Shown here: in pieces, positions 1 to 64,000 of the stretch
How the letters are laid out: every line of letters starts with the position of its first letter
How positions within the stretch are numbered: position 1 is the stretch's first letter
Made by a program: the position numbers and the translations under genes
The notes under the pieces: model-generated
The model's input: the letters and a program-made list of their open reading frames with translations, nothing else
Database searches by the model: none
What the model was told of the DNA's origin: nothing
Source of the DNA: Streptomyces griseoviridis
GTDB lineage: Bacteria > Actinomycetota > Actinomycetes > Streptomycetales > Streptomycetaceae
DNA: 64,000 nt
Direction: 5' to 3'
NCBI RefSeq assembly: GCF_005222485.1
Contig: NZ_CP029078.1
Coordinates: forward strand, 4,027,501 to 4,091,500

Positions 1-438
1 GGCCGGCCCTGGGCGCTGCTCGGCGCCGGGGTGCCGTGGACCGTCCTGATCCTCTGCCACCTGCCGGGGAACATCCGTGGGACGCGGCGCGGGCTGGCGC
101 GGCCGGCCGCGATGGCGGCCGTCCCCGGCCGGGTCGTCGCCGTGCTGAAGCGGGCCGGCACCGACGGCGACGGCAACACCTTCACCACCCTGGTGCCGGT
201 CGTCGCCTTCACCACGCGCGAGGACACGGCCGTCCTCGCCTGCTGCCCCACCGGGCTGCCCGACCCCGGGGACGCGCGGGGCCGGGACGTCACGGTCCAC
301 TACGCGCCCGACGACCCGGCCGTCCTCACCATGGATCCGGCCGCCCAACTCCGAGCCGCAAGGCTGGACTTCGTCCTCAACGCGGTGGCCCTGGCCATCG
401 GGACCTGCCTGGTGGTCGCGGGGGCGCTGGCGCTGTGA
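1..438 (+). CDS. DUF3592-like membrane protein (5' partial)
   Basis: The reading frame is open from base 1, so the true start lies left of the window; the first in-window start candidate is GTG at 31. The visible part has a hydrophobic N-terminal segment, a hydrophilic beta-rich middle of about 80 residues that looks like a DUF3592 domain, and a C-terminal hydrophobic helix (about residues 115-135) ending at the stop. Function is unknown for the family; a small two-helix membrane protein with an exposed beta domain is what the sequence supports. It converges on the flavoprotein gene on the opposite strand with 34 bases between stops. Confidence 0.7.
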   Translation, partial: GRPWALLGAGVPWTVLILCHLPGNIRGTRRGLARPAAMAAVPGRVVAVLKRAGTDGDGNTFTTLVPVVAFTTREDTAVLACCPTGLPDPGDARGRDVTVHYAPDDPAVLTMDPAAQLRAARLDFVLNAVALAIGTCLVVAGALAL

Positions 439-472
439 CGGGCGCGACGGCGGCCCCGGTGTCCCGTCCCGG

Positions 473-1171
473 TCACGGCCACAGCAGCACCCGTCGCCAG
501 CCGCCGGTGCCGGCACCGCCGTCGTCGGCGCCTTCGCCTGTGTCCTCGTAGCGGAGCCGGACGTGGCGGCGGTCCGGGTCGCCCTGGAAGAACTCGACCT
601 CGGTGGGGCGCAGCCGGTACAGGGTCCAGGTGGGCGACGGGGTGCCCGGCTCGGCCCTGGCCCGCTCCCACGCCTCCCGCGAGCGTCTCTCCAACTCGCT
701 GAGGGAGGCGAGGGGTTCGCTCTGCCGACCGGTGAGGGCCGCCGCGAGCGCGCCCGTCGTCCTGGCGTGCAGATCGGCCTGGCCCTCCTCGGACGGCGCC
801 GCGACGACGGGCCCGCGCACCCGCACCTGGCGGCCGAGTACCGGCCAGTACAGGACGAGGGCCGCGTGCGGCTGGGCGGCCAGTTGACGGCCCTTGCGGC
901 TGGTGGCGTGGGTGGCGAAGGCCCAGCCGTCGGCGTCCGCGCCGTGCAGCATCACGATCCGGGCGTCGGGGCGGCCGTCGGCGTCGGTCGTGGCGAGCGA
1001 CATGGTGTGCGGCTCGGGCTGCCCGGCCGCGACCGCGTCCGCGAACCAGCGGGTGAAGAGGGCGAGCGGGGTCGCGGGGGCCACCGCCGGGTCGAAGGGG
1101 CGCAGCTCGGTGGCGTCGGGGGCCCAGACGCGCACGGATCTCAGCAGGGTGTGGAGGTCGGTTTCCGGCAT
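473..1171 (-). CDS. pyridoxamine 5'-phosphate oxidase family protein
   Basis: The 232-residue product resembles the PNPOx/PhzG split-barrel FMN enzymes. The N-terminal FMN-binding half (about residues 50-110) includes the typical run around SRKGRQLAAQPHAALVLYWP, and the C-terminal dimerisation motif is seen as EVEFFQGDPDRRHVRLRYE. It is a diverged paralogue of the pdxH gene at the right end of the window, whose motif is [16 protein letters not shown]. The start is the ATG at 1171, because the longer frame upstream is low-complexity Arg/Pro sequence. Substrate is uncertain: it may oxidise a small molecule rather than pyridoxamine phosphate. Confidence 0.85.
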   Translation of the reverse strand: MPETDLHTLLRSVRVWAPDATELRPFDPAVAPATPLALFTRWFADAVAAGQPEPHTMSLATTDADGRPDARIVMLHGADADGWAFATHATSRKGRQLAAQPHAALVLYWPVLGRQVRVRGPVVAAPSEEGQADLHARTTGALAAALTGRQSEPLASLSELERRSREAWERARAEPGTPSPTWTLYRLRPTEVEFFQGDPDRRHVRLRYEDTGEGADDGGAGTGGWRRVLLWP

Positions 1172-1455
1172 GCGCCCGAGTATCACTCGGGGCCTGGCGG
1201 AAACCGCGCCATCAGCACGCCGTGCGGCACGCGTCCACGAACCGGCAGGCCGACGGCGGGCCCGAGCGCCGGCTCGGCGGGCGGGCCCGGTGAGCTTCGC
1301 CCGCGCGCACCCGGCGTGACCGGTCGGACGCGGCCCACATCGCCGTCCGCGGGGAGGGTGGTGGGGTGCGGCGGGGCGAACGGTGACGTTCCCGTGGGCG
1401 GCGCCGGGCGCGCACGGCGCGTTCGTCGGCGTCGATGGGGCGCGCGCCGGTGGTG

Positions 1456-2256
1456 TCACGCCCCCTGGGCGGGCCCGCCGTCCCCGCCGCCGTCCCCGTC
1501 CCCTCCCCCGTCCTCGACGTACGGCTTCAGCTCGGGCTCCGGGTCCTGGGCGGTCCGCCCGTGCAGGTGCATGTCCCGGAACCGGTCGACCCGGCCCGCC
1601 TCGAACATCGCGCCGCGCAGTGTCCCCTCGTACGGGTACCCGCACCGCTCGGCGACCCGGCAGGACGCCTCGTGCCCGATGGCGTGCCCCAACTCAAGTC
1701 GCTGAAGCCCCAGTTCGGTCAGCGCCCAGCGGGAGACGATGGCCAGGGCGCGGCTGGCGACCCCGCGTCCGCGCGCCTCGGGCAGCACCCAGTACCCGAT
1801 CCGGCCGGTCCGCATGACGGGGTTGATCGCCTCGACCGATATGTGTCCGAGGGTCGCGCCGGTGGCCGCGTCCGTCACGCAGTACGTGGCCGCGGTGCGC
1901 TCGGCGGCGGCCAGCGCCTTCTCGGCGAGCGACGCGCGGGCGTCGACGAGGTCGTTCATCTCCTTGAGCGGGGTGTTCCAGCGCTGGAACTCCGGATCGG
2001 TCCTGCCGCGCAGCCACGCCTCGACGTCGGCCTCGTCGGCGTGGTCCCAGTGGCGCAGGCGCAGTCCGTGCCCGTGCAGGACGGGGAAGGGCGAGGACGG
2101 CACACTCAGCGCGCGGGGCGGGGACTGCCGGGACTGCGGGGACAGCGGAGACCGCTGGGGCTGCTGGGGCTGCGGGGGCTGCGGGGGCTGCGGGGGCTGC
2201 GAGAAGGAGTGCTGTTCCATGGAGGCCATCAGCCCATTCAAGCCGTTGCCGGACAT
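1456..2256 (-). CDS. GNAT family N-acetyltransferase (RimJ/RimL type)
   Basis: A 266-residue acetyltransferase. The acetyl-CoA binding motif is seen as EARGRGVASRAL, followed by the RimJ/RimL-like ending with a conserved aromatic/Asn-type region (AERCGYPYEGTLR). The first 50 residues are unusual: a Pro-Gln repeat (PPQPPQPPQPQQPQ) coded by a tandem CTG/GGG-rich tract at 2150-2205. ATG 2256 is chosen because a G-rich Shine-Dalgarno-like run precedes it; internal ATGs would remove part of the repeat. The tail is Gly/Asp rich. The acetyl acceptor (protein N-terminus or small amine) cannot be told. Confidence 0.85.
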   Translation of the reverse strand: MSGNGLNGLMASMEQHSFSQPPQPPQPPQPQQPQRSPLSPQSRQSPPRALSVPSSPFPVLHGHGLRLRHWDHADEADVEAWLRGRTDPEFQRWNTPLKEMNDLVDARASLAEKALAAAERTAATYCVTDAATGATLGHISVEAINPVMRTGRIGYWVLPEARGRGVASRALAIVSRWALTELGLQRLELGHAIGHEASCRVAERCGYPYEGTLRGAMFEAGRVDRFRDMHLHGRTAQDPEPELKPYVEDGGGDGDGGGDGGPAQGA

Positions 2257-2466
2257 TCCCGCCCCCGGATTGCCGCCCGGACCACCCGCCGCCCCTGGTC
2301 ACCGGCGGCCGGGATCGGGCACCCGCTGCACCGGGGCCGCCCCCGCCCTCCCGGGTCCGGTCGCCCGCCCTTCCGGGCCCGGTCGCCCGCCCTGCCGGGG
2401 CCGCCCCCCGCTCCTCCGGGCCCGGTCGCCGCAGACCTCACCCGCCCCTCCCTCTCACCCCCTTGC

Positions 2467-2880
2467 TCACCCGTCTCCCGCCCGCATCACGAACACCGGC
2501 ACCCCCTCCCGGAACGTCACCCGCAGTTCCGCCCCCGCCCGCAGGTCGCCGTCCGCCGCTCCCACGACCTCGGTCATCATCCGCGGCCCCTCGGCCAGGT
2601 CGACCACCGCGGCGACGTACGGGGTGCGCCCCTTGAAGGGCGGCAGGTCGTTGCGGTGGACGACGGACCAGGTGTAGAGGGTCGCGAGGCCGCTCGCCCG
2701 CTCCCAGCCCACGTCCTCGCTCCAGCAGTGCGGGCAGAACTCGCGCGGGTAGTGGTGGGCCAGCCCGCACGCCCCGCAGCGGCGCAGCAGCAGGCGCCCC
2801 TCGGCCGCCGCCTCCCAGTAGGCCAGGGTGAAGGCGTCGGGCTCCGGCCGGTCGTGGCCCGGGGCGTCGGGCGCCGTCAC
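2467..2880 (-). CDS. DUF35 zinc-ribbon/OB-fold protein
   Basis: A 137-residue protein with an N-terminal zinc ribbon (Cys pairs in CGACGL and CPHC, 10 residues apart) followed by a DUF35 OB-fold. Such proteins normally pair with a thiolase or a MaoC hydratase in acyl-CoA metabolism, holding the CoA ester. It starts with GTG at 2880, sharing GTGA with the stop of the upstream DoxX gene, so the two are translationally coupled. No thiolase or MaoC gene is present in this window, so its partner must lie elsewhere or be one of the dehydrogenases. Confidence 0.85.
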   Translation of the reverse strand: MTAPDAPGHDRPEPDAFTLAYWEAAAEGRLLLRRCGACGLAHHYPREFCPHCWSEDVGWERASGLATLYTWSVVHRNDLPPFKGRTPYVAAVVDLAEGPRMMTEVVGAADGDLRAGAELRVTFREGVPVFVMRAGDG

Positions 2881-3329
2881 CGGAACAGTCCGAGCGCGCT
2901 GTCCACGGACCAGGTCTGCCAGGCCATCGCGAAGAGGGCGACCGCCGAGGCGAGCGCCATCATCGCGTTCTGCCCCTGCTCGGCCCAGTCGTGGATCATG
3001 AGGGTGAAGTAGAGGACGTTCAGGAGCAGCCCGCCGGCCAGGGCGACCGGGGTCAGGAACCCGGCCACGAGGCCGAGGCCCAGGGCGAGTTCGGCGTAGA
3101 CGACGACGTACGCCATCGCGCGCGGCCGGGGTGCGACGACGGTCTCGAAGCCGGTGCGGACGGCGCTCCAGCGGTGCTTGGACGCCACGTCGGCGGCCCA
3201 GGCGATGCCGGTGCCGCGCTCGAACCAGCCGCGCTTGTCCTTGTGCCGCCAGCTCTCCAGCCACCACAGGCCGAGGCCGATGCGGAGTATCGCGAGCCAC
3301 TCGGCCCCGTCGAGCCAGATCGCATCCAT
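2877..3329 (-). CDS. DoxX family membrane protein
   Basis: A 150-residue protein with about four membrane helices, including LALGLGLVAGFLTPVALAGG and a C-terminal helix, as in DoxX-family proteins. Some family members are quinone-linked membrane subunits. The ATG at 3329 has no Shine-Dalgarno; only two bases separate it from a 19-bp operator, and a TACCGT hexamer inside that operator lies 7 bases before the ATG. This fits a leaderless mRNA whose -10 box is covered by a repressor. It is first in an operon with the DUF35 gene. Confidence 0.8.
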   Translation of the reverse strand: MDAIWLDGAEWLAILRIGLGLWWLESWRHKDKRGWFERGTGIAWAADVASKHRWSAVRTGFETVVAPRPRAMAYVVVYAELALGLGLVAGFLTPVALAGGLLLNVLYFTLMIHDWAEQGQNAMMALASAVALFAMAWQTWSVDSALGLFR

Positions 3330-3331
3330 AA

Positions 3332-3350
3332 ATCTGACGGTACGTCAGAT
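3332..3350. promoter_or_regulatory. operator palindrome, site A
   Basis: ATCTGACGGTACGTCAGAT: two perfect 8-bp arms around a 3-bp spacer. It ends 2 bp from the DoxX start and contains the probable -10 of that gene. It is the best copy of a motif that recurs seven times in this window. Confidence 0.8.
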
Positions 3351-3575
3351 GCGCTGGATTGCCGAGAGGGAAGTCGCCGTCACCGAAAATCCCGCACCCC
3401 CCGCCCGGCCAAGGGGCAGGCGCGAATACGCCCTTGGGGCCGCGGGCGCGGACGGTTCGCCGTAGGCGCGCCACCCCCGGCGCGCACATCCCCCTCCCCC
3501 AGGCGTGATCAATCCGCAACCAATTCCGGTCTTGACCGAGACCCATCAACCCGGTGCGTGATTACGCTCGCGCTC

Positions 3576-4787
3576 ATGGCCGACTCCTCACCGTGCGCAC
3601 CGACCGCCGGACCGAAGCACGCAGACCGTCCCGTATACGTCATCGGCGGCGGCCCCGGCGGACTCTCCGCGGCGTACGCGCTGCGTGCCAGGGGCGTGCG
3701 GGCCGTGGTCCTGGAGCGGACCGACGCGGTCGGCGCGTCCTGGCGCGGCCACTACGACCGGTTGCGGCTGCACACCACACGGCGGCTCTCGGCGCTGCCC
3801 GGACTGCCGATACCCCGGCGGTTCGGGCGCTGGGTGGCCCGGGACAACGTGGTGCGGTACCTGGAGAAGTACGCGGAACACCACGAGTTGGAGATCGTCA
3901 CCGGGGTGGAGGTCTCCCGGGTGGAGCGCGCGCCCGACGGCGCGGGCTGGCTGCTGCGGGCCACCGGCGGGCGGGAGCTGACCGGCTCCGCGGTCGTGGT
4001 CGCCACCGGCTTCAACCACACCCCGCGCCTGCCCGACTGGCCCGGACTCGACGGCTACACGGGCGAGTTCACGCACGCCGGGCAGTACCGGAACGCGCGG
4101 CCGTACGCGGGCCGTGACGTCCTCGTCGTCGGCGTCGGCAACACCGGCGCCGAGATCGCCGTCGACCTCGTGGAGGGCGGGGCCGCCCGGGTCAGGCTCG
4201 CGGTCCGCACCACCCCGCACATCGTGCGCCGCTCCACCCTGGGCTGGCCCGCCCAGTACACCAGCGTGCTGATCAGGCGGCTGCCGGTGCGGCTGGTCGA
4301 CCGGCTGGCGAAGCCGGTGAGCCGGATCAGCGTCCCCGACCTCACCGCGCGGGGCCTGCCCCGCCCGGACACCGGCCTCTACAGCCGGGTCAAGGAGGGC
4401 GCGGTGCCCGTCCTCGACGTCGGCCTCGTGGACGCCGTCCGCACCGGGTCCGTCGAGGTGGTGGCCGCCGTCGACGGCTTCGAGGACGGCAAGGTGCGGC
4501 TCGCCGACGGCACCCTGCTCTCGCCGGACGCGGTGATCGCGGCCACCGGGTACACGCGGGGCCTCGAAGGGCTCGTCGGCCATCTCGACGTCCTCGACGG
4601 GCGCGGCAGGCCGGTCGCCCACGGGGCGCGCACGGCGGCCCGCGCGCCGGGGTTGCACTTCACCGGGTTCACCAACCCGATCAGCGGCATGCTGCGGGAA
4701 CTGGCCCGCGACGCGGAGAAGATAGCGAAGGCGGTCGCCCGGGATCGGCGCCGGGCCGCCCGCCGCGAGGACGCGTCCGCGAAGTAG
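3576..4787 (+). CDS. FAD/NADPH-dependent flavin monooxygenase (CzcO/YUCCA-like)
   Basis: A 403-residue class B-type flavoprotein. The FAD Rossmann motif GGGPGG is at about residue 24. A second dinucleotide motif for NADPH, GVGNTG, is at about residue 187, and an ATG-like motif (AATGYTRG) follows near residue 325. The family inserts oxygen into amines, ketones or acids; the exact substrate is unknown. Start ATG 3576 is preferred; an in-frame GTG 18 bases upstream is possible. It is a single gene read away from the DoxX operon and next to acyl-CoA genes, so a role in opening or activating a catabolic substrate is plausible. Confidence 0.85.
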   Translation: MADSSPCAPTAGPKHADRPVYVIGGGPGGLSAAYALRARGVRAVVLERTDAVGASWRGHYDRLRLHTTRRLSALPGLPIPRRFGRWVARDNVVRYLEKYAEHHELEIVTGVEVSRVERAPDGAGWLLRATGGRELTGSAVVVATGFNHTPRLPDWPGLDGYTGEFTHAGQYRNARPYAGRDVLVVGVGNTGAEIAVDLVEGGAARVRLAVRTTPHIVRRSTLGWPAQYTSVLIRRLPVRLVDRLAKPVSRISVPDLTARGLPRPDTGLYSRVKEGAVPVLDVGLVDAVRTGSVEVVAAVDGFEDGKVRLADGTLLSPDAVIAATGYTRGLEGLVGHLDVLDGRGRPVAHGARTAARAPGLHFTGFTNPISGMLRELARDAEKIAKAVARDRRRAARREDASAK

Positions 4788-4815
4788 CGCCGCCGGTCGT
4801 CGGGCGACGACCTGG

Positions 4816-4838
4816 GCGGACGCCGGACGGGCGTCCGC
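4816..4838 (+). terminator. hairpin after the monooxygenase gene
   Basis: A perfect 9-bp inverted repeat (GCGGACGCC / GGCGTCCGC) with a 5-base loop, 29 bases beyond the stop. There is no T-tract, as is usual in this genus. Confidence 0.5.
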
Positions 4839-4963
4839 GGGACGGTTGACGTGCACGTGTCGTGTGCGGGCTTCTTTCGTTGGTGCGGGTGCGGTCCGGG
4901 TTGGTCCGGCCGATCTGACCTGTACGGACACCGGGGCACGGCCCCGGACGGAGGAGCAGCGCG

Positions 4964-5236
4964 ATGGGCATGACCACGTGGAGCGCGGGCGGCGCGGAAG
5001 CGGGCGGCGGTGCTCGGCGCGGTGGCCGGGGTGACACTGCTCCCGGCCGGGGCCGCGCACGCGAACGTCATCAGGGTCGGCCGTGCCACACCGTCCTGTC
5101 CCTCCAGAGGGTCACCGCCGAGCGGCCCACCGGTCCCGCCCGGTCCCGCCGGGCGGGGAGGCGGGGTGGCGCGGGCCCGGTCGGCCTGCTCAACTTTGCG
5201 TGCACAGCAGTTCCTGACGGCTTGTCAGTTCAGTAA
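4964..5236 (+). pseudogene. remnant of a small exported protein (frameshifted)
   Basis: ATG 4964 has a strong Shine-Dalgarno (GGAGGAG, 9-10 bases upstream) and begins MGMTTWSA. The next residues make no sense in that frame. Skipping one G near 4988 gives a textbook Sec signal peptide: ARKRAAVLGAVAG, then VTLLPAGAAHA before a likely cleavage site. After that the second frame turns to Pro-rich nonsense, while the first frame closes with LLNFACTAVPDG before TAA at 5236. This suggests a decayed secreted peptide gene, or two sequencing errors. The family is not recognised. Confidence 0.35.
5212..5230. promoter_or_regulatory. operator palindrome, site B1 (degenerate)
   Basis: TCCTGACGGCTTGTCAGTT, an imperfect copy of the ATCTGACGnnnCGTCAGAT motif (one arm base differs at the core). 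It lies 24 bp, centre to centre, from site B2, a spacing that suits two dimers on one DNA face. Confidence 0.55.
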
Positions 5237-5254
5237 TCTGACAGAGCGTCAGGT
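5236..5254. promoter_or_regulatory. operator palindrome, site B2
   Basis: ATCTGACAGAGCGTCAGGT, 29 bp upstream of the acyl-CoA synthetase start. Thirteen of the 16 arm bases match the consensus. Confidence 0.65.
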
Positions 5255-5283
5255 AATGGCTGTCAACAGGAGCGGGCGGACCG

Positions 5284-7509
5284 ATGCTTGGATCAACCCA
5301 CGGCACCCTCACCACCGACTCCCGCCGGGCCCGGGTCATCGCCTGTGGCGAGCAACCCGGGCCCGCCGTCCACGGCAGGCCCGCCGACGTCGGCGATCTC
5401 GACGTCAGCGGCCGGCCCCTCTACGCCGACGTGCCCGACCTCGACCGGTTCTTCCGGCCGGAGTCGGTCGCCGTCGTCGGCGCGTCGGACGCCGAGGGGC
5501 GCCCGAACACCGGCATCACCCGGCAGTTGGTGGAGTGGGCGGGACGGGTCGGCGCCCGGCTGCACCCGGTGCACCCGACCCGGCCGTCCGTCTTCGGCAT
5601 CCCGTGCCTGCCGTCCGTCGCCGATCTGCCCGAACAGGTCGACCTGGCGGTCCTGTTGGTGTCCGACCCGGTTCCGGTGATCGAGCGGCTCGCCGAGGCC
5701 AAGGTACGGTTCGCGGTCGTCTTCGCCTCCGGCTTCGCGGAGACCGGCGCCGACGGCCTCGCGGCCCAGGACCGGCTGACCGCCGCCGCCCGGCGCACCG
5801 GCATCAGGCTGCTGGGGCCCAACACCAACCTGAACGCCTTCGAGCGCTTCCGCGACGACCTCGAAGGACCGGCGATCGCGCTGATCACCCAGTCAGGGCA
5901 CCAGGGCCGCCCGGTCTTCGCCCTCCAGGAACTCGGTGTCCGCCTCTCGCACTGGGCGCCCACCGGCAACGAGGCCGACCTGGAGAGCGCCGACTTCCTC
6001 TCCTACTTCGCCGAGCGGCCCGAGGTGGGCGCCGTCGCCTGCTACCTGGAGGGCCTCAAGGACGGCCGGTCGTTCCTGCTCGCCGCCGACCGGGCGGCCA
6101 GGCGCGGGGTCCCGGTGGTCGCCGTCAAGGTCGGCCGCACCGAGACCGGCGCCCGCACCGCCGCCTCCCACACCGGCAAACTGACCGGCGCCGACACCGT
6201 GGTGGACGCGGCCATGCGGCAGTTCGGCGTGATCCGGGTGGACGCACTCGACGAACTCCAGGACACGGCAGCCCTGTTGGCGCGGGCCAGGCCGCCGCGC
6301 GCCGACGGCGTCGTCGTCTACTCCATATCCGGCGGCACCGGCGCCCACTTCGCCGACCTCGCCACCGAGGCGGGCCTCACCCTGCCCGCCCTCTCCGCCG
6401 CCAAGCAGGCGGAACTGCACCAGTGGATACCCGGCTACCTGAACGTCGCCAACCCGGTCGACAACGGCGGCCACCCGGTCGGCGACCACCGCGGCCGGAA
6501 GATCATCGACGCGATCCTCGACGACCCGTCGGTCGGCGTGCTGATCTGCCCGGTCACCGGGCCCTTCCCGCCGCTCAGCGACCGTCTGGTGCGGGACCTG
6601 GTGGACGCGGCCGAGCGGACCGACAAGCTGGTGTGCGTGGTGTGGGGCTCCCCGGTCGGCACCGAACCTGCCTACCGCGAGGTCCTGTTGGGCTCCTCCC
6701 GGGTGGCGACCTTCCGCACGGTCGGCAACTGCATCACCGCCGTCCGCGCCTACCTCGCCCACCACCGCTTCACGGCCGGCTACCGCTCGCCCTTCGACGA
6801 GGCCCCGCGCACCCCCTCGCCCTCCTTCCGCAAGGCCCGCGCCCTGATGCGCCCCGGGCAGCAGCTGAGCGAGCACGCGGCCAAGCAACTGCTGCGCGCG
6901 TACGGCATCCGGGTGCCCCGCGAGCAGTTGGTGACCAGCGCGGCGGCGGCCGTCCGGGCGGCCGGTCTGGTCGGCTACCCGGTGGTGATGAAGGCGTCCG
7001 GCGCGCGGATCGCCCACAAGACCGAGCTGGGCCTGGTCAGGATCGGCCTCACCTCCGCGAGCCAGGTCCGCGACGCCTACCGGGAGTTGACGGACACCGC
7101 CCGCTTCGAGGGCGTCGTGCTCGACGGCGTGCTGGTCTGCCAGATGGTCGAGCGGGGCGTCGAGATGGTCGTCGGGGTCACCCACGACGAGCTGTTCGGG
7201 CCGACGGTGACGGTCGGGCTCGGCGGTGTCCTGGTCGAGGTGTTGCGGGACGTCGCGGTGCGGGTACCGCCGTTCGGCGAGGACGAGGCCAGGAACCTCC
7301 TCGGCGATCTGCGCGGACGGGCGCTGCTCGACGGCGTCAGGGGCCGCCCGCCCGCCGACGTCGAGGCCCTCGTGGAGGTGGTCCTGCGGGTGCAGCGGAT
7401 GGCCCTCGAACTCGGCTCGGACCTGGCCGAGTTGGACATCAACCCGCTGGTGGTGCTGGAGCGCGGGCAGGGCGCGGTGGCGCTGGACGCGCTGGCGGTG
7501 TGCCGATGA
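5284..7509 (+). CDS. ADP-forming acyl-CoA synthetase (acetate-CoA ligase family)
   Basis: A 741-residue fused alpha/beta enzyme that makes an acyl-CoA from a free acid, CoA and ATP with release of ADP. An N-terminal CoA-binding domain (PESVAVVGASDAEGRPN, about residues 58-75) is followed by the succinyl-CoA-ligase-like domains with the probable phospho-His motif ASHTGKLTGAD (about residue 298). A C-terminal ATP-grasp domain spans about residues 515-740 (VVMKASGARIAHKTELG). The ribosome site AGGAG lies upstream of ATG 5284. It overlaps the hydratase gene by ATGA, so both are made together under sites B1/B2. Confidence 0.9.
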   Translation: MLGSTHGTLTTDSRRARVIACGEQPGPAVHGRPADVGDLDVSGRPLYADVPDLDRFFRPESVAVVGASDAEGRPNTGITRQLVEWAGRVGARLHPVHPTRPSVFGIPCLPSVADLPEQVDLAVLLVSDPVPVIERLAEAKVRFAVVFASGFAETGADGLAAQDRLTAAARRTGIRLLGPNTNLNAFERFRDDLEGPAIALITQSGHQGRPVFALQELGVRLSHWAPTGNEADLESADFLSYFAERPEVGAVACYLEGLKDGRSFLLAADRAARRGVPVVAVKVGRTETGARTAASHTGKLTGADTVVDAAMRQFGVIRVDALDELQDTAALLARARPPRADGVVVYSISGGTGAHFADLATEAGLTLPALSAAKQAELHQWIPGYLNVANPVDNGGHPVGDHRGRKIIDAILDDPSVGVLICPVTGPFPPLSDRLVRDLVDAAERTDKLVCVVWGSPVGTEPAYREVLLGSSRVATFRTVGNCITAVRAYLAHHRFTAGYRSPFDEAPRTPSPSFRKARALMRPGQQLSEHAAKQLLRAYGIRVPREQLVTSAAAAVRAAGLVGYPVVMKASGARIAHKTELGLVRIGLTSASQVRDAYRELTDTARFEGVVLDGVLVCQMVERGVEMVVGVTHDELFGPTVTVGLGGVLVEVLRDVAVRVPPFGEDEARNLLGDLRGRALLDGVRGRPPADVEALVEVVLRVQRMALELGSDLAELDINPLVVLERGQGAVALDALAVCR

Positions 7510-8387
7510 GGATCCCGGTCCGCCATCAGGTGAGCGACCAGGTCGCGACCGTCGTCCTGGACCGCCCCGAGGCCCTCAACGCGCTCACCCCCGGCGCCCG
7601 GGACCGCCTGATCGAGCTGTTCACCGACTTCTCGGCCGACCCCGAGGTCAGAGCGGTGGTCCTGACGGGCACCGGACGGGGCTTCTGCGCGGGCGCGGAC
7701 CTGCGCGGCGGGACGGGGGCGGGGACACCTGGGACGCCTGGGACACCTGGGACGCCTGGGACACCTGGGACGCCTGGGACGCCTGGGACGCCTGGCACAC
7801 CTGATACCCCGCCCCCCGAGCGCGTCGTCGGGGACGTCTCGCGGGTGCTCAGGCGTGGTGCGCAGCGGCTGATCGGTGCCGTTCTGGACTGCGAGAAGCC
7901 GGTGATCGCGGCCGTGAACGGCACGGCGGCGGGCCTCGGCGCGCATCTGGCGTTCGCGTGCGATCTCGTGCTGGCCGCCGAATCGGCCCGGTTCATCGAG
8001 GTGTTCGTCCGCCGGGGCCTGGTCCCGGACGCGGGCGGCGCCTATCTGCTGCCGCGGCTGATCGGTCCGCGGCGCGCGAAGGAGCTGATGTTCTTCGGCG
8101 ACGCGCTGAGCGCGGCGGACGCGGAGCGCCTCGGCCTGGTCAACCGGGTCGTCGCGGACGACGAGTTGGCGGCGACGGCCGGACAGTGGGCGGCCCGGCT
8201 GGCGAGCGGTCCGACCCGCGCCCTGGCCCTGACCAAGCAGTTGGTCGACTCCTCCCTGGAGTCGGACCGCGCGGCGGCGTTCGCGGCGGAGGCGGCGGCG
8301 CAGGAGCTGAACATGGCGACGCGGGACGCCCAGGAGGGCATCCGGTGCTTCGTGACCCGTGAGACCCCTCGGTTCAGGGGCCGTTGA
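7506..8387 (+). CDS. enoyl-CoA hydratase/isomerase (crotonase) with Gly-Thr-Pro repeat
   Basis: A 293-residue crotonase acting on 2-enoyl-CoA. The first oxyanion-hole segment is GRGFCAGADLRGG (about residues 57-69) and the second is NGTAAGLGAHLAF. The usual catalytic Glu region reads GLVPDAGGAYLLPRL, with Asp as in PaaG-type enzymes. Between the two halves there is a run of nine Gly-Thr-Pro units coded by 9-bp DNA repeats. ATG 7506 overlaps the stop of the synthetase gene. The last residues are Arg-rich. The enzyme probably hydrates the CoA ester made by the upstream synthetase. Confidence 0.88.
   Translation: MRIPVRHQVSDQVATVVLDRPEALNALTPGARDRLIELFTDFSADPEVRAVVLTGTGRGFCAGADLRGGTGAGTPGTPGTPGTPGTPGTPGTPGTPGTPDTPPPERVVGDVSRVLRRGAQRLIGAVLDCEKPVIAAVNGTAAGLGAHLAFACDLVLAAESARFIEVFVRRGLVPDAGGAYLLPRLIGPRRAKELMFFGDALSAADAERLGLVNRVVADDELAATAGQWAARLASGPTRALALTKQLVDSSLESDRAAAFAAEAAAQELNMATRDAQEGIRCFVTRETPRFRGR
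7723..7803 (+). repeat. 9-bp coding minisatellite
   Basis: About nine tandem units close to GGGAC(A/G)CCT code for (Gly-Thr-Pro)n inside the crotonase, just after the first oxyanion-hole loop. Units alternate ACA and ACG at Thr codons, so the array has partly diverged. The reading frame is kept throughout. Confidence 0.9.
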
Positions 8388-8446
8388 CCCCGCGCGGCCC
8401 TAAAGCCGCCGACCGGTCCCGAAGTACCGGGTCCGCCCGCCTTCCC

Positions 8447-8465
8447 ATCTGACGTACCGTCAGTT
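8447..8465. promoter_or_regulatory. operator palindrome, site C
   Basis: ATCTGACGTACCGTCAGTT. It contains TACCGT, a plausible -10, 7 bases before a probable transcription start near 8468. It lies 14 bp before the flavin reductase start. Confidence 0.75.
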
Positions 8466-8479
8466 TCAATGAAGGTGTG

Positions 8480-9067
8480 ATGGGACAAGCGGGAACGGCC
8501 GAAGCGGCAGTGCGCTATCTCAGGTCGGCCCCCGGGGCGGCCCGCCGGGCGACCGGTCTGCGCTGCGTCCGGCAGGACGAGCGGGCCCCGGTCGACCGCA
8601 CGGAGTTCCGCCGCGTCCTCGGCCATTTCGCGTCAGGGGTCACGGTGATCACGGCGCCGCCTGCGGGCCAGGACCCCGGTCCCGCGGGCTTCGCCTGCCA
8701 GTCCTTCACGTCGCTCTCCCTCGACCCGCCGCTGATCGCGTTCATGGTGGGCCGCACCTCGGCGACCTGGCCCCGGATCGCCCGCGCCGGCGTCTTCTGC
8801 GTCAACGTCCTCGCGGCGGACCAGGGCCCGCTGTGCCGGGCGTTCGCGGCGAGCGGCACGGACAAGTTCCTGGGCGTCGCCCACACCCCGGCCCCGCGCT
8901 CCGGGTCACCGCTGCTCACGGGCGTCCTCGCCTGGATCGACTGCACGGTCCACGCGGTGCACACCGGCGGCGACCACCTGATCGTGGTGGGCCGGGTGGA
9001 CGCGCTGGGCGCCGAGGGGGAGACGGCGGAGCCGCTGCTGTTCCACCGGGGACAGTTCCTGAGCTGA
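8480..9067 (+). CDS. flavin reductase domain protein (HpaC/HsaB-like)
   Basis: A 195-residue member of the flavin reductase (FMN split-barrel) family, which supplies reduced flavin to a partner monooxygenase. The conserved N-terminal region FRRVLGHFASGVTVIT (about residues 42-57) and the loop FACQSFTSLSLDPPLIAF are seen, with the late GDHLIVVGRV motif. ATG 8480 is chosen over GTG 8477 because GAAGG sits 4 bases before it. A three-codon ORF (ATG 8469) lies in the short leader. No two-component oxygenase is adjacent. It shares the operator motif with the acyl-CoA genes. Confidence 0.85.
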   Translation: MGQAGTAEAAVRYLRSAPGAARRATGLRCVRQDERAPVDRTEFRRVLGHFASGVTVITAPPAGQDPGPAGFACQSFTSLSLDPPLIAFMVGRTSATWPRIARAGVFCVNVLAADQGPLCRAFAASGTDKFLGVAHTPAPRSGSPLLTGVLAWIDCTVHAVHTGGDHLIVVGRVDALGAEGETAEPLLFHRGQFLS

Positions 9068-9187
9068 CCTCCGCGCCCCACCCTCCACGCCGGGCCAGGC
9101 CGGGCCACGCCCCGCCCTCCGCACCCCACCCCCACACCGGGCCACGCCCCACCCGTCCCGCCAGACACACCCGCCCCACCAGACCCC

Positions 9188-9207
9188 GGGTAACGAGTGC
9201 GTTACCC
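9188..9207. promoter_or_regulatory. inverted repeat upstream of the peptide-import operon
   Basis: Two perfect 8-bp arms (GGGTAACG / CGTTACCC) around AGTG. This is an operator-like element about 25 bp upstream of the -35 box of the operon; the binding protein is not known. Confidence 0.5.
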
Positions 9208-9231
9208 CGGTTAATTTCCCGCGCCCAGGTC

Positions 9232-9260
9232 TTGGCTGGAAACCGCCCTCCTCTTATCGT
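9232..9260 (+). promoter_or_regulatory. promoter of the peptide-import operon
   Basis: TTGGCT and TATCGT hexamers are separated by exactly 17 bases, a good vegetative-sigma promoter. The -10 is overlapped by a TCGTTC half-site. Confidence 0.55.
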
Positions 9261-9317
9261 TCACGCACTGCACTCAATCGTTCCGTTGAACGAATACGGA
9301 CCGGTCCGTGCGAACGA
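9257..9317. promoter_or_regulatory. operator cluster for the TetR of this operon (predicted)
   Basis: Four TCGTTC/GAACGA half-sites occur at 9257, 9278, 9288 and 9312; the middle two form an inverted repeat with a 4-bp spacer. A perfect 14-bp palindrome (ACGGACCGGTCCGT, 9296-9309) is nested between them. The last gene of the operon is a TetR regulator, the natural candidate to bind here. Confidence 0.5.
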
Positions 9318-9340
9318 CAAGCGAGAAGGACGGTCGGTCC

Positions 9341-10912
9341 ATGCCCGACATCCACCACCCGGGACGGCGGTCGGTCCTCGCCGCGGGCGCCGCCGTCGGC
9401 GCGTCCTGGCTGCTGTCCGGCTGTACGGGGGCCTCGGCCGCCCCCGTCCTGCCGACCACCGCGCTCCGGGGCGCCCCCGACCGCGGCGGCGTCCTGCGCG
9501 TCGCCAGGCCGCCCGCCTCCGAGGCCGAGACCCTGGACCCGGCCAGTTCCCTGTCCGCGTACGAGTACCTGGGCGCCCTCTACAACCGGCTGGTCCGGGT
9601 CGGCCCGGACGGCGAACTGGCCCCCGACCTGGCGGAGAGCTGGGAGCCGGACGCGCGGGCCCGCACCTGGACCTTCCGGCTGCGCGCGGGCGTCACCTTC
9701 CACGACGGGCGGCCCTTCACCTCCGCCGACGCCGCCTACACCCTGCGCCACATCCTCGACAAGGCCACCGGCTCCCCGCAGGCCGGCGTCCTCGCCCCGC
9801 TCCTCGACCCGGCCGCGCTGCGCACCCCGGACGCCCACACCCTCGTCGTCCCGCTCAAGAGCCCGAACGCCGAGTTCCCGAGCCTGCTCACGCACTACAA
9901 CTGCTACGTCGTCCCGGACGGCAGCGCCCGCTCCATCGGCCGCACCGGCATCGGCACGGGACCCTTCAAGCTGGAGTCCTTCGCCCCCGCGGGCCCCGGC
10001 CGGGTCACCGCGCACGCCGACCACTTCGCGGGCCGCCCGGTCCTCGACGCCATCGACTTCTACTCGGTCGCCGACATGTCCGCCCGGTCGAACGCCCTGC
10101 TCGCCGGGCAGGTCCACCTCCTCTCGCAGACCAACCTGGACTTCGCGACCGCCCGCGTGGTCGCCGCCTCCGACCGGGCCACCGTCGCCCGCGTCAAGGA
10201 CGCCCAGTGGTACGTGCTGCCGATGCTCACCACCGAGAAGCCCTTCACCGACGTACGGGTGCGGCAGGCGATGAAGCTCGCCTACGACCCCGAGCACGTC
10301 GTGAAGGTCGCCCTCCAGGGCGCGGGCACCGCGGGCTGGGACAACCCGGTGCCGCCGTCCGACCCCGCGCACCTGGCCGGGCACCCCGAGCACGACCCGG
10401 AGAAGGCCAGGTACCTGCTCAGGCGGGCCGGGCACGAGGGGCTCGCCGTCGACCTGTACACCTCGTCCTACGATCCGCTGTTCACGCCGATGGCACTCGC
10501 CTACCAGGACTCGGCCAGGCGGGCCGGCATCCGGGTCAGGGTCAGGACCGCGGCGGCCGACTCGTACTACACGCAGATCTGGATGAAGAAGCCGCTGATG
10601 GCCACCTACTGGTTCACCGGCAGACCCGTCGACCAGCTCTTCACGCAGATCTTCCGCGGCGGCTCCTCCTACAACGAGACCGCCTGGAGGGACCAGGACT
10701 TCGACGCCGTCCTCGACCGCGCCCGCGCCGAGACCGACGACCGCAGACGCGCCGAACTGTACGGCGAGGCACAGACGTTGGTGATCGAGCGGGGCGGCGC
10801 GATGACCCCGATGTTCGCCGACCGGCTGGTCGGGATCTCCCGCCGGGTGCGCGGATACGCCGAGCACGGCTTCGAGTTCGACTACCTCGGCATCGGCCTG
10901 AAGGGAGCCTGA
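9341..10912 (+). CDS. ABC transporter solute-binding lipoprotein (family 5, peptide type)
   Basis: A 523-residue extracytoplasmic binding protein that would deliver an oligopeptide-like or similar solute to the permeases. The N-terminus carries a twin-arginine motif (GRRSVLA) and a lipobox ending in SGC at about residue 27, so it is exported folded and lipid-anchored. The SBP_bac_5 core is evident in LAPDLAESWEPDARARTWTFRLRAG-type sequence and FHDGRPFTSADAAYTL. ATG 9341 follows GAGAAGGA by 10 bases. It is the first gene of a six-gene overlapping operon. Confidence 0.92.
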   Translation: MPDIHHPGRRSVLAAGAAVGASWLLSGCTGASAAPVLPTTALRGAPDRGGVLRVARPPASEAETLDPASSLSAYEYLGALYNRLVRVGPDGELAPDLAESWEPDARARTWTFRLRAGVTFHDGRPFTSADAAYTLRHILDKATGSPQAGVLAPLLDPAALRTPDAHTLVVPLKSPNAEFPSLLTHYNCYVVPDGSARSIGRTGIGTGPFKLESFAPAGPGRVTAHADHFAGRPVLDAIDFYSVADMSARSNALLAGQVHLLSQTNLDFATARVVAASDRATVARVKDAQWYVLPMLTTEKPFTDVRVRQAMKLAYDPEHVVKVALQGAGTAGWDNPVPPSDPAHLAGHPEHDPEKARYLLRRAGHEGLAVDLYTSSYDPLFTPMALAYQDSARRAGIRVRVRTAAADSYYTQIWMKKPLMATYWFTGRPVDQLFTQIFRGGSSYNETAWRDQDFDAVLDRARAETDDRRRAELYGEAQTLVIERGGAMTPMFADRLVGISRRVRGYAEHGFEFDYLGIGLKGA

Positions 10913-10914
10913 CC

Positions 10915-11868
10915 GTGCTCACGTTCCTCGCCCGGCGCCTCGCCGCCGCCGTCGGCACGCTCCTGCTGTCGTCCGTGCTCGTCTTCCTCGCCGTCCAGGC
11001 CCTGCCAGGCGACGTCGCCACCCAGATCCTCGGCAAGGACGCCACCCCGGACGCGGTCGCCGCCCTGCGCTCCACCCTGGGGCTCGACCAGCCCGCCTGG
11101 GAGCGGTACCTGCACTGGATCGGCGGCGCGCTGCACGGCGACTTCGGGACCTCGCTGGTCTCGGGTGACGCCGTCGGCGGCGACGTCGCGGCCCATCTCG
11201 GCAACTCGGCGCTGATCGCCGGCGTCACCGTGCTGTTCGCGGTGACCGGTTCGATCGTGCTCGGCGTGCTGGCCGGCCTCTACCGCGACCGCTGGCCCGA
11301 CCACCTCGTCTCGACGGTCAGCCTGGTCGGCATGAGCGTCCCCGAGTTCGTGGTCGCCACCGTCCTGGTGCTCTGCTTCTCCGTCGCCCTGCCGTGGTTC
11401 CCCGCGGTCGTCCTGTACGGTCCCGACGCGAGCGCCGGCCAACTCCTGCCCGCCGTCTGGCTCCCCGCGCTCGCGCTGGCGATCGTGATGGCCGCGTACA
11501 TCGTCCGGATGACCCGCACCTCGGTCATCGACGTGATGGCGAGCGAGTACGTCACCACCGCCCGGCTCAAGGGCCTGCCGACCTGGCGGGTCGTCACCCG
11601 GCACGCCCTGCCGAGCGCCCTGCTGCCCACCCTGCACGTGATCGCGCTCAACGTGGCGTGGCTGGTCGGCGGGGTCGCCGTCGTCGAGAACGTCTTCAAC
11701 TACCCGGGCGTCGGCAAGCTGATGCTCTCCTCCGTGCAGAACCGCGACCTGCCCGTCATCCAGGCCATCGCCCTGATCAGCGCGGTCGTCTACGTCGTCT
11801 GCAACCTCGCCGCCGACCTCGGCGCCCTGGCCCTCAACCCCAAGCTCCGTACGCGCGGGAGGACTTGA
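10915..11868 (+). CDS. peptide ABC transporter permease (DppB type)
   Basis: A 317-residue inner-membrane permease with an N-terminal helix, a periplasmic loop and five further helices, the usual DppB layout. The EAA loop that contacts the ATPase is seen as EYVTTARLKGLPTWRVVTRH. GTG 10915 lies 2 bases after the stop of the binding-protein gene. Its stop shares TGATG with the next permease. It forms the channel with the DppC-type partner. Confidence 0.92.
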   Translation: MLTFLARRLAAAVGTLLLSSVLVFLAVQALPGDVATQILGKDATPDAVAALRSTLGLDQPAWERYLHWIGGALHGDFGTSLVSGDAVGGDVAAHLGNSALIAGVTVLFAVTGSIVLGVLAGLYRDRWPDHLVSTVSLVGMSVPEFVVATVLVLCFSVALPWFPAVVLYGPDASAGQLLPAVWLPALALAIVMAAYIVRMTRTSVIDVMASEYVTTARLKGLPTWRVVTRHALPSALLPTLHVIALNVAWLVGGVAVVENVFNYPGVGKLMLSSVQNRDLPVIQAIALISAVVYVVCNLAADLGALALNPKLRTRGRT

Positions 11869-12770
11869 TGACCACGCCAGAACCGGCCGCCACCGCGACC
11901 GCCGCCGTCTCCGCCCCGCCGCCGGGCCGCGCGGTCCGCGCCTGGCGCACGGCCCGCTCCTCCCGCACCGCCCTCATCGGCCTCGCGATCATCGCCGTCC
12001 ATGTCCTGATCGCGCTGCTCGCGCCGCTCCTCACCTCCTGGGACCCGATCGCCAACGACTCCGCGCGGGCGCTGCTCGGGCCGAGCTGGTCCCACTGGGC
12101 GGGCACCGACCAGTACGGGCGCGACGTCCTCGCCCGGGTCCTGTACGGCGGCCGGTACGCCCTCGGGGTCTCGGTGGCGGCGACCGCGGTGACCGTCGTC
12201 CTCGGCACCGTCGTCGGCTGCGCGGCGGCGCTGCGCGGCGGCTGGTTCGACGACGTCCTCGGCCGGGTCCTCGACGCGGTGCTGTCCGTGCCCTCGATCC
12301 TCGCGCTGCTCGTCATCGTCACCGCGCTGGGCACCGGACCGCTGGTCATCGTCCTCGCCATCGCCGTCGTCTACGTGCCCCAGGTGGTGCGGGTGGTGCG
12401 CGGCGCCGCCCTCGCCGTCGTCCCGCACGACTACGTGACGGCCGCCCGCGCCCGCGGCGAGAGCACCTGGACGGTGCTGCGCCGCGAGGTGCTGCCCAAC
12501 ATCACCGACGTGGTGTGCGTGGAGTTCGCGATGCGGGCCTCCTGGGTGGTGCTGCTGATCTCCTCACTGTCCTTCCTCGGCTTCGGCGCCGACCCGCCCA
12601 CCCCCGACTGGGGGCTGATGGTGGCCGAGAACCGCACCGCGATCACCGTCGTCCCGATGGCGAGCCTCGCGCCGATCGTCGCCCTGGCCACCCTCGTGGT
12701 CGGACTCAACCTCGCCGCCGACGGCCTCTCCAAGGCGTGGGGCGTCGACCGGATCAGGGAGGGCCTGTGA
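11868..12770 (+). CDS. peptide ABC transporter permease (DppC type)
   Basis: A 300-residue permease. An N-terminal helix (ALIGLAIIAVHVLIALLAPL) is followed by the typical phrase HWAGTDQYGRDVLARVLYGG and five more helices. The EAA loop reads DYVTAARARGESTWTVLRRE. Starts and ends overlap neighbours by one base (TGATG), so the operon is translated in a coupled way. Confidence 0.92.
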   Translation: MTTPEPAATATAAVSAPPPGRAVRAWRTARSSRTALIGLAIIAVHVLIALLAPLLTSWDPIANDSARALLGPSWSHWAGTDQYGRDVLARVLYGGRYALGVSVAATAVTVVLGTVVGCAAALRGGWFDDVLGRVLDAVLSVPSILALLVIVTALGTGPLVIVLAIAVVYVPQVVRVVRGAALAVVPHDYVTAARARGESTWTVLRREVLPNITDVVCVEFAMRASWVVLLISSLSFLGFGADPPTPDWGLMVAENRTAITVVPMASLAPIVALATLVVGLNLAADGLSKAWGVDRIREGL

Positions 12771-14713
12771 TGGCCGCACCGTCCGCATCACCCACGACAC
12801 CCGCACCGGCCGCCTCACCCGACCCGCTCGTCGTCGTCGACGCGCTCTCGGTGGCGTACCGCTCCGGCGGGCGGGACGTGCCCGTCGTGCACGAGGTGTC
12901 CCTGCGGGTCGCCGCCGGGCAGACCCTCGCCCTCGTCGGGGAGTCCGGCAGCGGCAAGTCGACCGTCGCCGCCACCCTGCTCGGCCATCTGCGGCACGGA
13001 TCGCGGATCACCGGCGGCGCCGTGCGGGTCGCGGGCGCCGACGTCTTCGCCCTGCCCGCACGGGAGTTGCGCGCGCTGCGGTCCCGCACGGTCGCCATGG
13101 TCGGGCAGAACGCCGGGCACGCGCTGACCCCGACCCTGCGCGTCGGCCGGCAGATCGCCGAGGCCGGCGGGGACGTCCCGGTCGTCGAACTGCTCGACCA
13201 GGTACGGCTGCCGCGCCCCGCCGAACTCGCCCGCCGCTACCCGCACGAACTCTCCGGCGGCCAGCAGCAGCGCGTCGCCATCGCCATGGCCGTCGCCGCC
13301 CGCCCCCGGGTCCTGGTCCTCGACGAGCCGACGACCGGACTCGACGTCGTCACCCAGCGCGGCGTCCTCGACCTGATCGGCGCCCTGCGCGACGAACTCG
13401 GCCTGGCCGCGGTGCTGGTGAGCCACGACCTCGGGGTCGTCGCGCACATGGCCGACGAGGTCACCGTGCTGCGCCTCGGCCGGGTGGTCGAGTCGGCGCC
13501 CACCCGCAGTCTCTTCGCCGCGCCCCAGGAGCCGTACACCAGGCGCCTGTTGGCGAGCGTGCCACGGCTCGACGACGCCGGTCTGGTGCTCGTCGGGGAG
13601 GGCGGTGAGCGCGAGATCCGGCCCAAGCCGGTCGTCGCGGCGGACGCCCCGGTCGCCGTGCGGGCCCGGGACGTCACCGTCGACTACGGCAGGAGCCGGG
13701 CCGTGCACGGCGTCTCCTTCGACGTCAGGCGGGGCGAAGTCGTCGCGCTGGTGGGCGAGTCGGGCAGCGGCAAGTCGACGCTCGCCTGGGCGCTCGCCGG
13801 GCTGCGGGCCACCTCGGGCGGCACCCTCGCGCACGAGTCGGGCGACCTCACGGGACCCGCGAGGCGACGGCCGCTCGCGCTGCGCCGCCGGATCCAGCTC
13901 GTCTTCCAGAACGCCGACACCTCCCTCAACCCGCGTCGCTCGGTGGGCGACGCGATCCGCCACCCGCTGCGGTTCTTCGGCACCGTGACCGACCGCGCCG
14001 AGGCCGCCGAGCGGGCCCGCGCGCTCATCGCCGACGTCCGTCTCGACCCGGACCTCGCCGACCGGCTGCCCGCGCAGCTCTCCGGCGGCCAGCGCCAGCG
14101 CATCGGCATCGCGCGGGCGCTGGCCGGCGGGCCCGATGTGCTGATCGCCGACGAGATCACCACCGCCCTCGACGTGTCGGTGCAGGCGGAGGTGTTGCGG
14201 CTGCTCGACGACCTGCGCAGGGAACGCGATCTCGCCTGCCTGTTCATCAGCCACGACCTGGCCGTCGTGCGGGGCATCGCCGACCGGGTCGTGGTGCTGC
14301 GGCACGGCGTCGTCGTGGAGGAGGGCCCCACCGAGCGGGTCTTCGCCGACCCCGGGCACCCCTACACCCGGCAGCTGATGGCCGCGGCCCTGGAACCGGA
14401 CCCGACGGCGGAGCCGTTCGTGTCGGAGGCGCCCGACTGGACGGACGCCGCGGGACCCGACGGCCTCTGGACCGACCACGGCGAAGGCCACCGGGTCCGC
14501 CGCTGGCGGGAGGCCGCCACCACCGCAGGGGCGGCACGACCCACAGATCCCACAGGTCCCAGAGAACCCAGAGATCCCGCAGATCCCGCAGATCACGCAG
14601 ATCCCGCAGATCACACAGGTCCCGCAGAGCACAGAGAGCACGCAGCACCCGCCGGACCCACCGGACTGACCGGACCCACCGACCCCGCCGACCCCGCCGA
14701 AGGAGCGTCGTGA
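12770..14713 (+). CDS. fused double ABC ATPase (DppD-DppF type)
   Basis: A 647-residue protein with two complete ATPase domains. The first has Walker A GESGSGKST at about residue 58, signature LSGGQQQR and Walker B VLVLDEPTTGLD. The second has Walker A GESGSGKST at about residue 327, signature LSGGQRQR and VLIADEITTALD. Most dipeptide systems use two separate proteins. The last 65 residues are a low-complexity tail rich in Pro-Ala-Asp-His-Thr, coded by short tandem DNA repeats (14537-14700). It powers the two permeases. Confidence 0.92.
   Translation: MAAPSASPTTPAPAASPDPLVVVDALSVAYRSGGRDVPVVHEVSLRVAAGQTLALVGESGSGKSTVAATLLGHLRHGSRITGGAVRVAGADVFALPARELRALRSRTVAMVGQNAGHALTPTLRVGRQIAEAGGDVPVVELLDQVRLPRPAELARRYPHELSGGQQQRVAIAMAVAARPRVLVLDEPTTGLDVVTQRGVLDLIGALRDELGLAAVLVSHDLGVVAHMADEVTVLRLGRVVESAPTRSLFAAPQEPYTRRLLASVPRLDDAGLVLVGEGGEREIRPKPVVAADAPVAVRARDVTVDYGRSRAVHGVSFDVRRGEVVALVGESGSGKSTLAWALAGLRATSGGTLAHESGDLTGPARRRPLALRRRIQLVFQNADTSLNPRRSVGDAIRHPLRFFGTVTDRAEAAERARALIADVRLDPDLADRLPAQLSGGQRQRIGIARALAGGPDVLIADEITTALDVSVQAEVLRLLDDLRRERDLACLFISHDLAVVRGIADRVVVLRHGVVVEEGPTERVFADPGHPYTRQLMAAALEPDPTAEPFVSEAPDWTDAAGPDGLWTDHGEGHRVRRWREAATTAGAARPTDPTGPREPRDPADPADHADPADHTGPAEHREHAAPAGPTGLTGPTDPADPAEGAS
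14537..14700 (+). repeat. degenerate short tandem repeat in the ATPase tail
   Basis: Repeated CAGATCCC / CAGATCAC-like 9- to 12-bp units code for a Pro-Ala-Asp/His/Thr-rich tail that is not part of the ABC fold. Frame is kept. Confidence 0.7.
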
Positions 14714-16716
14714 AGTACCGCGAGCGGTTCGACCGCCGAGTGATCCGCGAGGACGTCTGGATCCCCACCCGGGACGGCCGCACCCGGCTGCACGCCCGTG
14801 TCTGGCGGCCGGCCGACGCCGAGGCCGACCCGGTGCCCGCGCTCCTCGAATACCTGCCGTACCGCAAGAGCGACTGGACCGCGCCCCGCGACGCCCAGCG
14901 CCACCCCTGGTACGCGGGCCACGGCTACGCCTCCGTGCGCGTCGACATCCGCGGCCACGGCGACAGCGAGGGCGTGCCGGGCGACGAGTACGACGCGCAG
15001 GAGCTGCGGGACGGCGTGGACGTCGTCAACTGGCTCGCGCGGCAGCCCTGGTGCACCGGCAGGGTCGGCATGTTCGGGATCTCCTGGGGCGGCTTCAACT
15101 CCCTCCAGATCGCGGCCCTCGCGCCCGAGCCGCTCAAGGCGATCGTCACCGTCTGCTCCACCGACGACCGCTACGACAACGACGTCCACTACACGGGCGG
15201 GGCGGTCCTCGGCATCGACATGCTCGCCTGGGCGGGCACCATGCTGGCGTTCGCGGCCCGGCCGCCCGACCCGGCGAGCGTCGGCGCCGAGCGGTGGCTG
15301 CCGATGTGGAAGGAGCGCCTCGACTCCCTCGAACCCTTCCTGCACACCTGGCTCGACCACCAGCAGCGGGACGCGTACTGGCGGCACGGCAGCGTCTGCG
15401 AGGACTACGGCGCGATCAAGGCGGCCGTCCTCGCGGTGGGCGGCTGGTTCGACCCGTACCGCGACACCGTGCTGCGCCTCGCCGAACACCTCCCCGCCGA
15501 CCGGGTGCGCGGACTGATCGGCCCCTGGTCCCACCAGTACCCCGACCGCGGCCTTCCCCCGGGACCCGCCATCGGCTTCCTCCAGGAGACCCTCCGCTGG
15601 TGGGACCACTGGCTCAAGGACACCGACACCGGCGTCATGGCCGAACCCCTGCTGCGCTCCTGGATCAACGACCCGGTGCCGCCCGCCACCTCCTACGACG
15701 TCATGCCGGGCCGCTGGGTGGGCGACGACGCCTGGCCCTCGCCGCGCGTCGGGTGGAGCGAACGCCCGCTGGGCACCGGCGCGCAGCCCGTCACCGTCCG
15801 CTCGCCGCAGCACACCGGGGTCGACGCCGGGCGGTTCTTCCCGTTCGGCAACGCCTCCGACCTGCCGCCCGACCAGCGCGAGGAGGACGGCCGTTCGGTG
15901 TGCTTCGACTCGGCGCCGCTGGACGCCCGCGTCGAGATCCTCGGCCGCCCCCGTGTGCGGCTGCGCCTGGACAGCGCCACCCCGCGCGCCCACGTCGTCG
16001 CCCGGCTCTGCGACGTGGCGCCCGACGGCTCCTCCACCCTCGTCACCCGGGGCGTCCTCAACCTGCTGAGCAGGCACGGGCGCGACCGGGCCGTGGAGTG
16101 GACGCCCGGCGAGTGGGAGGACGTCGAATTCGACCTCACCGGCATCGGCTACGCCTTCCCGCCCGGACACCGCGTCCGGGTCGCGGTGAGCGACGCGTAC
16201 TGGCCGTGGGTGTGGCCGCACGGCGAGCGCGGCGCCCTGCGCGTGCGGCCCGCCGACAGCGCGCTGCTGCTGCCGGTGCGGGAGCCGGGCGCGGAGCCCG
16301 CGATCCGCTTCGAGGAGCCCGAGCAGGCACCGCCGCTGGCCGTGACGTACGACGCGCCCGCCGAGCCGCGGCCCGAACGCCTGGTGACCCGGGACGTCGC
16401 CACCGGCGAGTGGGTCCTCGATGTCGACCCCAACTACGGCGGCTCGCGCACCTATCCGGACGGGCTGCGGTACGAGGAGAGCGCCCGGGAGACCTACCGG
16501 ATCCGCTCCGACGATCCGCTCTCCGCGTCCGCGGTGTCCGAGTGGACGATCCGGCTGCGGCGCGGGGAGGATGGGGACGCCGAGGTCAGGACGCGGACCC
16601 AGCTGCGGGCCACGGCGACCGAGTTCATCATGGACAGCCGCCTCGAAGCGCGGGCGAACGGAGAGACAGTGGCCGAGCGCACCTGGCACCGCACCACCCC
16701 GAGGACGTCGGGATGA
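14710..16716 (+). CDS. CocE/NonD family (S15-like) hydrolase
   Basis: A 668-residue serine hydrolase of the cocaine-esterase / glutaryl-acylase / X-Pro dipeptidyl-peptidase superfamily, which splits esters or amides. The nucleophile elbow is GISWGGFNS at about residue 119, the acid lies in GGWFDPYRDT and the His in GPWSHQYPD. A C-terminal jelly-roll domain follows (from about residue 370). No signal peptide, so it works in the cytoplasm on imported material. GTG 14710 overlaps the ATPase stop. It is the only enzyme in the transport operon and thus its likely purpose. Confidence 0.9.
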   Translation: MKYRERFDRRVIREDVWIPTRDGRTRLHARVWRPADAEADPVPALLEYLPYRKSDWTAPRDAQRHPWYAGHGYASVRVDIRGHGDSEGVPGDEYDAQELRDGVDVVNWLARQPWCTGRVGMFGISWGGFNSLQIAALAPEPLKAIVTVCSTDDRYDNDVHYTGGAVLGIDMLAWAGTMLAFAARPPDPASVGAERWLPMWKERLDSLEPFLHTWLDHQQRDAYWRHGSVCEDYGAIKAAVLAVGGWFDPYRDTVLRLAEHLPADRVRGLIGPWSHQYPDRGLPPGPAIGFLQETLRWWDHWLKDTDTGVMAEPLLRSWINDPVPPATSYDVMPGRWVGDDAWPSPRVGWSERPLGTGAQPVTVRSPQHTGVDAGRFFPFGNASDLPPDQREEDGRSVCFDSAPLDARVEILGRPRVRLRLDSATPRAHVVARLCDVAPDGSSTLVTRGVLNLLSRHGRDRAVEWTPGEWEDVEFDLTGIGYAFPPGHRVRVAVSDAYWPWVWPHGERGALRVRPADSALLLPVREPGAEPAIRFEEPEQAPPLAVTYDAPAEPRPERLVTRDVATGEWVLDVDPNYGGSRTYPDGLRYEESARETYRIRSDDPLSASAVSEWTIRLRRGEDGDAEVRTRTQLRATATEFIMDSRLEARANGETVAERTWHRTTPRTSG

Positions 16717-17396
16717 CGGCCGCCGAGCGCCCGCCGTCCGCGGCACCGGCCGGGTCGGGGCGCGCGCCGCGGCGCGCGGTCACCGCCGCCGCACGCACCC
16801 GGCAGCCCACCGAGGTGCGGCGCAGGCTGATCGTGGAGGCCGCCGTCCCGCTGATCGGCGAGCGCGGCTACGCGTCCGTGGGGGTGCGGGACGTGGCGGC
16901 CGCCGCCGGGGTGTCGGTCGGGACGGTCACCTACCACTTCGGCAGCGTCCAGGAGATCCTGTCCGAGGCGATGGTCCTGCACATCGAGCGCTACTACACG
17001 GCGCTCAGCGAGGCCGCCGACCGGGCGACGAGCGGCGCCGAGGCGCTGCGGCTGCTCGTCGACGCGCTGTTCACCGAGGACACCGACCGGCACTGGCGGA
17101 TGTGGTTCGACTACTGGAACGCGGGCGAGCAGGGCACCGACGAGGCGTTCGCGCGCGGTCAGGCGCACCGCTACGAGGCGTGGCACGGGCAGATCCGCGC
17201 GCTGGCCGAGCGGGCGGCGGCCGACGGCCGGCGGGCCGCCGTCGACCTGGACGGCTTCACCATCAGGTTCGCGGCCCTCGCGGACGGCCTGGCCCTGCAA
17301 CGTCTGCGCCAGGCGCCCCCGCTGACCATGGAGGCGGCCCGCCGCCACCTCAACCACCTGATCGAGACGGAGCTGGGCCCGGCGCCCTCCGCCTGA
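16713..17396 (+). CDS. TetR family regulator, probable autoregulator of the transport operon
   Basis: A 227-residue regulator with a Ser/Pro/Arg-rich N-terminal arm of about 35 residues, then a TetR HTH (about residues 36-85; recognition helix region SVGTVTYHFGSVQEIL). The C-terminal ligand domain is helical. ATG 16713 overlaps the hydrolase stop by four bases, so regulator level follows operon expression. It probably represses the promoter at 9232-9260 and is released by the imported compound or its hydrolysis product; this is inference from gene order. Confidence 0.88.
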   Translation: MTAAERPPSAAPAGSGRAPRRAVTAAARTRQPTEVRRRLIVEAAVPLIGERGYASVGVRDVAAAAGVSVGTVTYHFGSVQEILSEAMVLHIERYYTALSEAADRATSGAEALRLLVDALFTEDTDRHWRMWFDYWNAGEQGTDEAFARGQAHRYEAWHGQIRALAERAAADGRRAAVDLDGFTIRFAALADGLALQRLRQAPPLTMEAARRHLNHLIETELGPAPSA

Positions 17397-17416
17397 CAGC
17401 GGCGCCGCTGTCAGGC
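17391..17416. terminator. 26-bp perfect palindrome shared by two convergent genes
   Basis: A perfect inverted repeat with arms GCCTGACAGCGGC / GCCGCTGTCAGGC and no loop bases beyond the centre. The TetR stop (17394-17396) and the MFS stop (17411-17413, minus strand) both lie inside it, so one hairpin can end both messages. Confidence 0.75.
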
Positions 17417-18730
17417 GAGGACCGGCCCGGTCGCCGGGCGGCGCCTGATCACCAGCGCCATCAGGGCGGCGGCGGCGCAGAGCGCGCCCGACGCGTACCA
17501 GACCATGTCGTAGCTGCCGAAGGCGTCCCTGGCCACGCCGCCGAGGAAGGCGACCAGGGCCGCGCCGACCTGGTGGGAGGCGAGGACCCAGCCGAAGACG
17601 ATCGCGCTGTCGTCGCCGTACTGCTCGCGGCAGAGGGCGACGGTCGGGGGGACGGTGGCGACCCAGTCGAGGCCGTAGAAGACGATGAAGAACAGCATCG
17701 GCGGGTGCACGCTCGGCGCCAGCAGCATCGGCAGGAACAGCAGCGAGATCCCGCGCAGGGCGTAGTAGACGGCGAGCAGCCTGCGCGGCTCGAAGCGGTC
17801 GGTGAACCAGCCGGAGGCGATGGTGCCGACGACGTCGAAGACGCCGATCACGGCGAGCAGCGAGGCGGCGGCCGTGACGGGCATGCCGTGGTCGTGGGCC
17901 GCGGGCACGAAGTGGGTCTGGACCAGGCCGTTGGTGGAGGCGCCGCAGATCGCGAAGGTGCCGGCGAGCAGCCAGAAGGTGCCGGTGCGGGCGGCGGCGA
18001 ACAGGACGGTGACGGCGCGGCGGGCGGCGCCCCGCGCGGGCTCGGGCCTGGGCACGAACGCGGTGGCGCCGTAGGGCTTGTGGCCGAGGTCGGCGGGGTG
18101 GTCACGCAGCAGCAGCCAGACGAACGGTACGACGGCGAGCGCGGCGAGGGCGACGGTCACGGCCGCCGGGCGCCAGTCGTGGGTCTCGACGATCCACGAC
18201 AGCAGCGGCAAGAAGATCAGCTGTCCGGAGGCGGAGGCGGCGGTGAGGATGCCGGTGACCAGGCCGCGCCGGGTGGTGAACCAGCGGTCGGTGACGGTCG
18301 CGGCGAACGCGAGGGCCATCGAGCCGGAGCCGAGGCCGACCAACAGGCCCCAGCTGAGCATGAGTTGCCAGGCCGAGGTCATCCAGACGGTGGACCCGGC
18401 GCCGACGGCTATCACGGTCAGCGCGACGGCGACCACCTTGCGGATGCCGAAGCGGTCCATCAGGGCCGCCGCGAACGGCGCGGTGAGCCCGTAGAGGGCG
18501 AGGTTGACGGAGACGGCCGCCCCGATAGTGCCGCGCGACCAGCCGAACTCCTGGTGCAGGGGGTCGATGAGCAGTCCCGGCAGGGATCTGAAGGCGGCGG
18601 CGCCGACGATCGTCACGAAGGTCACGGCCGCGACGAACCAGGCGCGGTGGATGCGGGGCGCCCGTGCGGCGGGTCCTGGGCGGCGCCTCGCGTGGTCGGT
18701 CACGGCGGCGGAGTCTTCGGTCTGCGTCAC
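17411..18730 (-). CDS. MFS transporter (oxalate/formate antiporter-like)
   Basis: A 439-residue major facilitator carrier with about 12 membrane helices split by a central cytoplasmic loop (about residues 205-235, PYGATAFVPRPEP). The loop between helices 2 and 3 has the family motif DRFGIRKV. It resembles the OFA/monocarboxylate porter branch, so a carboxylate substrate is plausible. It is divergent from the GlxA-type regulator with 72 bases between starts, suggesting control by that protein. Confidence 0.88.
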   Translation of the reverse strand: MTQTEDSAAVTDHARRRPGPAARAPRIHRAWFVAAVTFVTIVGAAAFRSLPGLLIDPLHQEFGWSRGTIGAAVSVNLALYGLTAPFAAALMDRFGIRKVVAVALTVIAVGAGSTVWMTSAWQLMLSWGLLVGLGSGSMALAFAATVTDRWFTTRRGLVTGILTAASASGQLIFLPLLSWIVETHDWRPAAVTVALAALAVVPFVWLLLRDHPADLGHKPYGATAFVPRPEPARGAARRAVTVLFAAARTGTFWLLAGTFAICGASTNGLVQTHFVPAAHDHGMPVTAAASLLAVIGVFDVVGTIASGWFTDRFEPRRLLAVYYALRGISLLFLPMLLAPSVHPPMLFFIVFYGLDWVATVPPTVALCREQYGDDSAIVFGWVLASHQVGAALVAFLGGVARDAFGSYDMVWYASGALCAAAALMALVIRRRPATGPVLA

Positions 18731-18802
18731 GTCCTAGAGCTTCCGGCGGGCGGCGCCCCCGCAGCGAGTGGCCCGAAGGACAGTGTTCGTTAGGATCGGG
18801 CC

Positions 18803-19903
18803 ATGAGCCGTGCCTCGCAGTACCGCCCGCACCGGATCGTCGTCCTCGCCCTCGACGGGCTGCTCCCCTTCGAGCTGGGGATACCGCACCGCATCTTCGG
18901 CCGCCCGAAGGACGCCGAGGGGCGCCCGCTGTACGAGGTCGTGACCTGCTCGGTGCGCCCGCCGGGCCCGGTGGAGACCGACGCCGACTTCACCGTGCAC
19001 GTCCCGCACGGCCCCGAGGCGCTGGCCGGCGCGGACACCGTCGTCGTCCCGGCCTCCTACGAGCTGGGTCCGGTCTTCGACGACGGTGTCCTCACCCCGG
19101 AGCTGGCCGCGGCCCTGGCGCTGATCCGCCCCGGCACCCGGATCGCCTCCATCTGCACCGGCGTGTACGTGCTCGCCGCCGCCGGGCTCCTCGACGGCCG
19201 CCGGGCGACCACGCACTGGGCGGAGGCGGACCGCCTCCAGCGCCTCTTCCCGCGGATCGACGTCGACCCCGACGTGCTGTTCATCGACGACGGCGACATC
19301 CTGACGTCGGCGGGTGTCGCGGCCGGCATCGACCTGTGCCTGCACATGGTCCGCCGCGACCACGGCGCCGCCGTCGCCAACGAGGTCGCCCGCCGTACGG
19401 TGGTCCCGCCGCACCGCGACGGCGGGCAGGCGCAGTTCATCCGGCATCCGGTGCCCGAGCCCCGGTCGGCGACCACGACGGCGGCCCGCGCGTGGGCCCT
19501 CGGCCGGCTGCACGAGCCGCTCCAGTTGCGGGACATGGCGGCCAGGGAGGCGATGTCGGTGCGCACCTTCACCCGCCGCTTCCGCGAGGAGGTCGGCGTC
19601 AGCCCCGGACAGTGGCTGACCGGGCAACGGGTGGAGCGGGCGCGGCAGTTGCTGGAGTCGTCCGATCTGTCCGTCGACCAGATCGCGAGGGACTGCGGGT
19701 TCGGCACCGCCCAGTCGATGCGCCAGCACCTCCAGTCGACGCTCGGTGTGACGCCGACGGCCTACCGGCGGACGTTCCGGGCGTCCGCCGGGAGCAGCCA
19801 GGCGGCACCGCCTCCGACGGGCCGTCAGAAGGTGAGCACCGCGCGCGCCACCCGTCCGGCCTCCGCGTCGGTCCGCGCCTTGTCGAACTCCTCCACCGGG
19901 TAG
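18803..19903 (+). CDS. GlxA family AraC-type regulator (DJ-1/PfpI + HTH)
   Basis: A 366-residue regulator. Residues about 10-180 form a DJ-1/PfpI glutamine-amidotransferase-like domain with Cys in the elbow SICTGVYVLAAAG. Residues about 225-320 carry the two AraC helix-turn-helix units (LRDMAAREAMSVRTFTRRF and VDQIARDCGFGTAQSMRQH). TAGGAT at 18791-18796 lies six bases before ATG 18803, so the mRNA is probably leaderless. The last 26 residues are coded antisense to the alcohol dehydrogenase C-terminus (79-base convergent overlap). It likely controls the adjacent MFS gene. Confidence 0.88.
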   Translation: MSRASQYRPHRIVVLALDGLLPFELGIPHRIFGRPKDAEGRPLYEVVTCSVRPPGPVETDADFTVHVPHGPEALAGADTVVVPASYELGPVFDDGVLTPELAAALALIRPGTRIASICTGVYVLAAAGLLDGRRATTHWAEADRLQRLFPRIDVDPDVLFIDDGDILTSAGVAAGIDLCLHMVRRDHGAAVANEVARRTVVPPHRDGGQAQFIRHPVPEPRSATTTAARAWALGRLHEPLQLRDMAAREAMSVRTFTRRFREEVGVSPGQWLTGQRVERARQLLESSDLSVDQIARDCGFGTAQSMRQHLQSTLGVTPTAYRRTFRASAGSSQAAPPPTGRQKVSTARATRPASASVRALSNSSTG

Positions 19904-20874
19904 GTCGCGGTGACGAGTTCGTCGAGGAGCAGCCGGCCCGTGCGGTACAGCTCCGCGTAGAGGGCGATGTCCCGCTGGGGGCGTGAGGAGCCGTAGCGGC
20001 AGCCGAGGACGGACTTGTCCAGGTAGAGCGAGGAGACCTGGAAGGACGCCTCGGCGGCGGCCGGCGGGACGCCCAGCAGCACGGCCTGTCCGTGCCGGTC
20101 CAGGAGGTCGACGGCCTGCCGGATCAGCTCGACCCGGCCCACGCACTCGAAGGCGTGGTCCACGCCGTCCGGCAGGATCTCACGCACCGGCCCGGTCGAG
20201 GTCAGGAAGTGGGTCGCCCCGAACTCCCTGGCCACCGCCTCCTTCGCCGGGTTGGCGTCCACGGCGACGATCGTCACCGCGCCCGCGATCCGCGCGCCCT
20301 GGAGGACGTTGAGGCCGACCCCGCCGGTCCCGATCACCAGGACGCTGTCGCCCCGGTCGACCCGGGCCCGGTTGAGGACGGCGCCGACCCCGGTCAGCAC
20401 CCCGCAGCCGATCAGCGCGGCGGACGTCAGCGGGAGGTCGTCGGGGATCCGCACCGCCTGGACGGCCTTCACCACGGTCCGCTCGGCGAACGCCGAGTCG
20501 GCCGCGAACTGGAACACCGGCCGCCCGCCCCTGGCGAAGGGCCGCCCGGGGCGCCCGATGGCCCGGCGGCACATGGTCGGCCTGCCCCGGTCGCACTCCG
20601 CGCAGGTCCCGCAGTTGGCGAGGGTGGAGAGCGCCACATGGTCGCCGGGCGCCACATGGGTGACGCCGGCCCCGACCGCCTCCACCACCCCGGCGCCCTC
20701 GTGCCCGAGCACCACGGGCACCGGGAACGGGATGGTCCCGTCGAGCACCGACAGGTCGCTGTGGCACAGCCCGGCGGCCCGCACGGCGACCAGCACCTCG
20801 CCCGGCCCCGGATCGCGCACCTCCAGGTCGTCCACGACCGCGACCCGCGTCCCGTCCCACACCACACCGCGCAT
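19825..20874 (-). CDS. zinc-dependent alcohol dehydrogenase
   Basis: A 349-residue medium-chain dehydrogenase that oxidises an alcohol to an aldehyde or ketone with NAD or a bound cofactor. The catalytic zinc ligands are Cys in GLCHSD and His in GHEGAG. The structural zinc motif has four Cys (CGTCAECDRGRPTMC), and the nucleotide motif is GTGGVG near residue 184. It resembles the class III / NDMA-dependent branch. ATG 20874 shares one base with the stop of the dehydrogenase gene upstream, so it is the last gene of the SDR-ACAD-ADH operon. Confidence 0.9.
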   Translation of the reverse strand: MRGVVWDGTRVAVVDDLEVRDPGPGEVLVAVRAAGLCHSDLSVLDGTIPFPVPVVLGHEGAGVVEAVGAGVTHVAPGDHVALSTLANCGTCAECDRGRPTMCRRAIGRPGRPFARGGRPVFQFAADSAFAERTVVKAVQAVRIPDDLPLTSAALIGCGVLTGVGAVLNRARVDRGDSVLVIGTGGVGLNVLQGARIAGAVTIVAVDANPAKEAVAREFGATHFLTSTGPVREILPDGVDHAFECVGRVELIRQAVDLLDRHGQAVLLGVPPAAAEASFQVSSLYLDKSVLGCRYGSSRPQRDIALYAELYRTGRLLLDELVTATYPVEEFDKARTDAEAGRVARAVLTF

Positions 20875-22025
20875 CACACGGCCCCCTTCGGCTCCCTCGG
20901 CAGCCCGAGCACCCGCTCGGCGATGATCGTGCGCTGGATCTGGTCCGAGCCGCCGTAGACGGTGTCGGCCCGGGAGAACAGGAACAGGTGCTGCGCCGCG
21001 TCGAGCGCGTACGGCGTCCCGGGCGTCCAGTCCGCGGGGCCGACCCCGGCCGCCGCGCCCCGCACCTGCACGGCCAGCTCCCCGAGCCGCTGGTGCCAGC
21101 CCGCCCACAGCAGCTTGGCGACACTGGGCGCCCCCGCGTCACCCGAACCCCCCAGTGTCCGAAGGGCGTTCCAGCGCATGGCCCGCAACTCGGCCCAGAG
21201 CGTGACCAGTCGGTCCCGCAGCACCGGATCGTCGGCGGCGCCCGAGGCGACGGCGGCCCGCACCACCCGCCCCAACTCCTCGGCGAACCCGATCTGCTGG
21301 GCCAGGGTGGAGACGCCGCGCTCGAAGCCGAGCAGGCTCATCGCGACCTTCCAGCCGTCGCCGGCGCCGCCCACGACATGCTCGGCGCGGGCCACCGCCC
21401 CGTCGAAGAAGACCTCGTTGAAGTCGCTGGTCCCGGTCAGCTGCCTGATCGGCCGCACCTCGATCAGCTCCGGCTGGTCCATCGGCACCAGCAGGAACGT
21501 CAGGCCGTGGTGGCGCCGGGAGTCGGGGTCGGTGCGCGCCAGCACGAAGCACCAGTCGGCCTCGTGGGCGAGGGAGGTCCAGATCTTCTGCCCGGTGATC
21601 CGGTAGTGGCCGTCGCCCTGCCGCTCCGCCCGGGTCCGCACCCCCGCGAGGTCGGACCCCGCGCCGGGTTCGCTGTAGCCCTGGCACCACCACTCCTCAC
21701 CCGCGGCGACGGCGGGCAGGAAGCGCCGCTTCTGGGCGTCGCTGCCGTGCGCGAGGAGCGTCGGCGCGAGCAGGTTCTCGCCGATGTGCCCGGACCGCGC
21801 GGGGGCGCCGGAGCGCGCGTACTCCTCGGCCCAGACGACCTGTTCGGTGAGGGAGGCGGTGCGGTTGCCGTACCCGGCCTCCCCCCAGCCGAGGCCGATC
21901 CAGCCGTCCCGGCCGAGGACCCGCTCCCAGCCGCGCCGGTCGCCCGCACCGGACACGTGCGCCGCGAGCCACTCCCGCGAGCGGGCCCTGAACTCCTCGT
22001 CCCCGGCGGCGAATCCAAAGTCCAC
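20874..22025 (-). CDS. acyl-CoA dehydrogenase
   Basis: A 383-residue flavoenzyme that introduces the alpha-beta double bond in an acyl-CoA. The FAD-binding segment WCQGYSEPGAGSDLAG is near residue 120. The Glu usually found in the YEGT motif is absent (VYGGSDQIQRTI), but a Glu in GFERGVST matches the base position used by isovaleryl-CoA-type enzymes. GTG 22025 follows GGAAGG by about 8 bases. It is similar to the large subunits of steroid side-chain heteromeric dehydrogenases, but has no small partner next to it. Confidence 0.9.
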   Translation of the reverse strand: MDFGFAAGDEEFRARSREWLAAHVSGAGDRRGWERVLGRDGWIGLGWGEAGYGNRTASLTEQVVWAEEYARSGAPARSGHIGENLLAPTLLAHGSDAQKRRFLPAVAAGEEWWCQGYSEPGAGSDLAGVRTRAERQGDGHYRITGQKIWTSLAHEADWCFVLARTDPDSRRHHGLTFLLVPMDQPELIEVRPIRQLTGTSDFNEVFFDGAVARAEHVVGGAGDGWKVAMSLLGFERGVSTLAQQIGFAEELGRVVRAAVASGAADDPVLRDRLVTLWAELRAMRWNALRTLGGSGDAGAPSVAKLLWAGWHQRLGELAVQVRGAAAGVGPADWTPGTPYALDAAQHLFLFSRADTVYGGSDQIQRTIIAERVLGLPREPKGAV

Positions 22026-22093
22026 GAGGTTCCCTTCCTGGCGCCGACGTACCGGACCGAGCGGCGGGGCGTGCCGGTCGCGCGCCCCGCCCG

Positions 22094-23005
22094 TCATGTG
22101 TTCGGCCGCTCCCCCGCCCGCGCGGCCCGCCCCATCTCCGCGACCCGCTCCAGCAGCGGCATCGGGTCCACGCCCACGGTCCCCGGCAGGAACGCCGCGA
22201 TCCGCTCGGGTGTCCAGGCCCCCTCCGCGTAGGCGGCCCGCAACTCCCTCGGCTGCGCCCACACGGCGAGTTTGGGTCCGGCGACGGTGTACACCTGCCC
22301 GGTGATGCCCTGCTCCCTGGCCTGCTCGGACAGCAGGTAGACGACGAGCGCGGCGACGTCCGCCGGCTCGCCGATCTCCGTCAGCTCCATGGGCACCCCG
22401 GCCGACATCCGGGTCCTGGCGACCGGCGCCACCGCGTTGGCGCTCACCCCGTAGGTGTGCAGTCCGAGGGCGGCGCTGCGCACCAGCGAGATGATCCCGC
22501 CCTTGGCGGCGCTGTAGTTGGCCTGCGACACCGACCCCTGGTGGTTGCCGCTGGTGAAGCCGATGAGGGTGCCCGAGCGCTGGGCGCGCATCACGGCGGA
22601 GGCGGCCCTGAAGACGGTGAAGGTGCCCTTGAGGTGGGTCGCGACCACCGGGTCCCACTCCTGCTCGGACATGTTGAACAGCATCCGCTCGCGCAGGATC
22701 CCGGCGACGCAGACGACGCCGTCGAGCCGCCCGTAGGACGCCAGCGCGGTGTCCACGAGGCGCTGCCCGCCCGCCATGGTGGAGATGTCGTCGGCGACGG
22801 CGACGGCCTCGCCGCCGGCCGCCGTGATCTCCTCGACGACCTGGTCGGCGATGTCGCTCGTGGGGTCGGCGCCGGCCACCGAGACGCCGTAGTCGTTGAC
22901 GACGACGCGGGCGCCCTCGTCGGCCGCGGCGAGCGCCACCGCCCGGCCGATGCCGCGGCCCGCGCCCGTCACGGCGACCACCTTGCCTGCCAAGAAGTTC
23001 CCCAC
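22094..23005 (-). CDS. SDR family oxidoreductase (3-hydroxyacyl-CoA dehydrogenase-like)
   Basis: A 303-residue short-chain dehydrogenase. The NAD motif is TGAGRGIG at about residue 14, followed by VVVNDYG, as in peroxisomal multifunctional protein / HSD17B4-type 3-hydroxyacyl-CoA dehydrogenases. The catalytic Ser and YxxxK are in TSGNHQGSVSQANYSAAK. The C-terminal 60 residues extend beyond the usual fold. GTG 23005 has a GGAAGGGG ribosome site. It heads the operon SDR-ACAD-ADH and shares an operator region with the divergent cyclase gene. Confidence 0.88.
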   Translation of the reverse strand: MGNFLAGKVVAVTGAGRGIGRAVALAAADEGARVVVNDYGVSVAGADPTSDIADQVVEEITAAGGEAVAVADDISTMAGGQRLVDTALASYGRLDGVVCVAGILRERMLFNMSEQEWDPVVATHLKGTFTVFRAASAVMRAQRSGTLIGFTSGNHQGSVSQANYSAAKGGIISLVRSAALGLHTYGVSANAVAPVARTRMSAGVPMELTEIGEPADVAALVVYLLSEQAREQGITGQVYTVAGPKLAVWAQPRELRAAYAEGAWTPERIAAFLPGTVGVDPMPLLERVAEMGRAARAGERPNT

Positions 23006-23024
23006 GCCGGCCCCTTCCCGCGGT

Positions 23025-23043
23025 TTCTGACGGTCCGTTAGAT
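23025..23043. promoter_or_regulatory. operator palindrome, site D
   Basis: TTCTGACGGTCCGTTAGAT lies between the divergent SDR and cyclase genes, 20 bp from the SDR start and 45 bp from the cyclase start, so one site could control both directions. Confidence 0.7.
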
Positions 23044-23087
23044 TTTTGACCCGCCAGCCGCCCGGAGACAAGCCCTGGGGAGAGCCG

Positions 23088-24014
23088 ATGTCGCTGCCCG
23101 CCGAATTCCACGAGATCGCCCGGCGCGTGAACAACTGGGGCCGCTGGGGAGAAGACGACGAGATCGGCACCCTCAACCTGATCACCGACGCCGTGGTGCG
23201 CGAGGCGGCGGCCACCGTCCGCACCGGCCGCCGGATCCCGCTCGCGCTGCCGCTGAAGCAGGACGGCGTGCAGAGCGGGCTGATCCCGGGGCGGGTCAAT
23301 CCGCTGCACGCGATGGTGCAGATCAACCAGGAGATCTTCGGCCCCGGCACGGTCGCGTGCAGCGACGACGCGGTGACCATGGGCCTCCAGGCGGGCACCC
23401 ACTGGGACGCGCTGCCCCATGTCTCGCACTCCGGGCGCCTGTACAACGGCCGGCCGGCCGACTCCGTGACCGCGCACGGCGGCGCCGCCTTCAGCTCGAT
23501 CGCCACCGCCCGGCACGTCGTCTCGCGCGGGGTGCTGCTCGACGTGGCGCGGGCACACGGCACCGACCGGCTGCCGGGCGGGCACGCGGTGACCCCGGAG
23601 GATCTGACGGCGGCGGAGGAGCTGGCCGGGACCCGGGTGCGGGCCGGGGACGTGGTGCTGGTGCGGACCGGTCAGGTGGGCGTGTACCTGGCCGGGGACC
23701 GGGAGGGGTACGCGTATCCGTCGCCGGGGCTCTCGGTGCGGACGCCCGAGTGGTTCCACGCCCGGGACGTGGCCGCCGTCGCCAACGACACCCTGACCTT
23801 CGAGATCTTCCCGCCGGAGATCGAGGACCTGTGGCTGCCGGTGCACGCCCTCGACCTGGTGGAGATGGGAATGCTCCAGGGTCAGAACTGGAATCTCGAA
23901 GAGTTGTCCACAGCCTGTGGAGAAAGTCGGCGCTACAGCTTCCTGCTGTCGGCGATGCCCGAGCCGTTCGCCGGGGCGACCGGCACCCCGGTGGCGCCGG
24001 TGGCCATCCTCTGA
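23088..24014 (+). CDS. cyclase family protein (kynurenine formamidase-like hydrolase)
   Basis: A 308-residue metal-dependent hydrolase. The family signature appears as GTHWDALPHVSH (about residues 102-113), giving the His/Asp/His metal ligands of kynurenine formamidase and isatin hydrolase relatives. These open amide, lactam or lactone bonds. ATG 23088 is preceded by GGGGAGAG. It is divergent from the SDR operon and shares site D, so it probably acts on a ring-opened or lactone intermediate of the same pathway; the substrate is not known. Confidence 0.85.
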   Translation: MSLPAEFHEIARRVNNWGRWGEDDEIGTLNLITDAVVREAAATVRTGRRIPLALPLKQDGVQSGLIPGRVNPLHAMVQINQEIFGPGTVACSDDAVTMGLQAGTHWDALPHVSHSGRLYNGRPADSVTAHGGAAFSSIATARHVVSRGVLLDVARAHGTDRLPGGHAVTPEDLTAAEELAGTRVRAGDVVLVRTGQVGVYLAGDREGYAYPSPGLSVRTPEWFHARDVAAVANDTLTFEIFPPEIEDLWLPVHALDLVEMGMLQGQNWNLEELSTACGESRRYSFLLSAMPEPFAGATGTPVAPVAIL

Positions 24015-24056
24015 CGGCGGCAGGCGCGCTCCCCCGAAAGAACGGAACGGCACGGT

Positions 24057-24113
24057 CCGGACGGCGGCGCGGCGCTGCCCGCCCCGAGCACGGCACCGCG
24101 CGCCGCCGTCCGG
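24057..24113. terminator. bidirectional terminator hairpin
   Basis: A perfect 15-bp inverted repeat (24057-24071 with 24099-24113) encloses a 27-base loop, between the convergent cyclase and HATPase genes. The rest of the 394-base gap (24015-24408) shows no convincing gene. Confidence 0.6.
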
Positions 24114-24408
24114 TTCGGCGTACCCGCCCCTGGTCCCGCGGAGCCCGCGAGGACCGACGCCGAATCACGACCCACGCTCGCCGAGGGCCCCCGTCACCGG
24201 AGCCCTCGCCGTCCCCTCGCGGCGAATCGCTGAACACCAGCGTGATCAGACGGTCACGAGGCGTCAACAGCCGTTCGGGGAATTGTCCCGTGCCCCCGCA
24301 TCACGACGGCAGCGCACGGAAGCACGGCGGGCGCGCGGCGGGGCGACAGGAGGGGACGGCGGGAGAGGGGTGACCGCGGGGAGAAGGTGGACGCCCGTGC
24401 GCCGCCCC

Positions 24409-24894
24409 TCAGACGGAGATCCCGTCCAGCAGGGACGACAGACCCTCGTAGCTCGGCAGGCCGCCGCAGGGCCGCGAGGACCGCCGGCGCCCCCCGTACC
24501 GGTCGAGCTCGCACCAGATCCGCTTGCCGCTGCCCTCCGCGCTCCATCCCCAGCGGTCGGCGAGGCCGTCGACGAGGGCGAGGCCGCGTCCGCCGGTCGC
24601 CTCGCCGTCCACGCAGCGGGGCACCGGCGCGCGGGCGCTGGTGTCGGTGACCTCGAGGCGGACGGTGGCCGACGCCTCGGCGGCACCGGAGAGCGACAGC
24701 CGCAGCACGGCCGGCCTGCCGGTGTGCACCACGGCGTTGGTGACCAGTTCGGAGACGAGCAGGACCAGCGTCTCGGCGAGGGGCTCGTCGGCCGTTATCC
24801 CGCACCCGGCGAGGCGCGAACGGGCCCACCGTCGGGCTCGCCCCACCTCGGCGGGGTCGGGCCGGATCTCCAGTTGCACTTGAAGCACCTGCAC
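24409..24894 (-). CDS. HATPase (RsbW-like) ATP-binding protein
   Basis: A 161-residue single-domain GHKL ATPase of the anti-sigma-factor/serine kinase type. The N box is seen as LLVSELVTNAVVHTG (about residues 44-58) and the G1/G2 region as CVDGEATGGRGLALVDGLADRWG. Streptomyces has many such orphans, which act as switch proteins or partners of HTH regulators. The start is GTG 24894; a short upstream ORF ends 4 bases earlier. No STAS or phosphatase gene is adjacent, but a STAS antagonist lies at 31002. Confidence 0.85.
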   Translation of the reverse strand: MQVLQVQLEIRPDPAEVGRARRWARSRLAGCGITADEPLAETLVLLVSELVTNAVVHTGRPAVLRLSLSGAAEASATVRLEVTDTSARAPVPRCVDGEATGGRGLALVDGLADRWGWSAEGSGKRIWCELDRYGGRRRSSRPCGGLPSYEGLSSLLDGISV

Positions 24895-25399
24895 CGCTCA
24901 CACCATCCGAACCGGCGGACACATGACCTCACGCCGCGCACTCGCCGCGTCGAGGGCCACGATCGTAGCCATTTTCTGCATGGCCAGAACAACGGCCAGA
25001 GCAAGGGTCACGGAACGTGAATTCCTTGCGAGACAGCATCGTTGACGTACAGTCACCCCAACAAGCGCTTCGGGCATATTCCCGCGCGAAGGAGTACCTG
25101 TGCGCCATACTGTGCGACGCTCGCCAGGAGGAGTCGAACAGGCGGGGGCCAGGGCCCGTACCGCCCGGCGAGGACCGGCGCGCACCGCCCGGTCCGGCGT
25201 CGCCCCGGGGGCCGCACCGGTACCGTTCGCGCCAGGAACCACTCGCATCTCACCCAAGGTACCGGAGCGACGGCCCGACTCCGGGCGGTGACGACACATC
25301 CGGGTCACGCACCCCGAATTGAACGCTGCGTAGTGCCGCCCCGCCACGATCCGCGACATGATCGACAGCGCCGCCGAGGGCCGTGCGGGCAGCGGCCGT
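24895..25399. other. intergenic region upstream of the HATPase gene
   Basis: This 505-base gap is less G+C rich than its surroundings near 24960-25080. On the minus strand a short ORF ends at 24898, four bases before the HATPase start, and reads MATIVALDAASARREVMC. On the plus strand GTG 25100 with a good AAGGAG site opens a 63-codon Arg/Gly/Pro-rich frame (25100-25291). Neither is recognised and both may be chance. A degenerate palindrome TTGACGTACAGTCAC lies at 25042-25056. Confidence 0.4.
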
Positions 25400-26263
25400 T
25401 CAGGCGACGAGATCCGCGGCGAGTGCCTCCTCGGCCGCCGCTCCGCCCCCGCCGCGCGCGGCCCGCACCCACGCCCGCTTCAGATGCAGATGCACCTCGG
25501 ACTCCCAGGTGAAGCCCATGCCGCCGTGCACCTGGAGGCAGTCGCGGGCGCCGTCGACGGCGGCCTCGTCGGCGAGCAGCCTGGCCGCGGCGATGTCGGC
25601 GCCCGCGCCGGTGACGGCGGCCGCGTAGACGGCGGCGCGGGCGGTCTCGGCCCGCACCAGGAGCCCCGCGCACAGGTGCTGGACGGCCTGGAAGGCGCCG
25701 ATGGGCCGTCCGAACTGCTCACGGCTCCGGGCGTGTTGCACGGCGAGATCGCACACACGGACGGCGGTGCCCAGTTGTTCGGCCGCGGTGAGCAGCACGG
25801 CGACGGGATCGACGGGGGCCGGGTGGGCCACCCGGTGCAGGGGCGTGAGCGGATCGAGGGACCGGACGGCGACGGCGCCCGCCGCGCCCGGCCGCACCAC
25901 GTCGGCCGCCGCCAGCCACTCCACCGTCCGCCCGTCGGCCGCCGCGACGACGGTCTCGCCGCTCGCCGCGCCCGGTACCTTTCCTGCGGCCCGGTGGGTG
26001 GCGATCAACGGGCCGGTGAGCAGGGCCCGCCCGGCCTCCTCGAACACCAACACGGCCTCGGGCAACCCCAGTCCGACCCCGCCGTCGCGTTCCGGCAGGC
26101 AGAGGGCGAAGAGTCCGGCGTCCCCGAGCGCCTTCCACAGCGCCCGGTCGAGGCCGGGCCTGGCGACGGCCGCGCGCCGGGTTGCCGCGTCGAACCGCCG
26201 GTCGAGCAGGTCGCGGGTGGCGCGCCGCAAGGCCCGCTGGTCCTCGGTGAGTTGGAAGCGCAT
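25400..26263 (-). CDS. small acyl-CoA dehydrogenase subunit
   Basis: A 287-residue acyl-CoA dehydrogenase homologue, roughly 90 residues shorter than normal. The N-terminal helical domain (FQLTEDQRALRRATRDLLDRR) and C-terminal helical domain (GRPIGAFQAVQHLCAG, then QVHGGMGFTWESEVHLH) are present, but the middle beta domain is much reduced. Known heteromeric dehydrogenases of steroid side-chain degradation pair such a subunit with a full-length one. The full-length gene is immediately upstream with one base between, so an alpha2beta2 enzyme is likely. The gene is last in the operon. Confidence 0.87.
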   Translation of the reverse strand: MRFQLTEDQRALRRATRDLLDRRFDAATRRAAVARPGLDRALWKALGDAGLFALCLPERDGGVGLGLPEAVLVFEEAGRALLTGPLIATHRAAGKVPGAASGETVVAAADGRTVEWLAAADVVRPGAAGAVAVRSLDPLTPLHRVAHPAPVDPVAVLLTAAEQLGTAVRVCDLAVQHARSREQFGRPIGAFQAVQHLCAGLLVRAETARAAVYAAAVTGAGADIAAARLLADEAAVDGARDCLQVHGGMGFTWESEVHLHLKRAWVRAARGGGGAAAEEALAADLVA

Positions 26264-26264
26264 G

Positions 26265-27398
26265 TCATCTCCCTCTGGGCAGCCCGAGCATCCGTTCGGC
26301 GACGATGGTGCGCTGGATCTGCGAGGTGCCCGCGGCGATCGTGTAGGAGAGGGACGAGAGCCGGTCGAGGACCCAGGGGCTGTCGAGGTCGAGGGCGTCG
26401 GGGCCGAGGACGTCGGCTGCGGTGTCGTAGAGGTCCTGACGGGCGTGCGAGTAGCGGAGCTTGAAGACCGAGCCGCCGACGCCGGGGACGCCGCCGGTGG
26501 CCGCCGCCTCGCTGACGTTCCACTGGGTGAGCCGCCACAGCGCCCGGAACTCGGCGTTGAGCCTGCCGAGTCGGCGCCGCACCACGGGGTCGTCCCAGCG
26601 GCCGTTCTCCCGTGCCGTCGCGGCCAGTTGGCGCAGCACCCGGCGGCAGGCGACCACCTCGCCGACGAAGGCGGTGCCGCGTTCGAAGGAGAGCGTCACC
26701 ATCGTCACCCGCCAGCCGTCGTTCTCGGCGCCGACCCGGTTGCCGACCGGGATCGGCACGTCGTCGAGGAACACCTCGGCGAACTCGGTGGAACCCGCGA
26801 GGGTGCGCAGCGGCCGTACGGTGACGCCCGGCGCGTCCATCGGCATCGCGAGCCAGCTGATGCCCCGGTGCCGGGGGGCGTCGGGGTCGGTGCGCACCAA
26901 CAGCTCGCACCAGTCGGCGACTTCGGCGTGCGAGGTCCAGATCTTGGAGCCGCTGACGAGGTAGTGGTCGCCGTCGCGGCGGGCGCGGGTGCGCAGGGCG
27001 GCGAGGTCGGAGCCCGCGCCGGGTTCGCTGAACCCCTGGCACCAGACCTCCTCGCCGCGCAGGATCGGCGGCAGCCACCGCTGTCGCTGCGCCTCGGTGC
27101 CCTCGGCGGCGATGGTGGGTCCTGCGTGCAGCAGCCCGACGAAGTTGGCGCCGACGTAGGGCGCCCCGGCCGCCTCGGTCTCCTCCAGGAAGATCAGCCG
27201 GGTGGTGGGCGAGGCGTCCCAGTGCAGTTCGCCGTAGCCGGCGTCGTACAGGGTGCGCTGCCAGCGGAGGTCGTGGGCGCGGCGGGCGGGCCAGTCGGCG
27301 GGGGCGGGCGGCGGGGGCAGCGTGGGCAGTGTCCTGGCGAGCCAGGCGCGCAGCCGGGCCCTGAACTCGCGCTGCTCGGGCGGGTCGTCCAGGTCCAT
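26265..27398 (-). CDS. acyl-CoA dehydrogenase, large subunit
   Basis: A 377-residue full-length acyl-CoA dehydrogenase. FAD-binding segment WCQGFSEPGAGSDLAAL is near residue 118, and the C-terminal motif is YTIAAGTSQIQRTIVAERMLGLP. As in its paralogue at 20874, the YEGT Glu is replaced, while LSFERGTAF keeps a Glu at the alternative base position. ATG 27398 shares a base with the amidohydrolase stop, and its stop is one base from the small-subunit start. It probably forms the catalytic heteromer with that subunit. Confidence 0.9.
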   Translation of the reverse strand: MDLDDPPEQREFRARLRAWLARTLPTLPPPPAPADWPARRAHDLRWQRTLYDAGYGELHWDASPTTRLIFLEETEAAGAPYVGANFVGLLHAGPTIAAEGTEAQRQRWLPPILRGEEVWCQGFSEPGAGSDLAALRTRARRDGDHYLVSGSKIWTSHAEVADWCELLVRTDPDAPRHRGISWLAMPMDAPGVTVRPLRTLAGSTEFAEVFLDDVPIPVGNRVGAENDGWRVTMVTLSFERGTAFVGEVVACRRVLRQLAATARENGRWDDPVVRRRLGRLNAEFRALWRLTQWNVSEAAATGGVPGVGGSVFKLRYSHARQDLYDTAADVLGPDALDLDSPWVLDRLSSLSYTIAAGTSQIQRTIVAERMLGLPRGR

Positions 27399-28597
27399 CA
27401 GCGGTACCTGGGGTGGTCCAGTCGGAGCAGCCGGATGGCGTTGCCCCGCATCAGCTTGAAGACGGTCTCGTCGTCGAGGCCCTTCACATGGTCGAGGGCG
27501 ACCTCCTTGGTGTGCGGGAAGGTCGAGTCGACGTGCGGGTAGTCGGTCTCGAAGGTGGCGTTGTCGCGCCCGACGGCGTCGAGGGAGGCCACGCCGTGCT
27601 TGTCGCGGAAGAAGCAGCAGAAGATCTGCCGGTAGTAGTACGAGGACGGCGGCTCGGGGACGGTGTCGCGCACCCCGCCCCAGGCGCGGTGCTCCTCCCA
27701 CACGTCGTCGGCGCGTTCGAGGGCGTACGGGATCCAGCCCATCTGGCCTTCGGAGTAGGCCAGTCGGAGGCGGGGGAAGCGCACCAGGACGCCGCTGAAG
27801 AGGAAGTCCATCATCGACGCCATCGCGTTGTTGAAGGAGAGCGCGGCCTGCACGGCGGGCGGTGCGTCGGGGGAGGCGGCGGGCATCTGGGAGCTGCTGC
27901 CGATGTGCATGTTGACCGAGGTGCCGGTCTCCTGGCAGGCGGCGAAGAACGGGTCCCAGTAGCCGCTGTGGATGGACGGCAGGCCGAGGTGGGTGGGGAT
28001 CTCGGAGAACGTCACGGCCCGTACCCCGCGAGCGGCGTTGCGGTGGATCTCGGCGACGGCCAGGCCGATGTCCCAGAGCGGGATCAGGCAGAGCGGGATG
28101 AGGCGGCCGTCGCTGTCCCCGCACCACTCCTCGACCATCCAGTCGTTGTAGGCGCGCACGCAGGCGAGCGCGACCTCCTTGTCGTGGGCCTCGGCGAAGG
28201 TCTGTCCGCAGAAGCGCGGGAAGGTGGGGAAGCACAGGGAGCCCTCGACGTGGTTGAGGTCCATGTCCCTGAGCCGTTCCTTCGGGTCCCAGCAGCCGCG
28301 CCGCATCTCGGCCCGGGTGATGCCCTCCAGGGTCATGTCGTCCCGGTCGAAGCCGACGGCGGCGATGTTGCGCTTGTACGGGAACTGGAGGTCCTCGTAG
28401 ATCCACCAGTCGGTGGGCGGGCCCTCGGGGTCCATGGTGATCCGGTACTTGCCCGCGACGTAGGCGAGTTCGCCGATGCCCGCGGTGAGCGGGCGGGGGC
28501 CGCGGTCGCGGTACTTGGCCGGGAGCCAGGTCTCGAAGAGGTGCGGGGGTTCGATCACGTGGTCGTCGACGCTGATGATGCGGGGCAGTTCGGTCAT
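27398..28597 (-). CDS. amidohydrolase family protein (ACMSD superfamily)
   Basis: A 399-residue TIM-barrel protein of the amidohydrolase_2 / aminocarboxymuconate-semialdehyde decarboxylase superfamily. The N-terminal ISVDDHVIEPPHLFETWLP is typical of the actinobacterial group found with acyl-CoA dehydrogenases, and a late DYPHVDSTFPHT motif supplies the Asp. It may hydrolyse or decarboxylate a CoA-linked or ring-cleavage intermediate. ATG 28597 has AGGGAG 8 bases upstream; GTG 28606 is an alternative. It heads the operon with the dehydrogenase pair, 30 bp downstream of operator site E. Confidence 0.85.
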   Translation of the reverse strand: MTELPRIISVDDHVIEPPHLFETWLPAKYRDRGPRPLTAGIGELAYVAGKYRITMDPEGPPTDWWIYEDLQFPYKRNIAAVGFDRDDMTLEGITRAEMRRGCWDPKERLRDMDLNHVEGSLCFPTFPRFCGQTFAEAHDKEVALACVRAYNDWMVEEWCGDSDGRLIPLCLIPLWDIGLAVAEIHRNAARGVRAVTFSEIPTHLGLPSIHSGYWDPFFAACQETGTSVNMHIGSSSQMPAASPDAPPAVQAALSFNNAMASMMDFLFSGVLVRFPRLRLAYSEGQMGWIPYALERADDVWEEHRAWGGVRDTVPEPPSSYYYRQIFCCFFRDKHGVASLDAVGRDNATFETDYPHVDSTFPHTKEVALDHVKGLDDETVFKLMRGNAIRLLRLDHPRYR

Positions 28598-28626
28598 GGT
28601 CCCCACTCCCTGTGCTGCGGGCCCAT

Positions 28627-28645
28627 ATCTGATGGACCGTCAGAT
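28627..28645. promoter_or_regulatory. operator palindrome, site E
   Basis: ATCTGATGGACCGTCAGAT, upstream of the minus-strand amidohydrolase operon. One arm base differs from the consensus. Confidence 0.75.
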
Positions 28646-28715
28646 GTACCGTCGCCAGCAGGCTAGTGCCCCACCCCTGGACCGACAAGGCGCCCGGCTC
28701 TACGCTCTGCGCACG

Positions 28716-28734
28716 ATCTGACGGAACGTCAGCC
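28716..28734. promoter_or_regulatory. operator palindrome, site F
   Basis: ATCTGACGGAACGTCAGCC, 16 bp upstream of the acyl-CoA ligase start. It is 89 bp from site E, so the divergent pair of operons has one operator each. Confidence 0.75.
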
Positions 28735-28750
28735 ACAGGGGGCAGCCGCC

Positions 28751-30265
28751 GTGAACGAAACCGCCCGCGCGCTCAGCACCGCCCGCACCCTGTGGGAGCT
28801 GCTCGCCCGCCGCGCCGACCTCACCCCCGACCGCCCGGTCCTGCTCCAGGACGAGCGCGTCCTCACCTTCGGCGCCCTGCGCGAGCGCGCCGAGCGGGTC
28901 GCGGCGGGCCTGTACGACATGGGGGTGCGCCCCGGCACGGTGGTCGCCTGGCAGCTTCCCACCCGCGTCGAGACGGCCTTGCTCTCCTTCGCGCTGGCCC
29001 GCCTCGGCGCCGTCCAGACACCGGTCATCCCGTTCTACCGGGACCGTGAAGTGGGTTTCGCACTGCGGGAGTCGAAGGCCGAGTACTTCGCGGTCCCGGG
29101 CACCTGGCGCGGCTTCGACCATCTGGCGATGGCCCGACGCCTCGGCGCGAAAGGCGTGTTCGAGGCGTACCACGGACGGGACCTGCCGGACGGGGACCCC
29201 GCGCTGCTGCCGCCCCCGCCCGCCTCGGGCACCGCGGTCCGCTGGATCTACTGGACCTCGGGGACGACGTCCGAGCCCAAGGGCGTGCTGCACACCGACC
29301 GTTCACTGATCGCGGCCGGCTCCTGCCTGGCCCACGCGCTCGGCCTGAGCGCGTCCGACGTCGGCTCGATGGCGTTCCCCTACGCCCACATCGCGGGCCC
29401 CGACTACACGGTGATGCTGCTGCTGTACGGCTTCCCCGCGGTGATGTTCGAGCACTTCGCGCTGCCGGACACGCTCGCGGGCTACCGGCGGCACGGGGTG
29501 ACGGTGGCGGGCGGCTCGACGGCGTTCTACACGATGTTCCTCGCCGAGCAGCGCGCCAGGCCCGACCGGCGGCTGATCCCGACGCTGCGGCTGCTCGCGG
29601 GCGGCGGCGCCCCCAAGCCGCCCGAGGTCTACCACGCCGTGGTCCGCGAGATGGGCGTCCAGCTCACCCACGGGTACGGCATGACCGAGGTTCCGATGAT
29701 CACCATGGGCTCCCCCGACGACACCGCCGAGAACCTCGCCACCACCGAGGGGCGGCCACCGGAGGGCATGGCGATCCGGATCGTGGACGGCGAGGTCAGG
29801 CTGCGCGGCGAGGCGGTGTGCCAGGGCTATCTGGACCCGGCGCAGACCGCCGCCGCCTTCGACGCGGACGGCTTCCTGCGCACCGGCGACCTGGGCCGGC
29901 TCACCCCGTCGGGCCATCTGGTGCTCACCGGCCGGATCAAGGACGTCATCATCCGCAAGGGCGAGAACATCTCCGCGAAGGAGATCGAGGACCTGCTCGC
30001 CGCGCACCCGGCGGTCGGCGACGTCGCGGTGATCGGGCTGCCGGACGCGGAGCGCGGCGAGTTGGTCTGCGCGGTGGTCGAACAGCCGCCGGGGGCCGAG
30101 GTGTTGACGCTGGAGCAGGTGGTGGCCCAGCTGCGGGCGGCGGGCCTGGCCCCGCACAAGCTGCCCGAGCGCCTGGAGGTGGTGGCCGCGCTGCCGCGCG
30201 GCGACACCCTGCGCAAGGTGCTCAAGCACCGGCTGCGGGAGCGCTATTCGGGCACGGTGAAGTAG
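28751..30265 (+). CDS. AMP-forming acyl-CoA ligase (cyclohexanecarboxylate-CoA ligase-like)
   Basis: A 504-residue ANL-superfamily ligase that activates a carboxylic acid as acyl-AMP and then acyl-CoA. Motifs: P-loop YWTSGTTSEPKG (about residue 173), A5 HGYGMTE, A7 FLRTGDLG, and the C-terminal catalytic Lys region RGDTLRKVLKH. It resembles cyclic- or medium-chain-acid ligases. GTG 28751 follows AGGGGGC. It is divergent from the amidohydrolase operon. Its 3' end overlaps the EF-hand gene by 22 bases. It likely performs the entry step of the pathway. Confidence 0.9.
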   Translation: MNETARALSTARTLWELLARRADLTPDRPVLLQDERVLTFGALRERAERVAAGLYDMGVRPGTVVAWQLPTRVETALLSFALARLGAVQTPVIPFYRDREVGFALRESKAEYFAVPGTWRGFDHLAMARRLGAKGVFEAYHGRDLPDGDPALLPPPPASGTAVRWIYWTSGTTSEPKGVLHTDRSLIAAGSCLAHALGLSASDVGSMAFPYAHIAGPDYTVMLLLYGFPAVMFEHFALPDTLAGYRRHGVTVAGGSTAFYTMFLAEQRARPDRRLIPTLRLLAGGGAPKPPEVYHAVVREMGVQLTHGYGMTEVPMITMGSPDDTAENLATTEGRPPEGMAIRIVDGEVRLRGEAVCQGYLDPAQTAAAFDADGFLRTGDLGRLTPSGHLVLTGRIKDVIIRKGENISAKEIEDLLAAHPAVGDVAVIGLPDAERGELVCAVVEQPPGAEVLTLEQVVAQLRAAGLAPHKLPERLEVVAALPRGDTLRKVLKHRLRERYSGTVK

Positions 30266-30756
30266 CGCGCGAACGCGGAGATGACCTCGGGTTCGCCGAC
30301 CCGGCCGTCGCCGTCGGTGTCGAGGGCGGTGGCCGCGGTGCGGGCGACCTCCTCGGGGACGTGGAAGACCCGCAGCACCCGGGCGGTGTCCGCGACCGTG
30401 GGGTGGGCGCCGGGGTCGGGGGCCGCGACGGCGAGCGCCGCGTGCAGGAAGGGGCGGGCGATCTCCGCGAACCGGTCGGGGTTGTCGCGCAGCCGCTTCA
30501 CCGCGCCGGTGACGAACTCCTCGCGGGTGATGCGCTGGTCGCCGTCCCGGTCGGCGATGCCCGCCATGCCCTGCCAGAAGGCCTCGGCGCCCGCGTACAG
30601 CGCCTGGCCCCGGTCGGAGCGCGCGGTCACGCCGAACTCGGCGAGCAGCGCCTTGGCCGCGCCGCTGAAGTCCTCGCGGTCGATGGAACCGTTGCCGTCC
30701 TGGTCGAAGGTGGCGAACCGGGCGGCGATCCTGCGCTCGTACTCGCTGCTGACCAT
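30244..30756 (-). CDS. EF-hand calcium-binding protein
   Basis: A 170-residue calerythrin-like protein with clear EF-hand loops DQDGNGSIDREDF (about residue 18), DRDGDQRITREEF (about 69) and DTDGDGRVGEPEV (about 145); a fourth, degenerate loop lies near residue 108. It should bind Ca2+ as a buffer or sensor in the cytoplasm. ATG 30756 is used. It converges on the acyl-CoA ligase gene with a short overlap of coding ends. Confidence 0.88.
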   Translation of the reverse strand: MVSSEYERRIAARFATFDQDGNGSIDREDFSGAAKALLAEFGVTARSDRGQALYAGAEAFWQGMAGIADRDGDQRITREEFVTGAVKRLRDNPDRFAEIARPFLHAALAVAAPDPGAHPTVADTARVLRVFHVPEEVARTAATALDTDGDGRVGEPEVISAFARYFTVPE

Positions 30757-30876
30757 GTCTCTCGGACCGCCTCACATCACGTCGGGTGGGTCTGCGTGGA
30801 GCGTACGACGTACCGACCGCGACGGCAGCGGGAAAGCGTCGCTTGTACCAGGACTGGGGAAATTCCTGGACAACGC

Positions 30877-30955
30877 CGCCGACACCGCCGACTCTGCCGA
30901 CACGGCCGACTCTGCCGACGCGGCCGACACCGCCGACACCGCCGACGCCACGGCC
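30877..30955. repeat. noncoding 9-bp tandem repeat
   Basis: About eight to nine units near GCCGACACC lie between the EF-hand gene and the STAS gene. No supported CDS covers the array. Confidence 0.75.
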
Positions 30956-31001
30956 CGGCGGACGGAGCCGCCCCGCGCCCCGGCCGGTACGGGGGCCGTG
31001 A

Positions 31002-31376
31002 TCAGGCCGACAGCGGATCGGCCTCCTCGGTGACCGCCGCGTCCAGGTCGGGGTACACGTCGAAGAGGCGGCGCACGCCCAGCGCGCCGAGCACCCGGTT
31101 GACGTGCGAGCCGTCGTCGGCGCCCCTGGCGGGCAGGATCAGCCGCAGCCGGCCCTGGCAGGAGCGGATCAGCCGGCGGGAGGCGATCAGCACGCCGACC
31201 CCGCTGGAGTCGCAGAAGAACACCTCGGAGAGGTCGAGGACGAGGCCGTGCCGTCCGTCGGCCACCGCGTCGTGGACCCGCTGGCGCAGGGCCGGTGACG
31301 TCACCAGGTCAAGTTCGCCCGACACCTGGAGCACGGTCCATCCGCCCTGCTCGTCGCCGGTCACTTTGAACGCCAC
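31002..31376 (-). CDS. STAS-domain anti-sigma factor antagonist
   Basis: A 124-residue SpoIIAA/RsbV-like protein. The phosphorylation site is the Ser pair in FFCDSSGVGVL (about residues 54-64), inside an otherwise complete STAS fold starting VLQVSGELDLVTSPALR. When unphosphorylated it would bind an HATPase kinase and free a sigma factor. The start is GTG 31376 with GAAGGG upstream. It is divergent from the ECF sigma gene across a 413-base gap. The partner kinase is not adjacent. Confidence 0.88.
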   Translation of the reverse strand: MAFKVTGDEQGGWTVLQVSGELDLVTSPALRQRVHDAVADGRHGLVLDLSEVFFCDSSGVGVLIASRRLIRSCQGRLRLILPARGADDGSHVNRVLGALGVRRLFDVYPDLDAAVTEEADPLSA

Positions 31377-31789
31377 TAGATGCCCTTCACTCGCCGGGCC
31401 CCCACGATCCGGAAGCCTCTCCTACGCTTCCTCGCAGCGCGGCTGCCCAGCGGCCGTTCCCTGAAACACGGCCCAGAAAACGAGGACCGATCCGAAGAGG
31501 CTTGTTTTCGTCGCCTTCGATCCTGTTCGATCGAGATCTGGACACGTTCGGCCAGGAAATGGGCAGACACACCTACACAACTGATCAGACGAGCGCTCCG
31601 CTCCCGCACAAGGTAGTGAGTAAGGCCACATATCACCTGCGGCGCCCCAGGGGGCGCGCATTGCCACAAAGGGGCGTGCGCCGTCAGGAGCGCGGACTAC
31701 ATTCGGGAAGACGGTAGCGGCGGACCCGGTCCTGGCAGGCAGGAGCGGCTACGAGCGGCCACCGCGACGACGAGGGGTGAGGTGTCCAC
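31377..31789. other. divergent intergenic region, STAS / sigma factor
   Basis: No gene is seen in these 413 bases. The stretch 31480-31640 is unusually A+T rich for this genome, as expected of promoters. A perfect hairpin (GCGCCCC / GGGGCGC) lies at 31642-31657, about 130 bases upstream of the sigma gene. No clear -35/-10 pair could be assigned. Confidence 0.5.
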
Positions 31790-32362
31790 ATGGTCAAGAA
31801 GGAAGCGTCGCCCCGCTGGGACCGCAGGATGCAGCAGCGGCTCGCGCGCGGAGAGGCCGCGGCCCTCGGCGAACTGTACGACCGCTACGCGTCCCTGGCG
31901 CACGGCCTCGCACACCGCGTCCTCGACGACGAGCGGGCCGCCGACGCCATCACCCGTGACGTCTTCGCCCACGTCTGGGAACACCCCGAGAGCTACGACC
32001 CCAGGCAGGGCTCGCTGCGCACCTGGCTCGCCGTCCTCGCCCAGCGCTTCGCGGTGCGGCGGCTGCGCGCCCAGGAGACGGCCGCCTTCTCCCGGGCCGA
32101 CGGCGACCGCGCCGAGGACCTGGAGCAGCGGCTGCGCAGCGCCTCGGTCGCGGCCCGCGCCGACTACATCGTGACGGCCATGCCCACCCCGCTGCGCGAC
32201 GCCCTCGACCTGGCGTACTTCCAGCGCCGCGACTACCGGCAGACCGCCGCCGACCTCGGCGTCACCGAGGACGAGGCCCGCCGCAGGCTCCGCCTGGGCC
32301 TCCAGCTCCTCTCCACCGCCCACGACATAGCCGCCCCGCCGGAATTCGGCGGCGCGGCATGA
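31790..32362 (+). CDS. ECF-like RNA polymerase sigma factor
   Basis: A 190-residue sigma-70 family protein with region 2 (ALGELYDRYASLAHGLAHR to RTWLAVLAQRFAVRRLR) and region 4 (PTPLRDALDLAYFQRRDYRQ, then TAADLGVTEDEARRRL). The linker is short, as in extracytoplasmic-function sigmas. ATG 31790 lies in ACATGGTC after GAGGTG. The next gene codes for a zf-HC2 protein, the usual anti-sigma partner; an ATG overlapping the sigma stop (ATGA, 32359) shows the original coupling. Confidence 0.87.
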   Translation: MVKKEASPRWDRRMQQRLARGEAAALGELYDRYASLAHGLAHRVLDDERAADAITRDVFAHVWEHPESYDPRQGSLRTWLAVLAQRFAVRRLRAQETAAFSRADGDRAEDLEQRLRSASVAARADYIVTAMPTPLRDALDLAYFQRRDYRQTAADLGVTEDEARRRLRLGLQLLSTAHDIAAPPEFGGAA

Positions 32363-32734
32363 CGCCCCCGAGCGGCGCGAACCGCTTCGAGGCGGACGAC
32401 GGGGGCGACGAACGGGGAGGCGAGGAGAACGGCCACGACAACCGGGGGCCGCACCCCAGGGTAGGGCGGCACGGGAGACGACCGCGGCGCCCGCGACCCC
32501 CGCGACCCCCGCGACGGGGCACCGGGCCGCACGCCGGGAGCCGACGGCGGTCCCCGCGGCGGCCTCGGCGGCCGACCGGTCGGCCCCGCGGGCCGGGGCG
32601 GTCCCGGCGGCGCCGCCGACCGGGGCGGATCGAGCGGATCGAGCGCATCTGGTGGATCTGGTGGATCTGGTGACCCCGGTGACCCGGCCGGGTCAGGGGC
32701 CGCCCCGGGGGACCGTCAGGCGCCGTGGATCCCG

Positions 32735-33937
32735 TTGCCCCGCGCCTCCGTCGAGGACAGCGGGCGGCCCCTGCCGTCGCCCGCCGAGCTGGGGGAGCCC
32801 GCTCCCCCTCCGCCACCGCGCGGGTGGGAGCACTCTGTGTTGACCTCGTTGCTCGGGGCGTGGGCGCTCGCCGCCTGCTCCGCGGAGGAGACCGCGGCCG
32901 TCGAGGACCATCTGGGTGACTGCGGGTCCTGCGCCGACGAGGCGCGGCGGCTGCGCGAGGCGGTCGGGCTGCTGCACCGTCCGGAGAGCCTCGACCTGGA
33001 CCCGGCGCTGCGCACCCGCGTCCTCGACAGCTGCCTTGACCGCCGCCCGCCCCGCATCCCGGTGCCCGAGTGGGCGGCGCCGTACGACGCCGAGGCCGCC
33101 CGCCTCGACGCCCTCCTCCAGGACATCCGCGACAGCGACTGGCACACGCCCGTGAGGCTGCGCTGGTTCGAGGACGACGACGCGGCGAGCCGGCGCACCA
33201 CCGTCGCCGGGGTCATCGCGCACCTGCTGTCCGTCGACGGCCTGGTCGCGGTCGCCCTCGGCCTCGACGACCCGCTGGGCGCGCGGTCGGGCCGCGCCGC
33301 GTCACCCGCGGCGCGCACCGAGGCGTACTGGGGCATCTCGCACCTGCCGCCGACCCGGACGGTCCGGGGGCCGTGGCGGGTGCAGAGCCACGACCTGGTG
33401 CGCACGGTGTCCTTCGCCGGGTCGGACTCGGGGACGGCCAGGCTGCCCGTCTCCTACGGCGACTTCGAACTGCCGTTGCAGGACGCGATGGTGGACCGGG
33501 CGTTCGAGTGCTGGGTGCACGCGGAGGACATCGCGGCGGCGGTCGACTACCCGTACGCCCCGCCGTCGCCGCGCGATCTGCACCGCATGATCGACCTGGC
33601 GGCGCGGATGCTGCCCACCGTGCTCGCGGTGCGGCGGCAGGCGGGGCTGGCGGCGCCGACGCACGGGCGGCATCTCGTACCGGCCGGTGAGCCGGGGCGG
33701 ACGCTCCGGCTGGAGATCGAGGGCGCGGGCGGCGGGACGTGGCTGATCCCGCTCGACTCGCCCGCGGCGACCGGGTCGGCGGAGCACGAGGTGGCCCATA
33801 TCGCCCTGGAGGGCGTGGAGTTCTGCCGACTGGCCGCGGGTCACGTACCGCCGCGCGAGGCCCCTGCGGGGCGGCTGGGCGACGCGGAGGCGATCAGGGA
33901 CGTCCTGTACGCGACGGCGTCCATGAGCAGGATGTGA
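32735..33937 (+). CDS. zf-HC2 anti-sigma-like protein with mycothiol-isomerase (MDMPI) domain
   Basis: A 400-residue protein from this start. A zinc-binding anti-sigma motif (VEDHLGDCGSCADE) follows SLLGAWALAACSAEE. The rest is a DinB/MDMPI-type fold with VAGVIAHLLSVDGL and FECWVHAEDIAAA, and a C-terminal sterol-carrier-like part. The start is uncertain: TTG 32735 has no ribosome site, GTG 32836 has GGGAG 7 bases before it, and the same frame stays open back to 32465 as Gly/Asp/Arg-rich sequence. A coupled ATG 32359 is in another frame, so a frameshift is suspected. It probably restrains the upstream sigma factor. Confidence 0.82.
   Translation: MPRASVEDSGRPLPSPAELGEPAPPPPPRGWEHSVLTSLLGAWALAACSAEETAAVEDHLGDCGSCADEARRLREAVGLLHRPESLDLDPALRTRVLDSCLDRRPPRIPVPEWAAPYDAEAARLDALLQDIRDSDWHTPVRLRWFEDDDAASRRTTVAGVIAHLLSVDGLVAVALGLDDPLGARSGRAASPAARTEAYWGISHLPPTRTVRGPWRVQSHDLVRTVSFAGSDSGTARLPVSYGDFELPLQDAMVDRAFECWVHAEDIAAAVDYPYAPPSPRDLHRMIDLAARMLPTVLAVRRQAGLAAPTHGRHLVPAGEPGRTLRLEIEGAGGGTWLIPLDSPAATGSAEHEVAHIALEGVEFCRLAAGHVPPREAPAGRLGDAEAIRDVLYATASMSRM
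33838..33868. repeat. 31-bp direct repeat, copy 1
   Basis: Inside the MDMPI gene C-terminus; 29 of 31 bases match the copy at 34070-34100. Confidence 0.7.
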
Positions 33938-34069
33938 GGAGCGGGGGCCGATCGGGCGGCTCCCCGCGCCCAGGGTCGGTCACCGCGTTGCCCGTGATCA
34001 GCCGGCGGGACGGGTGGGCGCCGGTGGGCGCACCCACCCAGGGGCGCGGGGAACCGCGCGCCGAGCCAC

Positions 34070-34100
34070 GGGTCACGTACCGCCGCCCGAGGCCCCTACG
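34070..34100. repeat. 31-bp direct repeat, copy 2
   Basis: Spans the end of purU, including its stop codon (34096-34098, minus strand). It matches 33838-33868 with two differences. Confidence 0.7.
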
Positions 34101-34977
34101 CGAAGACCACCGTGCGCCGCCCGTTGGGGAGGATGCGCCGCTCCGCGTGCCACTTCACCGCGCGCGCCAGCGCCTGGCACTCCACGTCACGCCCGATCGC
34201 CACCAGCTGCTCCGGCGTCACGTCGTGCCCCACCCGCTCGACCTCCTGCTCGATGATCGGCCCCTCGTCGAGGTCGGCGGTGACGTAGTGCGCGGTCGCC
34301 CCGATCAGCTTCACGCCCCGCGCGTGCGCCTGGTGGTACGGCTTGGCGCCCTTGAAGCTCGGCAGGAACGAGTGGTGGATGTTGATGATCCGCCCGCTCA
34401 GCTGCTTGCACAGGTCGTCCGAGAGCACCTGCATGTACCGCGCGAGCACGACCAGCTCGACGTTCTCCTCGCGCACCAGGTCGAGCACCCGCGCCTCGGC
34501 CTCGGCCTTGGTGTCCCTGGTCACCGGAACGTGGTGGAAGGGCACCCCGTAGGAGCCGACCAGCTCGGCGAAGTCGGTGTGGTTGGAGACGACCGCCGCG
34601 ATCTCCACGGGCAGCGCCCCGGTCCGCGCCCGGAACAGCAGGTCGTTCAGGCAGTGCCCGAACTTGCTGACCATCAGGACGATGCGCATCTTCTCGTCGG
34701 CCCGGTGGATCTGCCAGTCCATGTGGAAGGCGTCACCGATGGCGGCGAAGCTGGCCCGCAGCTTGTCCACGGTCACCGGCGCCTCCGCCGAGAAGTGGAC
34801 CCGCATGAAGAACAGCCCGGTGTCGTGGTCGCCGAACTGCTGGCTGTCCTCGATGTTGCAGCCGGTCATGAAGAGGTAGCTCGACACGGCGTGCACGATG
34901 CCCTGCTTGTCGGGGCAGGACAGGGTGAGGATGTACTGGTCCGTGGAGACGGCGGCGGCGCGGGACGGCTCGTTCAT
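34096..34977 (-). CDS. purU: formyltetrahydrofolate deformylase
   Basis: A 293-residue enzyme that hydrolyses 10-formyl-THF to THF and formate, balancing one-carbon pools and supplying formate. An N-terminal ACT domain (QYILTLSCPDKQGIVHAVSS) is followed by a formyltransferase-type domain with the catalytic Asn-His-Asp set in RIINIHHSFLPSFKGA and HYVTADLDEGPII. Length is normal. ATG 34977 is used. The final codons lie in a 31-bp repeat also present in the neighbouring gene. Confidence 0.95.
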   Translation of the reverse strand: MNEPSRAAAVSTDQYILTLSCPDKQGIVHAVSSYLFMTGCNIEDSQQFGDHDTGLFFMRVHFSAEAPVTVDKLRASFAAIGDAFHMDWQIHRADEKMRIVLMVSKFGHCLNDLLFRARTGALPVEIAAVVSNHTDFAELVGSYGVPFHHVPVTRDTKAEAEARVLDLVREENVELVVLARYMQVLSDDLCKQLSGRIINIHHSFLPSFKGAKPYHQAHARGVKLIGATAHYVTADLDEGPIIEQEVERVGHDVTPEQLVAIGRDVECQALARAVKWHAERRILPNGRRTVVFA

Positions 34978-35021
34978 GCAGGACAGGGTCCCATACCCGG
35001 CGCCCTCGACCCCAGCGGCCG

Positions 35022-35516
35022 CTACGCGGACCGTGTCATGATCCGCAGGACGTCCAGGGTGCGCGGCGCGGCGTCGGGGTCGTCGCCGTCGGCGACCGCC
35101 ATCCGGACGTGCGCGTCCCGGGCCGCGCGGACCGCGTCGGGCCACGCCTGGTGGTCGACGTAGACGGAGACGTGGGCGTCCGGGCCGACCTGGTGCATGA
35201 TCCTGAGCACCCGCAGCACCGCGGTGTCGACGAGGGCCGCCTCCTGGGAGTCCCGGAAGATCGTGCCGACGTACTTCTCGGCCGACCAGTTGTCGAGCCA
35301 GGTGTCCTCGACCAGCCGGTAGACGGCGTCGGTGACGTCCCCGTAGCCGTCGACGCCGGCCAGCCAGACGTTCTGCTGGAAGACCGGGTCGGAGAGCATG
35401 TGCAGCGCGGAACGCACGTTGCTGCGCCAGCGCCACCACGGCATGTCATTCAGTGGCATGCCGCCCATGGTGGAGGAGCGACGGCCACGACGGGAAGAGT
35501 TCTCCGTACCTTGCAC
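35022..35516 (-). CDS. conserved hypothetical protein
   Basis: A 164-residue soluble protein of unknown function with a basic N-terminus (ENSSRRGRRSS) and a conserved-looking core (MPLNDMPWWRWRSNVRSALH). The C-terminal half alternates strands and helices. No known motif was recognised. GTG 35516 is chosen because TACGAT lies 8 bases upstream with no ribosome site, which fits a leaderless message; TTG 35522 and ATG 35468 or 35459 are alternatives. It is transcribed toward purU with 44 bases between. Confidence 0.75.
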   Translation of the reverse strand: MQGTENSSRRGRRSSTMGGMPLNDMPWWRWRSNVRSALHMLSDPVFQQNVWLAGVDGYGDVTDAVYRLVEDTWLDNWSAEKYVGTIFRDSQEAALVDTAVLRVLRIMHQVGPDAHVSVYVDHQAWPDAVRAARDAHVRMAVADGDDPDAAPRTLDVLRIMTRSA

Positions 35517-35639
35517 GGTCAACGATCGTACGTTCTTCTGCCCGGCCGTCCCACCGGCCCCCGCAATTCACCGCGCCGTCACCGCCCGACAACCGTCAGT
35601 CATCCCCGGGTTGGCGATGTGGCGGAAGCGTGTGTGGAC

Positions 35640-36944
35640 ATGACCGGCAGGCGACGCATCCGCAGCCCCTTCCACCGCACCTCCACCGGGCCCGTCACCA
35701 GCGCCGTCCGCGCGGCCGCCGCGGTGGCCGCGGGCACGGCCCTGCTCGCCGGCTGCGGGGTGGTGCCCGGCACCGGGGGCGGCGCGGGCGACACCGTCAC
35801 CGTGATGACCTGGGCGCCGTCCGGCACCAGCGGCACCAACAAGCCGGGCATGCCCGCCTTCGCGCAGGCGTACGCCCGCTGGGTCAACGCCCACGGCGGC
35901 CTCGGCGGACGCACCCTGAAGGTCCTGACCTGCAACGAGCGCAACGACAGCGTGGCCGCGGCGAAGTGCGCCCGCGACGCCGTCAAGCGGAACGTCGTCG
36001 CGGTCGTCGGCTCCTACAGCCTCTACGGCGACTCCTACCTCCCCACCCTCGAAGGCGCCGGCATCCCCTACATAGGCGGCTACGGCGCCACCAACGCCGA
36101 GTTCACCAGCCCGCTCTCCTATCCCGTCAACGGCGGCCAGCCGACCCTGCTGGCCGGTCTCGGCCGGGAACTCGCGGGCGGCTGCGGCCCCGTCGTCCTG
36201 GTCCGCCCCGACACCATCAGCGGCGACGAACTGCCCCCGATGCTCGACTCCGGGCTCAAGGCCCGCGGCCACGCACCCGCCGTCGACGAACGGGCGGCCG
36301 ACGACACCACCGAGTACGCCACGCCGTCGACGCGGGCGCTGACCGCCGCGAGCGGGCAGCCCCCGGAGAAGGGGTGTGTGATCCCCGCGCTCGGCGACAG
36401 CACCGGCACCTTCATGGACTCCTTCAGGCGGGCCCGCGGGAAGTTCCCCGCGGTGCGGACCGCGGCGACCCTCGGCAACGTCGACCAGACGGTGATCAAC
36501 GCGTCCGGCGGGGCGTCGGGGCCGTACGAGGGCGCGTACGTCACCGGCTGGTACCCGGCCTCCTCCGACGCCCGCTGGGACCGGATGAAGAAGGTGATCA
36601 GCGAGCAGGCGTTCGGCGACAACCGCATCGACCCGGCCGACGCCGGGGTGCAGACGACCTGGATCGCCTACACCGTGCTCAAGGCCGTCGTCACGTCCCT
36701 GGGCGGCGGCGAGGTCAGCTCCGAGACCGTGCGCCGGGCCCTGAACGGCGGCCTCTCGGTCACCACCGGCGACCTCACCCCCACCCTCAGATGGGGATTC
36801 CAGGGCGAGTTGGCGGCCATCGGGCTCTCCCGCCTGGTCAACGCCGAGGTGACCCTCCAGGTGGTCAAGGAGGGCCGGCTCGTGCCCGCCCGCAAGGGCG
36901 TCACCGACCTGACGGACACCCTCCGCGAGGCCAAGGTCAACTGA
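35640..36944 (+). CDS. branched-chain-amino-acid-type binding lipoprotein
   Basis: A 434-residue periplasmic-binding-protein type I fold (Leu/Ile/Val-receptor family, Peripla_BP_6). The signal peptide ends in a lipobox ALLAGC near residue 36, so it is lipid-anchored outside the membrane. The core begins DTVTVMTWAPSGTSGTNKPG and includes VAVVGSYSLYGDSYLPTL. No permease or ATPase gene is adjacent, so it is an orphan receptor or sensor protein. GTG 35634 is an alternative start to ATG 35640. Confidence 0.85.
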   Translation: MTGRRRIRSPFHRTSTGPVTSAVRAAAAVAAGTALLAGCGVVPGTGGGAGDTVTVMTWAPSGTSGTNKPGMPAFAQAYARWVNAHGGLGGRTLKVLTCNERNDSVAAAKCARDAVKRNVVAVVGSYSLYGDSYLPTLEGAGIPYIGGYGATNAEFTSPLSYPVNGGQPTLLAGLGRELAGGCGPVVLVRPDTISGDELPPMLDSGLKARGHAPAVDERAADDTTEYATPSTRALTAASGQPPEKGCVIPALGDSTGTFMDSFRRARGKFPAVRTAATLGNVDQTVINASGGASGPYEGAYVTGWYPASSDARWDRMKKVISEQAFGDNRIDPADAGVQTTWIAYTVLKAVVTSLGGGEVSSETVRRALNGGLSVTTGDLTPTLRWGFQGELAAIGLSRLVNAEVTLQVVKEGRLVPARKGVTDLTDTLREAKVN

Positions 36945-36959
36945 CCCGCGGGCGGAACG

Positions 36960-38738
36960 TCACAGCTGGGTCGGCTGGCGCTCCGTCAGGCCGTACGTCT
37001 TCGCGATCGCGTTCCAGAGGCGGGCGGCCTCCGCCTTCTGCTCGCTCGCGGTGCCGCTGGCCGCGTTGCCCGCCCGGGTCTGCCCGGTGGTGCGGGCCTG
37101 CCCCTTGTGGCAGCCGCGCTTGCCGCCGACCTGGTCGGCCCAGGCCGCGTAGTGGTTGTCGGCGGACGCGGACGCCTGCCACGCCTTGGTGAGCGCGGCG
37201 GTCAGCGCCGCGTGGTCGGGCAGCTTGTCGACGGTGATCCCCGACAGCCGGGTCACCAGGCCGGTGCGCTGCTTGGCCGCGTCCCGCAGGTCGGAGGCGG
37301 CCCCTTCGAGGTTGCTGCACGTCTTCACATCGGCGACGGCGCTGATCACCGACGCCCTGCTGTCCCCGCTGTCGGCCAGCAACTGGTCGAGGGCGACGGC
37401 CTGTTGCTTGACCGGGTCGGCGCCGGGCGACGGCGACCGCTCGTCCGCGGGCGCCGTCGCCGACACCGTCTGGTTGTCGCTGCCGCCGTCGCCGTCGCCC
37501 CCGCTGAGCAGCGCGCCCGCGCCCACCCCGAGGACGACGATGCCCACGCCGACCGCGGCGATGAGCGGCACCTTGGACCGCGACCTGGCCGCGCCGCGCC
37601 CGCGCGGCTCGTCGTGCCCGCCGTGCCCGCCGGGGCTCTTGGGCGGCTGGTGGTGCCGTGCGGCGCGCGGCCCCGGCGGGGGCGGCGGCTGGTGGTCGAC
37701 GCGCGGCATCTGCTGGGTGGCCCCGGCCGGGCCGTCCCCGCGGAACAGGTTGTCGAACTCGGCGGGCGGCTGCCGGTCCCCGCCGTACGACGGGTCGGTC
37801 ACCGGCGGGATGTACTGGGTCGCCTCGGCGTCGGAACCGGACGGCGGCGGCCCGGCCCCGGCCTCGGGCGGCAGCGCGCCGGGACCCACGGGCGGGATCA
37901 GCTGGGTGGCGCCCTCACTGGCCGGCACCGGCGGGATGAACTGGGTCGCCCCGTCGGCGCCGGGCACCGGCGGAAGGTACTGGGTGGCGCCCTCGGGGTG
38001 CGCGCCGGGCTGCATGTACTGGGGCGTGCCCTCGTCGGCGGCGACCGGCGGGATGTACTGGGTGGCGCCCTCGCCCGCCAACGGGGGGAGGGGCGCACCG
38101 AAGCTCGGGGAGGCACCGGGCCCGCCCCGCATGCCCTGCCCGTAGCCGTCCTGGCCGGTGGGAGCGGTGTACGCCGGGGGCGCGGCATAGGGGTCGACGG
38201 AGCCGGAGCCGGTGTACGGGGCGGGCGCGGAGCCCTGGTACGGAGCGGGTGCGCCGTACGGGTCCTGGCCGGCGGGCGGGAGCTGCGTGTCCGCCGGCTG
38301 CTGGGGTATCGACGGCGGCTGCGGTATCCCCCGGCCCTGGTCGTACGGCGTGCCGTACGGCCCGGGGGTCCGCTGGTCCTGCCCGCTCTCCGGCGGCAGC
38401 GCCCGCGCGTCCTGCTGCTCGGGTACGCCCCACTGCGGGCCCGACGGGGTGCCCCAGCCCTCGCCGGGCTGCGGGGCCGGGCTCTGGTACTGCTGCTGGT
38501 CGGCACCCCACGGGTCGTTCCAGGTCCGGCCGCCGGACTGCGCGGACGGCGGGGCGGAGTGCCCCGCGTCCTGCTCGCCGCCACCGTGCCGACCGCCGTG
38601 CCGTCCGGCGCCGCGGCCACCGCCGTAGCCGTCACCCGTCATGCCCGGCAGCAAGGGCTCTCCGCCGTCGGACGGCAGCACGATGCCTTCGCGCGGCTGC
38701 CGTACCGAGGGCTCCTCGCCCTGTCCACTCTGCGTCAC
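36960..38738 (-). CDS. membrane protein with repeated TQ-x-IPP motifs
   Basis: A 592-residue protein. About 385 cytoplasmic residues are Pro/Gly/Gln/Tyr-rich and disordered. They include seven related units of the form GATQYIPPV (with Y, L, F or Q in the middle) between about residues 220 and 355. One membrane helix follows (KVPLIAAVGVGIVVLGVGAG, about 386-412), then an extracytoplasmic helical domain of about 180 residues with two Cys. Such Thr-Gln motifs resemble Ser/Thr-kinase targets read by FHA domains. GTG 38738 has AGGAG upstream. Exact role unknown. Confidence 0.8.
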   Translation of the reverse strand: MTQSGQGEEPSVRQPREGIVLPSDGGEPLLPGMTGDGYGGGRGAGRHGGRHGGGEQDAGHSAPPSAQSGGRTWNDPWGADQQQYQSPAPQPGEGWGTPSGPQWGVPEQQDARALPPESGQDQRTPGPYGTPYDQGRGIPQPPSIPQQPADTQLPPAGQDPYGAPAPYQGSAPAPYTGSGSVDPYAAPPAYTAPTGQDGYGQGMRGGPGASPSFGAPLPPLAGEGATQYIPPVAADEGTPQYMQPGAHPEGATQYLPPVPGADGATQFIPPVPASEGATQLIPPVGPGALPPEAGAGPPPSGSDAEATQYIPPVTDPSYGGDRQPPAEFDNLFRGDGPAGATQQMPRVDHQPPPPPGPRAARHHQPPKSPGGHGGHDEPRGRGAARSRSKVPLIAAVGVGIVVLGVGAGALLSGGDGDGGSDNQTVSATAPADERSPSPGADPVKQQAVALDQLLADSGDSRASVISAVADVKTCSNLEGAASDLRDAAKQRTGLVTRLSGITVDKLPDHAALTAALTKAWQASASADNHYAAWADQVGGKRGCHKGQARTTGQTRAGNAASGTASEQKAEAARLWNAIAKTYGLTERQPTQL

Positions 38739-38892
38739 CGGGGCTCCTACGAATGGGGGACCTTCGGAATCGTCGGCTCACGCTACCGGGTCCCCTGAGC
38801 ACCGTGCCACGCAGCTCAGTTCGTGACCTCCCTGTCTGTGACGGCGGTAACAGGACCGGCTCCCCCGCGGACACCGGCCGTTGGCCGCGGGT

Positions 38893-40275
38893 TCACGCCG
38901 CCTGCAACTCCATCCGGGCCCCGAACTCCCGCACCACCGGCTCGTCCCGGTAGGGCTCGAGCCGGAGTTGGAAGTCGTCCAGGTACTCCGCGCCCCGGTT
39001 CGACCGTACGGATTCCAGGAGTTCGACCGCCTTCAGGCCCGTGTGGCACGCCTGCTCGATCTCCCGCTGCTGCACCTGCGCGCTGGCCAGCAGCACATAG
39101 CCGATGGCCCGCCTGCGGGCCCGTGACGCGGGATGCCCGGCCAGCGCGTCCTGCGCGCACCGGGCCGCCGCCTCGGCCTGCCCGAGGTCGCGGTGGCAGT
39201 GCGCCAACTCGTCGGCCAGGTACGCCGCGTCGAAGTGCGCGATCCACGCCGGGTCGTCGCCGCTCGACGGGTCGGCGGCCTCCAGCGCCGTCATCGCCCG
39301 CCCGGACGCGGTCTGCGCCGCCCGCGCGTCACCCATCAGCGCGTGGCCGCGGGCCTCCGCCGCGTAGAACATCGCCTCGGCGCGCGGGGTCACCCGCCCC
39401 CTGGCGCCCTCCTGGGCCGCCCGCGCCAACTGGGCGATCTCCCGCGGGTTTCCGAGCTGGGCGGCGAGATGGCTCATGGACGCGGCGAGCACATAGCCGC
39501 CGTACCCGCGGTCGCCCGCCGCCTGCGCGAGCCGCAGCGCCTGGATGTAGTACCGCTGCGCCAGGCCCGGTTGACCGGTGTCGATGGCCATGTACCCGGC
39601 CAGCTCGGTGAGTCGGGCGACGGCGGCGAACAGGTCACGTCCGACCGCCTCCCGGTAGGAGCCGGCGAGCAGCCCCGACACCACGCTGTTGAGGTAGTGC
39701 ACGACGACCGGGCGCACATGCCCGCTGCCGTACTGGTGGTCGAGGTCGACGAGCGCCTGGGTCATCGCCCCCACGGCCGCCACGTCAGACTGCCCGACCC
39801 GGGGGCCCGCGGAGCGCGCCACCTGGCCGTCCGGCGCGGAGATCAGCCAGTCGCGGCTGGGCTCGACCAGCGCGGACGCGGCGACCGAGGACCCGGACAG
39901 GAAGTCCCGGCGCCCCACGTCGCTGCGCCACAGCTCGCAGACCTGCTCGATGGCTCCCAGTACCGTCGGCGAGAACTGGAGGCCCACGCCCGAGGCGAGG
40001 TTCTTGCCGTTGGCCATGCCGATCTCGTCGATCGTGACCGTACGGCCGAGCTTGCGGCCGAGCGCCTCCGCGATGATCGCGGGCGCCCGTCCCCGTGGCT
40101 GCTGACCGCGCAGCCAGCGGGCCACGGACGTCTTGTCGTAACGGAGATCGAGCCCGTGCTCAGCGCCGCACATGTTGACCCTGCGGGCCAACCCGGCGTT
40201 GGAACAGCCCGCTTCCTGGATGAGTGCCTGCAGCCGTTCGTTCGGCTGTCGCGCGACGAGTGGCCTCGCGGCCAT
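38893..40275 (-). CDS. NsdA-like HTH/TPR regulator
   Basis: A 460-residue cytoplasmic regulator with an N-terminal helix-turn-helix (about residues 15-70, LARRVNMCGAEHG to TSVARWLRGQQPRG), a linker (FLSGSSVAASALVEPSRDWL) and a long series of TPR-like helices to the C-terminus. The layout matches the NsdA/NsdB group that restrains sporulation and antibiotic production in Streptomyces. ATG 40275 follows AGGGGGT by 6 bases. Divergent from the Prim-Pol gene. Confidence 0.82.
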   Translation of the reverse strand: MAARPLVARQPNERLQALIQEAGCSNAGLARRVNMCGAEHGLDLRYDKTSVARWLRGQQPRGRAPAIIAEALGRKLGRTVTIDEIGMANGKNLASGVGLQFSPTVLGAIEQVCELWRSDVGRRDFLSGSSVAASALVEPSRDWLISAPDGQVARSAGPRVGQSDVAAVGAMTQALVDLDHQYGSGHVRPVVVHYLNSVVSGLLAGSYREAVGRDLFAAVARLTELAGYMAIDTGQPGLAQRYYIQALRLAQAAGDRGYGGYVLAASMSHLAAQLGNPREIAQLARAAQEGARGRVTPRAEAMFYAAEARGHALMGDARAAQTASGRAMTALEAADPSSGDDPAWIAHFDAAYLADELAHCHRDLGQAEAAARCAQDALAGHPASRARRRAIGYVLLASAQVQQREIEQACHTGLKAVELLESVRSNRGAEYLDDFQLRLEPYRDEPVVREFGARMELQAA

Positions 40276-40531
40276 GGTGTACCCCCTGCGAAACCCCTGG
40301 AGCGAAAAGATCCGGCCGTGAAGATCAGTGCCCCGCGAACATGACGAAAATGCGAGGCTTGCGCGGATTGCCGGGGTGAAGGCGGACGCCGACCCCATTT
40401 CTGGCTACCCCGCCCATGCGGCGGATCCTCCCGCGCGCCCCTGCACGTGCACCCATGCGCCCCGATCGCGGAATCGATGCTCCTCCCCCGCGCTCGCCGC
40501 GCCCGTAACTCCAGGTGGGTGCGGGAGTTGA

Positions 40532-41191
40532 GTGGGCGTGGAAGAGACGATCGCGGGTACCGAAGCCGTTCAGATTCCGACGCAGCGCGGGGAATCGCTG
40601 CTGGAGACAGCCGTGCGCTACGCCGAGGACCGTCACTGGGACGTCTTTTCCGGCACCTGGCTGGAAGCCGTCGACGGGGTGCAGCGCTGCTCCTGTGGCG
40701 ACACCGCGTGCGCCGCCCCCGGCGCGCACCCGGCGCGCGACGACTGGGCGACCCAGGCGTCCGGCAGCGCGACGGTCGTGCGGCGGATGTGGTCGACGCG
40801 GCCGACGGCGTCGATCCTGCTGCCCACGGGGCGGACGTTCGACGCGCTCTCCGTCGCCGAGAGCGCGGGGTTCCTCGCGCTGGCGCGGATGGAGCGGATG
40901 GAACTGGACCTCGGCCCCGTGACGTCGACGCCGGACGGGCGGATGTACTTCTTCGTGCTGCCCGGTGCCGGTGCGAAGGTGCCTGAGCTGGTGCGGGGGC
41001 TCGGGTGGGCGCCCGGGTCGCTCGACCTCGCCGCGCTCGGGGAGGGCGGGTACGTGGCGGCGCCGCCGACCCGGGTGGGGTCGCGCGGGGCCGTCCAGTG
41101 GGCCTGCCGGCCGACGTTGGCGAACCGGTGGCTGCCGGATGTGGAGGAGCTGATCTCGGCGCTCGCGTACGCGTGCGGGAGGGACCGGTAG
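40532..41191 (+). CDS. Prim-Pol domain protein (bifunctional primase/polymerase N-terminal)
   Basis: A 219-residue stand-alone protein that resembles the archaeo-eukaryotic primase-polymerase domain (PF09250-like): LETAVRYAEDRHWDVFSGTWLE, a Cys-rich segment RCSCGDTACAAPGAHPARDDW, then RPTASILLPTGRTFDAL. No helicase or plasmid replication gene is near. In Streptomyces such short versions occur beside regulators and may have no polymerase activity. GTG 40532 has GGGAG 5 bases upstream; GTG 40538 is possible. Confidence 0.8.
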   Translation: MGVEETIAGTEAVQIPTQRGESLLETAVRYAEDRHWDVFSGTWLEAVDGVQRCSCGDTACAAPGAHPARDDWATQASGSATVVRRMWSTRPTASILLPTGRTFDALSVAESAGFLALARMERMELDLGPVTSTPDGRMYFFVLPGAGAKVPELVRGLGWAPGSLDLAALGEGGYVAAPPTRVGSRGAVQWACRPTLANRWLPDVEELISALAYACGRDR

Positions 41192-41384
41192 ACCGGTGGG
41201 CGGCGGCAGGTAGCGAACCGGGGGCGGGGGACCGGTCGTTCGGCGGGCGAGGGCGGGCGGGGGCGAGCGAGTGCGGGTGGGGGCGAGCGGGTGCGGGCCG
41301 GTCGCGCGGTCCCCGCGCCCCCTGCGGCCGTCGGACCGCCGCTCGCGTCGTCCGGGTCGGCCGCGCGGCCCGTAGGGTTCTGGC

Positions 41385-42164
41385 ATGACGATGGGAACAG
41401 CGGCCGTACGGGTGCGAGGGCTCTGGAAGCGGTTCGGGCAGCAGGTCGCCGTCGCCGGGGTCGATCTCGACCTGCCCGCGGGGAAGTTCATCGGCCTGGT
41501 GGGTCCCAACGGAGCCGGGAAGACGACCACCCTCTCCATGGTCACCGGGCTGCTCCGGCCCGACCAGGGGAGCGTCGAGGTCGCCGGGCACGACGTGTGG
41601 CGGGACCCGGTCGCCGTGAAGGCGCGGATCGGGGTGCTGCCCGAGGGACTGCGGCTGTTCGAACGCCTGTCGGGGCGTGAACTGCTCGCCTACACGGGCA
41701 GGTTGCGGGGGCTGCCGGGCGACGAGGTCGACAAGCGGGCCACCCAGCTGCTCGACGTCCTCGACCTGGCGGGCGCCCAGCACAGGCTCGTCGTCGACTA
41801 CTCGACCGGCATGCGCAAGAAGATCGGGCTGGCCGCCGCCCTCCTGCACAACCCCGAAGTGCTCTTCCTCGACGAGCCGTTCGAGGGCGTCGACCCGGTC
41901 TCCGCGCAGACCATCAGGGGCGTCCTGGAGCGGTACACCGGCTCGGGCGCCACCGTCGTCTTCTCCTCCCATGTGATGGAACTCGTCGAGTCGCTCTGCG
42001 ACTGGGTCGCGGTGATGGCCGCAGGCCGGATCCGCGCCACCGGCACCCTCGCCGACGTGCGCGGCGACGCGCCCTCGTTGCAGGCCGCCTTCCTCGAACT
42101 CGTCGGCGCCGGAACCCGGGACACCGCCTCCGACCTCGACTGGCTGGGCGGCGGCACCCGATGA
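41385..42164 (+). CDS. ABC exporter ATPase
   Basis: A 259-residue ATPase with Walker A GPNGAGKTTT (about residue 43), signature YSTGMRKKIGLA and Walker B VLFLDEPFEGVDP. The EFEGVD-type ending is typical of ABC-2 exporters. It overlaps the permease gene by ATGA, so the two make one transporter. Substrate unknown. Confidence 0.92.
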   Translation: MTMGTAAVRVRGLWKRFGQQVAVAGVDLDLPAGKFIGLVGPNGAGKTTTLSMVTGLLRPDQGSVEVAGHDVWRDPVAVKARIGVLPEGLRLFERLSGRELLAYTGRLRGLPGDEVDKRATQLLDVLDLAGAQHRLVVDYSTGMRKKIGLAAALLHNPEVLFLDEPFEGVDPVSAQTIRGVLERYTGSGATVVFSSHVMELVESLCDWVAVMAAGRIRATGTLADVRGDAPSLQAAFLELVGAGTRDTASDLDWLGGGTR

Positions 42165-43780
42165 CGCGCGCCGAAGCCGCCCCCGCGCCCGGCCCGTCGT
42201 CCGTCACGGCCGTCTTCGTGCGGCTCAAGCTGTCCCTGCTGCGCAACGGGCTGCGGCAGTCCGGCGGCCGCCGGGCCGCGTTCGTCACGTCGCTCGTGGT
42301 GGCGCTGGTGTTCGCCGCGCTCCAACTGCTCGGTCTGATCGCGCTGCGCGGCCACCCGCACATCGAGTCCGTGATCGTGCTGCTGGTGGCCGTGGTCGCG
42401 CTGGGCTGGGCGGTGATGCCGCTGTTCTTCCCGAGCGGCGACGAGACCCTCGACGCGACCCGCCTGGTGATGCTGCCGCTGCGGCCACGGCCGCTGGTGC
42501 GGGCGCTGCTCGCGGCCTCCCTCGTGGGCATCGGACCGCTGTTCACGCTCTGCCTGCTGGTCGGTTCGGTGATCGCCCTCGCGCACGGCGTGGCCGCGAC
42601 CGCGGTGGGCGTGGTGGCGGTGGCGCTCGCGCTGCTGGTGTGCGTGGCGCTGGCGCGGGCCGTGGCCGCCGCCAACGTCCGGCTGCTGAGCAGCCGCAAG
42701 GGCCGCGACCTCGCGGTGCTGAGCGGGCTGGTGATCGCGGTCGGCGCGCAGTTGGTCAACTTCGGGGCGCAGCGCCTCGGCGCGAGCGGGCTCGCCCAGC
42801 TCGCACCGGTGGGGGACGTGCTGAAGTGGGTGCCGCCCGCGTCGGCGATCGCGGCCGTCGACGCGGTGGGCGCGGGCGCCTACGGGACGGCGGCGGCCCA
42901 ACTCGCGCTGTCCTGCGCGGCCCTGGCCGGGCTGCTCGCCCTGTGGGCGCGGCATCTGACCCGGCTGATGACGGCGCCCGACGGCTCCACCCTGAACGCG
43001 GCCGAGCCGTCCGCCCGGCGGCGCGGCGCCGGGGGCCTCGCCCGGCTGCTGCCCGCGGGCCGGACCGGCACCGTCATGGAGCGCAGCCTGCGGTACGTCT
43101 GGCGCGACCCCAAGACCAAGGCGGCCTGGGTGACATCGCTGGCCATCGGGCTGATCGTGCCGGTGTTCAACGCGTTGCAGGGCACCGGCTCGATCTACTT
43201 CGCGTGCTTCGCCGCCGGGATGCTCGGCGTGCAGATGTACAACCAGTTCGGGCAGGACACGTCGGCGTTCTGGATGGTCGCGGCGACGATCTCCGACGCG
43301 CGGGACGCCTACGTCGAACTGCGGGGCCGGGCGCTGGCGCTGCTGGTGATCACCCTGCCGTACGCGGTCCTGGTGACCATCCTGACGACGGCGCTGCTCG
43401 GCGCGTGGCCGCGGCTGCCCGAGGTGCTCGGGCTGTCGCTCGCGCTGCTCGGGGCGATGCTGGCGACCGGGGCGTGGACGTCGGCCCGCTTCCCGTACTC
43501 CATCCCGCAGGAGGGGTACAAGAACGTGGCCCCCGGCCAGGCCGGGCTCGCCTGGATCTCCATCTTCGGTGGCATGGTCGCGGCGGCCCTGGTCTGCTCG
43601 CCGGTGATCGCGGTGACGATCTGGCTGAACGTGTCCGCGGGCGGCGACCGCTACAGCTGGCTGCTGCTGCCGCTCGGCGCGGGGTACGGGGCGTCGGTCG
43701 GCTGGGCGGGGCTGCGGCTGGCCGCGCCGCGGACGGCGGCCAGGCTGCCGGAGATCCTGACGGCGGTCAGCAAGGGGTGA
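42161..43780 (+). CDS. ABC exporter permease
   Basis: A 539-residue integral membrane protein with roughly 12 hydrophobic helices in two halves and a cytoplasmic loop around residue 290 (AEPSARRRGAGGLARLLP). This is the size and layout of the large two-half ABC-2-like permeases of actinobacteria. ATG 42161 overlaps the ATPase stop. It works with the preceding ATPase. Confidence 0.88.
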   Translation: MTRAEAAPAPGPSSVTAVFVRLKLSLLRNGLRQSGGRRAAFVTSLVVALVFAALQLLGLIALRGHPHIESVIVLLVAVVALGWAVMPLFFPSGDETLDATRLVMLPLRPRPLVRALLAASLVGIGPLFTLCLLVGSVIALAHGVAATAVGVVAVALALLVCVALARAVAAANVRLLSSRKGRDLAVLSGLVIAVGAQLVNFGAQRLGASGLAQLAPVGDVLKWVPPASAIAAVDAVGAGAYGTAAAQLALSCAALAGLLALWARHLTRLMTAPDGSTLNAAEPSARRRGAGGLARLLPAGRTGTVMERSLRYVWRDPKTKAAWVTSLAIGLIVPVFNALQGTGSIYFACFAAGMLGVQMYNQFGQDTSAFWMVAATISDARDAYVELRGRALALLVITLPYAVLVTILTTALLGAWPRLPEVLGLSLALLGAMLATGAWTSARFPYSIPQEGYKNVAPGQAGLAWISIFGGMVAAALVCSPVIAVTIWLNVSAGGDRYSWLLLPLGAGYGASVGWAGLRLAAPRTAARLPEILTAVSKG

Positions 43781-43832
43781 GGGGCCGCCGTCCGGGTCGC
43801 CGGCCCGGCGCCGCCGGGCGGTCGGGCGGTCG

Positions 43833-43880
43833 GGACGTCAGGACTTCAGATCGTCAGGACTTCAGGTCGTCAGGTCGGTG
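43833..43880. repeat. 16-bp tandem repeat at the 3' end of the hydrolase gene
   Basis: Two and a half copies of CGTCAGGACTTCAG(A/G)T run into the stop codon of the minus-strand alpha/beta-hydrolase. They replace any visible terminator in the 81-base convergent gap. Confidence 0.7.
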
Positions 43881-44995
43881 AGGATCTGGTCGAGGAAGGG
43901 TTCGATCGCCGTCAGCCAGCCCTCGGGCTGGTCGTAGTGGACGAGGTGACCGGCGTCGGAGACCTCCGCGTACTGGCCGCGCGGCAGCACCCGGACCATC
44001 TCCTGCGCCTCGGCCCTGCCCAGTTCGCCGTCCAGGCCGCGCACCACCAGGGAGGGGCATCTGACCTGGGCCAGCTCCTCCCAGTGGGCGTCCAGGACCC
44101 ATGCCTCACGGGAGCTGAGCATCTGCTCGGGGTCGAAGACCGGGTGCCAGCCGTCTTGCTCCTCGCGCATCACCTCGGCGTAGAACTCGCCGCGGGCCCG
44201 GTGCGGGCGCTCCACCCAGGGGTCGTCCTCCCCGAACCACTTGCGGACGTCGGCGAGGGTGGCGAAGGGGACGGGCCAGGCCCGGAACCAGTCGGCCCAC
44301 TCGCGCTGCGAGGCGGCGCCGAGGGCTGAGGCCCGCATGTCCAGGATGATCAGTCCGCTGACCAGGTCGGGGCGTTTGGCGGCGAGCTGCCAGGCGGTCA
44401 GCGCGCCCATGGCGTGGCCGACCAGGACGGCGGGGCCGAGGCCCAGCTGCTCGATGGCCGCCTCGGCGTCCTCGACGTAGGCGTCCCGGGTGTAGGTCCC
44501 GTCCGCGGGCCTGTCGCTCTGCCCGTGGCCGCGCTGGTCGAGCGCGACGGCCCGGAACCGCCCGGAGAGCCACCGGGCGGTGGACGCCCAGTGCGAGGCC
44601 CGCCCCATCAGCCCGTGCAGCAACAGCACACCCGGGGTGTCCTGCGCGGCAGGAGCAACGGGACGGTCGGGGGTTTTGGAGGTTCGGGGACCGTCAGAGG
44701 TGGCGGGACCGCCGGGACCGCCATGGCTGCCAGGACCGCCGGGAACCCCGCGGGGCTCGTCGCCGGCAGGGTCTCCGTGGTCCCGCTGGCTCACCACCCG
44801 GAGGGTGGGTCCTGGTGGGACGGCCCTGCCCGGGGGCCGTTCGCGGGCCGTGGGCCGCCCGGTCTGCCGGGCGGTGCCCAGCGGGGGCGGCTGTTCCGGT
44901 ACGACTCCCGCCGGCTCGCCCTTCGGCGGGTCTCCGAACTCCCACGCGGCGAGGCGTACCCCGCCCGCGCCGGTCACCTCGATGCGCCGCGCCAT
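43862..44995 (-). CDS. alpha/beta-hydrolase fold protein with Ala nucleophile elbow
   Basis: A 377-residue alpha/beta-hydrolase. The fold is clear from GVLLLHGLMGRASHW, VALDQRGHGQSDRP and the late SDAGHLVHYDQPEGW. The nucleophile elbow reads VLVGHAMGAL, with Ala (GCC) where Ser is expected, so normal ester hydrolysis is unlikely. Between the first strand (about residue 22) and the oxyanion-hole strand (about residue 120) lies a Pro/Gly/Arg/Thr-rich insert of roughly 95 residues. ATG 44995 is used. It could be a non-catalytic binder or use another mechanism. Confidence 0.85.
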   Translation of the reverse strand: MARRIEVTGAGGVRLAAWEFGDPPKGEPAGVVPEQPPPLGTARQTGRPTARERPPGRAVPPGPTLRVVSQRDHGDPAGDEPRGVPGGPGSHGGPGGPATSDGPRTSKTPDRPVAPAAQDTPGVLLLHGLMGRASHWASTARWLSGRFRAVALDQRGHGQSDRPADGTYTRDAYVEDAEAAIEQLGLGPAVLVGHAMGALTAWQLAAKRPDLVSGLIILDMRASALGAASQREWADWFRAWPVPFATLADVRKWFGEDDPWVERPHRARGEFYAEVMREEQDGWHPVFDPEQMLSSREAWVLDAHWEELAQVRCPSLVVRGLDGELGRAEAQEMVRVLPRGQYAEVSDAGHLVHYDQPEGWLTAIEPFLDQILTDLTT

Positions 44996-45119
44996 TGGTC
45001 CTGGCACCCCCTCGCTTTGGTGGGACCGCTCCCGCTCGATCCGGGCGCCGGGCGATCGGCCCGGTGTGCCCGCTCCGCGTCCGCCGCCGTACCGCGCGGC
45101 CCGCCACACCCCCAGATTA

Positions 45120-45135
45120 TCGAATGCGCATTCGA
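45120..45135. promoter_or_regulatory. perfect palindrome upstream of the alpha/beta-hydrolase
   Basis: TCGAATGCGCATTCGA, 125 bp before the hydrolase start in an A+T-rich pocket. It resembles the actinobacterial LexA box TCGAACnnnnGTTCGA with a symmetric C-to-T change in each arm. Confidence 0.5.
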
Positions 45136-45301
45136 AAATGCTCTTTCTGCGGTCAACACCCCTCGTTCGAGTGACCACCCGCAAGGAATGATCGCCACCG
45201 TGGAGGGGAGATCTTCAGCGGGAGGCGGACCGCTCGGGGAAAACGGTCCGAGGGGATTGACCCTGGGAGCTCGGGGCTCCGGGTCAGCACAGGGGAGGAC
45301 G

Positions 45302-45329
45302 GGCCCCGGCGCCGCAAGGCGCCGGGGCC
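45302..45329 (-). terminator. GC hairpin beyond the iron regulator gene
   Basis: A perfect 12-bp stem (GGCCCCGGCGCC / GGCGCCGGGGCC) with a GCAA tetraloop, about 220 bases past the minus-strand regulator stop. It could end that message. Confidence 0.55.
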
Positions 45330-45546
45330 TTCACCGTGTCTGCGGCACATCCGCCCGCCCCCTCCAGGTCATATGCCTCACGCGCAAGCCTGGCACGCGA
45401 ATCGTCCGAGCGCTGCGATTCGACGCACAGAATTCCTTGATTCGACGAGAACGCCGACGGGAGTCACAGAGGACGCCAACCGCCACGTCCCCCACGGCAG
45501 TTGACCGGCGCCCCGGAGGGCACCACGCTCCGTGACGGCCGGGCGG

Positions 45547-46239
45547 TCAGCGCTTGGCGACGAAGACGTGCGACGCGACGTCCGTGTCCAGCTCGGCGGC
45601 CTCGCCGCCGCTGCCGACCAGCACGCCCCCCGCCGACTCCGTCACGCTCACCACCGAGCCGGGCTGCACACCCGCCCGACGCAGCGTGTACATCAGCTGC
45701 GCGTCGGTCTGGATGGGCTCGCCGATGCGGCGCACCACGACGGTCTTGCCCTCGGTGCCGGGGTCGAGGTCGGCGAGCGAGACCATGCCCTCGTCGAGGA
45801 AGGGGTCGGCGCCGTCCTTCTCGCCCAGCTCCTCCAGGCCCGGGATCGGGTTGCCGTACGGCGACTCGGTGGGGTGCCGCAGCAGTTCGAGGACGCGGCG
45901 CTCCACGGCCTCGCTCATCACGTGCTCCCAGCGGCAGGCCTCGGCGTGCACCTGCTCCCACTCCAGGCCGATCACGTCGACCAGCAGACACTCGGCGAGC
46001 CGGTGCTTGCGCATCACGCGGGTGGCGAGTCTGCGGCCCTCGTCGGTGAACTCCAGGTGCCGGTCGGTGGCGACGGACACCAGGCCGTCCCGCTCCATGC
46101 GGGCCACGGTCTGGCTGACCGTGGGACCGCTCTGGTCCAACCGTTCGGCGATCCGGGCGCGCATCGGGACCACACCTTCCTCCTCAAGCTCGAGGATGGT
46201 GCGGAGATACATCTCCGTGGTGTCGATCAGTCCGGACAT
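45547..46239 (-). CDS. dmdR1: DtxR/IdeR family iron-dependent regulator (DmdR1/DesR-like)
   Basis: A 230-residue metal-dependent repressor. The N-terminal winged HTH (IAERLDQSGPTVSQTVARMERDG cut here to its core SGPTVSQTVARM) is followed by the dimerisation and metal-binding domain with CRWEHVMSEAVERRV and HRLAECLL. An SH3-like C-terminal domain ends at VASHVFVAKR. With Fe2+ it would repress siderophore and iron-uptake genes. In S. coelicolor the orthologue is DmdR1/DesR. ATG 46239 is used. It is divergent from nagS. Confidence 0.9.
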   Translation of the reverse strand: MSGLIDTTEMYLRTILELEEEGVVPMRARIAERLDQSGPTVSQTVARMERDGLVSVATDRHLEFTDEGRRLATRVMRKHRLAECLLVDVIGLEWEQVHAEACRWEHVMSEAVERRVLELLRHPTESPYGNPIPGLEELGEKDGADPFLDEGMVSLADLDPGTEGKTVVVRRIGEPIQTDAQLMYTLRRAGVQPGSVVSVTESAGGVLVGSGGEAAELDTDVASHVFVAKR

Positions 46240-46447
46240 ACGTGCCCCTCGATGAGATCTGCCGGAAGCGCGGCGGCTTCCCGGCGCGTGCGCTGGCCCT
46301 GACTTCAATTCTGACGCATACCACTGACAACCGTGCCGAGCCAGGAAGCCACGGGCCTTCGAGCGGAGACGCGGCGGTACCGCTCGGCATCCGGGCGGGG
46401 TACGGCGGGCGCGCACCGACCACCGTACGCCTCCGTATTGACAGGGC

Positions 46448-46463
46448 GCTGGTCCAGACCGCA
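46448..46463. promoter_or_regulatory. DasR-type operator (dre-like)
   Basis: GCTGGTCCAGACCGCA matches the core of the DasR element (ACTGGTCTAGACCACT) well, with TGGTC and AGACC intact. A TTGACA -35-like box (46438-46443) lies 4 bases upstream of it. It sits 59 bp before nagS. Confidence 0.65.
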
Positions 46464-46521
46464 CCGTGATCCGCGACACAGGCACGGGCACCGCACGGAC
46501 ACCGCCCCCGAAAGGACCCGC

Positions 46522-47277
46522 ATGAGCGACGCCACACCGGCCGGGCAGTTCTTCGACGCCGCGATCGACCTGCTGCGGCGGGCACGGGACGAGGAGGCGG
46601 AGCGGATCGCCGAGGCCGGGGCGCTGCTCGCCGACACGGTGGAGTCGGGGGGACGGCTGTTCGCCTTCGGCGCGGGCCACTCCTCGCTGGCCGCCCAGGA
46701 CGTCGTCTACCGGGCGGGCGGCCTCGCGCTGATGAACCTGCTGTCGGTGCCGGGTGTCGTCGGCGTGGACGTGATGCCGGCCACGCTCGGTTCGGCCCTC
46801 GAGCGGGTCGACGGCCTCGCGAGCGCCGTCCTGGACAGCTCGCCGCTGCGCGCGGGCGACGCCCTGGTGATTGTCTCCCTGTCGGGGCGCAACGCGCTGC
46901 CCGTGGAGATGGCGATGAACGCCCGCGCCCTGGGCGTGAAGGTGATCGGCGTGACGTCGGTGGCCTACGCCTCGCAGACGACGTCACGGCACACGTCGGG
47001 GAGCTACCTCAAGGACCACTGCGACATCGTCCTCGACTCGAAGATCGCGGTCGGCGACGCGGAGCTGACCCTGGACACCATCCCGGCCCCCTTCGCCCCC
47101 GCCTCGACGGTCGTCACCTCGGCCCTGCTCCAGGCGGTCGTGGCGACGGCGGCGGCGACCCTGGCCGACCGGGGCACCGAGCCGCCGCTGCTGCGCTCGG
47201 GGAACGTCGACGGCGGCCACGAGTGGAACGGCCGCGTGATGACGGAGTACGGCGACCGGATCTTCTACCGCCGGTAG
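46522..47277 (+). CDS. nagS: SIS-domain amino-sugar protein (NagS-like)
   Basis: A 251-residue phosphosugar-binding SIS protein. The nucleotide/sugar phosphate loop is seen as RLFAFGAGHSSLAAQDVVYR and the second as LVIVSLSGRNALPVEMAM. In Streptomyces the SIS gene beside the iron regulator is reported to be NagS, a GlcNAc-6-phosphate dehydratase linked to amino-sugar toxicity. The promoter-proximal DasR-like site agrees with an amino-sugar role. ATG 46522 follows GAAAGGA. Confidence 0.85.
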   Translation: MSDATPAGQFFDAAIDLLRRARDEEAERIAEAGALLADTVESGGRLFAFGAGHSSLAAQDVVYRAGGLALMNLLSVPGVVGVDVMPATLGSALERVDGLASAVLDSSPLRAGDALVIVSLSGRNALPVEMAMNARALGVKVIGVTSVAYASQTTSRHTSGSYLKDHCDIVLDSKIAVGDAELTLDTIPAPFAPASTVVTSALLQAVVATAAATLADRGTEPPLLRSGNVDGGHEWNGRVMTEYGDRIFYRR

Positions 47278-47287
47278 GAACCACGAA

Positions 47288-47365
47288 GACCGGCCCGCCG
47301 GGCCGCTGGGCCCCGTGAGGACCGGCCCGCCGGGCCCCGGGGGTGCTCCCGGGGTGTTCCCGGGG
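47288..47365. terminator. hairpin cluster between convergent genes
   Basis: Two copies of GACCGGCCCGCCGGGCC about 30 bases apart each fold as a short hairpin, and a third, CCCCGGG...CCCGGGG, follows. They fill the 92-base gap between nagS and the PAS gene. Confidence 0.45.
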
Positions 47366-47369
47366 CCGT

Positions 47370-48824
47370 TCAGCGGCCGTGGTCCCGCCGGTCCGCGGGG
47401 GTCCCGCGGTCCCCGCCCTCCAGGGTCGCCGCCAAGTCGAGGGCGGTGGCGATGCGGACCGCCACGTCCTCCGCGTAGGAGGCGTCGCCCCGTTCGAACT
47501 GGGTGCGGCCCGCGCCGCGCAGGAACGTCACGACACCCAGCGTGCGGCCACGGCTGCGCAGCACCGCGCACAGGGCGTGGACGGCGTCCGGGGGCCAGCG
47601 GCGGGCGGTGGCCCACTCGCGGGCCTGTTCGGGCGGTGCCGAGCTGGAACCGGCCCTGACCGAGCCCGCGCGCTGCACGCACTGGAGCGCCGGGTGGCCG
47701 GGTCCGTAGCGGACCGGGAGGCCCGCGCGGCCGGTGAGCAGGCTGGGCCCGGGGCCGCCCGACGGGGTCGCGGCGACCCGGACCAGGCGGACCGGTCCTG
47801 TCCCGTCGCCGTCGGCGAGCGAGCCGCCCGCGATCCGGTCGATCACGGCGTGGTCGGCGAAGCCCGCGAGGGCGAAGTCGAGATGGACGGTGGCCGCCTC
47901 CGCGGGGTCCTCGCACTCGGCGGCGGCCCGCGCGGCGCGGTGCAGCTGGTTGGAGCGGAAGCGCAGCAGCGCCGCCTCCTGCTCGCCCTGCTTGGCCTCG
48001 GTGACGTCCTCGAAGACCCAGCCCACGCCCAGCGGAACCGGTTCTTCCGCGAGCGGTGAGGCCAGCCGGACGAAGCCGCACCGCCAGCACCTGCGCTGCT
48101 CGCCCTCGGCGGTGCGCACGCCCACCCAGAACTCGGCGAGCGCGGGCGGCGCCCCCTCGGAGAGGACGTGGGTGAGGGCGCTCTCCAGCTCCTCGACCCC
48201 GTGGGCGAGCAGGTCGCCGAGGGGGCGGCCGAGGGCGGAGCTGCGGCCGATGCCGAGGGCGCGGGCCGCGTGCGCGTTGACCACGGCGGGCCGCAGGTCG
48301 GCGTCGATGAGGACGACGCCCCAGGAGGCGTCCTCGAAGAGCGCCTCGCTCAGCGCGATCGAGCGCTCCAGGTCGATCTGGGTGTGCACCTCGCTGAAGG
48401 CGCAGTACACGCCCGCGGGCCTGCCGTCGGGCCCGCGCACGGCGGCCGACTGGGTGCGCACGAGGACCCGCCCGCCGTCCTTGGTGAGCAGCGCGAACTC
48501 GTGGACCTGGCGGCCGTGCGCGTCCATCGCGGACATCAGGCGCCGCTGGACCTCGTCGGCGTCCGCCGGACGCACCGCCCACCCCGCGAACCCCTTGCGG
48601 CCCACGGCCTCGGCGGCGGTCCAGCCGAGGATGCGCTCGGCCTCGCGGTTCCAGTGGGTGACGACGCCCTCGGCGTCGAGCGCGCACAGGGCGGCGTCCA
48701 TGCCGTCGAGGAGCGCGGCAAGGAGGTCGGAGCCGTCGGGGCCGCCGGGGCTCTCGGGTCCGGCCCGTTCGGGCTCGTCGGGGCCGACTTCGTCGGTGGT
48801 CCCACCACGCCGGGAAGCACTCAC
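47370..48824 (-). CDS. PAS-PAS-GAF sensor protein
   Basis: A 484-residue soluble protein with two PAS domains (about residues 35-155, MDAALCALDAEGVVTHWNRE; and 160-280, WGVVLIDADLRPAVVN) and a C-terminal GAF-like domain (about 300-465). No HisKA/HATPase, GGDEF or PP2C domain follows, so the output partner is separate. The start is GTG 48824. A Pro/Gly/Glu-rich tail of 30 residues precedes the first PAS. Confidence 0.82.
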   Translation of the reverse strand: MSASRRGGTTDEVGPDEPERAGPESPGGPDGSDLLAALLDGMDAALCALDAEGVVTHWNREAERILGWTAAEAVGRKGFAGWAVRPADADEVQRRLMSAMDAHGRQVHEFALLTKDGGRVLVRTQSAAVRGPDGRPAGVYCAFSEVHTQIDLERSIALSEALFEDASWGVVLIDADLRPAVVNAHAARALGIGRSSALGRPLGDLLAHGVEELESALTHVLSEGAPPALAEFWVGVRTAEGEQRRCWRCGFVRLASPLAEEPVPLGVGWVFEDVTEAKQGEQEAALLRFRSNQLHRAARAAAECEDPAEAATVHLDFALAGFADHAVIDRIAGGSLADGDGTGPVRLVRVAATPSGGPGPSLLTGRAGLPVRYGPGHPALQCVQRAGSVRAGSSSAPPEQAREWATARRWPPDAVHALCAVLRSRGRTLGVVTFLRGAGRTQFERGDASYAEDVAVRIATALDLAATLEGGDRGTPADRRDHGR

Positions 48825-49352
48825 CTGGACCCCCTGCCAAGCTGCGTCCGCACGTACGGCGCGTCGGTTCGCTCACTCGCCATCATCTAACTGGAACGTG
48901 ACGCAGCACACACCGAGTTCCCCAAGATTGCAGGTAATCGTTGCGTCACACCGCGCTGGTCCCCGCCTCCTCCGTCATCAGGTCGATCTCCGGGCCGGTC
49001 GGGGAACCGGTCCGGGAACCGGCCCGCGAACCGGTCGCCGGCCGGTCGGGAAGCCGGTCGACGGGGTCCGTCCACCGGCCGCTCCGCAGCGGGTTCCCGC
49101 CTTCCGGCGCGACCATACGAAGATCAGTCACTTCTTCAGCGAACATCGCCCACCGGCGCACGTCAACGGGGCACCGCGGATCGGTGCCGCGCGCCGGTCC
49201 GACGCTCGGGACGATCTTCGTCCTGTCATGTACGCAGCGCTAGTGTCCTGCTCCAGAGTCCTGCTCCCGAGTCCTGCTCCCGAGATGACGGAAGTCTTAC
49301 GTCCGCGCGTGGGACCGCCCCGCGCGCGGGTGCCGTGCGTACCGTCCGGGAC
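48825..49352. other. intergenic region before the epimerase
   Basis: A 528-base gap. It holds tandem GAACCGGTCC-like units (49006-49060), a possible small minus-strand gene, an A+T-richer stretch with TGTCATGTACGCAG near 49225, and a triplicated GTCCTGCTCC(A/C)GA element (49244-49282). Confidence 0.5.
48946..49146 (-). CDS. possible small protein
   Basis: A 66-residue frame from ATG 49146 (MFAEEVTDLRMVAPEGG) to TGA 48946, with GC-rich third positions and a Gly-Ser-Arg-Thr repeat in the second half. No ribosome site is clear, though GTG 49161 is also in frame. No family is recognised; it may be a chance frame. Confidence 0.3.
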   Translation of the reverse strand: MFAEEVTDLRMVAPEGGNPLRSGRWTDPVDRLPDRPATGSRAGSRTGSPTGPEIDLMTEEAGTSAV

Positions 49353-50429
49353 ATGCGCGTACTCGTCACCGGAGGAGCCGGGTTCATCGGCTCCCACATC
49401 GTCACCGCCCTCACGGCCCGCGGACACGAGCCGGTCGTCCTCGACGCCCTGCTGCCCGCCGCCCACCCCGCCGCGCCGCCCCTGCCCGACGCGGAGTTCG
49501 TCCACGCCGACGTACGGGACCCCGACGCCGTGCGCTCCGCGCTGCGCGGGGTGGACGCGGTCTGCCACCAGGCGGCCATGGTCGGCCTCGGCAAGGACTT
49601 CGCCGACGCCCCCGAGTACGTCGGGTGCAACGACCTCGGAACGGCGGTGCTGCTGGCCCGGATGGCTGACGCGGGCGTGCGCAGGCTGGTCCTCGCCGGG
49701 TCGATGGTGGTCTACGGAGAGGGCCGGTACACGTGCGCCTCCCACGGGACGGTGCGCCCCGGACCGCGCCGGGCCGAGGACCTGAAGGCGGGCCGGTTCG
49801 AGCCGCGCTGCCCCGACTGCGGCGCCGCGCTCGCGCCAGGGCTGGTGCGCGAGGACGCGCCCACGGACCCCCGCAACGTCTACGCGACGACGAAGCTGGC
49901 GCAGGAGCACCTGGCCGCCTCCTGGGCCCGGTGCGCGGAAGGCCGCGCGGTGTCGCTGCGCTACCACAACGTGTACGGACCCGGCATGCCGCGCGACACC
50001 CCTTACGCGGGCGTCGCCTCCTTCTTCCGCTCGGCGCTGGCCAGGGGAGAGGCCCCGCGGGTCTACGAGGACGGCGCGCAGCGGCGGGACTTCGTCCACG
50101 TCACCGATGTGGCCGCCGCGAACTCCGTGGCGCTGGAGGCCGTCGCCGGCCTGGCGGGCGGGACGATGACCGCGTACAACACGGGCAGCGGGGAACCGCA
50201 CACGGTCCGGGAGATGGCCGCCGCGCTGGCGACGGCGTGCGGTGGCCCCGCCCCGGTGGTCACCGGCGAGTTCCGGCTCGGCGACGTACGGCACGTCACC
50301 GCCGACTCCGCCCGGCTGCGCGACGAGCTGGGCTGGCGGCCCGAGGTGCGGTTCGCCGAAGGGATGGCGGAGTTCGCGCGGGCCGGTCAGCGGACGTCGG
50401 CGGAGCCGGTCGGCCCCGGCAGGCCGTGA
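49353..50429 (+). CDS. NAD-dependent epimerase/dehydratase with zinc-knuckle insert
   Basis: A 358-residue extended SDR acting on a nucleotide sugar. The NAD motif is TGGAGFIGS at residue 7, the Ser is in LAGSMVVYGEG, and YxxxK is in NVYATTKLAQEHL. Between them lies an insert with four Cys/His candidates (YTCASHG ... CPDCGAAL), typical of a subgroup with a rubredoxin-like knuckle. ATG 49353 is used. It starts the envelope-like cluster and is convergent with the histidine kinase. Confidence 0.87.
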   Translation: MRVLVTGGAGFIGSHIVTALTARGHEPVVLDALLPAAHPAAPPLPDAEFVHADVRDPDAVRSALRGVDAVCHQAAMVGLGKDFADAPEYVGCNDLGTAVLLARMADAGVRRLVLAGSMVVYGEGRYTCASHGTVRPGPRRAEDLKAGRFEPRCPDCGAALAPGLVREDAPTDPRNVYATTKLAQEHLAASWARCAEGRAVSLRYHNVYGPGMPRDTPYAGVASFFRSALARGEAPRVYEDGAQRRDFVHVTDVAAANSVALEAVAGLAGGTMTAYNTGSGEPHTVREMAAALATACGGPAPVVTGEFRLGDVRHVTADSARLRDELGWRPEVRFAEGMAEFARAGQRTSAEPVGPGRP

Positions 50430-50452
50430 GCCCGCGGCCGGCCGGGGCCCGC

Positions 50453-51562
50453 CTACCCGGGCGCGGGCAGCGTCAGCTCGAACCGGCAGCCGTCGGGGAC
50501 GTTGTGGACGGCCGCGTGCCCTGAGTGGGCTTCGACGATGCCGCGGACGATGGCCAGGCCGAGCCCGGCCCCCGAGGGCGGGGTACGGGCCTGGCTGCCC
50601 CGCCAGCCGGTGTCGAAGACCCTCGGGAGGTCCTCCTCCGGGATGCCGCCGCAGGCGTCGGTGACGGAGAGCACCACGGTGTCCGCGCGGCGCTCCGCGG
50701 CGATCGCCACCGTGCCGTCGGCCGGGGTGTGCCGGATGGCGTTGACCAGCAGGTTGGACAGCACCCGCGTCATCTCCTTGCCGTCGACGTGGACCGGCAG
50801 CGGGGCGACGCCGCCACCGGCGAGGCGGACACCGTGTTCGCGGGCGAGCGCGTCGGTCCCCGCCAGCGCGTCCCCGACCAGGTCGTAGAGGGAGACACGG
50901 GTGGGGCTGAGGGAGAGCGCCCCGGCATGGATGCGGGACAGCTCGAACAGGTCGGTGACCATGGAGTTGAGGCGGTCCACCTCGGCGCGCATCTGGCGGT
51001 GGTAGCGGGCCGGGTCGTCGACCACACCGTCCTCCAGCGCCTCCGACATCGCCCGCAGCCCGGCGAGCGGGGTCCGCAGGTCGTGCGAGATCCAGGCCAC
51101 CAGCTCGCGCCGCGAGGTCTCCAGGGCCCGCTCGCGGGCCCGCGACGCGGCGAGGCGCTCGCTGCTGAGGGCCAGTTCGCGGCTGAGCGCCGCCAGCTCG
51201 GCGGGGGCCGGCACGGCGGGCGCCTCGAAGGCGCCGTCCTCCCCGAAGCCGCGTGCCGCGACGACCAGTTCCCGGCAGCGGCGCACCACCTGACGCCCCA
51301 GCAGCAGCGTCGTGCCGAGCGACACCGCGGCGGCCATCGCGACGACGGTGGTCACCACGGAGAGGTCGTGCGGGGAGAGGAACATCGCCCACGCGACCGC
51401 GAGCGTCCCGGCGAGCATCGCGGACACGGCGACTGCCGCGACCACCGCGAGGGAGACGGCGACGCTGCGCCGGCGCAGGGCCCGCAGCGCCACGGCGCCG
51501 AGGAGCCCGGCGGCAGCCGCGCCGAGGAAGGCGTACAGGGCGATCAGCAGCAGGTCACGCAC
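50453..51562 (-). CDS. sensor histidine kinase
   Basis: A 369-residue membrane kinase with two helices (about residues 5-30 and 40-90 region), a HAMP-like linker, H box WISHDLRTPLAGLRAM (about residue 160), N box NLLVNAIRHTP and a G box ending GAGLGLAIVRGI. The start is GTG 51562, overlapping the response-regulator stop by 8 bases, so both proteins come from one message. Confidence 0.92.
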   Translation of the reverse strand: MRDLLLIALYAFLGAAAAGLLGAVALRALRRRSVAVSLAVVAAVAVSAMLAGTLAVAWAMFLSPHDLSVVTTVVAMAAAVSLGTTLLLGRQVVRRCRELVVAARGFGEDGAFEAPAVPAPAELAALSRELALSSERLAASRARERALETSRRELVAWISHDLRTPLAGLRAMSEALEDGVVDDPARYHRQMRAEVDRLNSMVTDLFELSRIHAGALSLSPTRVSLYDLVGDALAGTDALAREHGVRLAGGGVAPLPVHVDGKEMTRVLSNLLVNAIRHTPADGTVAIAAERRADTVVLSVTDACGGIPEEDLPRVFDTGWRGSQARTPPSGAGLGLAIVRGIVEAHSGHAAVHNVPDGCRFELTLPAPG

Positions 51563-52352
51563 GGCCGCCGTCCTCCGTCCCGGCCGCGGCCGCCGCGCGG
51601 TCGGCCGGGGCGGGGCCCGCCTCGAAGCGGTACCCGGCGCCCCAGACGGTCCTGATCAGCCGCGGATCGGCTGGGTCCCGCTCGATCTTGCCGCGGAGTC
51701 TGCGGACGTGCACGGTCACCGTGGACAGGTCGCCGAAGTCCCAGCCCCACACCTCGCGCATCAGCCGCTCCCGCCCGCAGACCCGCCCGGGGTGCCGCAG
51801 GAAGTAGGTGAGGAGGTCGAACTCCCTGAGCGTGAGGGCCAGTTCGACGCCGTCCCGGGTCGCACGGCGGGCAGCGGGGTCCACGGTCAGGCCGGCCGCA
51901 GCGAGCACGGGCTCGTCGGCCGGGGTTGCCGCCGACGCCCTGCGCAGGACCGACCGGACCCGCAGCACCAGCTCGCGCGGACTGAAGGGCTTGGTGACGT
52001 AGTCGTCCGCGCCGACCTCCAGGCCGAGGACACGGTCGTCCTCGTCCCCGCGCGCGGTGAGCATGACCACCGCCACGGAACGCCGCCCGTCCTCCCCCGC
52101 CCGCAGCCGGCGGCAGACCTCGATGCCGTCCATGCCGGGCAGCATCAGATCGAGGACGACGAGGTCGGGCCTGCGCCCGGCGGCGGCCGCCAGCGCGGCC
52201 GGACCGTTGGCGGCCCGCTCCACGGTGAACCCGGCCCGTTCCAGATAGCCGGCCACGACCTCGGAGACGGTCGGGTCGTCGTCCACCACCAGGACGCGGC
52301 CCGCGACGTCACCCGGGGCCGGGGGCCGGTCGGTCTCGCTGCTCGATGCCAT
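51555..52352 (-). CDS. OmpR/PhoB-type response regulator
   Basis: A 265-residue regulator. Receiver domain: VVDDDP acidic pair, phospho-Asp in VVLDLMLPGMDG (about residue 70) and Lys in TKPFSPREL. A winged-helix DNA-binding domain follows (about 150-245, LTLREFDLLTYFLRHPGR, TVTVHVRRLRGKIE). ATG 52352 is used. It is divergent from the GT2 operon and probably binds the TTCGTAAGGT motif in that gap. Confidence 0.93.
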   Translation of the reverse strand: MASSSETDRPPAPGDVAGRVLVVDDDPTVSEVVAGYLERAGFTVERAANGPAALAAAAGRRPDLVVLDLMLPGMDGIEVCRRLRAGEDGRRSVAVVMLTARGDEDDRVLGLEVGADDYVTKPFSPRELVLRVRSVLRRASAATPADEPVLAAAGLTVDPAARRATRDGVELALTLREFDLLTYFLRHPGRVCGRERLMREVWGWDFGDLSTVTVHVRRLRGKIERDPADPRLIRTVWGAGYRFEAGPAPADRAAAAAGTEDGGRA

Positions 52353-52421
52353 GCCCCCAGAGTGGCACCGGGCCGGGCCGCGGGACCCGGGCGTGCCGCC
52401 GTGCGGCTCGGGCGTCAGCGT

Positions 52422-52431
52422 TTCGTAAGGT
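52422..52431 (+). promoter_or_regulatory. shared motif TTCGTAAGGT, copy 1
   Basis: A ten-base motif between the response regulator and GT2 genes. The flanks TCnGCGn and nTTCnG are also shared with the copy at 56097-56106, in front of the molybdoprotein gene. Confidence 0.5.
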
Positions 52432-52474
52432 CTTCCGCGCCCTTCTCGGCCCTCCGGTTCCTACGGTGTGGAGG

Positions 52475-53188
52475 GTGACTTCCTCTGCTTGTCCGCCTGC
52501 CGCGGACCTCGTACTGCCCTGCCTCGACGAGGCGGAAGCCCTGCCCTGGGTGCTGGCACGGGTGCCCGCGACCTGGCGGGCCATCGTCGTCGACAACGGC
52601 TCGACCGACGGTTCGGCCGACCTCGCCCGCTCCCTCGGCGCCACCGTCGTGCACGAGGCCAGGCGCGGCTTCGGGGCCGCCTGCGCCGCCGGACTCCTCG
52701 CCGCACGGGCCGAACTGGTCTGCTTCTGCGACTGCGACGCCTCCATGGACCCCGGTCTGCTCGCCCCGATGGCCGAACGGGTCGCCGCCGGCGAGGTGGA
52801 CCTCCTGCTCGGCAGGCGCCGCCCGCAGGGACGCGGCGCCTGGCCCGCGCACGCCCGCGCCGGGAACCTCGCCCTCGCGCGGATGGTGCGCCGCCGCACC
52901 GGGCTGCGCCTCCACGACCTCGGCCCCCTGCGGGTCGCCCGCCGCGAGGCGCTGCTCGGCCTCGACCTCACCGACCGGCGCAGCGGCTACCCGCTCCAGA
53001 TGGTCGTCAGGGCCGCCGACGCGGGCTGGAAGGTCGCCGAGACGGACGTCCCGTACCTGCCCAGGACGGGCAGGTCCAAGGTCACCGGGACCTGGCGGGG
53101 CACCTGGCACGCCGTACGGGACATGCGGCGGGTCCTGGCCGAGCCGCCGGGCACCCGCGGCGCGGCGGCCGAGGGGATCTCCGCGTGA
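52475..53188 (+). CDS. glycosyltransferase family 2
   Basis: A 237-residue GT-A fold transferase. The nucleotide-binding strand is DLVLPCLDEAEALPWVL, then AIVVDNGSTDGSAD. The acidic motif is CDCDASMDPG in place of DxD. There is no C-terminal membrane helix. GTG 52475 lies 7 bases after TACGGT, suggesting a leaderless message. It overlaps the next gene by GTGA. It probably adds a sugar to a lipid or polyol carrier. Confidence 0.87.
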   Translation: MTSSACPPAADLVLPCLDEAEALPWVLARVPATWRAIVVDNGSTDGSADLARSLGATVVHEARRGFGAACAAGLLAARAELVCFCDCDASMDPGLLAPMAERVAAGEVDLLLGRRRPQGRGAWPAHARAGNLALARMVRRRTGLRLHDLGPLRVARREALLGLDLTDRRSGYPLQMVVRAADAGWKVAETDVPYLPRTGRSKVTGTWRGTWHAVRDMRRVLAEPPGTRGAAAEGISA

Positions 53189-53805
53189 GCACCCTCCTCG
53201 TCATCGCCAAGGCACCCGTCGCCGGGCGCGTGAAGACCCGCCTGACCACGCGCTTCACCCCGCGGCAGGCGGCCGACCTGGCCCGCGCCGCGCTCCAGGA
53301 CACCCTCGCGGCGGTCCTGGCGACCCCGGCCGAGCGCCGGGTCCTGGTCCTCGACGGGCTGCCGGGCTCCTGGCTCCCGGACGGCATCGAGGTCGCCCCG
53401 CAGGGGAGCGGCGGCCTGGACGCCCGGCTGGCCGCCGCGTTCGCCCTGGCCGAGGGACCGGCCCTGCTCATCGGCATGGACACCCCGCAGGTCACCCCCG
53501 CCCACCTGGCGCGCGGGCTCGACTTCAGCGAGGCGGACGCGTGGTTCGGGCCCGCCGACGACGGAGGGTTCTGGGCCCTCGGCCTCGCCGCCCCCGACCG
53601 GGACCTGCTGCTCGGCGTCCCGATGTCGGTGGCCCGCACCGGCGAGGTCCAGCGGCGGCGGCTGACCGACGCGGGCCTCACCGTGCGGGACCTGCCGGGG
53701 CTGTGCGACGTGGACACGCCCGCCGACGCGGAACGGGTCGCGGCCTCGGCCCCGCTGACCCGCTTCGCCGCCCTGCACCACGGCCTGTGCGCGGTGGCCG
53801 GGTGA
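53185..53805 (+). CDS. DUF2064 / CofC-like nucleotidyltransferase-fold protein
   Basis: A 206-residue protein of the TIGR04282-like family (rSAM/selenodomain-associated transferase 1): LLVIAKAPVAGRVKTRL at the N-terminus, IGMDTPQVTPAHL and GPADDGGFWALGL. The fold is a small GT-A type transferase; function is not settled. It is coupled by GTGA to both neighbours, in the order GT2, DUF2064, methyltransferase. Confidence 0.87.
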   Translation: MSTLLVIAKAPVAGRVKTRLTTRFTPRQAADLARAALQDTLAAVLATPAERRVLVLDGLPGSWLPDGIEVAPQGSGGLDARLAAAFALAEGPALLIGMDTPQVTPAHLARGLDFSEADAWFGPADDGGFWALGLAAPDRDLLLGVPMSVARTGEVQRRRLTDAGLTVRDLPGLCDVDTPADAERVAASAPLTRFAALHHGLCAVAG

Positions 53806-54461
53806 CCGCGCAGCTCACCGCGCCCGCCACCCGCACCTGGCAGGCGGACCCGTACGTGGACGCCCTGCGCGCCGGGCAGGGACCGCTGTTCCTGCGCCGG
53901 CGCGACGGCTGGCTGCTGCCGCTCGACGTCGAGCGGTGGTGCGCCGGGCCCGACGCGGCCGACGACACCGTCCTGGCCCGGTGCACCGGGCCCGTCCTCG
54001 ACATCGGCTGCGGCCCTGGACGCCTGGTCGCCGCCCTCGCCGGGCTCGGACACACGGCACTCGGCGTGGACGTCACCCCGGAGGCGGTGGACCGCACCGT
54101 GCGGGCGGGCGGCAGCGCCCTGTGCCGGTCGGTGTTCGACCCGCTCCCCCGCGAGGGCGGCTGGGCCACCGTCCTCCTCGTCGACGGCAACATCGGCATC
54201 GGCGGCGACCCCGCCGCGCTGCTGCGCCGCGCCGCCGAACTGACCGCCCCCGGGGGCTCCCTGCTGGTCGAGGTGGCCGCCGCCGACGTCGACGAACGCG
54301 TCGAGGTGCACGTCGAGGACGGCGCCGGCGGGCGCGGAGCCGCCTTCTGGTGGGCGCGGCTCGGCGCCCGCGCCCTGGACGCGAAGGCCGAGGCCGCGGG
54401 CTGGACCCGGTGCGACAGCTGGCAGACGGCGGGCCGGCACTTCTCGCACCTCACCCGCTGA
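53802..54461 (+). CDS. class I SAM-dependent methyltransferase
   Basis: A 219-residue methyltransferase. Motif I is VLDIGCGPGRLVAALA (about residue 63) and the acidic residue at the end of strand 2 is in ALGVDVTPEAV. The N-terminus contains a short RRDGWLLPLDVERWC strand found in related proteins. GTG 53802 overlaps the preceding stop. The target is probably the product of the linked transferases. Confidence 0.88.
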   Translation: MTAQLTAPATRTWQADPYVDALRAGQGPLFLRRRDGWLLPLDVERWCAGPDAADDTVLARCTGPVLDIGCGPGRLVAALAGLGHTALGVDVTPEAVDRTVRAGGSALCRSVFDPLPREGGWATVLLVDGNIGIGGDPAALLRRAAELTAPGGSLLVEVAAADVDERVEVHVEDGAGGRGAAFWWARLGARALDAKAEAAGWTRCDSWQTAGRHFSHLTR

Positions 54462-54505
54462 CGGCCGCCCCGACCCGCGCGGCGCGCGGCGGGGCGCCCG
54501 CCCGG

Positions 54506-54910
54506 TCAGGGCCGACGGCTCACCCGGCGCCGCACGGCCCGCACACCGGCGTGCCCGAGGGTGAACAGCGCGACGGCGGCCAGGGCGAGCAGCCAGTCGC
54601 GCAGGTAGTCGAGCGGCAGCACGGTGGGGTTGGCGACCGCGCCGGGACGCAGCAGCGGCGGAAGGGCGACGGCCGTCAGGGAGCCCGCGACCATCAGGGC
54701 CGCGCGCGGCACCCCGCGCGGGCGCCGCCCCACCGCGGCGATGAGCGCGGCGAGCCCGATCACCAGCGGCGCGACGAACCCGTCGTGCAGCACGACCGCC
54801 GCCGCGAGCCAGCCGGCGATCCGCCACGGCGCGGGCTGCTGGAGGAGCAGCCACCCGCCCCAGGCCGCGCACAGCAGCCCGCAGCCGCCCACCACCTGAC
54901 GGAGCCCCAT
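54506..54910 (-). CDS. small four-helix membrane protein A
   Basis: A 134-residue membrane protein with about four helices (GLLCAAWGGWLLL, LAAAVVLHDGFVAPLVIGLAAL and others). ATG 54910 shares TGATG with the molybdoprotein gene, so it is co-translated. A similar but longer protein follows the second molybdoprotein, with the shared phrase LLHD / VLHDG, so the pairs look like paralogous modules. Confidence 0.8.
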   Translation of the reverse strand: MGLRQVVGGCGLLCAAWGGWLLLQQPAPWRIAGWLAAAVVLHDGFVAPLVIGLAALIAAVGRRPRGVPRAALMVAGSLTAVALPPLLRPGAVANPTVLPLDYLRDWLLALAAVALFTLGHAGVRAVRRRVSRRP

Positions 54911-56052
54911 CACGCGACCTCCAGTCGGCCGACCCACTTGGTCTGCAGGACACCGGGCCGGTTCGGGGCGATGATCCGCGCCGGGTAGCCGTGGTCGAGG
55001 GAGAGCACCTCGCCGTTCAGCCGCAGCGCCAGCAGTGTGAGCGGACTCTGCGCGTAGCTCCGTCCCATCTCCGAGACCCGGTAGGCGCCGGACGCTTCGA
55101 GGGAGACCACGCGGGCCCGCGCTCCGGGACCGCCGCCCGCCCGCTCCAGGAGGTCGCGCACCCGGACCCCGCTCCAGTGGGCGGACGCGCTCCAGCCCTC
55201 GACGCAGGCGATGGGCAGGGTGACGTCGTGCTGCGGCAGGGCGCGCAGCTCCGCCAGGGTGAGCGTGTACGGGCGCGGCCCCTCCACGGTCAGCCGCCAC
55301 CGGGCCAGGGAGGCCGCGCTGACCCCCGCGGCGGCGGCCGTCCGGTTCACGGGCAGCCCCTGGACGCCGTGGGCGGGGCTGCGCGGGGCGAAGAGGTCCA
55401 GCGGGCCGAGGGCGGTGAGCGACTGTCCGACCGTGGTGAGCGTGACCGCTCCGACCGAGGCCGTGACGCCGAGGAGGAGGCCGCGCCGGTCGGGCCCGTC
55501 GGCCTCGGGCAGGGCCAGGGTGCCCGGGGAGCCGAGCGTGAAGTGGTCGCGGATCCTCGGCCACTCGACGGCGACGTGCAGGATCAGCGAGCCCAGCAGC
55601 AGCCAGGCGACCGCGTAGTGGACGGGGACGAAGCTGAACGGCCACGGGTACCACTGGAAGGTGTTCAGCAGCCCGGTGGCCAGTTCGAAGAGTCCGGAGG
55701 CGACGAGCACGGCGACGGAGAGCCGCTTCAGCGCGTGCCGGACCGACCGCACCGGGGGCCAGGCGAACAGCCGCGGGTACACCGCCCACAGTTTCGCCAG
55801 CAGCAGCGGGATCGCGGCGATGCCGGACGCCACATGCGTGCCCTGGGTGAGCCGGTAGCCCCAGTACGGGCGGCTCGGCAGGGAGTCGGCCAGCCATCCC
55901 GGCGGGTGCTGGAGGACGTGGCTGAGGAGACCGGTCGCGAAGCAGACCGCCATCGCCGCGCCGAGCCAGCGGCCGATCGCGGTCGCGGTACGGGCGTCGT
56001 GCAGCGGCGCGTCGAAGGTGACGGGCGGTCCGGGGGGCAAGGGGAGACGCAT
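54910..56052 (-). CDS. membrane-anchored molybdopterin oxidoreductase A
   Basis: A 380-residue protein. The N-terminal 190 residues form a cytochrome b561-like four-helix domain with His in RLTQGTHVASG and VHYAVAWLLLG...HVAVEWP. The C-terminal sulfite-oxidase-fold domain binds Mo-pterin with the Cys in PIACVEGW (about residue 290), as in MsrP/YedY. Together these look like a fusion of an MsrP-like enzyme and its heme membrane partner. ATG 56052 is preceded by a G-rich run. Confidence 0.87.
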   Translation of the reverse strand: MRLPLPPGPPVTFDAPLHDARTATAIGRWLGAAMAVCFATGLLSHVLQHPPGWLADSLPSRPYWGYRLTQGTHVASGIAAIPLLLAKLWAVYPRLFAWPPVRSVRHALKRLSVAVLVASGLFELATGLLNTFQWYPWPFSFVPVHYAVAWLLLGSLILHVAVEWPRIRDHFTLGSPGTLALPEADGPDRRGLLLGVTASVGAVTLTTVGQSLTALGPLDLFAPRSPAHGVQGLPVNRTAAAAGVSAASLARWRLTVEGPRPYTLTLAELRALPQHDVTLPIACVEGWSASAHWSGVRVRDLLERAGGGPGARARVVSLEASGAYRVSEMGRSYAQSPLTLLALRLNGEVLSLDHGYPARIIAPNRPGVLQTKWVGRLEVA

Positions 56053-56096
56053 GCCCCCATCACACGCTCCGCGCGGCCCGCGCGGACCGCCTGAAC

Positions 56097-56106
56097 ACCT
56101 TACGAA
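56097..56106 (-). promoter_or_regulatory. shared motif TTCGTAAGGT, copy 2
   Basis: Minus-strand copy 45 bp before the molybdoprotein A start and 61 bp from the divergent mannosyltransferase start. Confidence 0.5.
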
Positions 56107-56166
56107 TCGCGGACATCGGCGGTGGCACGGCCTGCGGAAGGACCGCTTCCTGGAAGGCTTCCGCAG

Positions 56167-57741
56167 GTGAAAGCCCTCACCTCCGCCACCCCTCGCGGCG
56201 CGCTCACGACCACCGCCGTGCTTGCTGTGCTCGCCGCGCTGACAACGGTGCTCACCCTCACCCTCGGCCACGGTGGCCATCCCAGCGACCGCGTCGGGCT
56301 GTTCTGCCGGTACGCGGCCTGCTGGGCGGTCTTCGCCGTCGCGCTGCTGGCCCTGCGCCGGGTCCCGGCCCGCCACGCCGTCCCGCTGATCGTCGCGGGC
56401 GCCGTCGCCGTCACCGTGACCGGGCTGGTGGGTCCGCCGCGCACCAGCACCGACTCCTACCGCTACGCCTGGGACGGCCGGGTCCAGTCCGCCGGCATCT
56501 CCCCCTACGACCACACCCCGCGGGACCCGGCGCTCGCCCGGCTGCGCGACCCCTGGCTCTTCCCCACCGGCGCCGCCTGCGCGAAACCGGGGCTCACACC
56601 GCTCCCCCGCGCCGACGGCCAACGCCGCTGCACCCGCCTCAACAGGCCGGGCGTCCACACCATCTACCCGCCGGTCGCCGAGGCGTACTTCCTCGCCGTG
56701 GACCGGCTCTCCCCGGCCGGCGCCCGGCACAAGCCGCTCCAGGCGGGCGCCGCCCTGATCTCCCTCGGCGTCACCGGCGCGCTGCTGCTGATCCTGCGGC
56801 GGCGCGGTGACGACCCGCGCAAGGCCGCGCTCTGGGCGTGGTGCCCGGCCGTCCCCCTGGAGGCGGTCAACAACGCGCACGTCGACATCCTGGGCGTGCT
56901 CCTCACCGTCACCGGCCTCGGCCTCGTCGCCTCCCGGGCCGTGGCCGGACGCTCGGCGGGCGGTCTGCTGATCGGCGCCGCCGTCGCCACGAAACTGATG
57001 CCGGCCGTCGTCCTGCCCGGAGCCCTGTCCGGGGTCCGCCGGCTCCGCGACGCGGCCACCGTGCTGCTGCCCGCCGCCGCCTTCGTGGTGATCGGCTACC
57101 TCCCGTACGTCCTCCTCTCGCACGCCTCGGTCTTCGGCTACCTCGGCGGCTACGTGGAGGAAGAGGGCTACGACGACGCGTCGGCGGGCTCCCGGTACGC
57201 GCTCCTGCGGCTGGTCCTCCCCGACACCTGGGCCCTGCCCGTGCTGGTCGCCGCCGTCGCCGCCGTGTCCGGGTGGGTGATGTGGCGCGGGGACCCGCGA
57301 CGCCCCTGGAGCGGCGCCCTCCTCGTCACCGGCTGCGCCTTCGTGCTCCTGACGCCCGGCTACTCCTGGTACGCGCTCCTGCTGATCGCCCTCGTCGCCC
57401 TGGACGGGCGCTGGGAGTGGCTCGGTGTCGCCCTCGCGGGCGCCGCCGTCTACGTCCTCGGTCCGGCGTTCGGCACCCGGCCGTCGGTGAGCGAACTCGC
57501 GTACGGAGCGGCGGCGGCCCTGGTCCTGGTGGCGGCCTGGGCGCGGCGGCGGGCCGCCTCCGACCGGGGGCCCGCCGGCCGGGCCGGGTCACTCCGCGGC
57601 TCTCCGGGCTCGTGCCCGAGCACGGGCCGCCTTGCGTTCCGGCCGCAGGCGCAGCCAGGTCCTGACGGCCAGGACCAGCGCCGAGGCGAGGAAGAGGCCC
57701 GCGGTGACGAGGAGCCAACGGGTGAGGAACCCGTCCGCTGA
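56167..57741 (+). CDS. GT87-like polyprenol-phosphate mannosyltransferase
   Basis: A 524-residue membrane glycosyltransferase of the DUF2029/GT87 type (PimE-like), with about 10-12 helices. The first extracytoplasmic loop has the conserved acidic motif DSYRYAWDGRVQ followed by SPYDHTP. It would move mannose from a lipid carrier outside the membrane. The start is GTG 56167. The last 50 residues (from about PAGRAGSLRGSPG) are antisense to the next gene and are not membrane-like. Confidence 0.85.
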   Translation: MKALTSATPRGALTTTAVLAVLAALTTVLTLTLGHGGHPSDRVGLFCRYAACWAVFAVALLALRRVPARHAVPLIVAGAVAVTVTGLVGPPRTSTDSYRYAWDGRVQSAGISPYDHTPRDPALARLRDPWLFPTGAACAKPGLTPLPRADGQRRCTRLNRPGVHTIYPPVAEAYFLAVDRLSPAGARHKPLQAGAALISLGVTGALLLILRRRGDDPRKAALWAWCPAVPLEAVNNAHVDILGVLLTVTGLGLVASRAVAGRSAGGLLIGAAVATKLMPAVVLPGALSGVRRLRDAATVLLPAAAFVVIGYLPYVLLSHASVFGYLGGYVEEEGYDDASAGSRYALLRLVLPDTWALPVLVAAVAAVSGWVMWRGDPRRPWSGALLVTGCAFVLLTPGYSWYALLLIALVALDGRWEWLGVALAGAAVYVLGPAFGTRPSVSELAYGAAAALVLVAAWARRRAASDRGPAGRAGSLRGSPGSCPSTGRLAFRPQAQPGPDGQDQRRGEEEARGDEEPTGEEPVR

Positions 57742-58122
57742 CAGGGCCGTGTAGGCGGTGTAGTGGCCGCCCTGACGCAGGATCAGCGGCCACCAGACGA
57801 GGAACAGGACCCCCGCGACGAAGGCCGGGACGCGCAGGTGGTTCACACCGGGCCGCGGCACGCCGCCTGGCGCGGGGCTCCGGCCGCGGAAGAGGAACTG
57901 GGCGGCGCGGTCGGTGAGCGAGTAGGCGGGCAGCAGGACCAGGTCGTGGAGGAGGGCGGCGCCGACGAACCAGATCACCACCCCGACGGTGTCGCCCTTC
58001 AGCAGCCGGACACCGGCGTAGAGGGCGACGGCGAAGCAGGCCAGGGTGAGCAGGAGGCGCCGCGGTGAGGCGCCGTAGCGGCGCCCGAAGGCCGCGGCCA
58101 GGGCCGTGCCGGTGCGCTTCAC
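57589..58122 (-). CDS. small membrane protein B
   Basis: A 177-residue membrane protein with four helices (LLLTLACFAVALYAGVRLL, VVIWFVGAALLHDLVLLPAY and two more) and an Arg-rich tail. GTG 58122 overlaps the molybdoprotein B stop by GTGA. Its last 51 codons lie antisense to the mannosyltransferase end. It matches membrane protein A in position and in the LLHD motif. Confidence 0.8.
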   Translation of the reverse strand: MKRTGTALAAAFGRRYGASPRRLLLTLACFAVALYAGVRLLKGDTVGVVIWFVGAALLHDLVLLPAYSLTDRAAQFLFRGRSPAPGGVPRPGVNHLRVPAFVAGVLFLVWWPLILRQGGHYTAYTALSADGFLTRWLLVTAGLFLASALVLAVRTWLRLRPERKAARARARARRAAE

Positions 58123-59528
58123 GCGGGCTCTCCGAAGGTGAGGCGGGTGACCCATTTGGTGTTGTGGACGCCGGGCGCCGCCGGGATGATCACGCGGGCC
58201 GGGTAGCCGTGGTCGGGTGACAGATCGGCGCCGTTCACGCGGGTCGCGAGGAGCGAGCGGTCGTCGCGGGCCTGGTTGGCGGCGAGGACGACGGAGGAGA
58301 AGGACCCGCCGCGCTGGACCGACTCGACCAGCACGTGCGGGGTCTCCTCGCCGAGTCCGACGAGGGCGGCGAGGTCGGTGAGGCGGACCCCTGACCACTG
58401 CTGGTCGGGGGTCGACCAGCCCTCGACGCAGGCGATCGGCAGCGCCGCCTCCCGCTGCGGCATCGCCAGCAGCATCTCCCGGGTCAGCACCGCCTGGCGG
58501 CCCGCGCCGCGCACCGTCAGCCGCCAGGCGGGCCCGATGTCGCTGGGGCGGATTCCGCTGGAGGCCGCGGTCTTGTTGATCTGGAAGCCGTTCGGGCCGC
58601 TCCCGGGGTCGCGGCCGTGCGGCGCCAGCAGGGCGGTCCCGCGCCACCAGCCGCCGATGCTCTGCCCCGCCGTCACGGCGAAGAGGGCGAGGGAGCCCGC
58701 GCCCACCGTCGCGACCGCGCCCCGCCGGGAGATCGTCGCGGGCGCGGGCCGGGGCGGGACCAGCCCGGCCGCCTCCGCCGAGTCCGGCGCTGGCTGCCAC
58801 CCGCGGCCGGCCCGGACCGCGCGGACGGCACGCGGCAGCCGCGACGAGACATGGACGACGAACGCGGCGACGAACACCCAGGCGCCGTAGAAGTGCAGCG
58901 TGTAGAAGGAGCCGGGGAAGACGTAGTCGAGCTGGATGTTCAGGATGCCGGTGACGAACGTGAACCCGGCCCCGCCCACCAGCAGGAGCAGGGAGATCCG
59001 CTCCAGGGCGTGGGCGGCGGAGCGGACCGGCGGCCACTCGAACAGCTTCGGGATCACCGACCACAGCTTGGCGAGGAGGACCGGGACCAGCGTCACGCCC
59101 AGGACGGTGTGCACGCCCTGCGTCAGCCGGTACAGCCAGTGCGGCGAGGTGGGCCAGGTGAACAGGTAGAACCCCAGCCAGCCCTTGTCCGGCGTCTGGT
59201 CGTTGCGCGCGGCGAGGTCCGGGTTGTAGGCCGCGTACGACAACAGGCCCGTCACGAACAGCACCACGACCCCGACCAGCAGCACCAGTCCGAAGACGCC
59301 CGTCAGCCACGGCCCCCGCAGCGGACTGCGCCAGAACCCGGGGCGGGCCGGACCCGGCGGCGGACCCGCCGCCCGCGCCCGTCCGACCGCGCCCCGCACC
59401 CGCTCGGCGACCGGTGCGCGCGGCGGCTTCGCGGGTTGCTCGGGCCTCGCGGGTCTCTCGGGCCTCGCGGGGGCGGGCCGCCGCTCGGGCACGCCGTCCG
59501 GCTGGTCACTGTCACCGATCGCACCCAT
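58119..59528 (-). CDS. membrane-anchored molybdopterin oxidoreductase B
   Basis: A 469-residue paralogue of the protein at 54910. A Pro/Arg-rich cytoplasmic arm of about 70 residues precedes a four-helix b561-like domain with LYRLTQGVHTVLG and LHFYGAWVFVAAFVVHVSS. A twin-Arg-like SRRGA segment (about residue 268) and the Mo-pterin domain follow, with Cys in PIACVEGWS (about residue 375). ATG 59528 has AGGGAG upstream. It probably passes electrons from quinol through heme to a Mo centre outside the membrane. Confidence 0.87.
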   Translation of the reverse strand: MGAIGDSDQPDGVPERRPAPARPERPARPEQPAKPPRAPVAERVRGAVGRARAAGPPPGPARPGFWRSPLRGPWLTGVFGLVLLVGVVVLFVTGLLSYAAYNPDLAARNDQTPDKGWLGFYLFTWPTSPHWLYRLTQGVHTVLGVTLVPVLLAKLWSVIPKLFEWPPVRSAAHALERISLLLLVGGAGFTFVTGILNIQLDYVFPGSFYTLHFYGAWVFVAAFVVHVSSRLPRAVRAVRAGRGWQPAPDSAEAAGLVPPRPAPATISRRGAVATVGAGSLALFAVTAGQSIGGWWRGTALLAPHGRDPGSGPNGFQINKTAASSGIRPSDIGPAWRLTVRGAGRQAVLTREMLLAMPQREAALPIACVEGWSTPDQQWSGVRLTDLAALVGLGEETPHVLVESVQRGGSFSSVVLAANQARDDRSLLATRVNGADLSPDHGYPARVIIPAAPGVHNTKWVTRLTFGEPA

Positions 59529-59647
59529 CCGGTACTTCTCCCTACACATCCGACTCATCGGGCATGAGCGTCCGGGAGAACATCCCGCGCCCGCGCCCTC
59601 CACCGGAGCCGTGACACGCGGCTCTCACCACCGCGCGAGAAAAACGG

Positions 59648-59676
59648 TTGATCGGGGCGCCGCGCCTTCTTAGGGT
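59648..59676 (+). promoter_or_regulatory. vegetative promoter of the structured RNA
   Basis: TTGATC and TAGGGT hexamers with exactly 17 bases between. Start of transcription would fall near 59683. Confidence 0.6.
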
Positions 59677-59708
59677 GGTCGTACACGAGAAGGGAGGTGG
59701 TTCGGCAG

Positions 59709-59747
59709 ATGTATGCAAACCGGACGCGTGAGGTGACTGCGGGCTAG
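59709..59747 (+). CDS. 12-codon mini-ORF in the RNA
   Basis: MYANRTREVTAG, from ATG 59709 to TAG 59745-59747. A near-ideal ribosome site GGGAGGTGG lies 8 bases upstream. The stop codon is in the loop of the first hairpin and the last codons form one side of the closing helix, so translation would remodel the fold. Confidence 0.5.
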   Translation: MYANRTREVTAG

Positions 59748-59825
59748 CGGCCCGTCATCACACCGAGTGCGGTGCCGGACCAGCACGTGAGGGATGCGTG
59801 CAGCCGGCCCAATCCCAGCAGTCAC

Positions 59826-59899
59826 CGACCCGCCAGCTCGCCGGTACGTCCGGCCGGCTCCTCCCGCCGCGAGGCGGAGGAACCCGAGCTGGCGGGTCG
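59826..59899 (+). terminator. 15-bp inverted repeat after the RNA fold
   Basis: CGACCCGCCAGCTCG at 59826-59840 and its exact complement at 59885-59899, with a smaller hairpin in the 44-base interior. It is probably the end of the mini-ORF transcript. No T-tract follows. Confidence 0.55.
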
Positions 59900-60066
59900 T
59901 CCGCGTTCCCGGACCGCGAGCCGTACCGGGACGAGGTCCGCCGCCGAGGGCGAGGGAACGGGCGCCGTTCTCCCGGGTGCCGTGGCTCCCCCGCTCCACC
60001 GCTCCCCCGGCTCCCCCCGGCCGCCGCCGCCGTCGCCGCCGTCACCCGCCGCAGTACCCTTCCGTC

Positions 60067-60141
60067 ATGGTTCTGCTCGTTCGGCGTCGCCACGTGGACT
60101 TCGTCCGCGTCACGAGCATGGGCTGTCGGCGCTCCGCCTGA
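60067..60141 (+). CDS. Cys-containing leader peptide
   Basis: A 24-residue peptide, MVLLVRRRHVDFVRVTSMGC then RRSA. The phrase RRxHVDxxRV...CR is typical of actinobacterial putative leader peptides that precede sulfur and cysteine genes and act by ribosome-mediated attenuation. TACCCT (60055-60060) lies six bases before the ATG, so the message is probably leaderless. The next gene, 137 bases on, is the 2OG-Fe(II) oxygenase, which would be its target. Confidence 0.75.
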   Translation: MVLLVRRRHVDFVRVTSMGCRRSA

Positions 60142-60278
60142 CCTCGGCCCCTTCCGCCGCACCTCGCGCGGACCGCGCACCCCCCGCGCCCCTCGCACCC
60201 CTTTCATCCATCGGCTCCGGTGCCACGCGCCCACCCATGGCCGGCGCCCGGGTCCCCGTACACCCGCGGACACATCTG

Positions 60279-61313
60279 ATGACGCACCTCTCGACGACCC
60301 CGTCGTACGACCAGCTCCCGATCATCGACCTGTCGGCCGCCGACCGCGGCCCGCAGGCGCGTTCCCTGCTCCACGCCCAACTGCACAGCGCCGCCCACGA
60401 CGTGGGGTTCTTCCAGCTCGTCGGGCACGGGATCACACCGGACGAGACCGCCCGCCTGGTGGCGGCCACGCACGCCTTCTTCCGGCTCCCCGAGGCCGAC
60501 CGGCTGGCGCTCGACAACGTCAACTCGCCGCACTTCCGCGGCTACACGCGCACCGGCGACGAGCGCACCGGCGGCTCCCGCGACTGGCGGGACCAGCTCG
60601 ACATAGGCGCCGAACGGCCCGCCCGCGCGCCCGGCCCCGACGAGCCCGCGTACTGGTGGCTAGAGGGGCCCAACCAGTGGCCCGCCGCCCTGCCCGAGCT
60701 GCGCACCGAGGCGCTGGCCTGGATCGACCGGCTCAGCCTGGTCGCCGCCCGGCTGCTGCGCGAACTGCTGACGTCGATCGGCGCGCCCGCCGACTTCTAC
60801 GACCCGGTGTTCGGCGCGCACGCCCACCCGCATCTGAAGCTGGTGCGCTACCCCGGCAGCGCAGGCGACGGCGCGGGACAGGGCGTCGGCGCGCACAAGG
60901 ACTACGGCTTCCTGACGCTGCTGCTCCAGGACCGGGTCGGCGGGCTCCAGGTGCAGCGCGAGGACGGCCGGTTCCACGAAGTGCCGCCGCTCGACGGCGC
61001 GTTCGTGGTCAACCTGGGCGAGCTGCTCGAAGTCGCGACCGACGGCTATCTGGTCGCCACCAACCACCGGGTGGTCAGCCCGGCAGGCGCGACGGAGCGG
61101 TTCTCGGTGCCGTTCTTCTACAACCCGCGTCTGGACGCCCGGATCGAGCCGCTGCCGTTCCCGCACGCGGCGACGGCGCCCGGCGTGAGCGACGACCCCA
61201 CCAACCCGCTCTTCGCCGAGTACGGCTACAACGAGCTGAAGGGCAAGCTGCGCGCCCACCCCCCGGTGGCCCGCCGCCACCACGCCCACCTGCTGGCCCC
61301 GACCCCGGCCTGA
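60279..61313 (+). CDS. 2OG-Fe(II) oxygenase (isopenicillin N synthase family)
   Basis: A 344-residue oxygenase. The N-terminal DIOX_N domain (PIIDLSAADRGPQARSLL; VGFFQLVGHGI) and the C-terminal iron domain are both present. Iron ligands are His and Asp in VGAHKDYGFLTLL and His in ATNHRVVSP; the co-substrate Arg is in RFSVPFFYNP. ATG 60279 lacks a clear ribosome site; ATG 60237 is in frame upstream. Substrate unknown. It stands alone behind the leader peptide, so its level may follow cysteine or sulfur supply. Confidence 0.9.
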   Translation: MTHLSTTPSYDQLPIIDLSAADRGPQARSLLHAQLHSAAHDVGFFQLVGHGITPDETARLVAATHAFFRLPEADRLALDNVNSPHFRGYTRTGDERTGGSRDWRDQLDIGAERPARAPGPDEPAYWWLEGPNQWPAALPELRTEALAWIDRLSLVAARLLRELLTSIGAPADFYDPVFGAHAHPHLKLVRYPGSAGDGAGQGVGAHKDYGFLTLLLQDRVGGLQVQREDGRFHEVPPLDGAFVVNLGELLEVATDGYLVATNHRVVSPAGATERFSVPFFYNPRLDARIEPLPFPHAATAPGVSDDPTNPLFAEYGYNELKGKLRAHPPVARRHHAHLLAPTPA

Positions 61314-61353
61314 CGTCCCACCGGGGCTGTTCCGGGGCGGGCGAAGTGGGCGC

Positions 61354-61380
61354 GGGGCGCGGGCCGACTGCCCGCGCCCC
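61354..61380. terminator. bidirectional terminator
   Basis: A perfect 11-bp stem (GGGGCGCGGGC / GCCCGCGCCCC) with a 5-base loop in the 81-base gap between the convergent oxygenase and citrate synthase genes. Confidence 0.65.
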
Positions 61381-61394
61381 CGTGACCGCCGTCG

Positions 61395-62495
61395 TCAGCG
61401 GGCGATGGCGTCGAACCCCTCGATGTCGCCAGGACCCCGGGTGCCGGGACCCACGTAGCGGGCGGACGGCCGCACCAGCCGTCCCGTCCGCTTCTGTTCG
61501 AGGATGTGCGCCGACCAGCCGGCCGTGCGGGCGCACGTGAACATGGACGTGAACATGTGGGCGGGGACCTCGGCGAAGTCCAGGACGATGGCCGCCCAGA
61601 ACTCGACGTTGGTGGCGAGGACCCGGTCGGGGCGGCGGCTGTGCAGCTCCGCGAGGGCCGCCTTCTCCAGCGCCTCGGCGACCTCGAAGCGCGGCGCGCC
61701 CAGCTCCCGCGCGGTGCGGCGCAGCACCCGCGCGCGGGGGTCCTCGGCGCGGTAGACCCGGTGCCCGAAGCCCATCAGCCGCTCGCCCCGGTCGAGGGCC
61801 TGCCGGACGTAGCCCTCGGCGTCGCCGGTGCGTTCGATCTCCTCGATCATCCCGAGGACCCGCGAGGGCGCGCCGCCGTGCAGCGGTCCCGACATCGCGC
61901 CGACGGCCCCGGAGAGCGCGGCGGCGACGTCCGCGCCGGTGGAGGCGATGACGCGGGCGGTGAAGGTGGACGCGTTCATGCCGTGCTCGGCGGCGGAGGT
62001 CCAGTAGGCGTCGACGGCGGCGACGTGCTTGGGGTCGGGCTCGCCACGCCAGCGGATCATGAAGCGTTCGGTGATGGAGCGGGCCTTGTCGATCTCGGTC
62101 TGCGGGACCATCGGCACGCCCTGGCCGCGCGCCGACTGGGCGACGTAGGACAGGGCCATCACGGCGGCCCGCGCGAGGTCGTCGCGGGCCCGGTCGGCGT
62201 CGATGTCGAGGAGCGGCCGCAGCCCCCAGACCGGGGCGAGCATGGCCAGCGCGGACTGGACGTCCACCCGCACGTCACCGGAGTGCACGGGGATCGGGAA
62301 CGGTTCGGCGGGCGGCAGTCCCGGGTTGAAGGCGCCGTCGACGAGCAGTCCCCAGACGTGTCCGAAGTCGACGTGTCCGACGAGATCCTCGATGTCGACG
62401 CCCCGGTACCGCAGGGCGCCGCCTTCCTTGTCGGGTTCGGCGATCTCCGTCTCGAAGGCGACGACTCCTTCGAGTCCGGGTACGAAGTCGGACAT
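61395..62495 (-). CDS. citrate synthase family protein
   Basis: A 366-residue citrate (or 2-methylcitrate) synthase that condenses an acyl-CoA with oxaloacetate. Catalytic His residues are in EHGMNAST, GPLHGGAPS and GFGHRVYR. The usual catalytic Asp position in the NVDF motif is Glu here (NVEFWAAIVL). Length fits the short type of citrate synthase. ATG 62495 is used. It is a second synthase rather than the main TCA enzyme, judging by its divergence and its pairing with pdxH. Confidence 0.87.
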   Translation of the reverse strand: MSDFVPGLEGVVAFETEIAEPDKEGGALRYRGVDIEDLVGHVDFGHVWGLLVDGAFNPGLPPAEPFPIPVHSGDVRVDVQSALAMLAPVWGLRPLLDIDADRARDDLARAAVMALSYVAQSARGQGVPMVPQTEIDKARSITERFMIRWRGEPDPKHVAAVDAYWTSAAEHGMNASTFTARVIASTGADVAAALSGAVGAMSGPLHGGAPSRVLGMIEEIERTGDAEGYVRQALDRGERLMGFGHRVYRAEDPRARVLRRTARELGAPRFEVAEALEKAALAELHSRRPDRVLATNVEFWAAIVLDFAEVPAHMFTSMFTCARTAGWSAHILEQKRTGRLVRPSARYVGPGTRGPGDIEGFDAIAR

Positions 62496-62641
62496 GCGGC
62501 GGCTCCTCGTGGCGTGACGGCTCGGCCTCTCGCACGATATCCCCGAGTGCCACCTTTGGGCACCCCTTGCGGCACTCAGTGCCACCCGAGGGAGGGGTGA
62601 AGTGACCCCGTTCCGGGCCGCACATACGGCAAGATGATCGC

Positions 62642-63319
62642 GTGACCGACCCCGACGCCGTCCCCCGCGGCCCTCTCGATCCTTCCGTGATGCGCGCGCG
62701 GTACTCGGCCGAGGGGCTGTCCGAGTCCGCGCTCGCCGCGACGCCGACCGAGCAGTTCGCCCGCTGGTTCGAACAGGTCGTGACCGGGGCGCGGCTCCAC
62801 GAGCCGAACGCCATGGTCGTCTCGACGTCCGACGCGGAGGGCAGGATCAGCTCCCGCACGGTGCTGCTGAAGCAGTTCGACGCCGACGGCTTCGTCTTCT
62901 ACACCAACTACGGCTCCCGCAAGGCCCGCGACCTGGCCCAGAACCCGCACGTCTCGCTGCTGTTCCCGTGGCACCCGGTGGCACGGCAGGTCATCGTGAC
63001 CGGGGTGGCGCGGCGCACCGGGCGCGACGAGACCGCCGCCTACTTCCGCACCCGCCCGCACGGCTCCCAGCTGGGCGCCTGGGCCAGCGCGCAGTCCTCG
63101 GTGATCGGCTCGCGCGCCACGCTGGACAGCGCCTACGCCGAACTGGCGGCCCGCTATCCGGAGGGCGAGCAGGTGCCTGTGCCGCCGCACTGGGGCGGGT
63201 TCCGGGTGGTGCCGAGCGCGGTGGAGTTCTGGCAGGGGCGGGAGAACCGGCTGCACGACCGGCTGCGGTACGTGCCCGCGGCGGACGGCGCCTGGCGCGT
63301 GGAGCGCCTCAGCCCCTGA
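62642..63319 (+). CDS. pdxH: pyridoxamine 5'-phosphate oxidase
   Basis: A 225-residue FMN enzyme making pyridoxal 5'-phosphate from PNP or PMP. The FMN-binding segment is [20 protein letters not shown] (about residues 62-81) with [14 protein letters not shown], and the C-terminal signature is [16 protein letters not shown]. All family landmarks and normal length are present, unlike the diverged paralogue at 473. GTG 62642 has no Shine-Dalgarno and may be leaderless. Divergent from citrate synthase. Confidence 0.95.
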
Positions 63320-63392
63320 CCCTCGAGCCCTCACCCCCGGCCCCCGTCCCCCGGCCCGCGGTGAGGTCCGGGGCGGGTGGTGCCGGGGCCGG

Positions 63393-63998
63393 TCAGTCCG
63401 CCAGCTCCCGGTCCAGGATGTCCGCCCACTGCGCGACGACCCGGCCGCGCCTGGCGGTGTCGTCGGTGAGGAGGTGGGCGAGGCCGAGCCCCCGCGCCAT
63501 GTCCAGCAGGCCCTGGACGGTTTCGCGGACGCCCGGCCCGCTCTCGTCGGCGCCGAGCAGTTCGACGGCGGCCCGGTGGCTCTCCCGGCCGACGCGCGCC
63601 TCCAGCTCCGTCACCCGCGCGCCGAGCTGGTCCTCGTTCGAGGCGGCCACCCACAGGTGCAGGGCGGCCCGGAACAGCGGACCGGTGTAGAGGTCGACGA
63701 GGGCGGCGACGACGGCCCGCCGGTCACCGGCGGCGCCGTCCGGGAAGAGGGCGCGCAGGGCGGTGGAGCGTTCCTCGGCGACGTACTCGACGGCGGCCGT
63801 GAAGAGGTCCTCGCGGGTCGGGAAGTGGTGCTGGGCCGCGCCCCGGGAGACCCCGGCGCGCTCGGCGACGACGGAGACCGTGGAGCCCGCCCAGCCGTGT
63901 TCGGCGAGGCACGCGACGGCGGCCTCCAGCAGCCGCTGCCGGGTGGCCCGGCTGCGGTCCTGCTTGGGCGAGCGGTCGACTGCGGTCACAGCACCCAT
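63393..63998 (-). CDS. TetR family regulator
   Basis: A 201-residue TetR protein. The HTH spans about residues 15-62, with the recognition helix in GVSRGAAQHHFPTREDLF. The C-terminal domain has a long helix pair (HLWVAASNEDQLGARVTELE). Proteins of this type often respond to acyl-CoA esters and sit beside fatty- or aromatic-acid CoA genes, which may lie just beyond the right edge. ATG 63998 is two bases from the window end, so a slightly longer start cannot be excluded. Confidence 0.85.
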   Translation of the reverse strand: MGAVTAVDRSPKQDRSRATRQRLLEAAVACLAEHGWAGSTVSVVAERAGVSRGAAQHHFPTREDLFTAAVEYVAEERSTALRALFPDGAAGDRRAVVAALVDLYTGPLFRAALHLWVAASNEDQLGARVTELEARVGRESHRAAVELLGADESGPGVRETVQGLLDMARGLGLAHLLTDDTARRGRVVAQWADILDRELAD

Positions 63999-64000
63999 GC

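Follow-up and report, generated by a model that had tools for sequence, protein, structure and literature searches.

Genes and palindromes in the window

The window, i.e. the whole stretch of 64,000 nucleotides of Streptomyces griseoviridis DNA analysed here, carries two blocks of genes for acyl-CoA catabolism with a peptide operon between them (coordinates with the prefix C1 are those of the genome, all others those of the window). The left block comprises a DUF35 or ChsH2-like Zn-ribbon OB protein (2467..2880, minus strand) and a DoxX-like protein (2877..3329, minus strand; below the Pfam cut-off), followed on the plus strand by an FMO-like flavoprotein (3576..4787; perhaps a member of the regulon), an ADP-forming acyl-CoA synthetase (5284..7509), an enoyl-CoA hydratase/isomerase (7506..8387) and a flavin reductase (8480..9067). 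In the right block a zinc-type alcohol dehydrogenase (19825..20877), an acyl-CoA dehydrogenase (20874..22097) and an SDR (22094..23005) lie on the minus strand, divergent from a PF04199 cyclase-family enzyme on the plus strand (23088..24014); we placed the starts of the SDR and the cyclase at GTG 23005, from the sequence and relatives, and at ATG 23088, respectively. The minus strand further encodes the small partner (25400..26263; IpdE2 model match below the cut-off) and the large partner (26265..27398; best PDB match 6wy9, with 4x28 third) of an acyl-CoA dehydrogenase pair and an amidohydrolase_2 family enzyme (27398..28597), and an AMP-forming acyl-CoA ligase lies on the plus strand (28751..30265).

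The palindrome ATCTGACGnnnCGTCAGAT has seven matches with no more than three mismatches in the window versus 0.18 expected, and none of 100 shuffles reaches seven. Six of these matches are sites that the first-pass annotation had listed among seven near-identical 19-bp palindromes, i.e. 3332..3350 (no mismatch), 2 bp before the DoxX-DUF35 pair; 5236..5254 (two mismatches), before the acyl-CoA synthetase; 8447..8465 (one), before the flavin reductase; 23025..23043 (two), separating the SDR operon from the cyclase; 28627..28645 (one), before the amidohydrolase operon; and 28716..28734 (two), before the AMP-forming ligase, none of them with an assigned strand. The seventh listed site at 5212..5230 (TCCTGACGGCTTGTCAGTT, no strand), the upstream half of a double site, is weaker with a score of 12.8, and "near-identical" is too strong for it because it has four mismatches. 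No further copy in the window had been noticed, but the list misses the match at 19812 (three mismatches), within the 3' part of a gene for an AraC/DJ-1 type regulator (18803-19903). Domain and model annotation bears out the genes named downstream of the seven sites, and the peptide operon (9341..17396, plus strand), described as free of the motif, indeed has no site scoring 8 or more and is placed outside the regulon. It is missing at the same place from two relatives (L101 and L102), so its last gene, a BetI-type TetR (16713-17396) inside the range of the earlier annotation yet unmentioned there, is an unlikely regulator.

Distribution of the sites in the genome and in relatives

A genome-wide scan gave 86 matches with no more than three mismatches versus 2 for the reversed-pattern control; for the 15-bp core with at most one mismatch the numbers are 144 and 20, respectively. 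The strong sites span 76 kb (C1:3,980,271-4,056,234), beginning 47 kb left of the window, and satellites lie elsewhere, one of them 18 bp before a CYP125 gene that is divergent from FadA5 and outside the main cluster, so the regulon is larger than first stated. In 24 cluster loci, 67 of the 71 sites scoring at least 18 are no more than 100 bp away from the start of a called gene and one lies inside a called gene, in sequence that is ~85% called coding, with genes called by a simple script and most loci picked for holding a site. Outside the main cluster, 8 of 13 matches with no more than two mismatches are in or over genes or have no plausible target. The palindrome is confirmed to be far above chance and promoter-located, and the claim that one operator unites these dispersed acyl-CoA operons is supported.

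Exact sites lie beside orthologous cluster genes at 22 of 29 relatives' loci, and not beside a cluster orthologue at 7 of them. The site of the DoxX-DUF35 pair is kept at the same gene in relatives, the one between the SDR operon and the cyclase is also found in L104 and L106, and the double site before the acyl-CoA synthetase orthologue, with its step of 24-25 bp, is repeated in L095, L097, L099 and L102. Several TetR paralogues sharing a similar operator could also account for the sites as a mixture of their targets, as the genome has at least 146 TetR_N domains, the sites differ from one another and not every satellite is clearly connected with the cluster. We regard such a mixture as improbable, since the sites are kept at the same orthologous genes and their number tracks one type of TetR gene, TetR_C_38, across families.

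A candidate TetR-family regulator

The earlier annotation held that the gene of the cognate regulator does not adjoin the listed genes, and our best candidate, a TetR_C_38-type protein, is indeed encoded 7.5 kb outside the window, to its left, at C1:4,019,990-4,020,625; its true start is probably 4,019,978, a conserved ATG that lies 12 bp upstream. This protein scores 246.9 bits for TetR_N (cut-off 23.9) and 26.8 for TetR_C_38 (PF19352, cut-off 24), and has an all-helical TetR fold with a ligand domain (pLDDT 91.9 for the predicted structure of the 99% identical P0002). All of 12 diverse TetR_C_38 members share the helix region GTSxATFYQYF without change, x being P in nine, A in two and S in one. 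We consider it quite probable that the palindromes are the operators of this one TetR-family repressor.

Across 246 Actinomycetes genomes, at least four sites are present in 34 of 44 with a TetR_C_38 gene versus 2 of 202 without (AUC 0.95), and the median site numbers are 12.5 and 0, respectively. The test on all 44 keeps Streptomyces and family f13 (five genomes); with both dropped the AUC is 0.94 (n=17). Co-occurrence is also seen within families f18 (7 vs 13 genomes, p=0.005) and f14 (7 vs 5, p=0.013). G244 and G246 have 15 and 5 sites and no TetR_C_38 match, the genomes being 68% and 93% complete, respectively, and G275 has a weak match but lacks sites. In family f13 the sites number 51-177, some of them inside genes, and one of its five TetR_C_38 genes has an upstream site; exact 19-bp sites number two in G181 and zero in G112, which does not explain the many near-sites there.

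The gene is also linked to the sites in other genera, and the earlier proposal of a TetR-family protein as the likely binder is supported. In f14 (Frankiales/Frankiaceae MAGs) and Yinghuangia it adjoins an SDR gene divergent from an ipdA-type operon with a site between; IpdA matches PDB 6co6 at 3e-95, the hydratase and SDR models are above their cut-offs, and the operon presumably reads echA20-ipdA-ipdB-ipdC. At each of the four Actinomadura loci examined, sites overlap the TetR_C_38 start, are doubled (38 bp apart) before the acyl-CoA synthetase orthologue and also precede the amidohydrolase orthologue. Over 26 loci, all outside Streptomyces, a site scoring at least 14 lies within 100 bp upstream of 15 TetR_C_38 genes versus 42 of 365 other genes (p=1e-7), a placement of the autoregulatory type, and 11 of the 26 have no upstream site.

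In Streptomyces the TetR_C_38 gene is present in 101 of 101 genomes and lies inside the same cluster at 7 of 20 relative loci (L095, L096, L097, L101, L102, L113 and L105, which is cut). Among the exact sites of these genomes 33 of 40 share a contig with the orthologue (two are from this genome), and 25 of these 33 are within 60 kb of it; the seven on contigs without the gene are left out of the distance count. Five Streptomyces (L295-L299), with one site each, keep the gene while the catabolic genes are missing at the syntenic place, and an orthologue of the FMO-like flavoprotein lies near it in four of these five stretches. The catabolic genes are also missing beside it in L300 (10.8 kb on a short contig of G293), which we left out of this group because its genome has four sites. 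As the gene occurs in all 101 of these Streptomyces, even without neighbouring catabolic genes, it probably has another job. All that its start shows in Streptomyces is a degenerate half-like element, AGCTGACGGCATGACAGG, scoring 6-9 at 45 of 46 loci, which makes autoregulation doubtful there.

The earlier annotation had named as one candidate a different TetR, at 63393..63998 (minus strand). It is encoded in the window, with the nearest site 35 kb away, and the two Streptomyces without its homologue (G247 and G328) have only one site each. We rejected it as very unlikely. Its homologues occur in 41 non-Streptomyces genomes and do not accompany the sites there, only G112, G134 and G203 having at least four, all three with TetR_C_38; Streptomyces G088, G227 and G337 have the homologue yet one site each, and the 20 kb to its right hold no site scoring above 11.1. 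Within Streptomyces 20 of 22 genomes carry both genes, so the comparison does not discriminate there. It is equally hard to credit that another local regulator binds the palindrome, i.e. the AraC/DJ-1 type protein at 18803 or an Lrp-like gene beside TetR_C_38 (named from its sequence start only), although several relatives keep both of them close to the cluster. TetR dimers suit short palindromes whose two arms are 3 bp apart, and at the distant linked loci (Frankiales, Actinomadura and Yinghuangia) the regulator noted next to the sites is TetR_C_38, other regulators not having been systematically sought there.

We infer that the TetR_C_38 protein binds these sites and represses, rather than activates, the genes behind them. 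Its dimer would read CTGACGnnnCGTCAG through a helix region, GTSPATFYQYF, that hardly varies, and would block promoters, in most cases no more than 100 bp ahead of the target genes. The protein could then be released once an intermediate, either a CoA thioester or a carboxylic acid, enters its EthR-like ligand domain, and the scattered catabolic operons would be switched on together; the target genes suggest an acyl-CoA as the inducer.

Predicted substrates and relation to known repressors

The targets are indeed acyl-CoA catabolic genes, as first annotated, and we narrow the likely function to repression of the breakdown of steroid- or terpenoid-like acids as acyl-CoAs, whose machinery they appear to resemble. 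They include acyl-CoA ligases, acyl-CoA dehydrogenase pairs, Ltp/DUF35 aldolase-type pairs, luciferase-type oxidoreductases, amidohydrolase-fold enzymes and CYP125. CYP125 has a PDB match at 3e-152, the divergent FadA5 scores 686 bits (cut-off 515), an Ltp-like thiolase matches PDB 6ok1 at 6e-98, and a FadD3-family ligase is above its model cut-off.

Instead of steroids, the same regulon under TetR_C_38 could serve alicyclic or branched acids of a different class (diterpenoid, cyclohexane-type or polyketide-derived), a reading that we hold tentatively but take seriously. The cluster amidohydrolase C1:4003369, of the same Pfam family as the enzyme at 27398..28597, has its best PDB match to DitZ (7e-60) and then to PtmU3, both of which we take to be diterpenoid-related, and the top model for the ligase at 28751 is a cyclohexanecarboxylate-CoA ligase, far below its cut-off. 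The presence of CYP125, FadA5, Ltp and ipd-type genes among the targets speaks for steroids instead. A 2016 survey reported no steroid pathway in 55 of 57 Streptomyces genomes (PMC4810484), so that most Streptomyces lack a full one and the core substrate may be something other than a steroid. We also suspected MCE transporter genes, from spacing, beside the sites and TetR_C_38 in relatives, but Pfam gave no MCE match for the 10 proteins searched, 7 of which have no family at E 1e-4.

The closest fold to the TetR_C_38 protein is EthR, which has ~20% identity and a sequence match only over the DNA-binding part, and whose operator and target (EthA) differ. KstR3 of Mycolicibacterium neoaurum is reported to be a TetR controlling an aldolase-DUF35 operon for sterol side-chain breakdown, with seven genes changed in the mutant and no motif in the main text (PMC10398937). 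KstR3 and the TetR_C_38 protein would be alike in acting on aldolase-DUF35 type genes, and KstR3 differs in its local operon. A Nocardioides palindrome, TCCCGGT[C/G]ACCGGGA, differs from this operator (PMC7593942). Among the open-access literature matches listed we found no earlier description of the motif or the regulator; the repressor is widely conserved and apparently undescribed before. Our analysis offers a candidate regulator with its operator and targets for a part of Streptomyces catabolism that is large and conserved but has been poorly annotated, and suggests that KstR and KstR2 are not alone in controlling steroid-type breakdown in actinobacteria.

KstR, the actinobacterial cholesterol repressor, is likewise a TetR protein with many palindromic operators over genes of the acyl-CoA dehydrogenase, Ltp/DUF35, FadA5 and CYP125 types. 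Its motif, TnnAACnnGTTnnA, differs, and at E 1e-3 the TetR_C_38 protein gave no match to a KstR model (equivalog NF033703). KstR2, the C/D-ring repressor, holds in mycobacteria the arrangement seen in the Frankiales MAGs and Yinghuangia, i.e. a regulator gene beside an SDR and an echA20-ipdA-ipdB-ipdC-like operon. The KstR2 motif also differs, and none of 20 PDB sequence matches to the TetR_C_38 protein is labelled KstR2. The own ipd-like genes of this Streptomyces have no such site, and another TetR lies nearby. We would give about an even chance to TetR_C_38 being a third ancient repressor of steroid- or terpenoid-type catabolism besides KstR and KstR2, ranging from Acidimicrobiales to Streptomyces, which in Frankiales and Yinghuangia would have taken control of the ipd (C/D-ring) operon by non-orthologous replacement and would govern in Streptomyces a large side-chain-type regulon including CYP125, with a further core role that keeps the gene in every genome seen. 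A separate KstR-like protein is encoded in this genome at C1:2787560, with 199 bits against a cut-off of 280.

Palindromic sites across a 76-kb catabolic cluster

The first-pass annotation described seven near-identical copies of a 19-bp palindrome in the window. Six of them (3332, 5236, 8447, 23025, 28627 and 28716) match with at most three mismatches, while the one at 5212 has four. Overall the window holds seven matches at this threshold against 0.18 expected, one of which (19812) falls inside a gene. Across the whole genome (8.96 Mb, a single contig, C1, of which the window is positions 4,027,501-4,091,500) we found 86 matches at up to three mismatches and 2 for the reversed-pattern control; at up to two mismatches there are 24, 11 of them in the cluster (C1:3,980,271-4,056,234).

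A matrix built from 16 sites shows that the chain of sites is longer and that the window covers just its right part, with strong sites left of the window at C1:3980271, 4001580, 4004612, 4009991 and 4024505, the last being followed by those in the window. The targets on this side are an SDR; a luciferase-like oxidoreductase; an amidohydrolase with a luciferase-like protein (F420 family, above cut-off) and an SDR; a FadD3-family ligase (762 bits against a cut-off of 657) and, divergent from it, thiolase-DUF35-hydratase genes; and an acyl-CoA dehydrogenase with a divergently transcribed thiolase.

The exact palindrome occurs at 40 places in 31 of 101 Streptomyces genomes, the source genome included (control 0). 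A site lies beside an orthologue of the cluster target genes in 22 of 29 loci of relatives; the exceptions are L073, L077 (intragenic), L084, L086, L088, L091 and L092, and L084, L091 and L092 have distant luciferase-like or thiolase neighbours. The catabolic cluster is split by a peptide operon (9341-17396) ending in the BetI-type TetR gene at 16713; this operon is missing at the same place in two relatives (L101 and L102) and is probably an insertion. Five genomes of one family (f13: G112, G134, G151, G166 and G181) carry 51-177 near-copies each, some within genes (L183).

Satellite sites and the probable substrate

Plausible targets lie downstream of 5 of the 13 non-cluster matches with up to two mismatches: a TIGR03151-type flavoenzyme (below cut-off) with a ligase (C1:650746), a lipid-transfer thiolase (above cut-off) preceded by a small gene that starts 251 bp from the site (1647990), a ligase with CasI/FadD17-type matches below cut-off (3493282), an operon that includes another lipid-transfer thiolase, likewise above cut-off (4493304), and a luciferase-like gene (6243941). 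No plausible target was found at the other eight (2568774, 3524863, 5307945, 5477862, 5870717, 5950754, 6634572 and 8882100). At C1:2568774-2568807 (L024:10001-10034) two overlapping sites, 15 bp apart, lie where a gene is called to begin whose 545-aa product has, by eye, a twin-arginine-like N-terminus.

A three-mismatch site (2799979) lies 18 bp upstream of a CYP125 gene; a FadA5-type thiolase (above cut-off) is encoded next to CYP125 in the divergent direction. The intergenic stretch also contains, by eye, a near-KstR-like element. Since a KstR-like TetR is encoded ~11 kb away (C1:2787560-2788204; L290:17561-18205), itself with a KstR-like element upstream, dual control of CYP125/FadA5 is suggested. 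Weaker sites lie ahead of genes for a luciferase-like protein of the Rv3520c type (2781688) and for an aldehyde dehydrogenase (2789939). The echA20-ipdABC-like operon of this genome (C1:2434825-2438203; L191:9825-13203) is without the palindrome and has a different TetR nearby.

The predicted enzymes point to a steroid- or terpenoid-like class of substrate: the targets include an Ltp-like thiolase (PDB match 6ok1), an acyl-CoA dehydrogenase pair (6wy9, 4x28), an amidohydrolase nearest to DitZ and PtmU3, CYP125 and FadA5. PMC4810484 reports no steroid pathway in 55 of 57 Streptomyces genomes, and hence some other polycyclic acid may serve as the core substrate.

A TetR_C_38 protein as the candidate regulator

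Three TetR genes lie near the sites: 63393, the candidate originally put forward; 16713; and a TetR_C_38 gene (211-215 aa) at C1:4,019,990, which sits within the cluster in 7 of the 20 loci retrieved from relatives. The last has one match per genome in all 101 Streptomyces and is carried by 44 of 246 class-level genomes (E 1e-25). Counting sites within one mismatch of TCTGACGnnnCGTCAGA in these 246, we observed a median of 12.5 with TetR_C_38 versus 0 without, and at least four sites in 34 of 44 carriers (Streptomyces 17/22) versus 2 of 202 non-carriers. The same control does not support 63393 outside Streptomyces: three of its 41 non-Streptomyces carriers have at least four sites, and all three also encode TetR_C_38. 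Within Streptomyces this control cannot separate the two. The recognition region is unchanged except at one position in a 12-member TetR_C_38 alignment.

The linkage extends beyond the genus. In Frankiales MAGs and Yinghuangia an SDR gene next to TetR_C_38 is transcribed divergently from an operon resembling echA20-ipdA-ipdB-ipdC, and a site lies between the two; the hydratase and SDR are above model cut-offs, IpdA is a sequence match, and IpdB, IpdC and the gene names are presumed from position. In all four Actinomadura loci examined, sites flank TetR_C_38 and orthologues of the acyl-CoA synthetase (66%) and amidohydrolase (73-74%). In an Acidimicrobiales MAG, presumably of another class, TetR_C_38 belongs to a run of genes that also holds luciferase-like and SDR homologues and an amidohydrolase homologue (63%) preceded by a site. 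A site with a score of 14 or higher was present in the 100 bp preceding 15 of 26 TetR_C_38 genes versus 42 of 365 other genes in the same loci. The ~60 bp upstream of the gene is nearly invariant among Streptomyces orthologues (46 Streptomyces loci and 3 others aligned), and 45 of these 46 Streptomyces loci have an operator-like element over the start codon within that stretch.

Most likely, TetR_C_38 would act as a dimeric repressor on the 19-bp operator at promoters, a CoA ester or acid intermediate would release it, and the dispersed operons would then be turned on together. What we observe is the DNA and gene-content side of this model; its binding, repression and ligand release are carried over from the TetR family. 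Such a regulon would be a new and unusually broad addition to the TetR catabolic regulons; the open-access literature matches listed hold no description of the palindrome or the regulator.

Five genomes (G088, G227, G247, G328 and G337) have one site each. The 20 kb around their TetR_C_38 gene keeps the regulator and many cluster neighbours, and lacks the dehydrogenase/thiolase pair, DoxX-DUF35, synthetase-hydratase, SDR operon, amidohydrolase and ligase; one stretch (L295) retains the flavin reductase with its site. Sites thus go with the catabolic genes, yet TetR_C_38 persists where these genes are missing, and this argues for another role of the protein. An FMO-like gene (3576-4787 in the window) stays near TetR_C_38 in four of the five, an arrangement resembling the EthR-EthA pairing.
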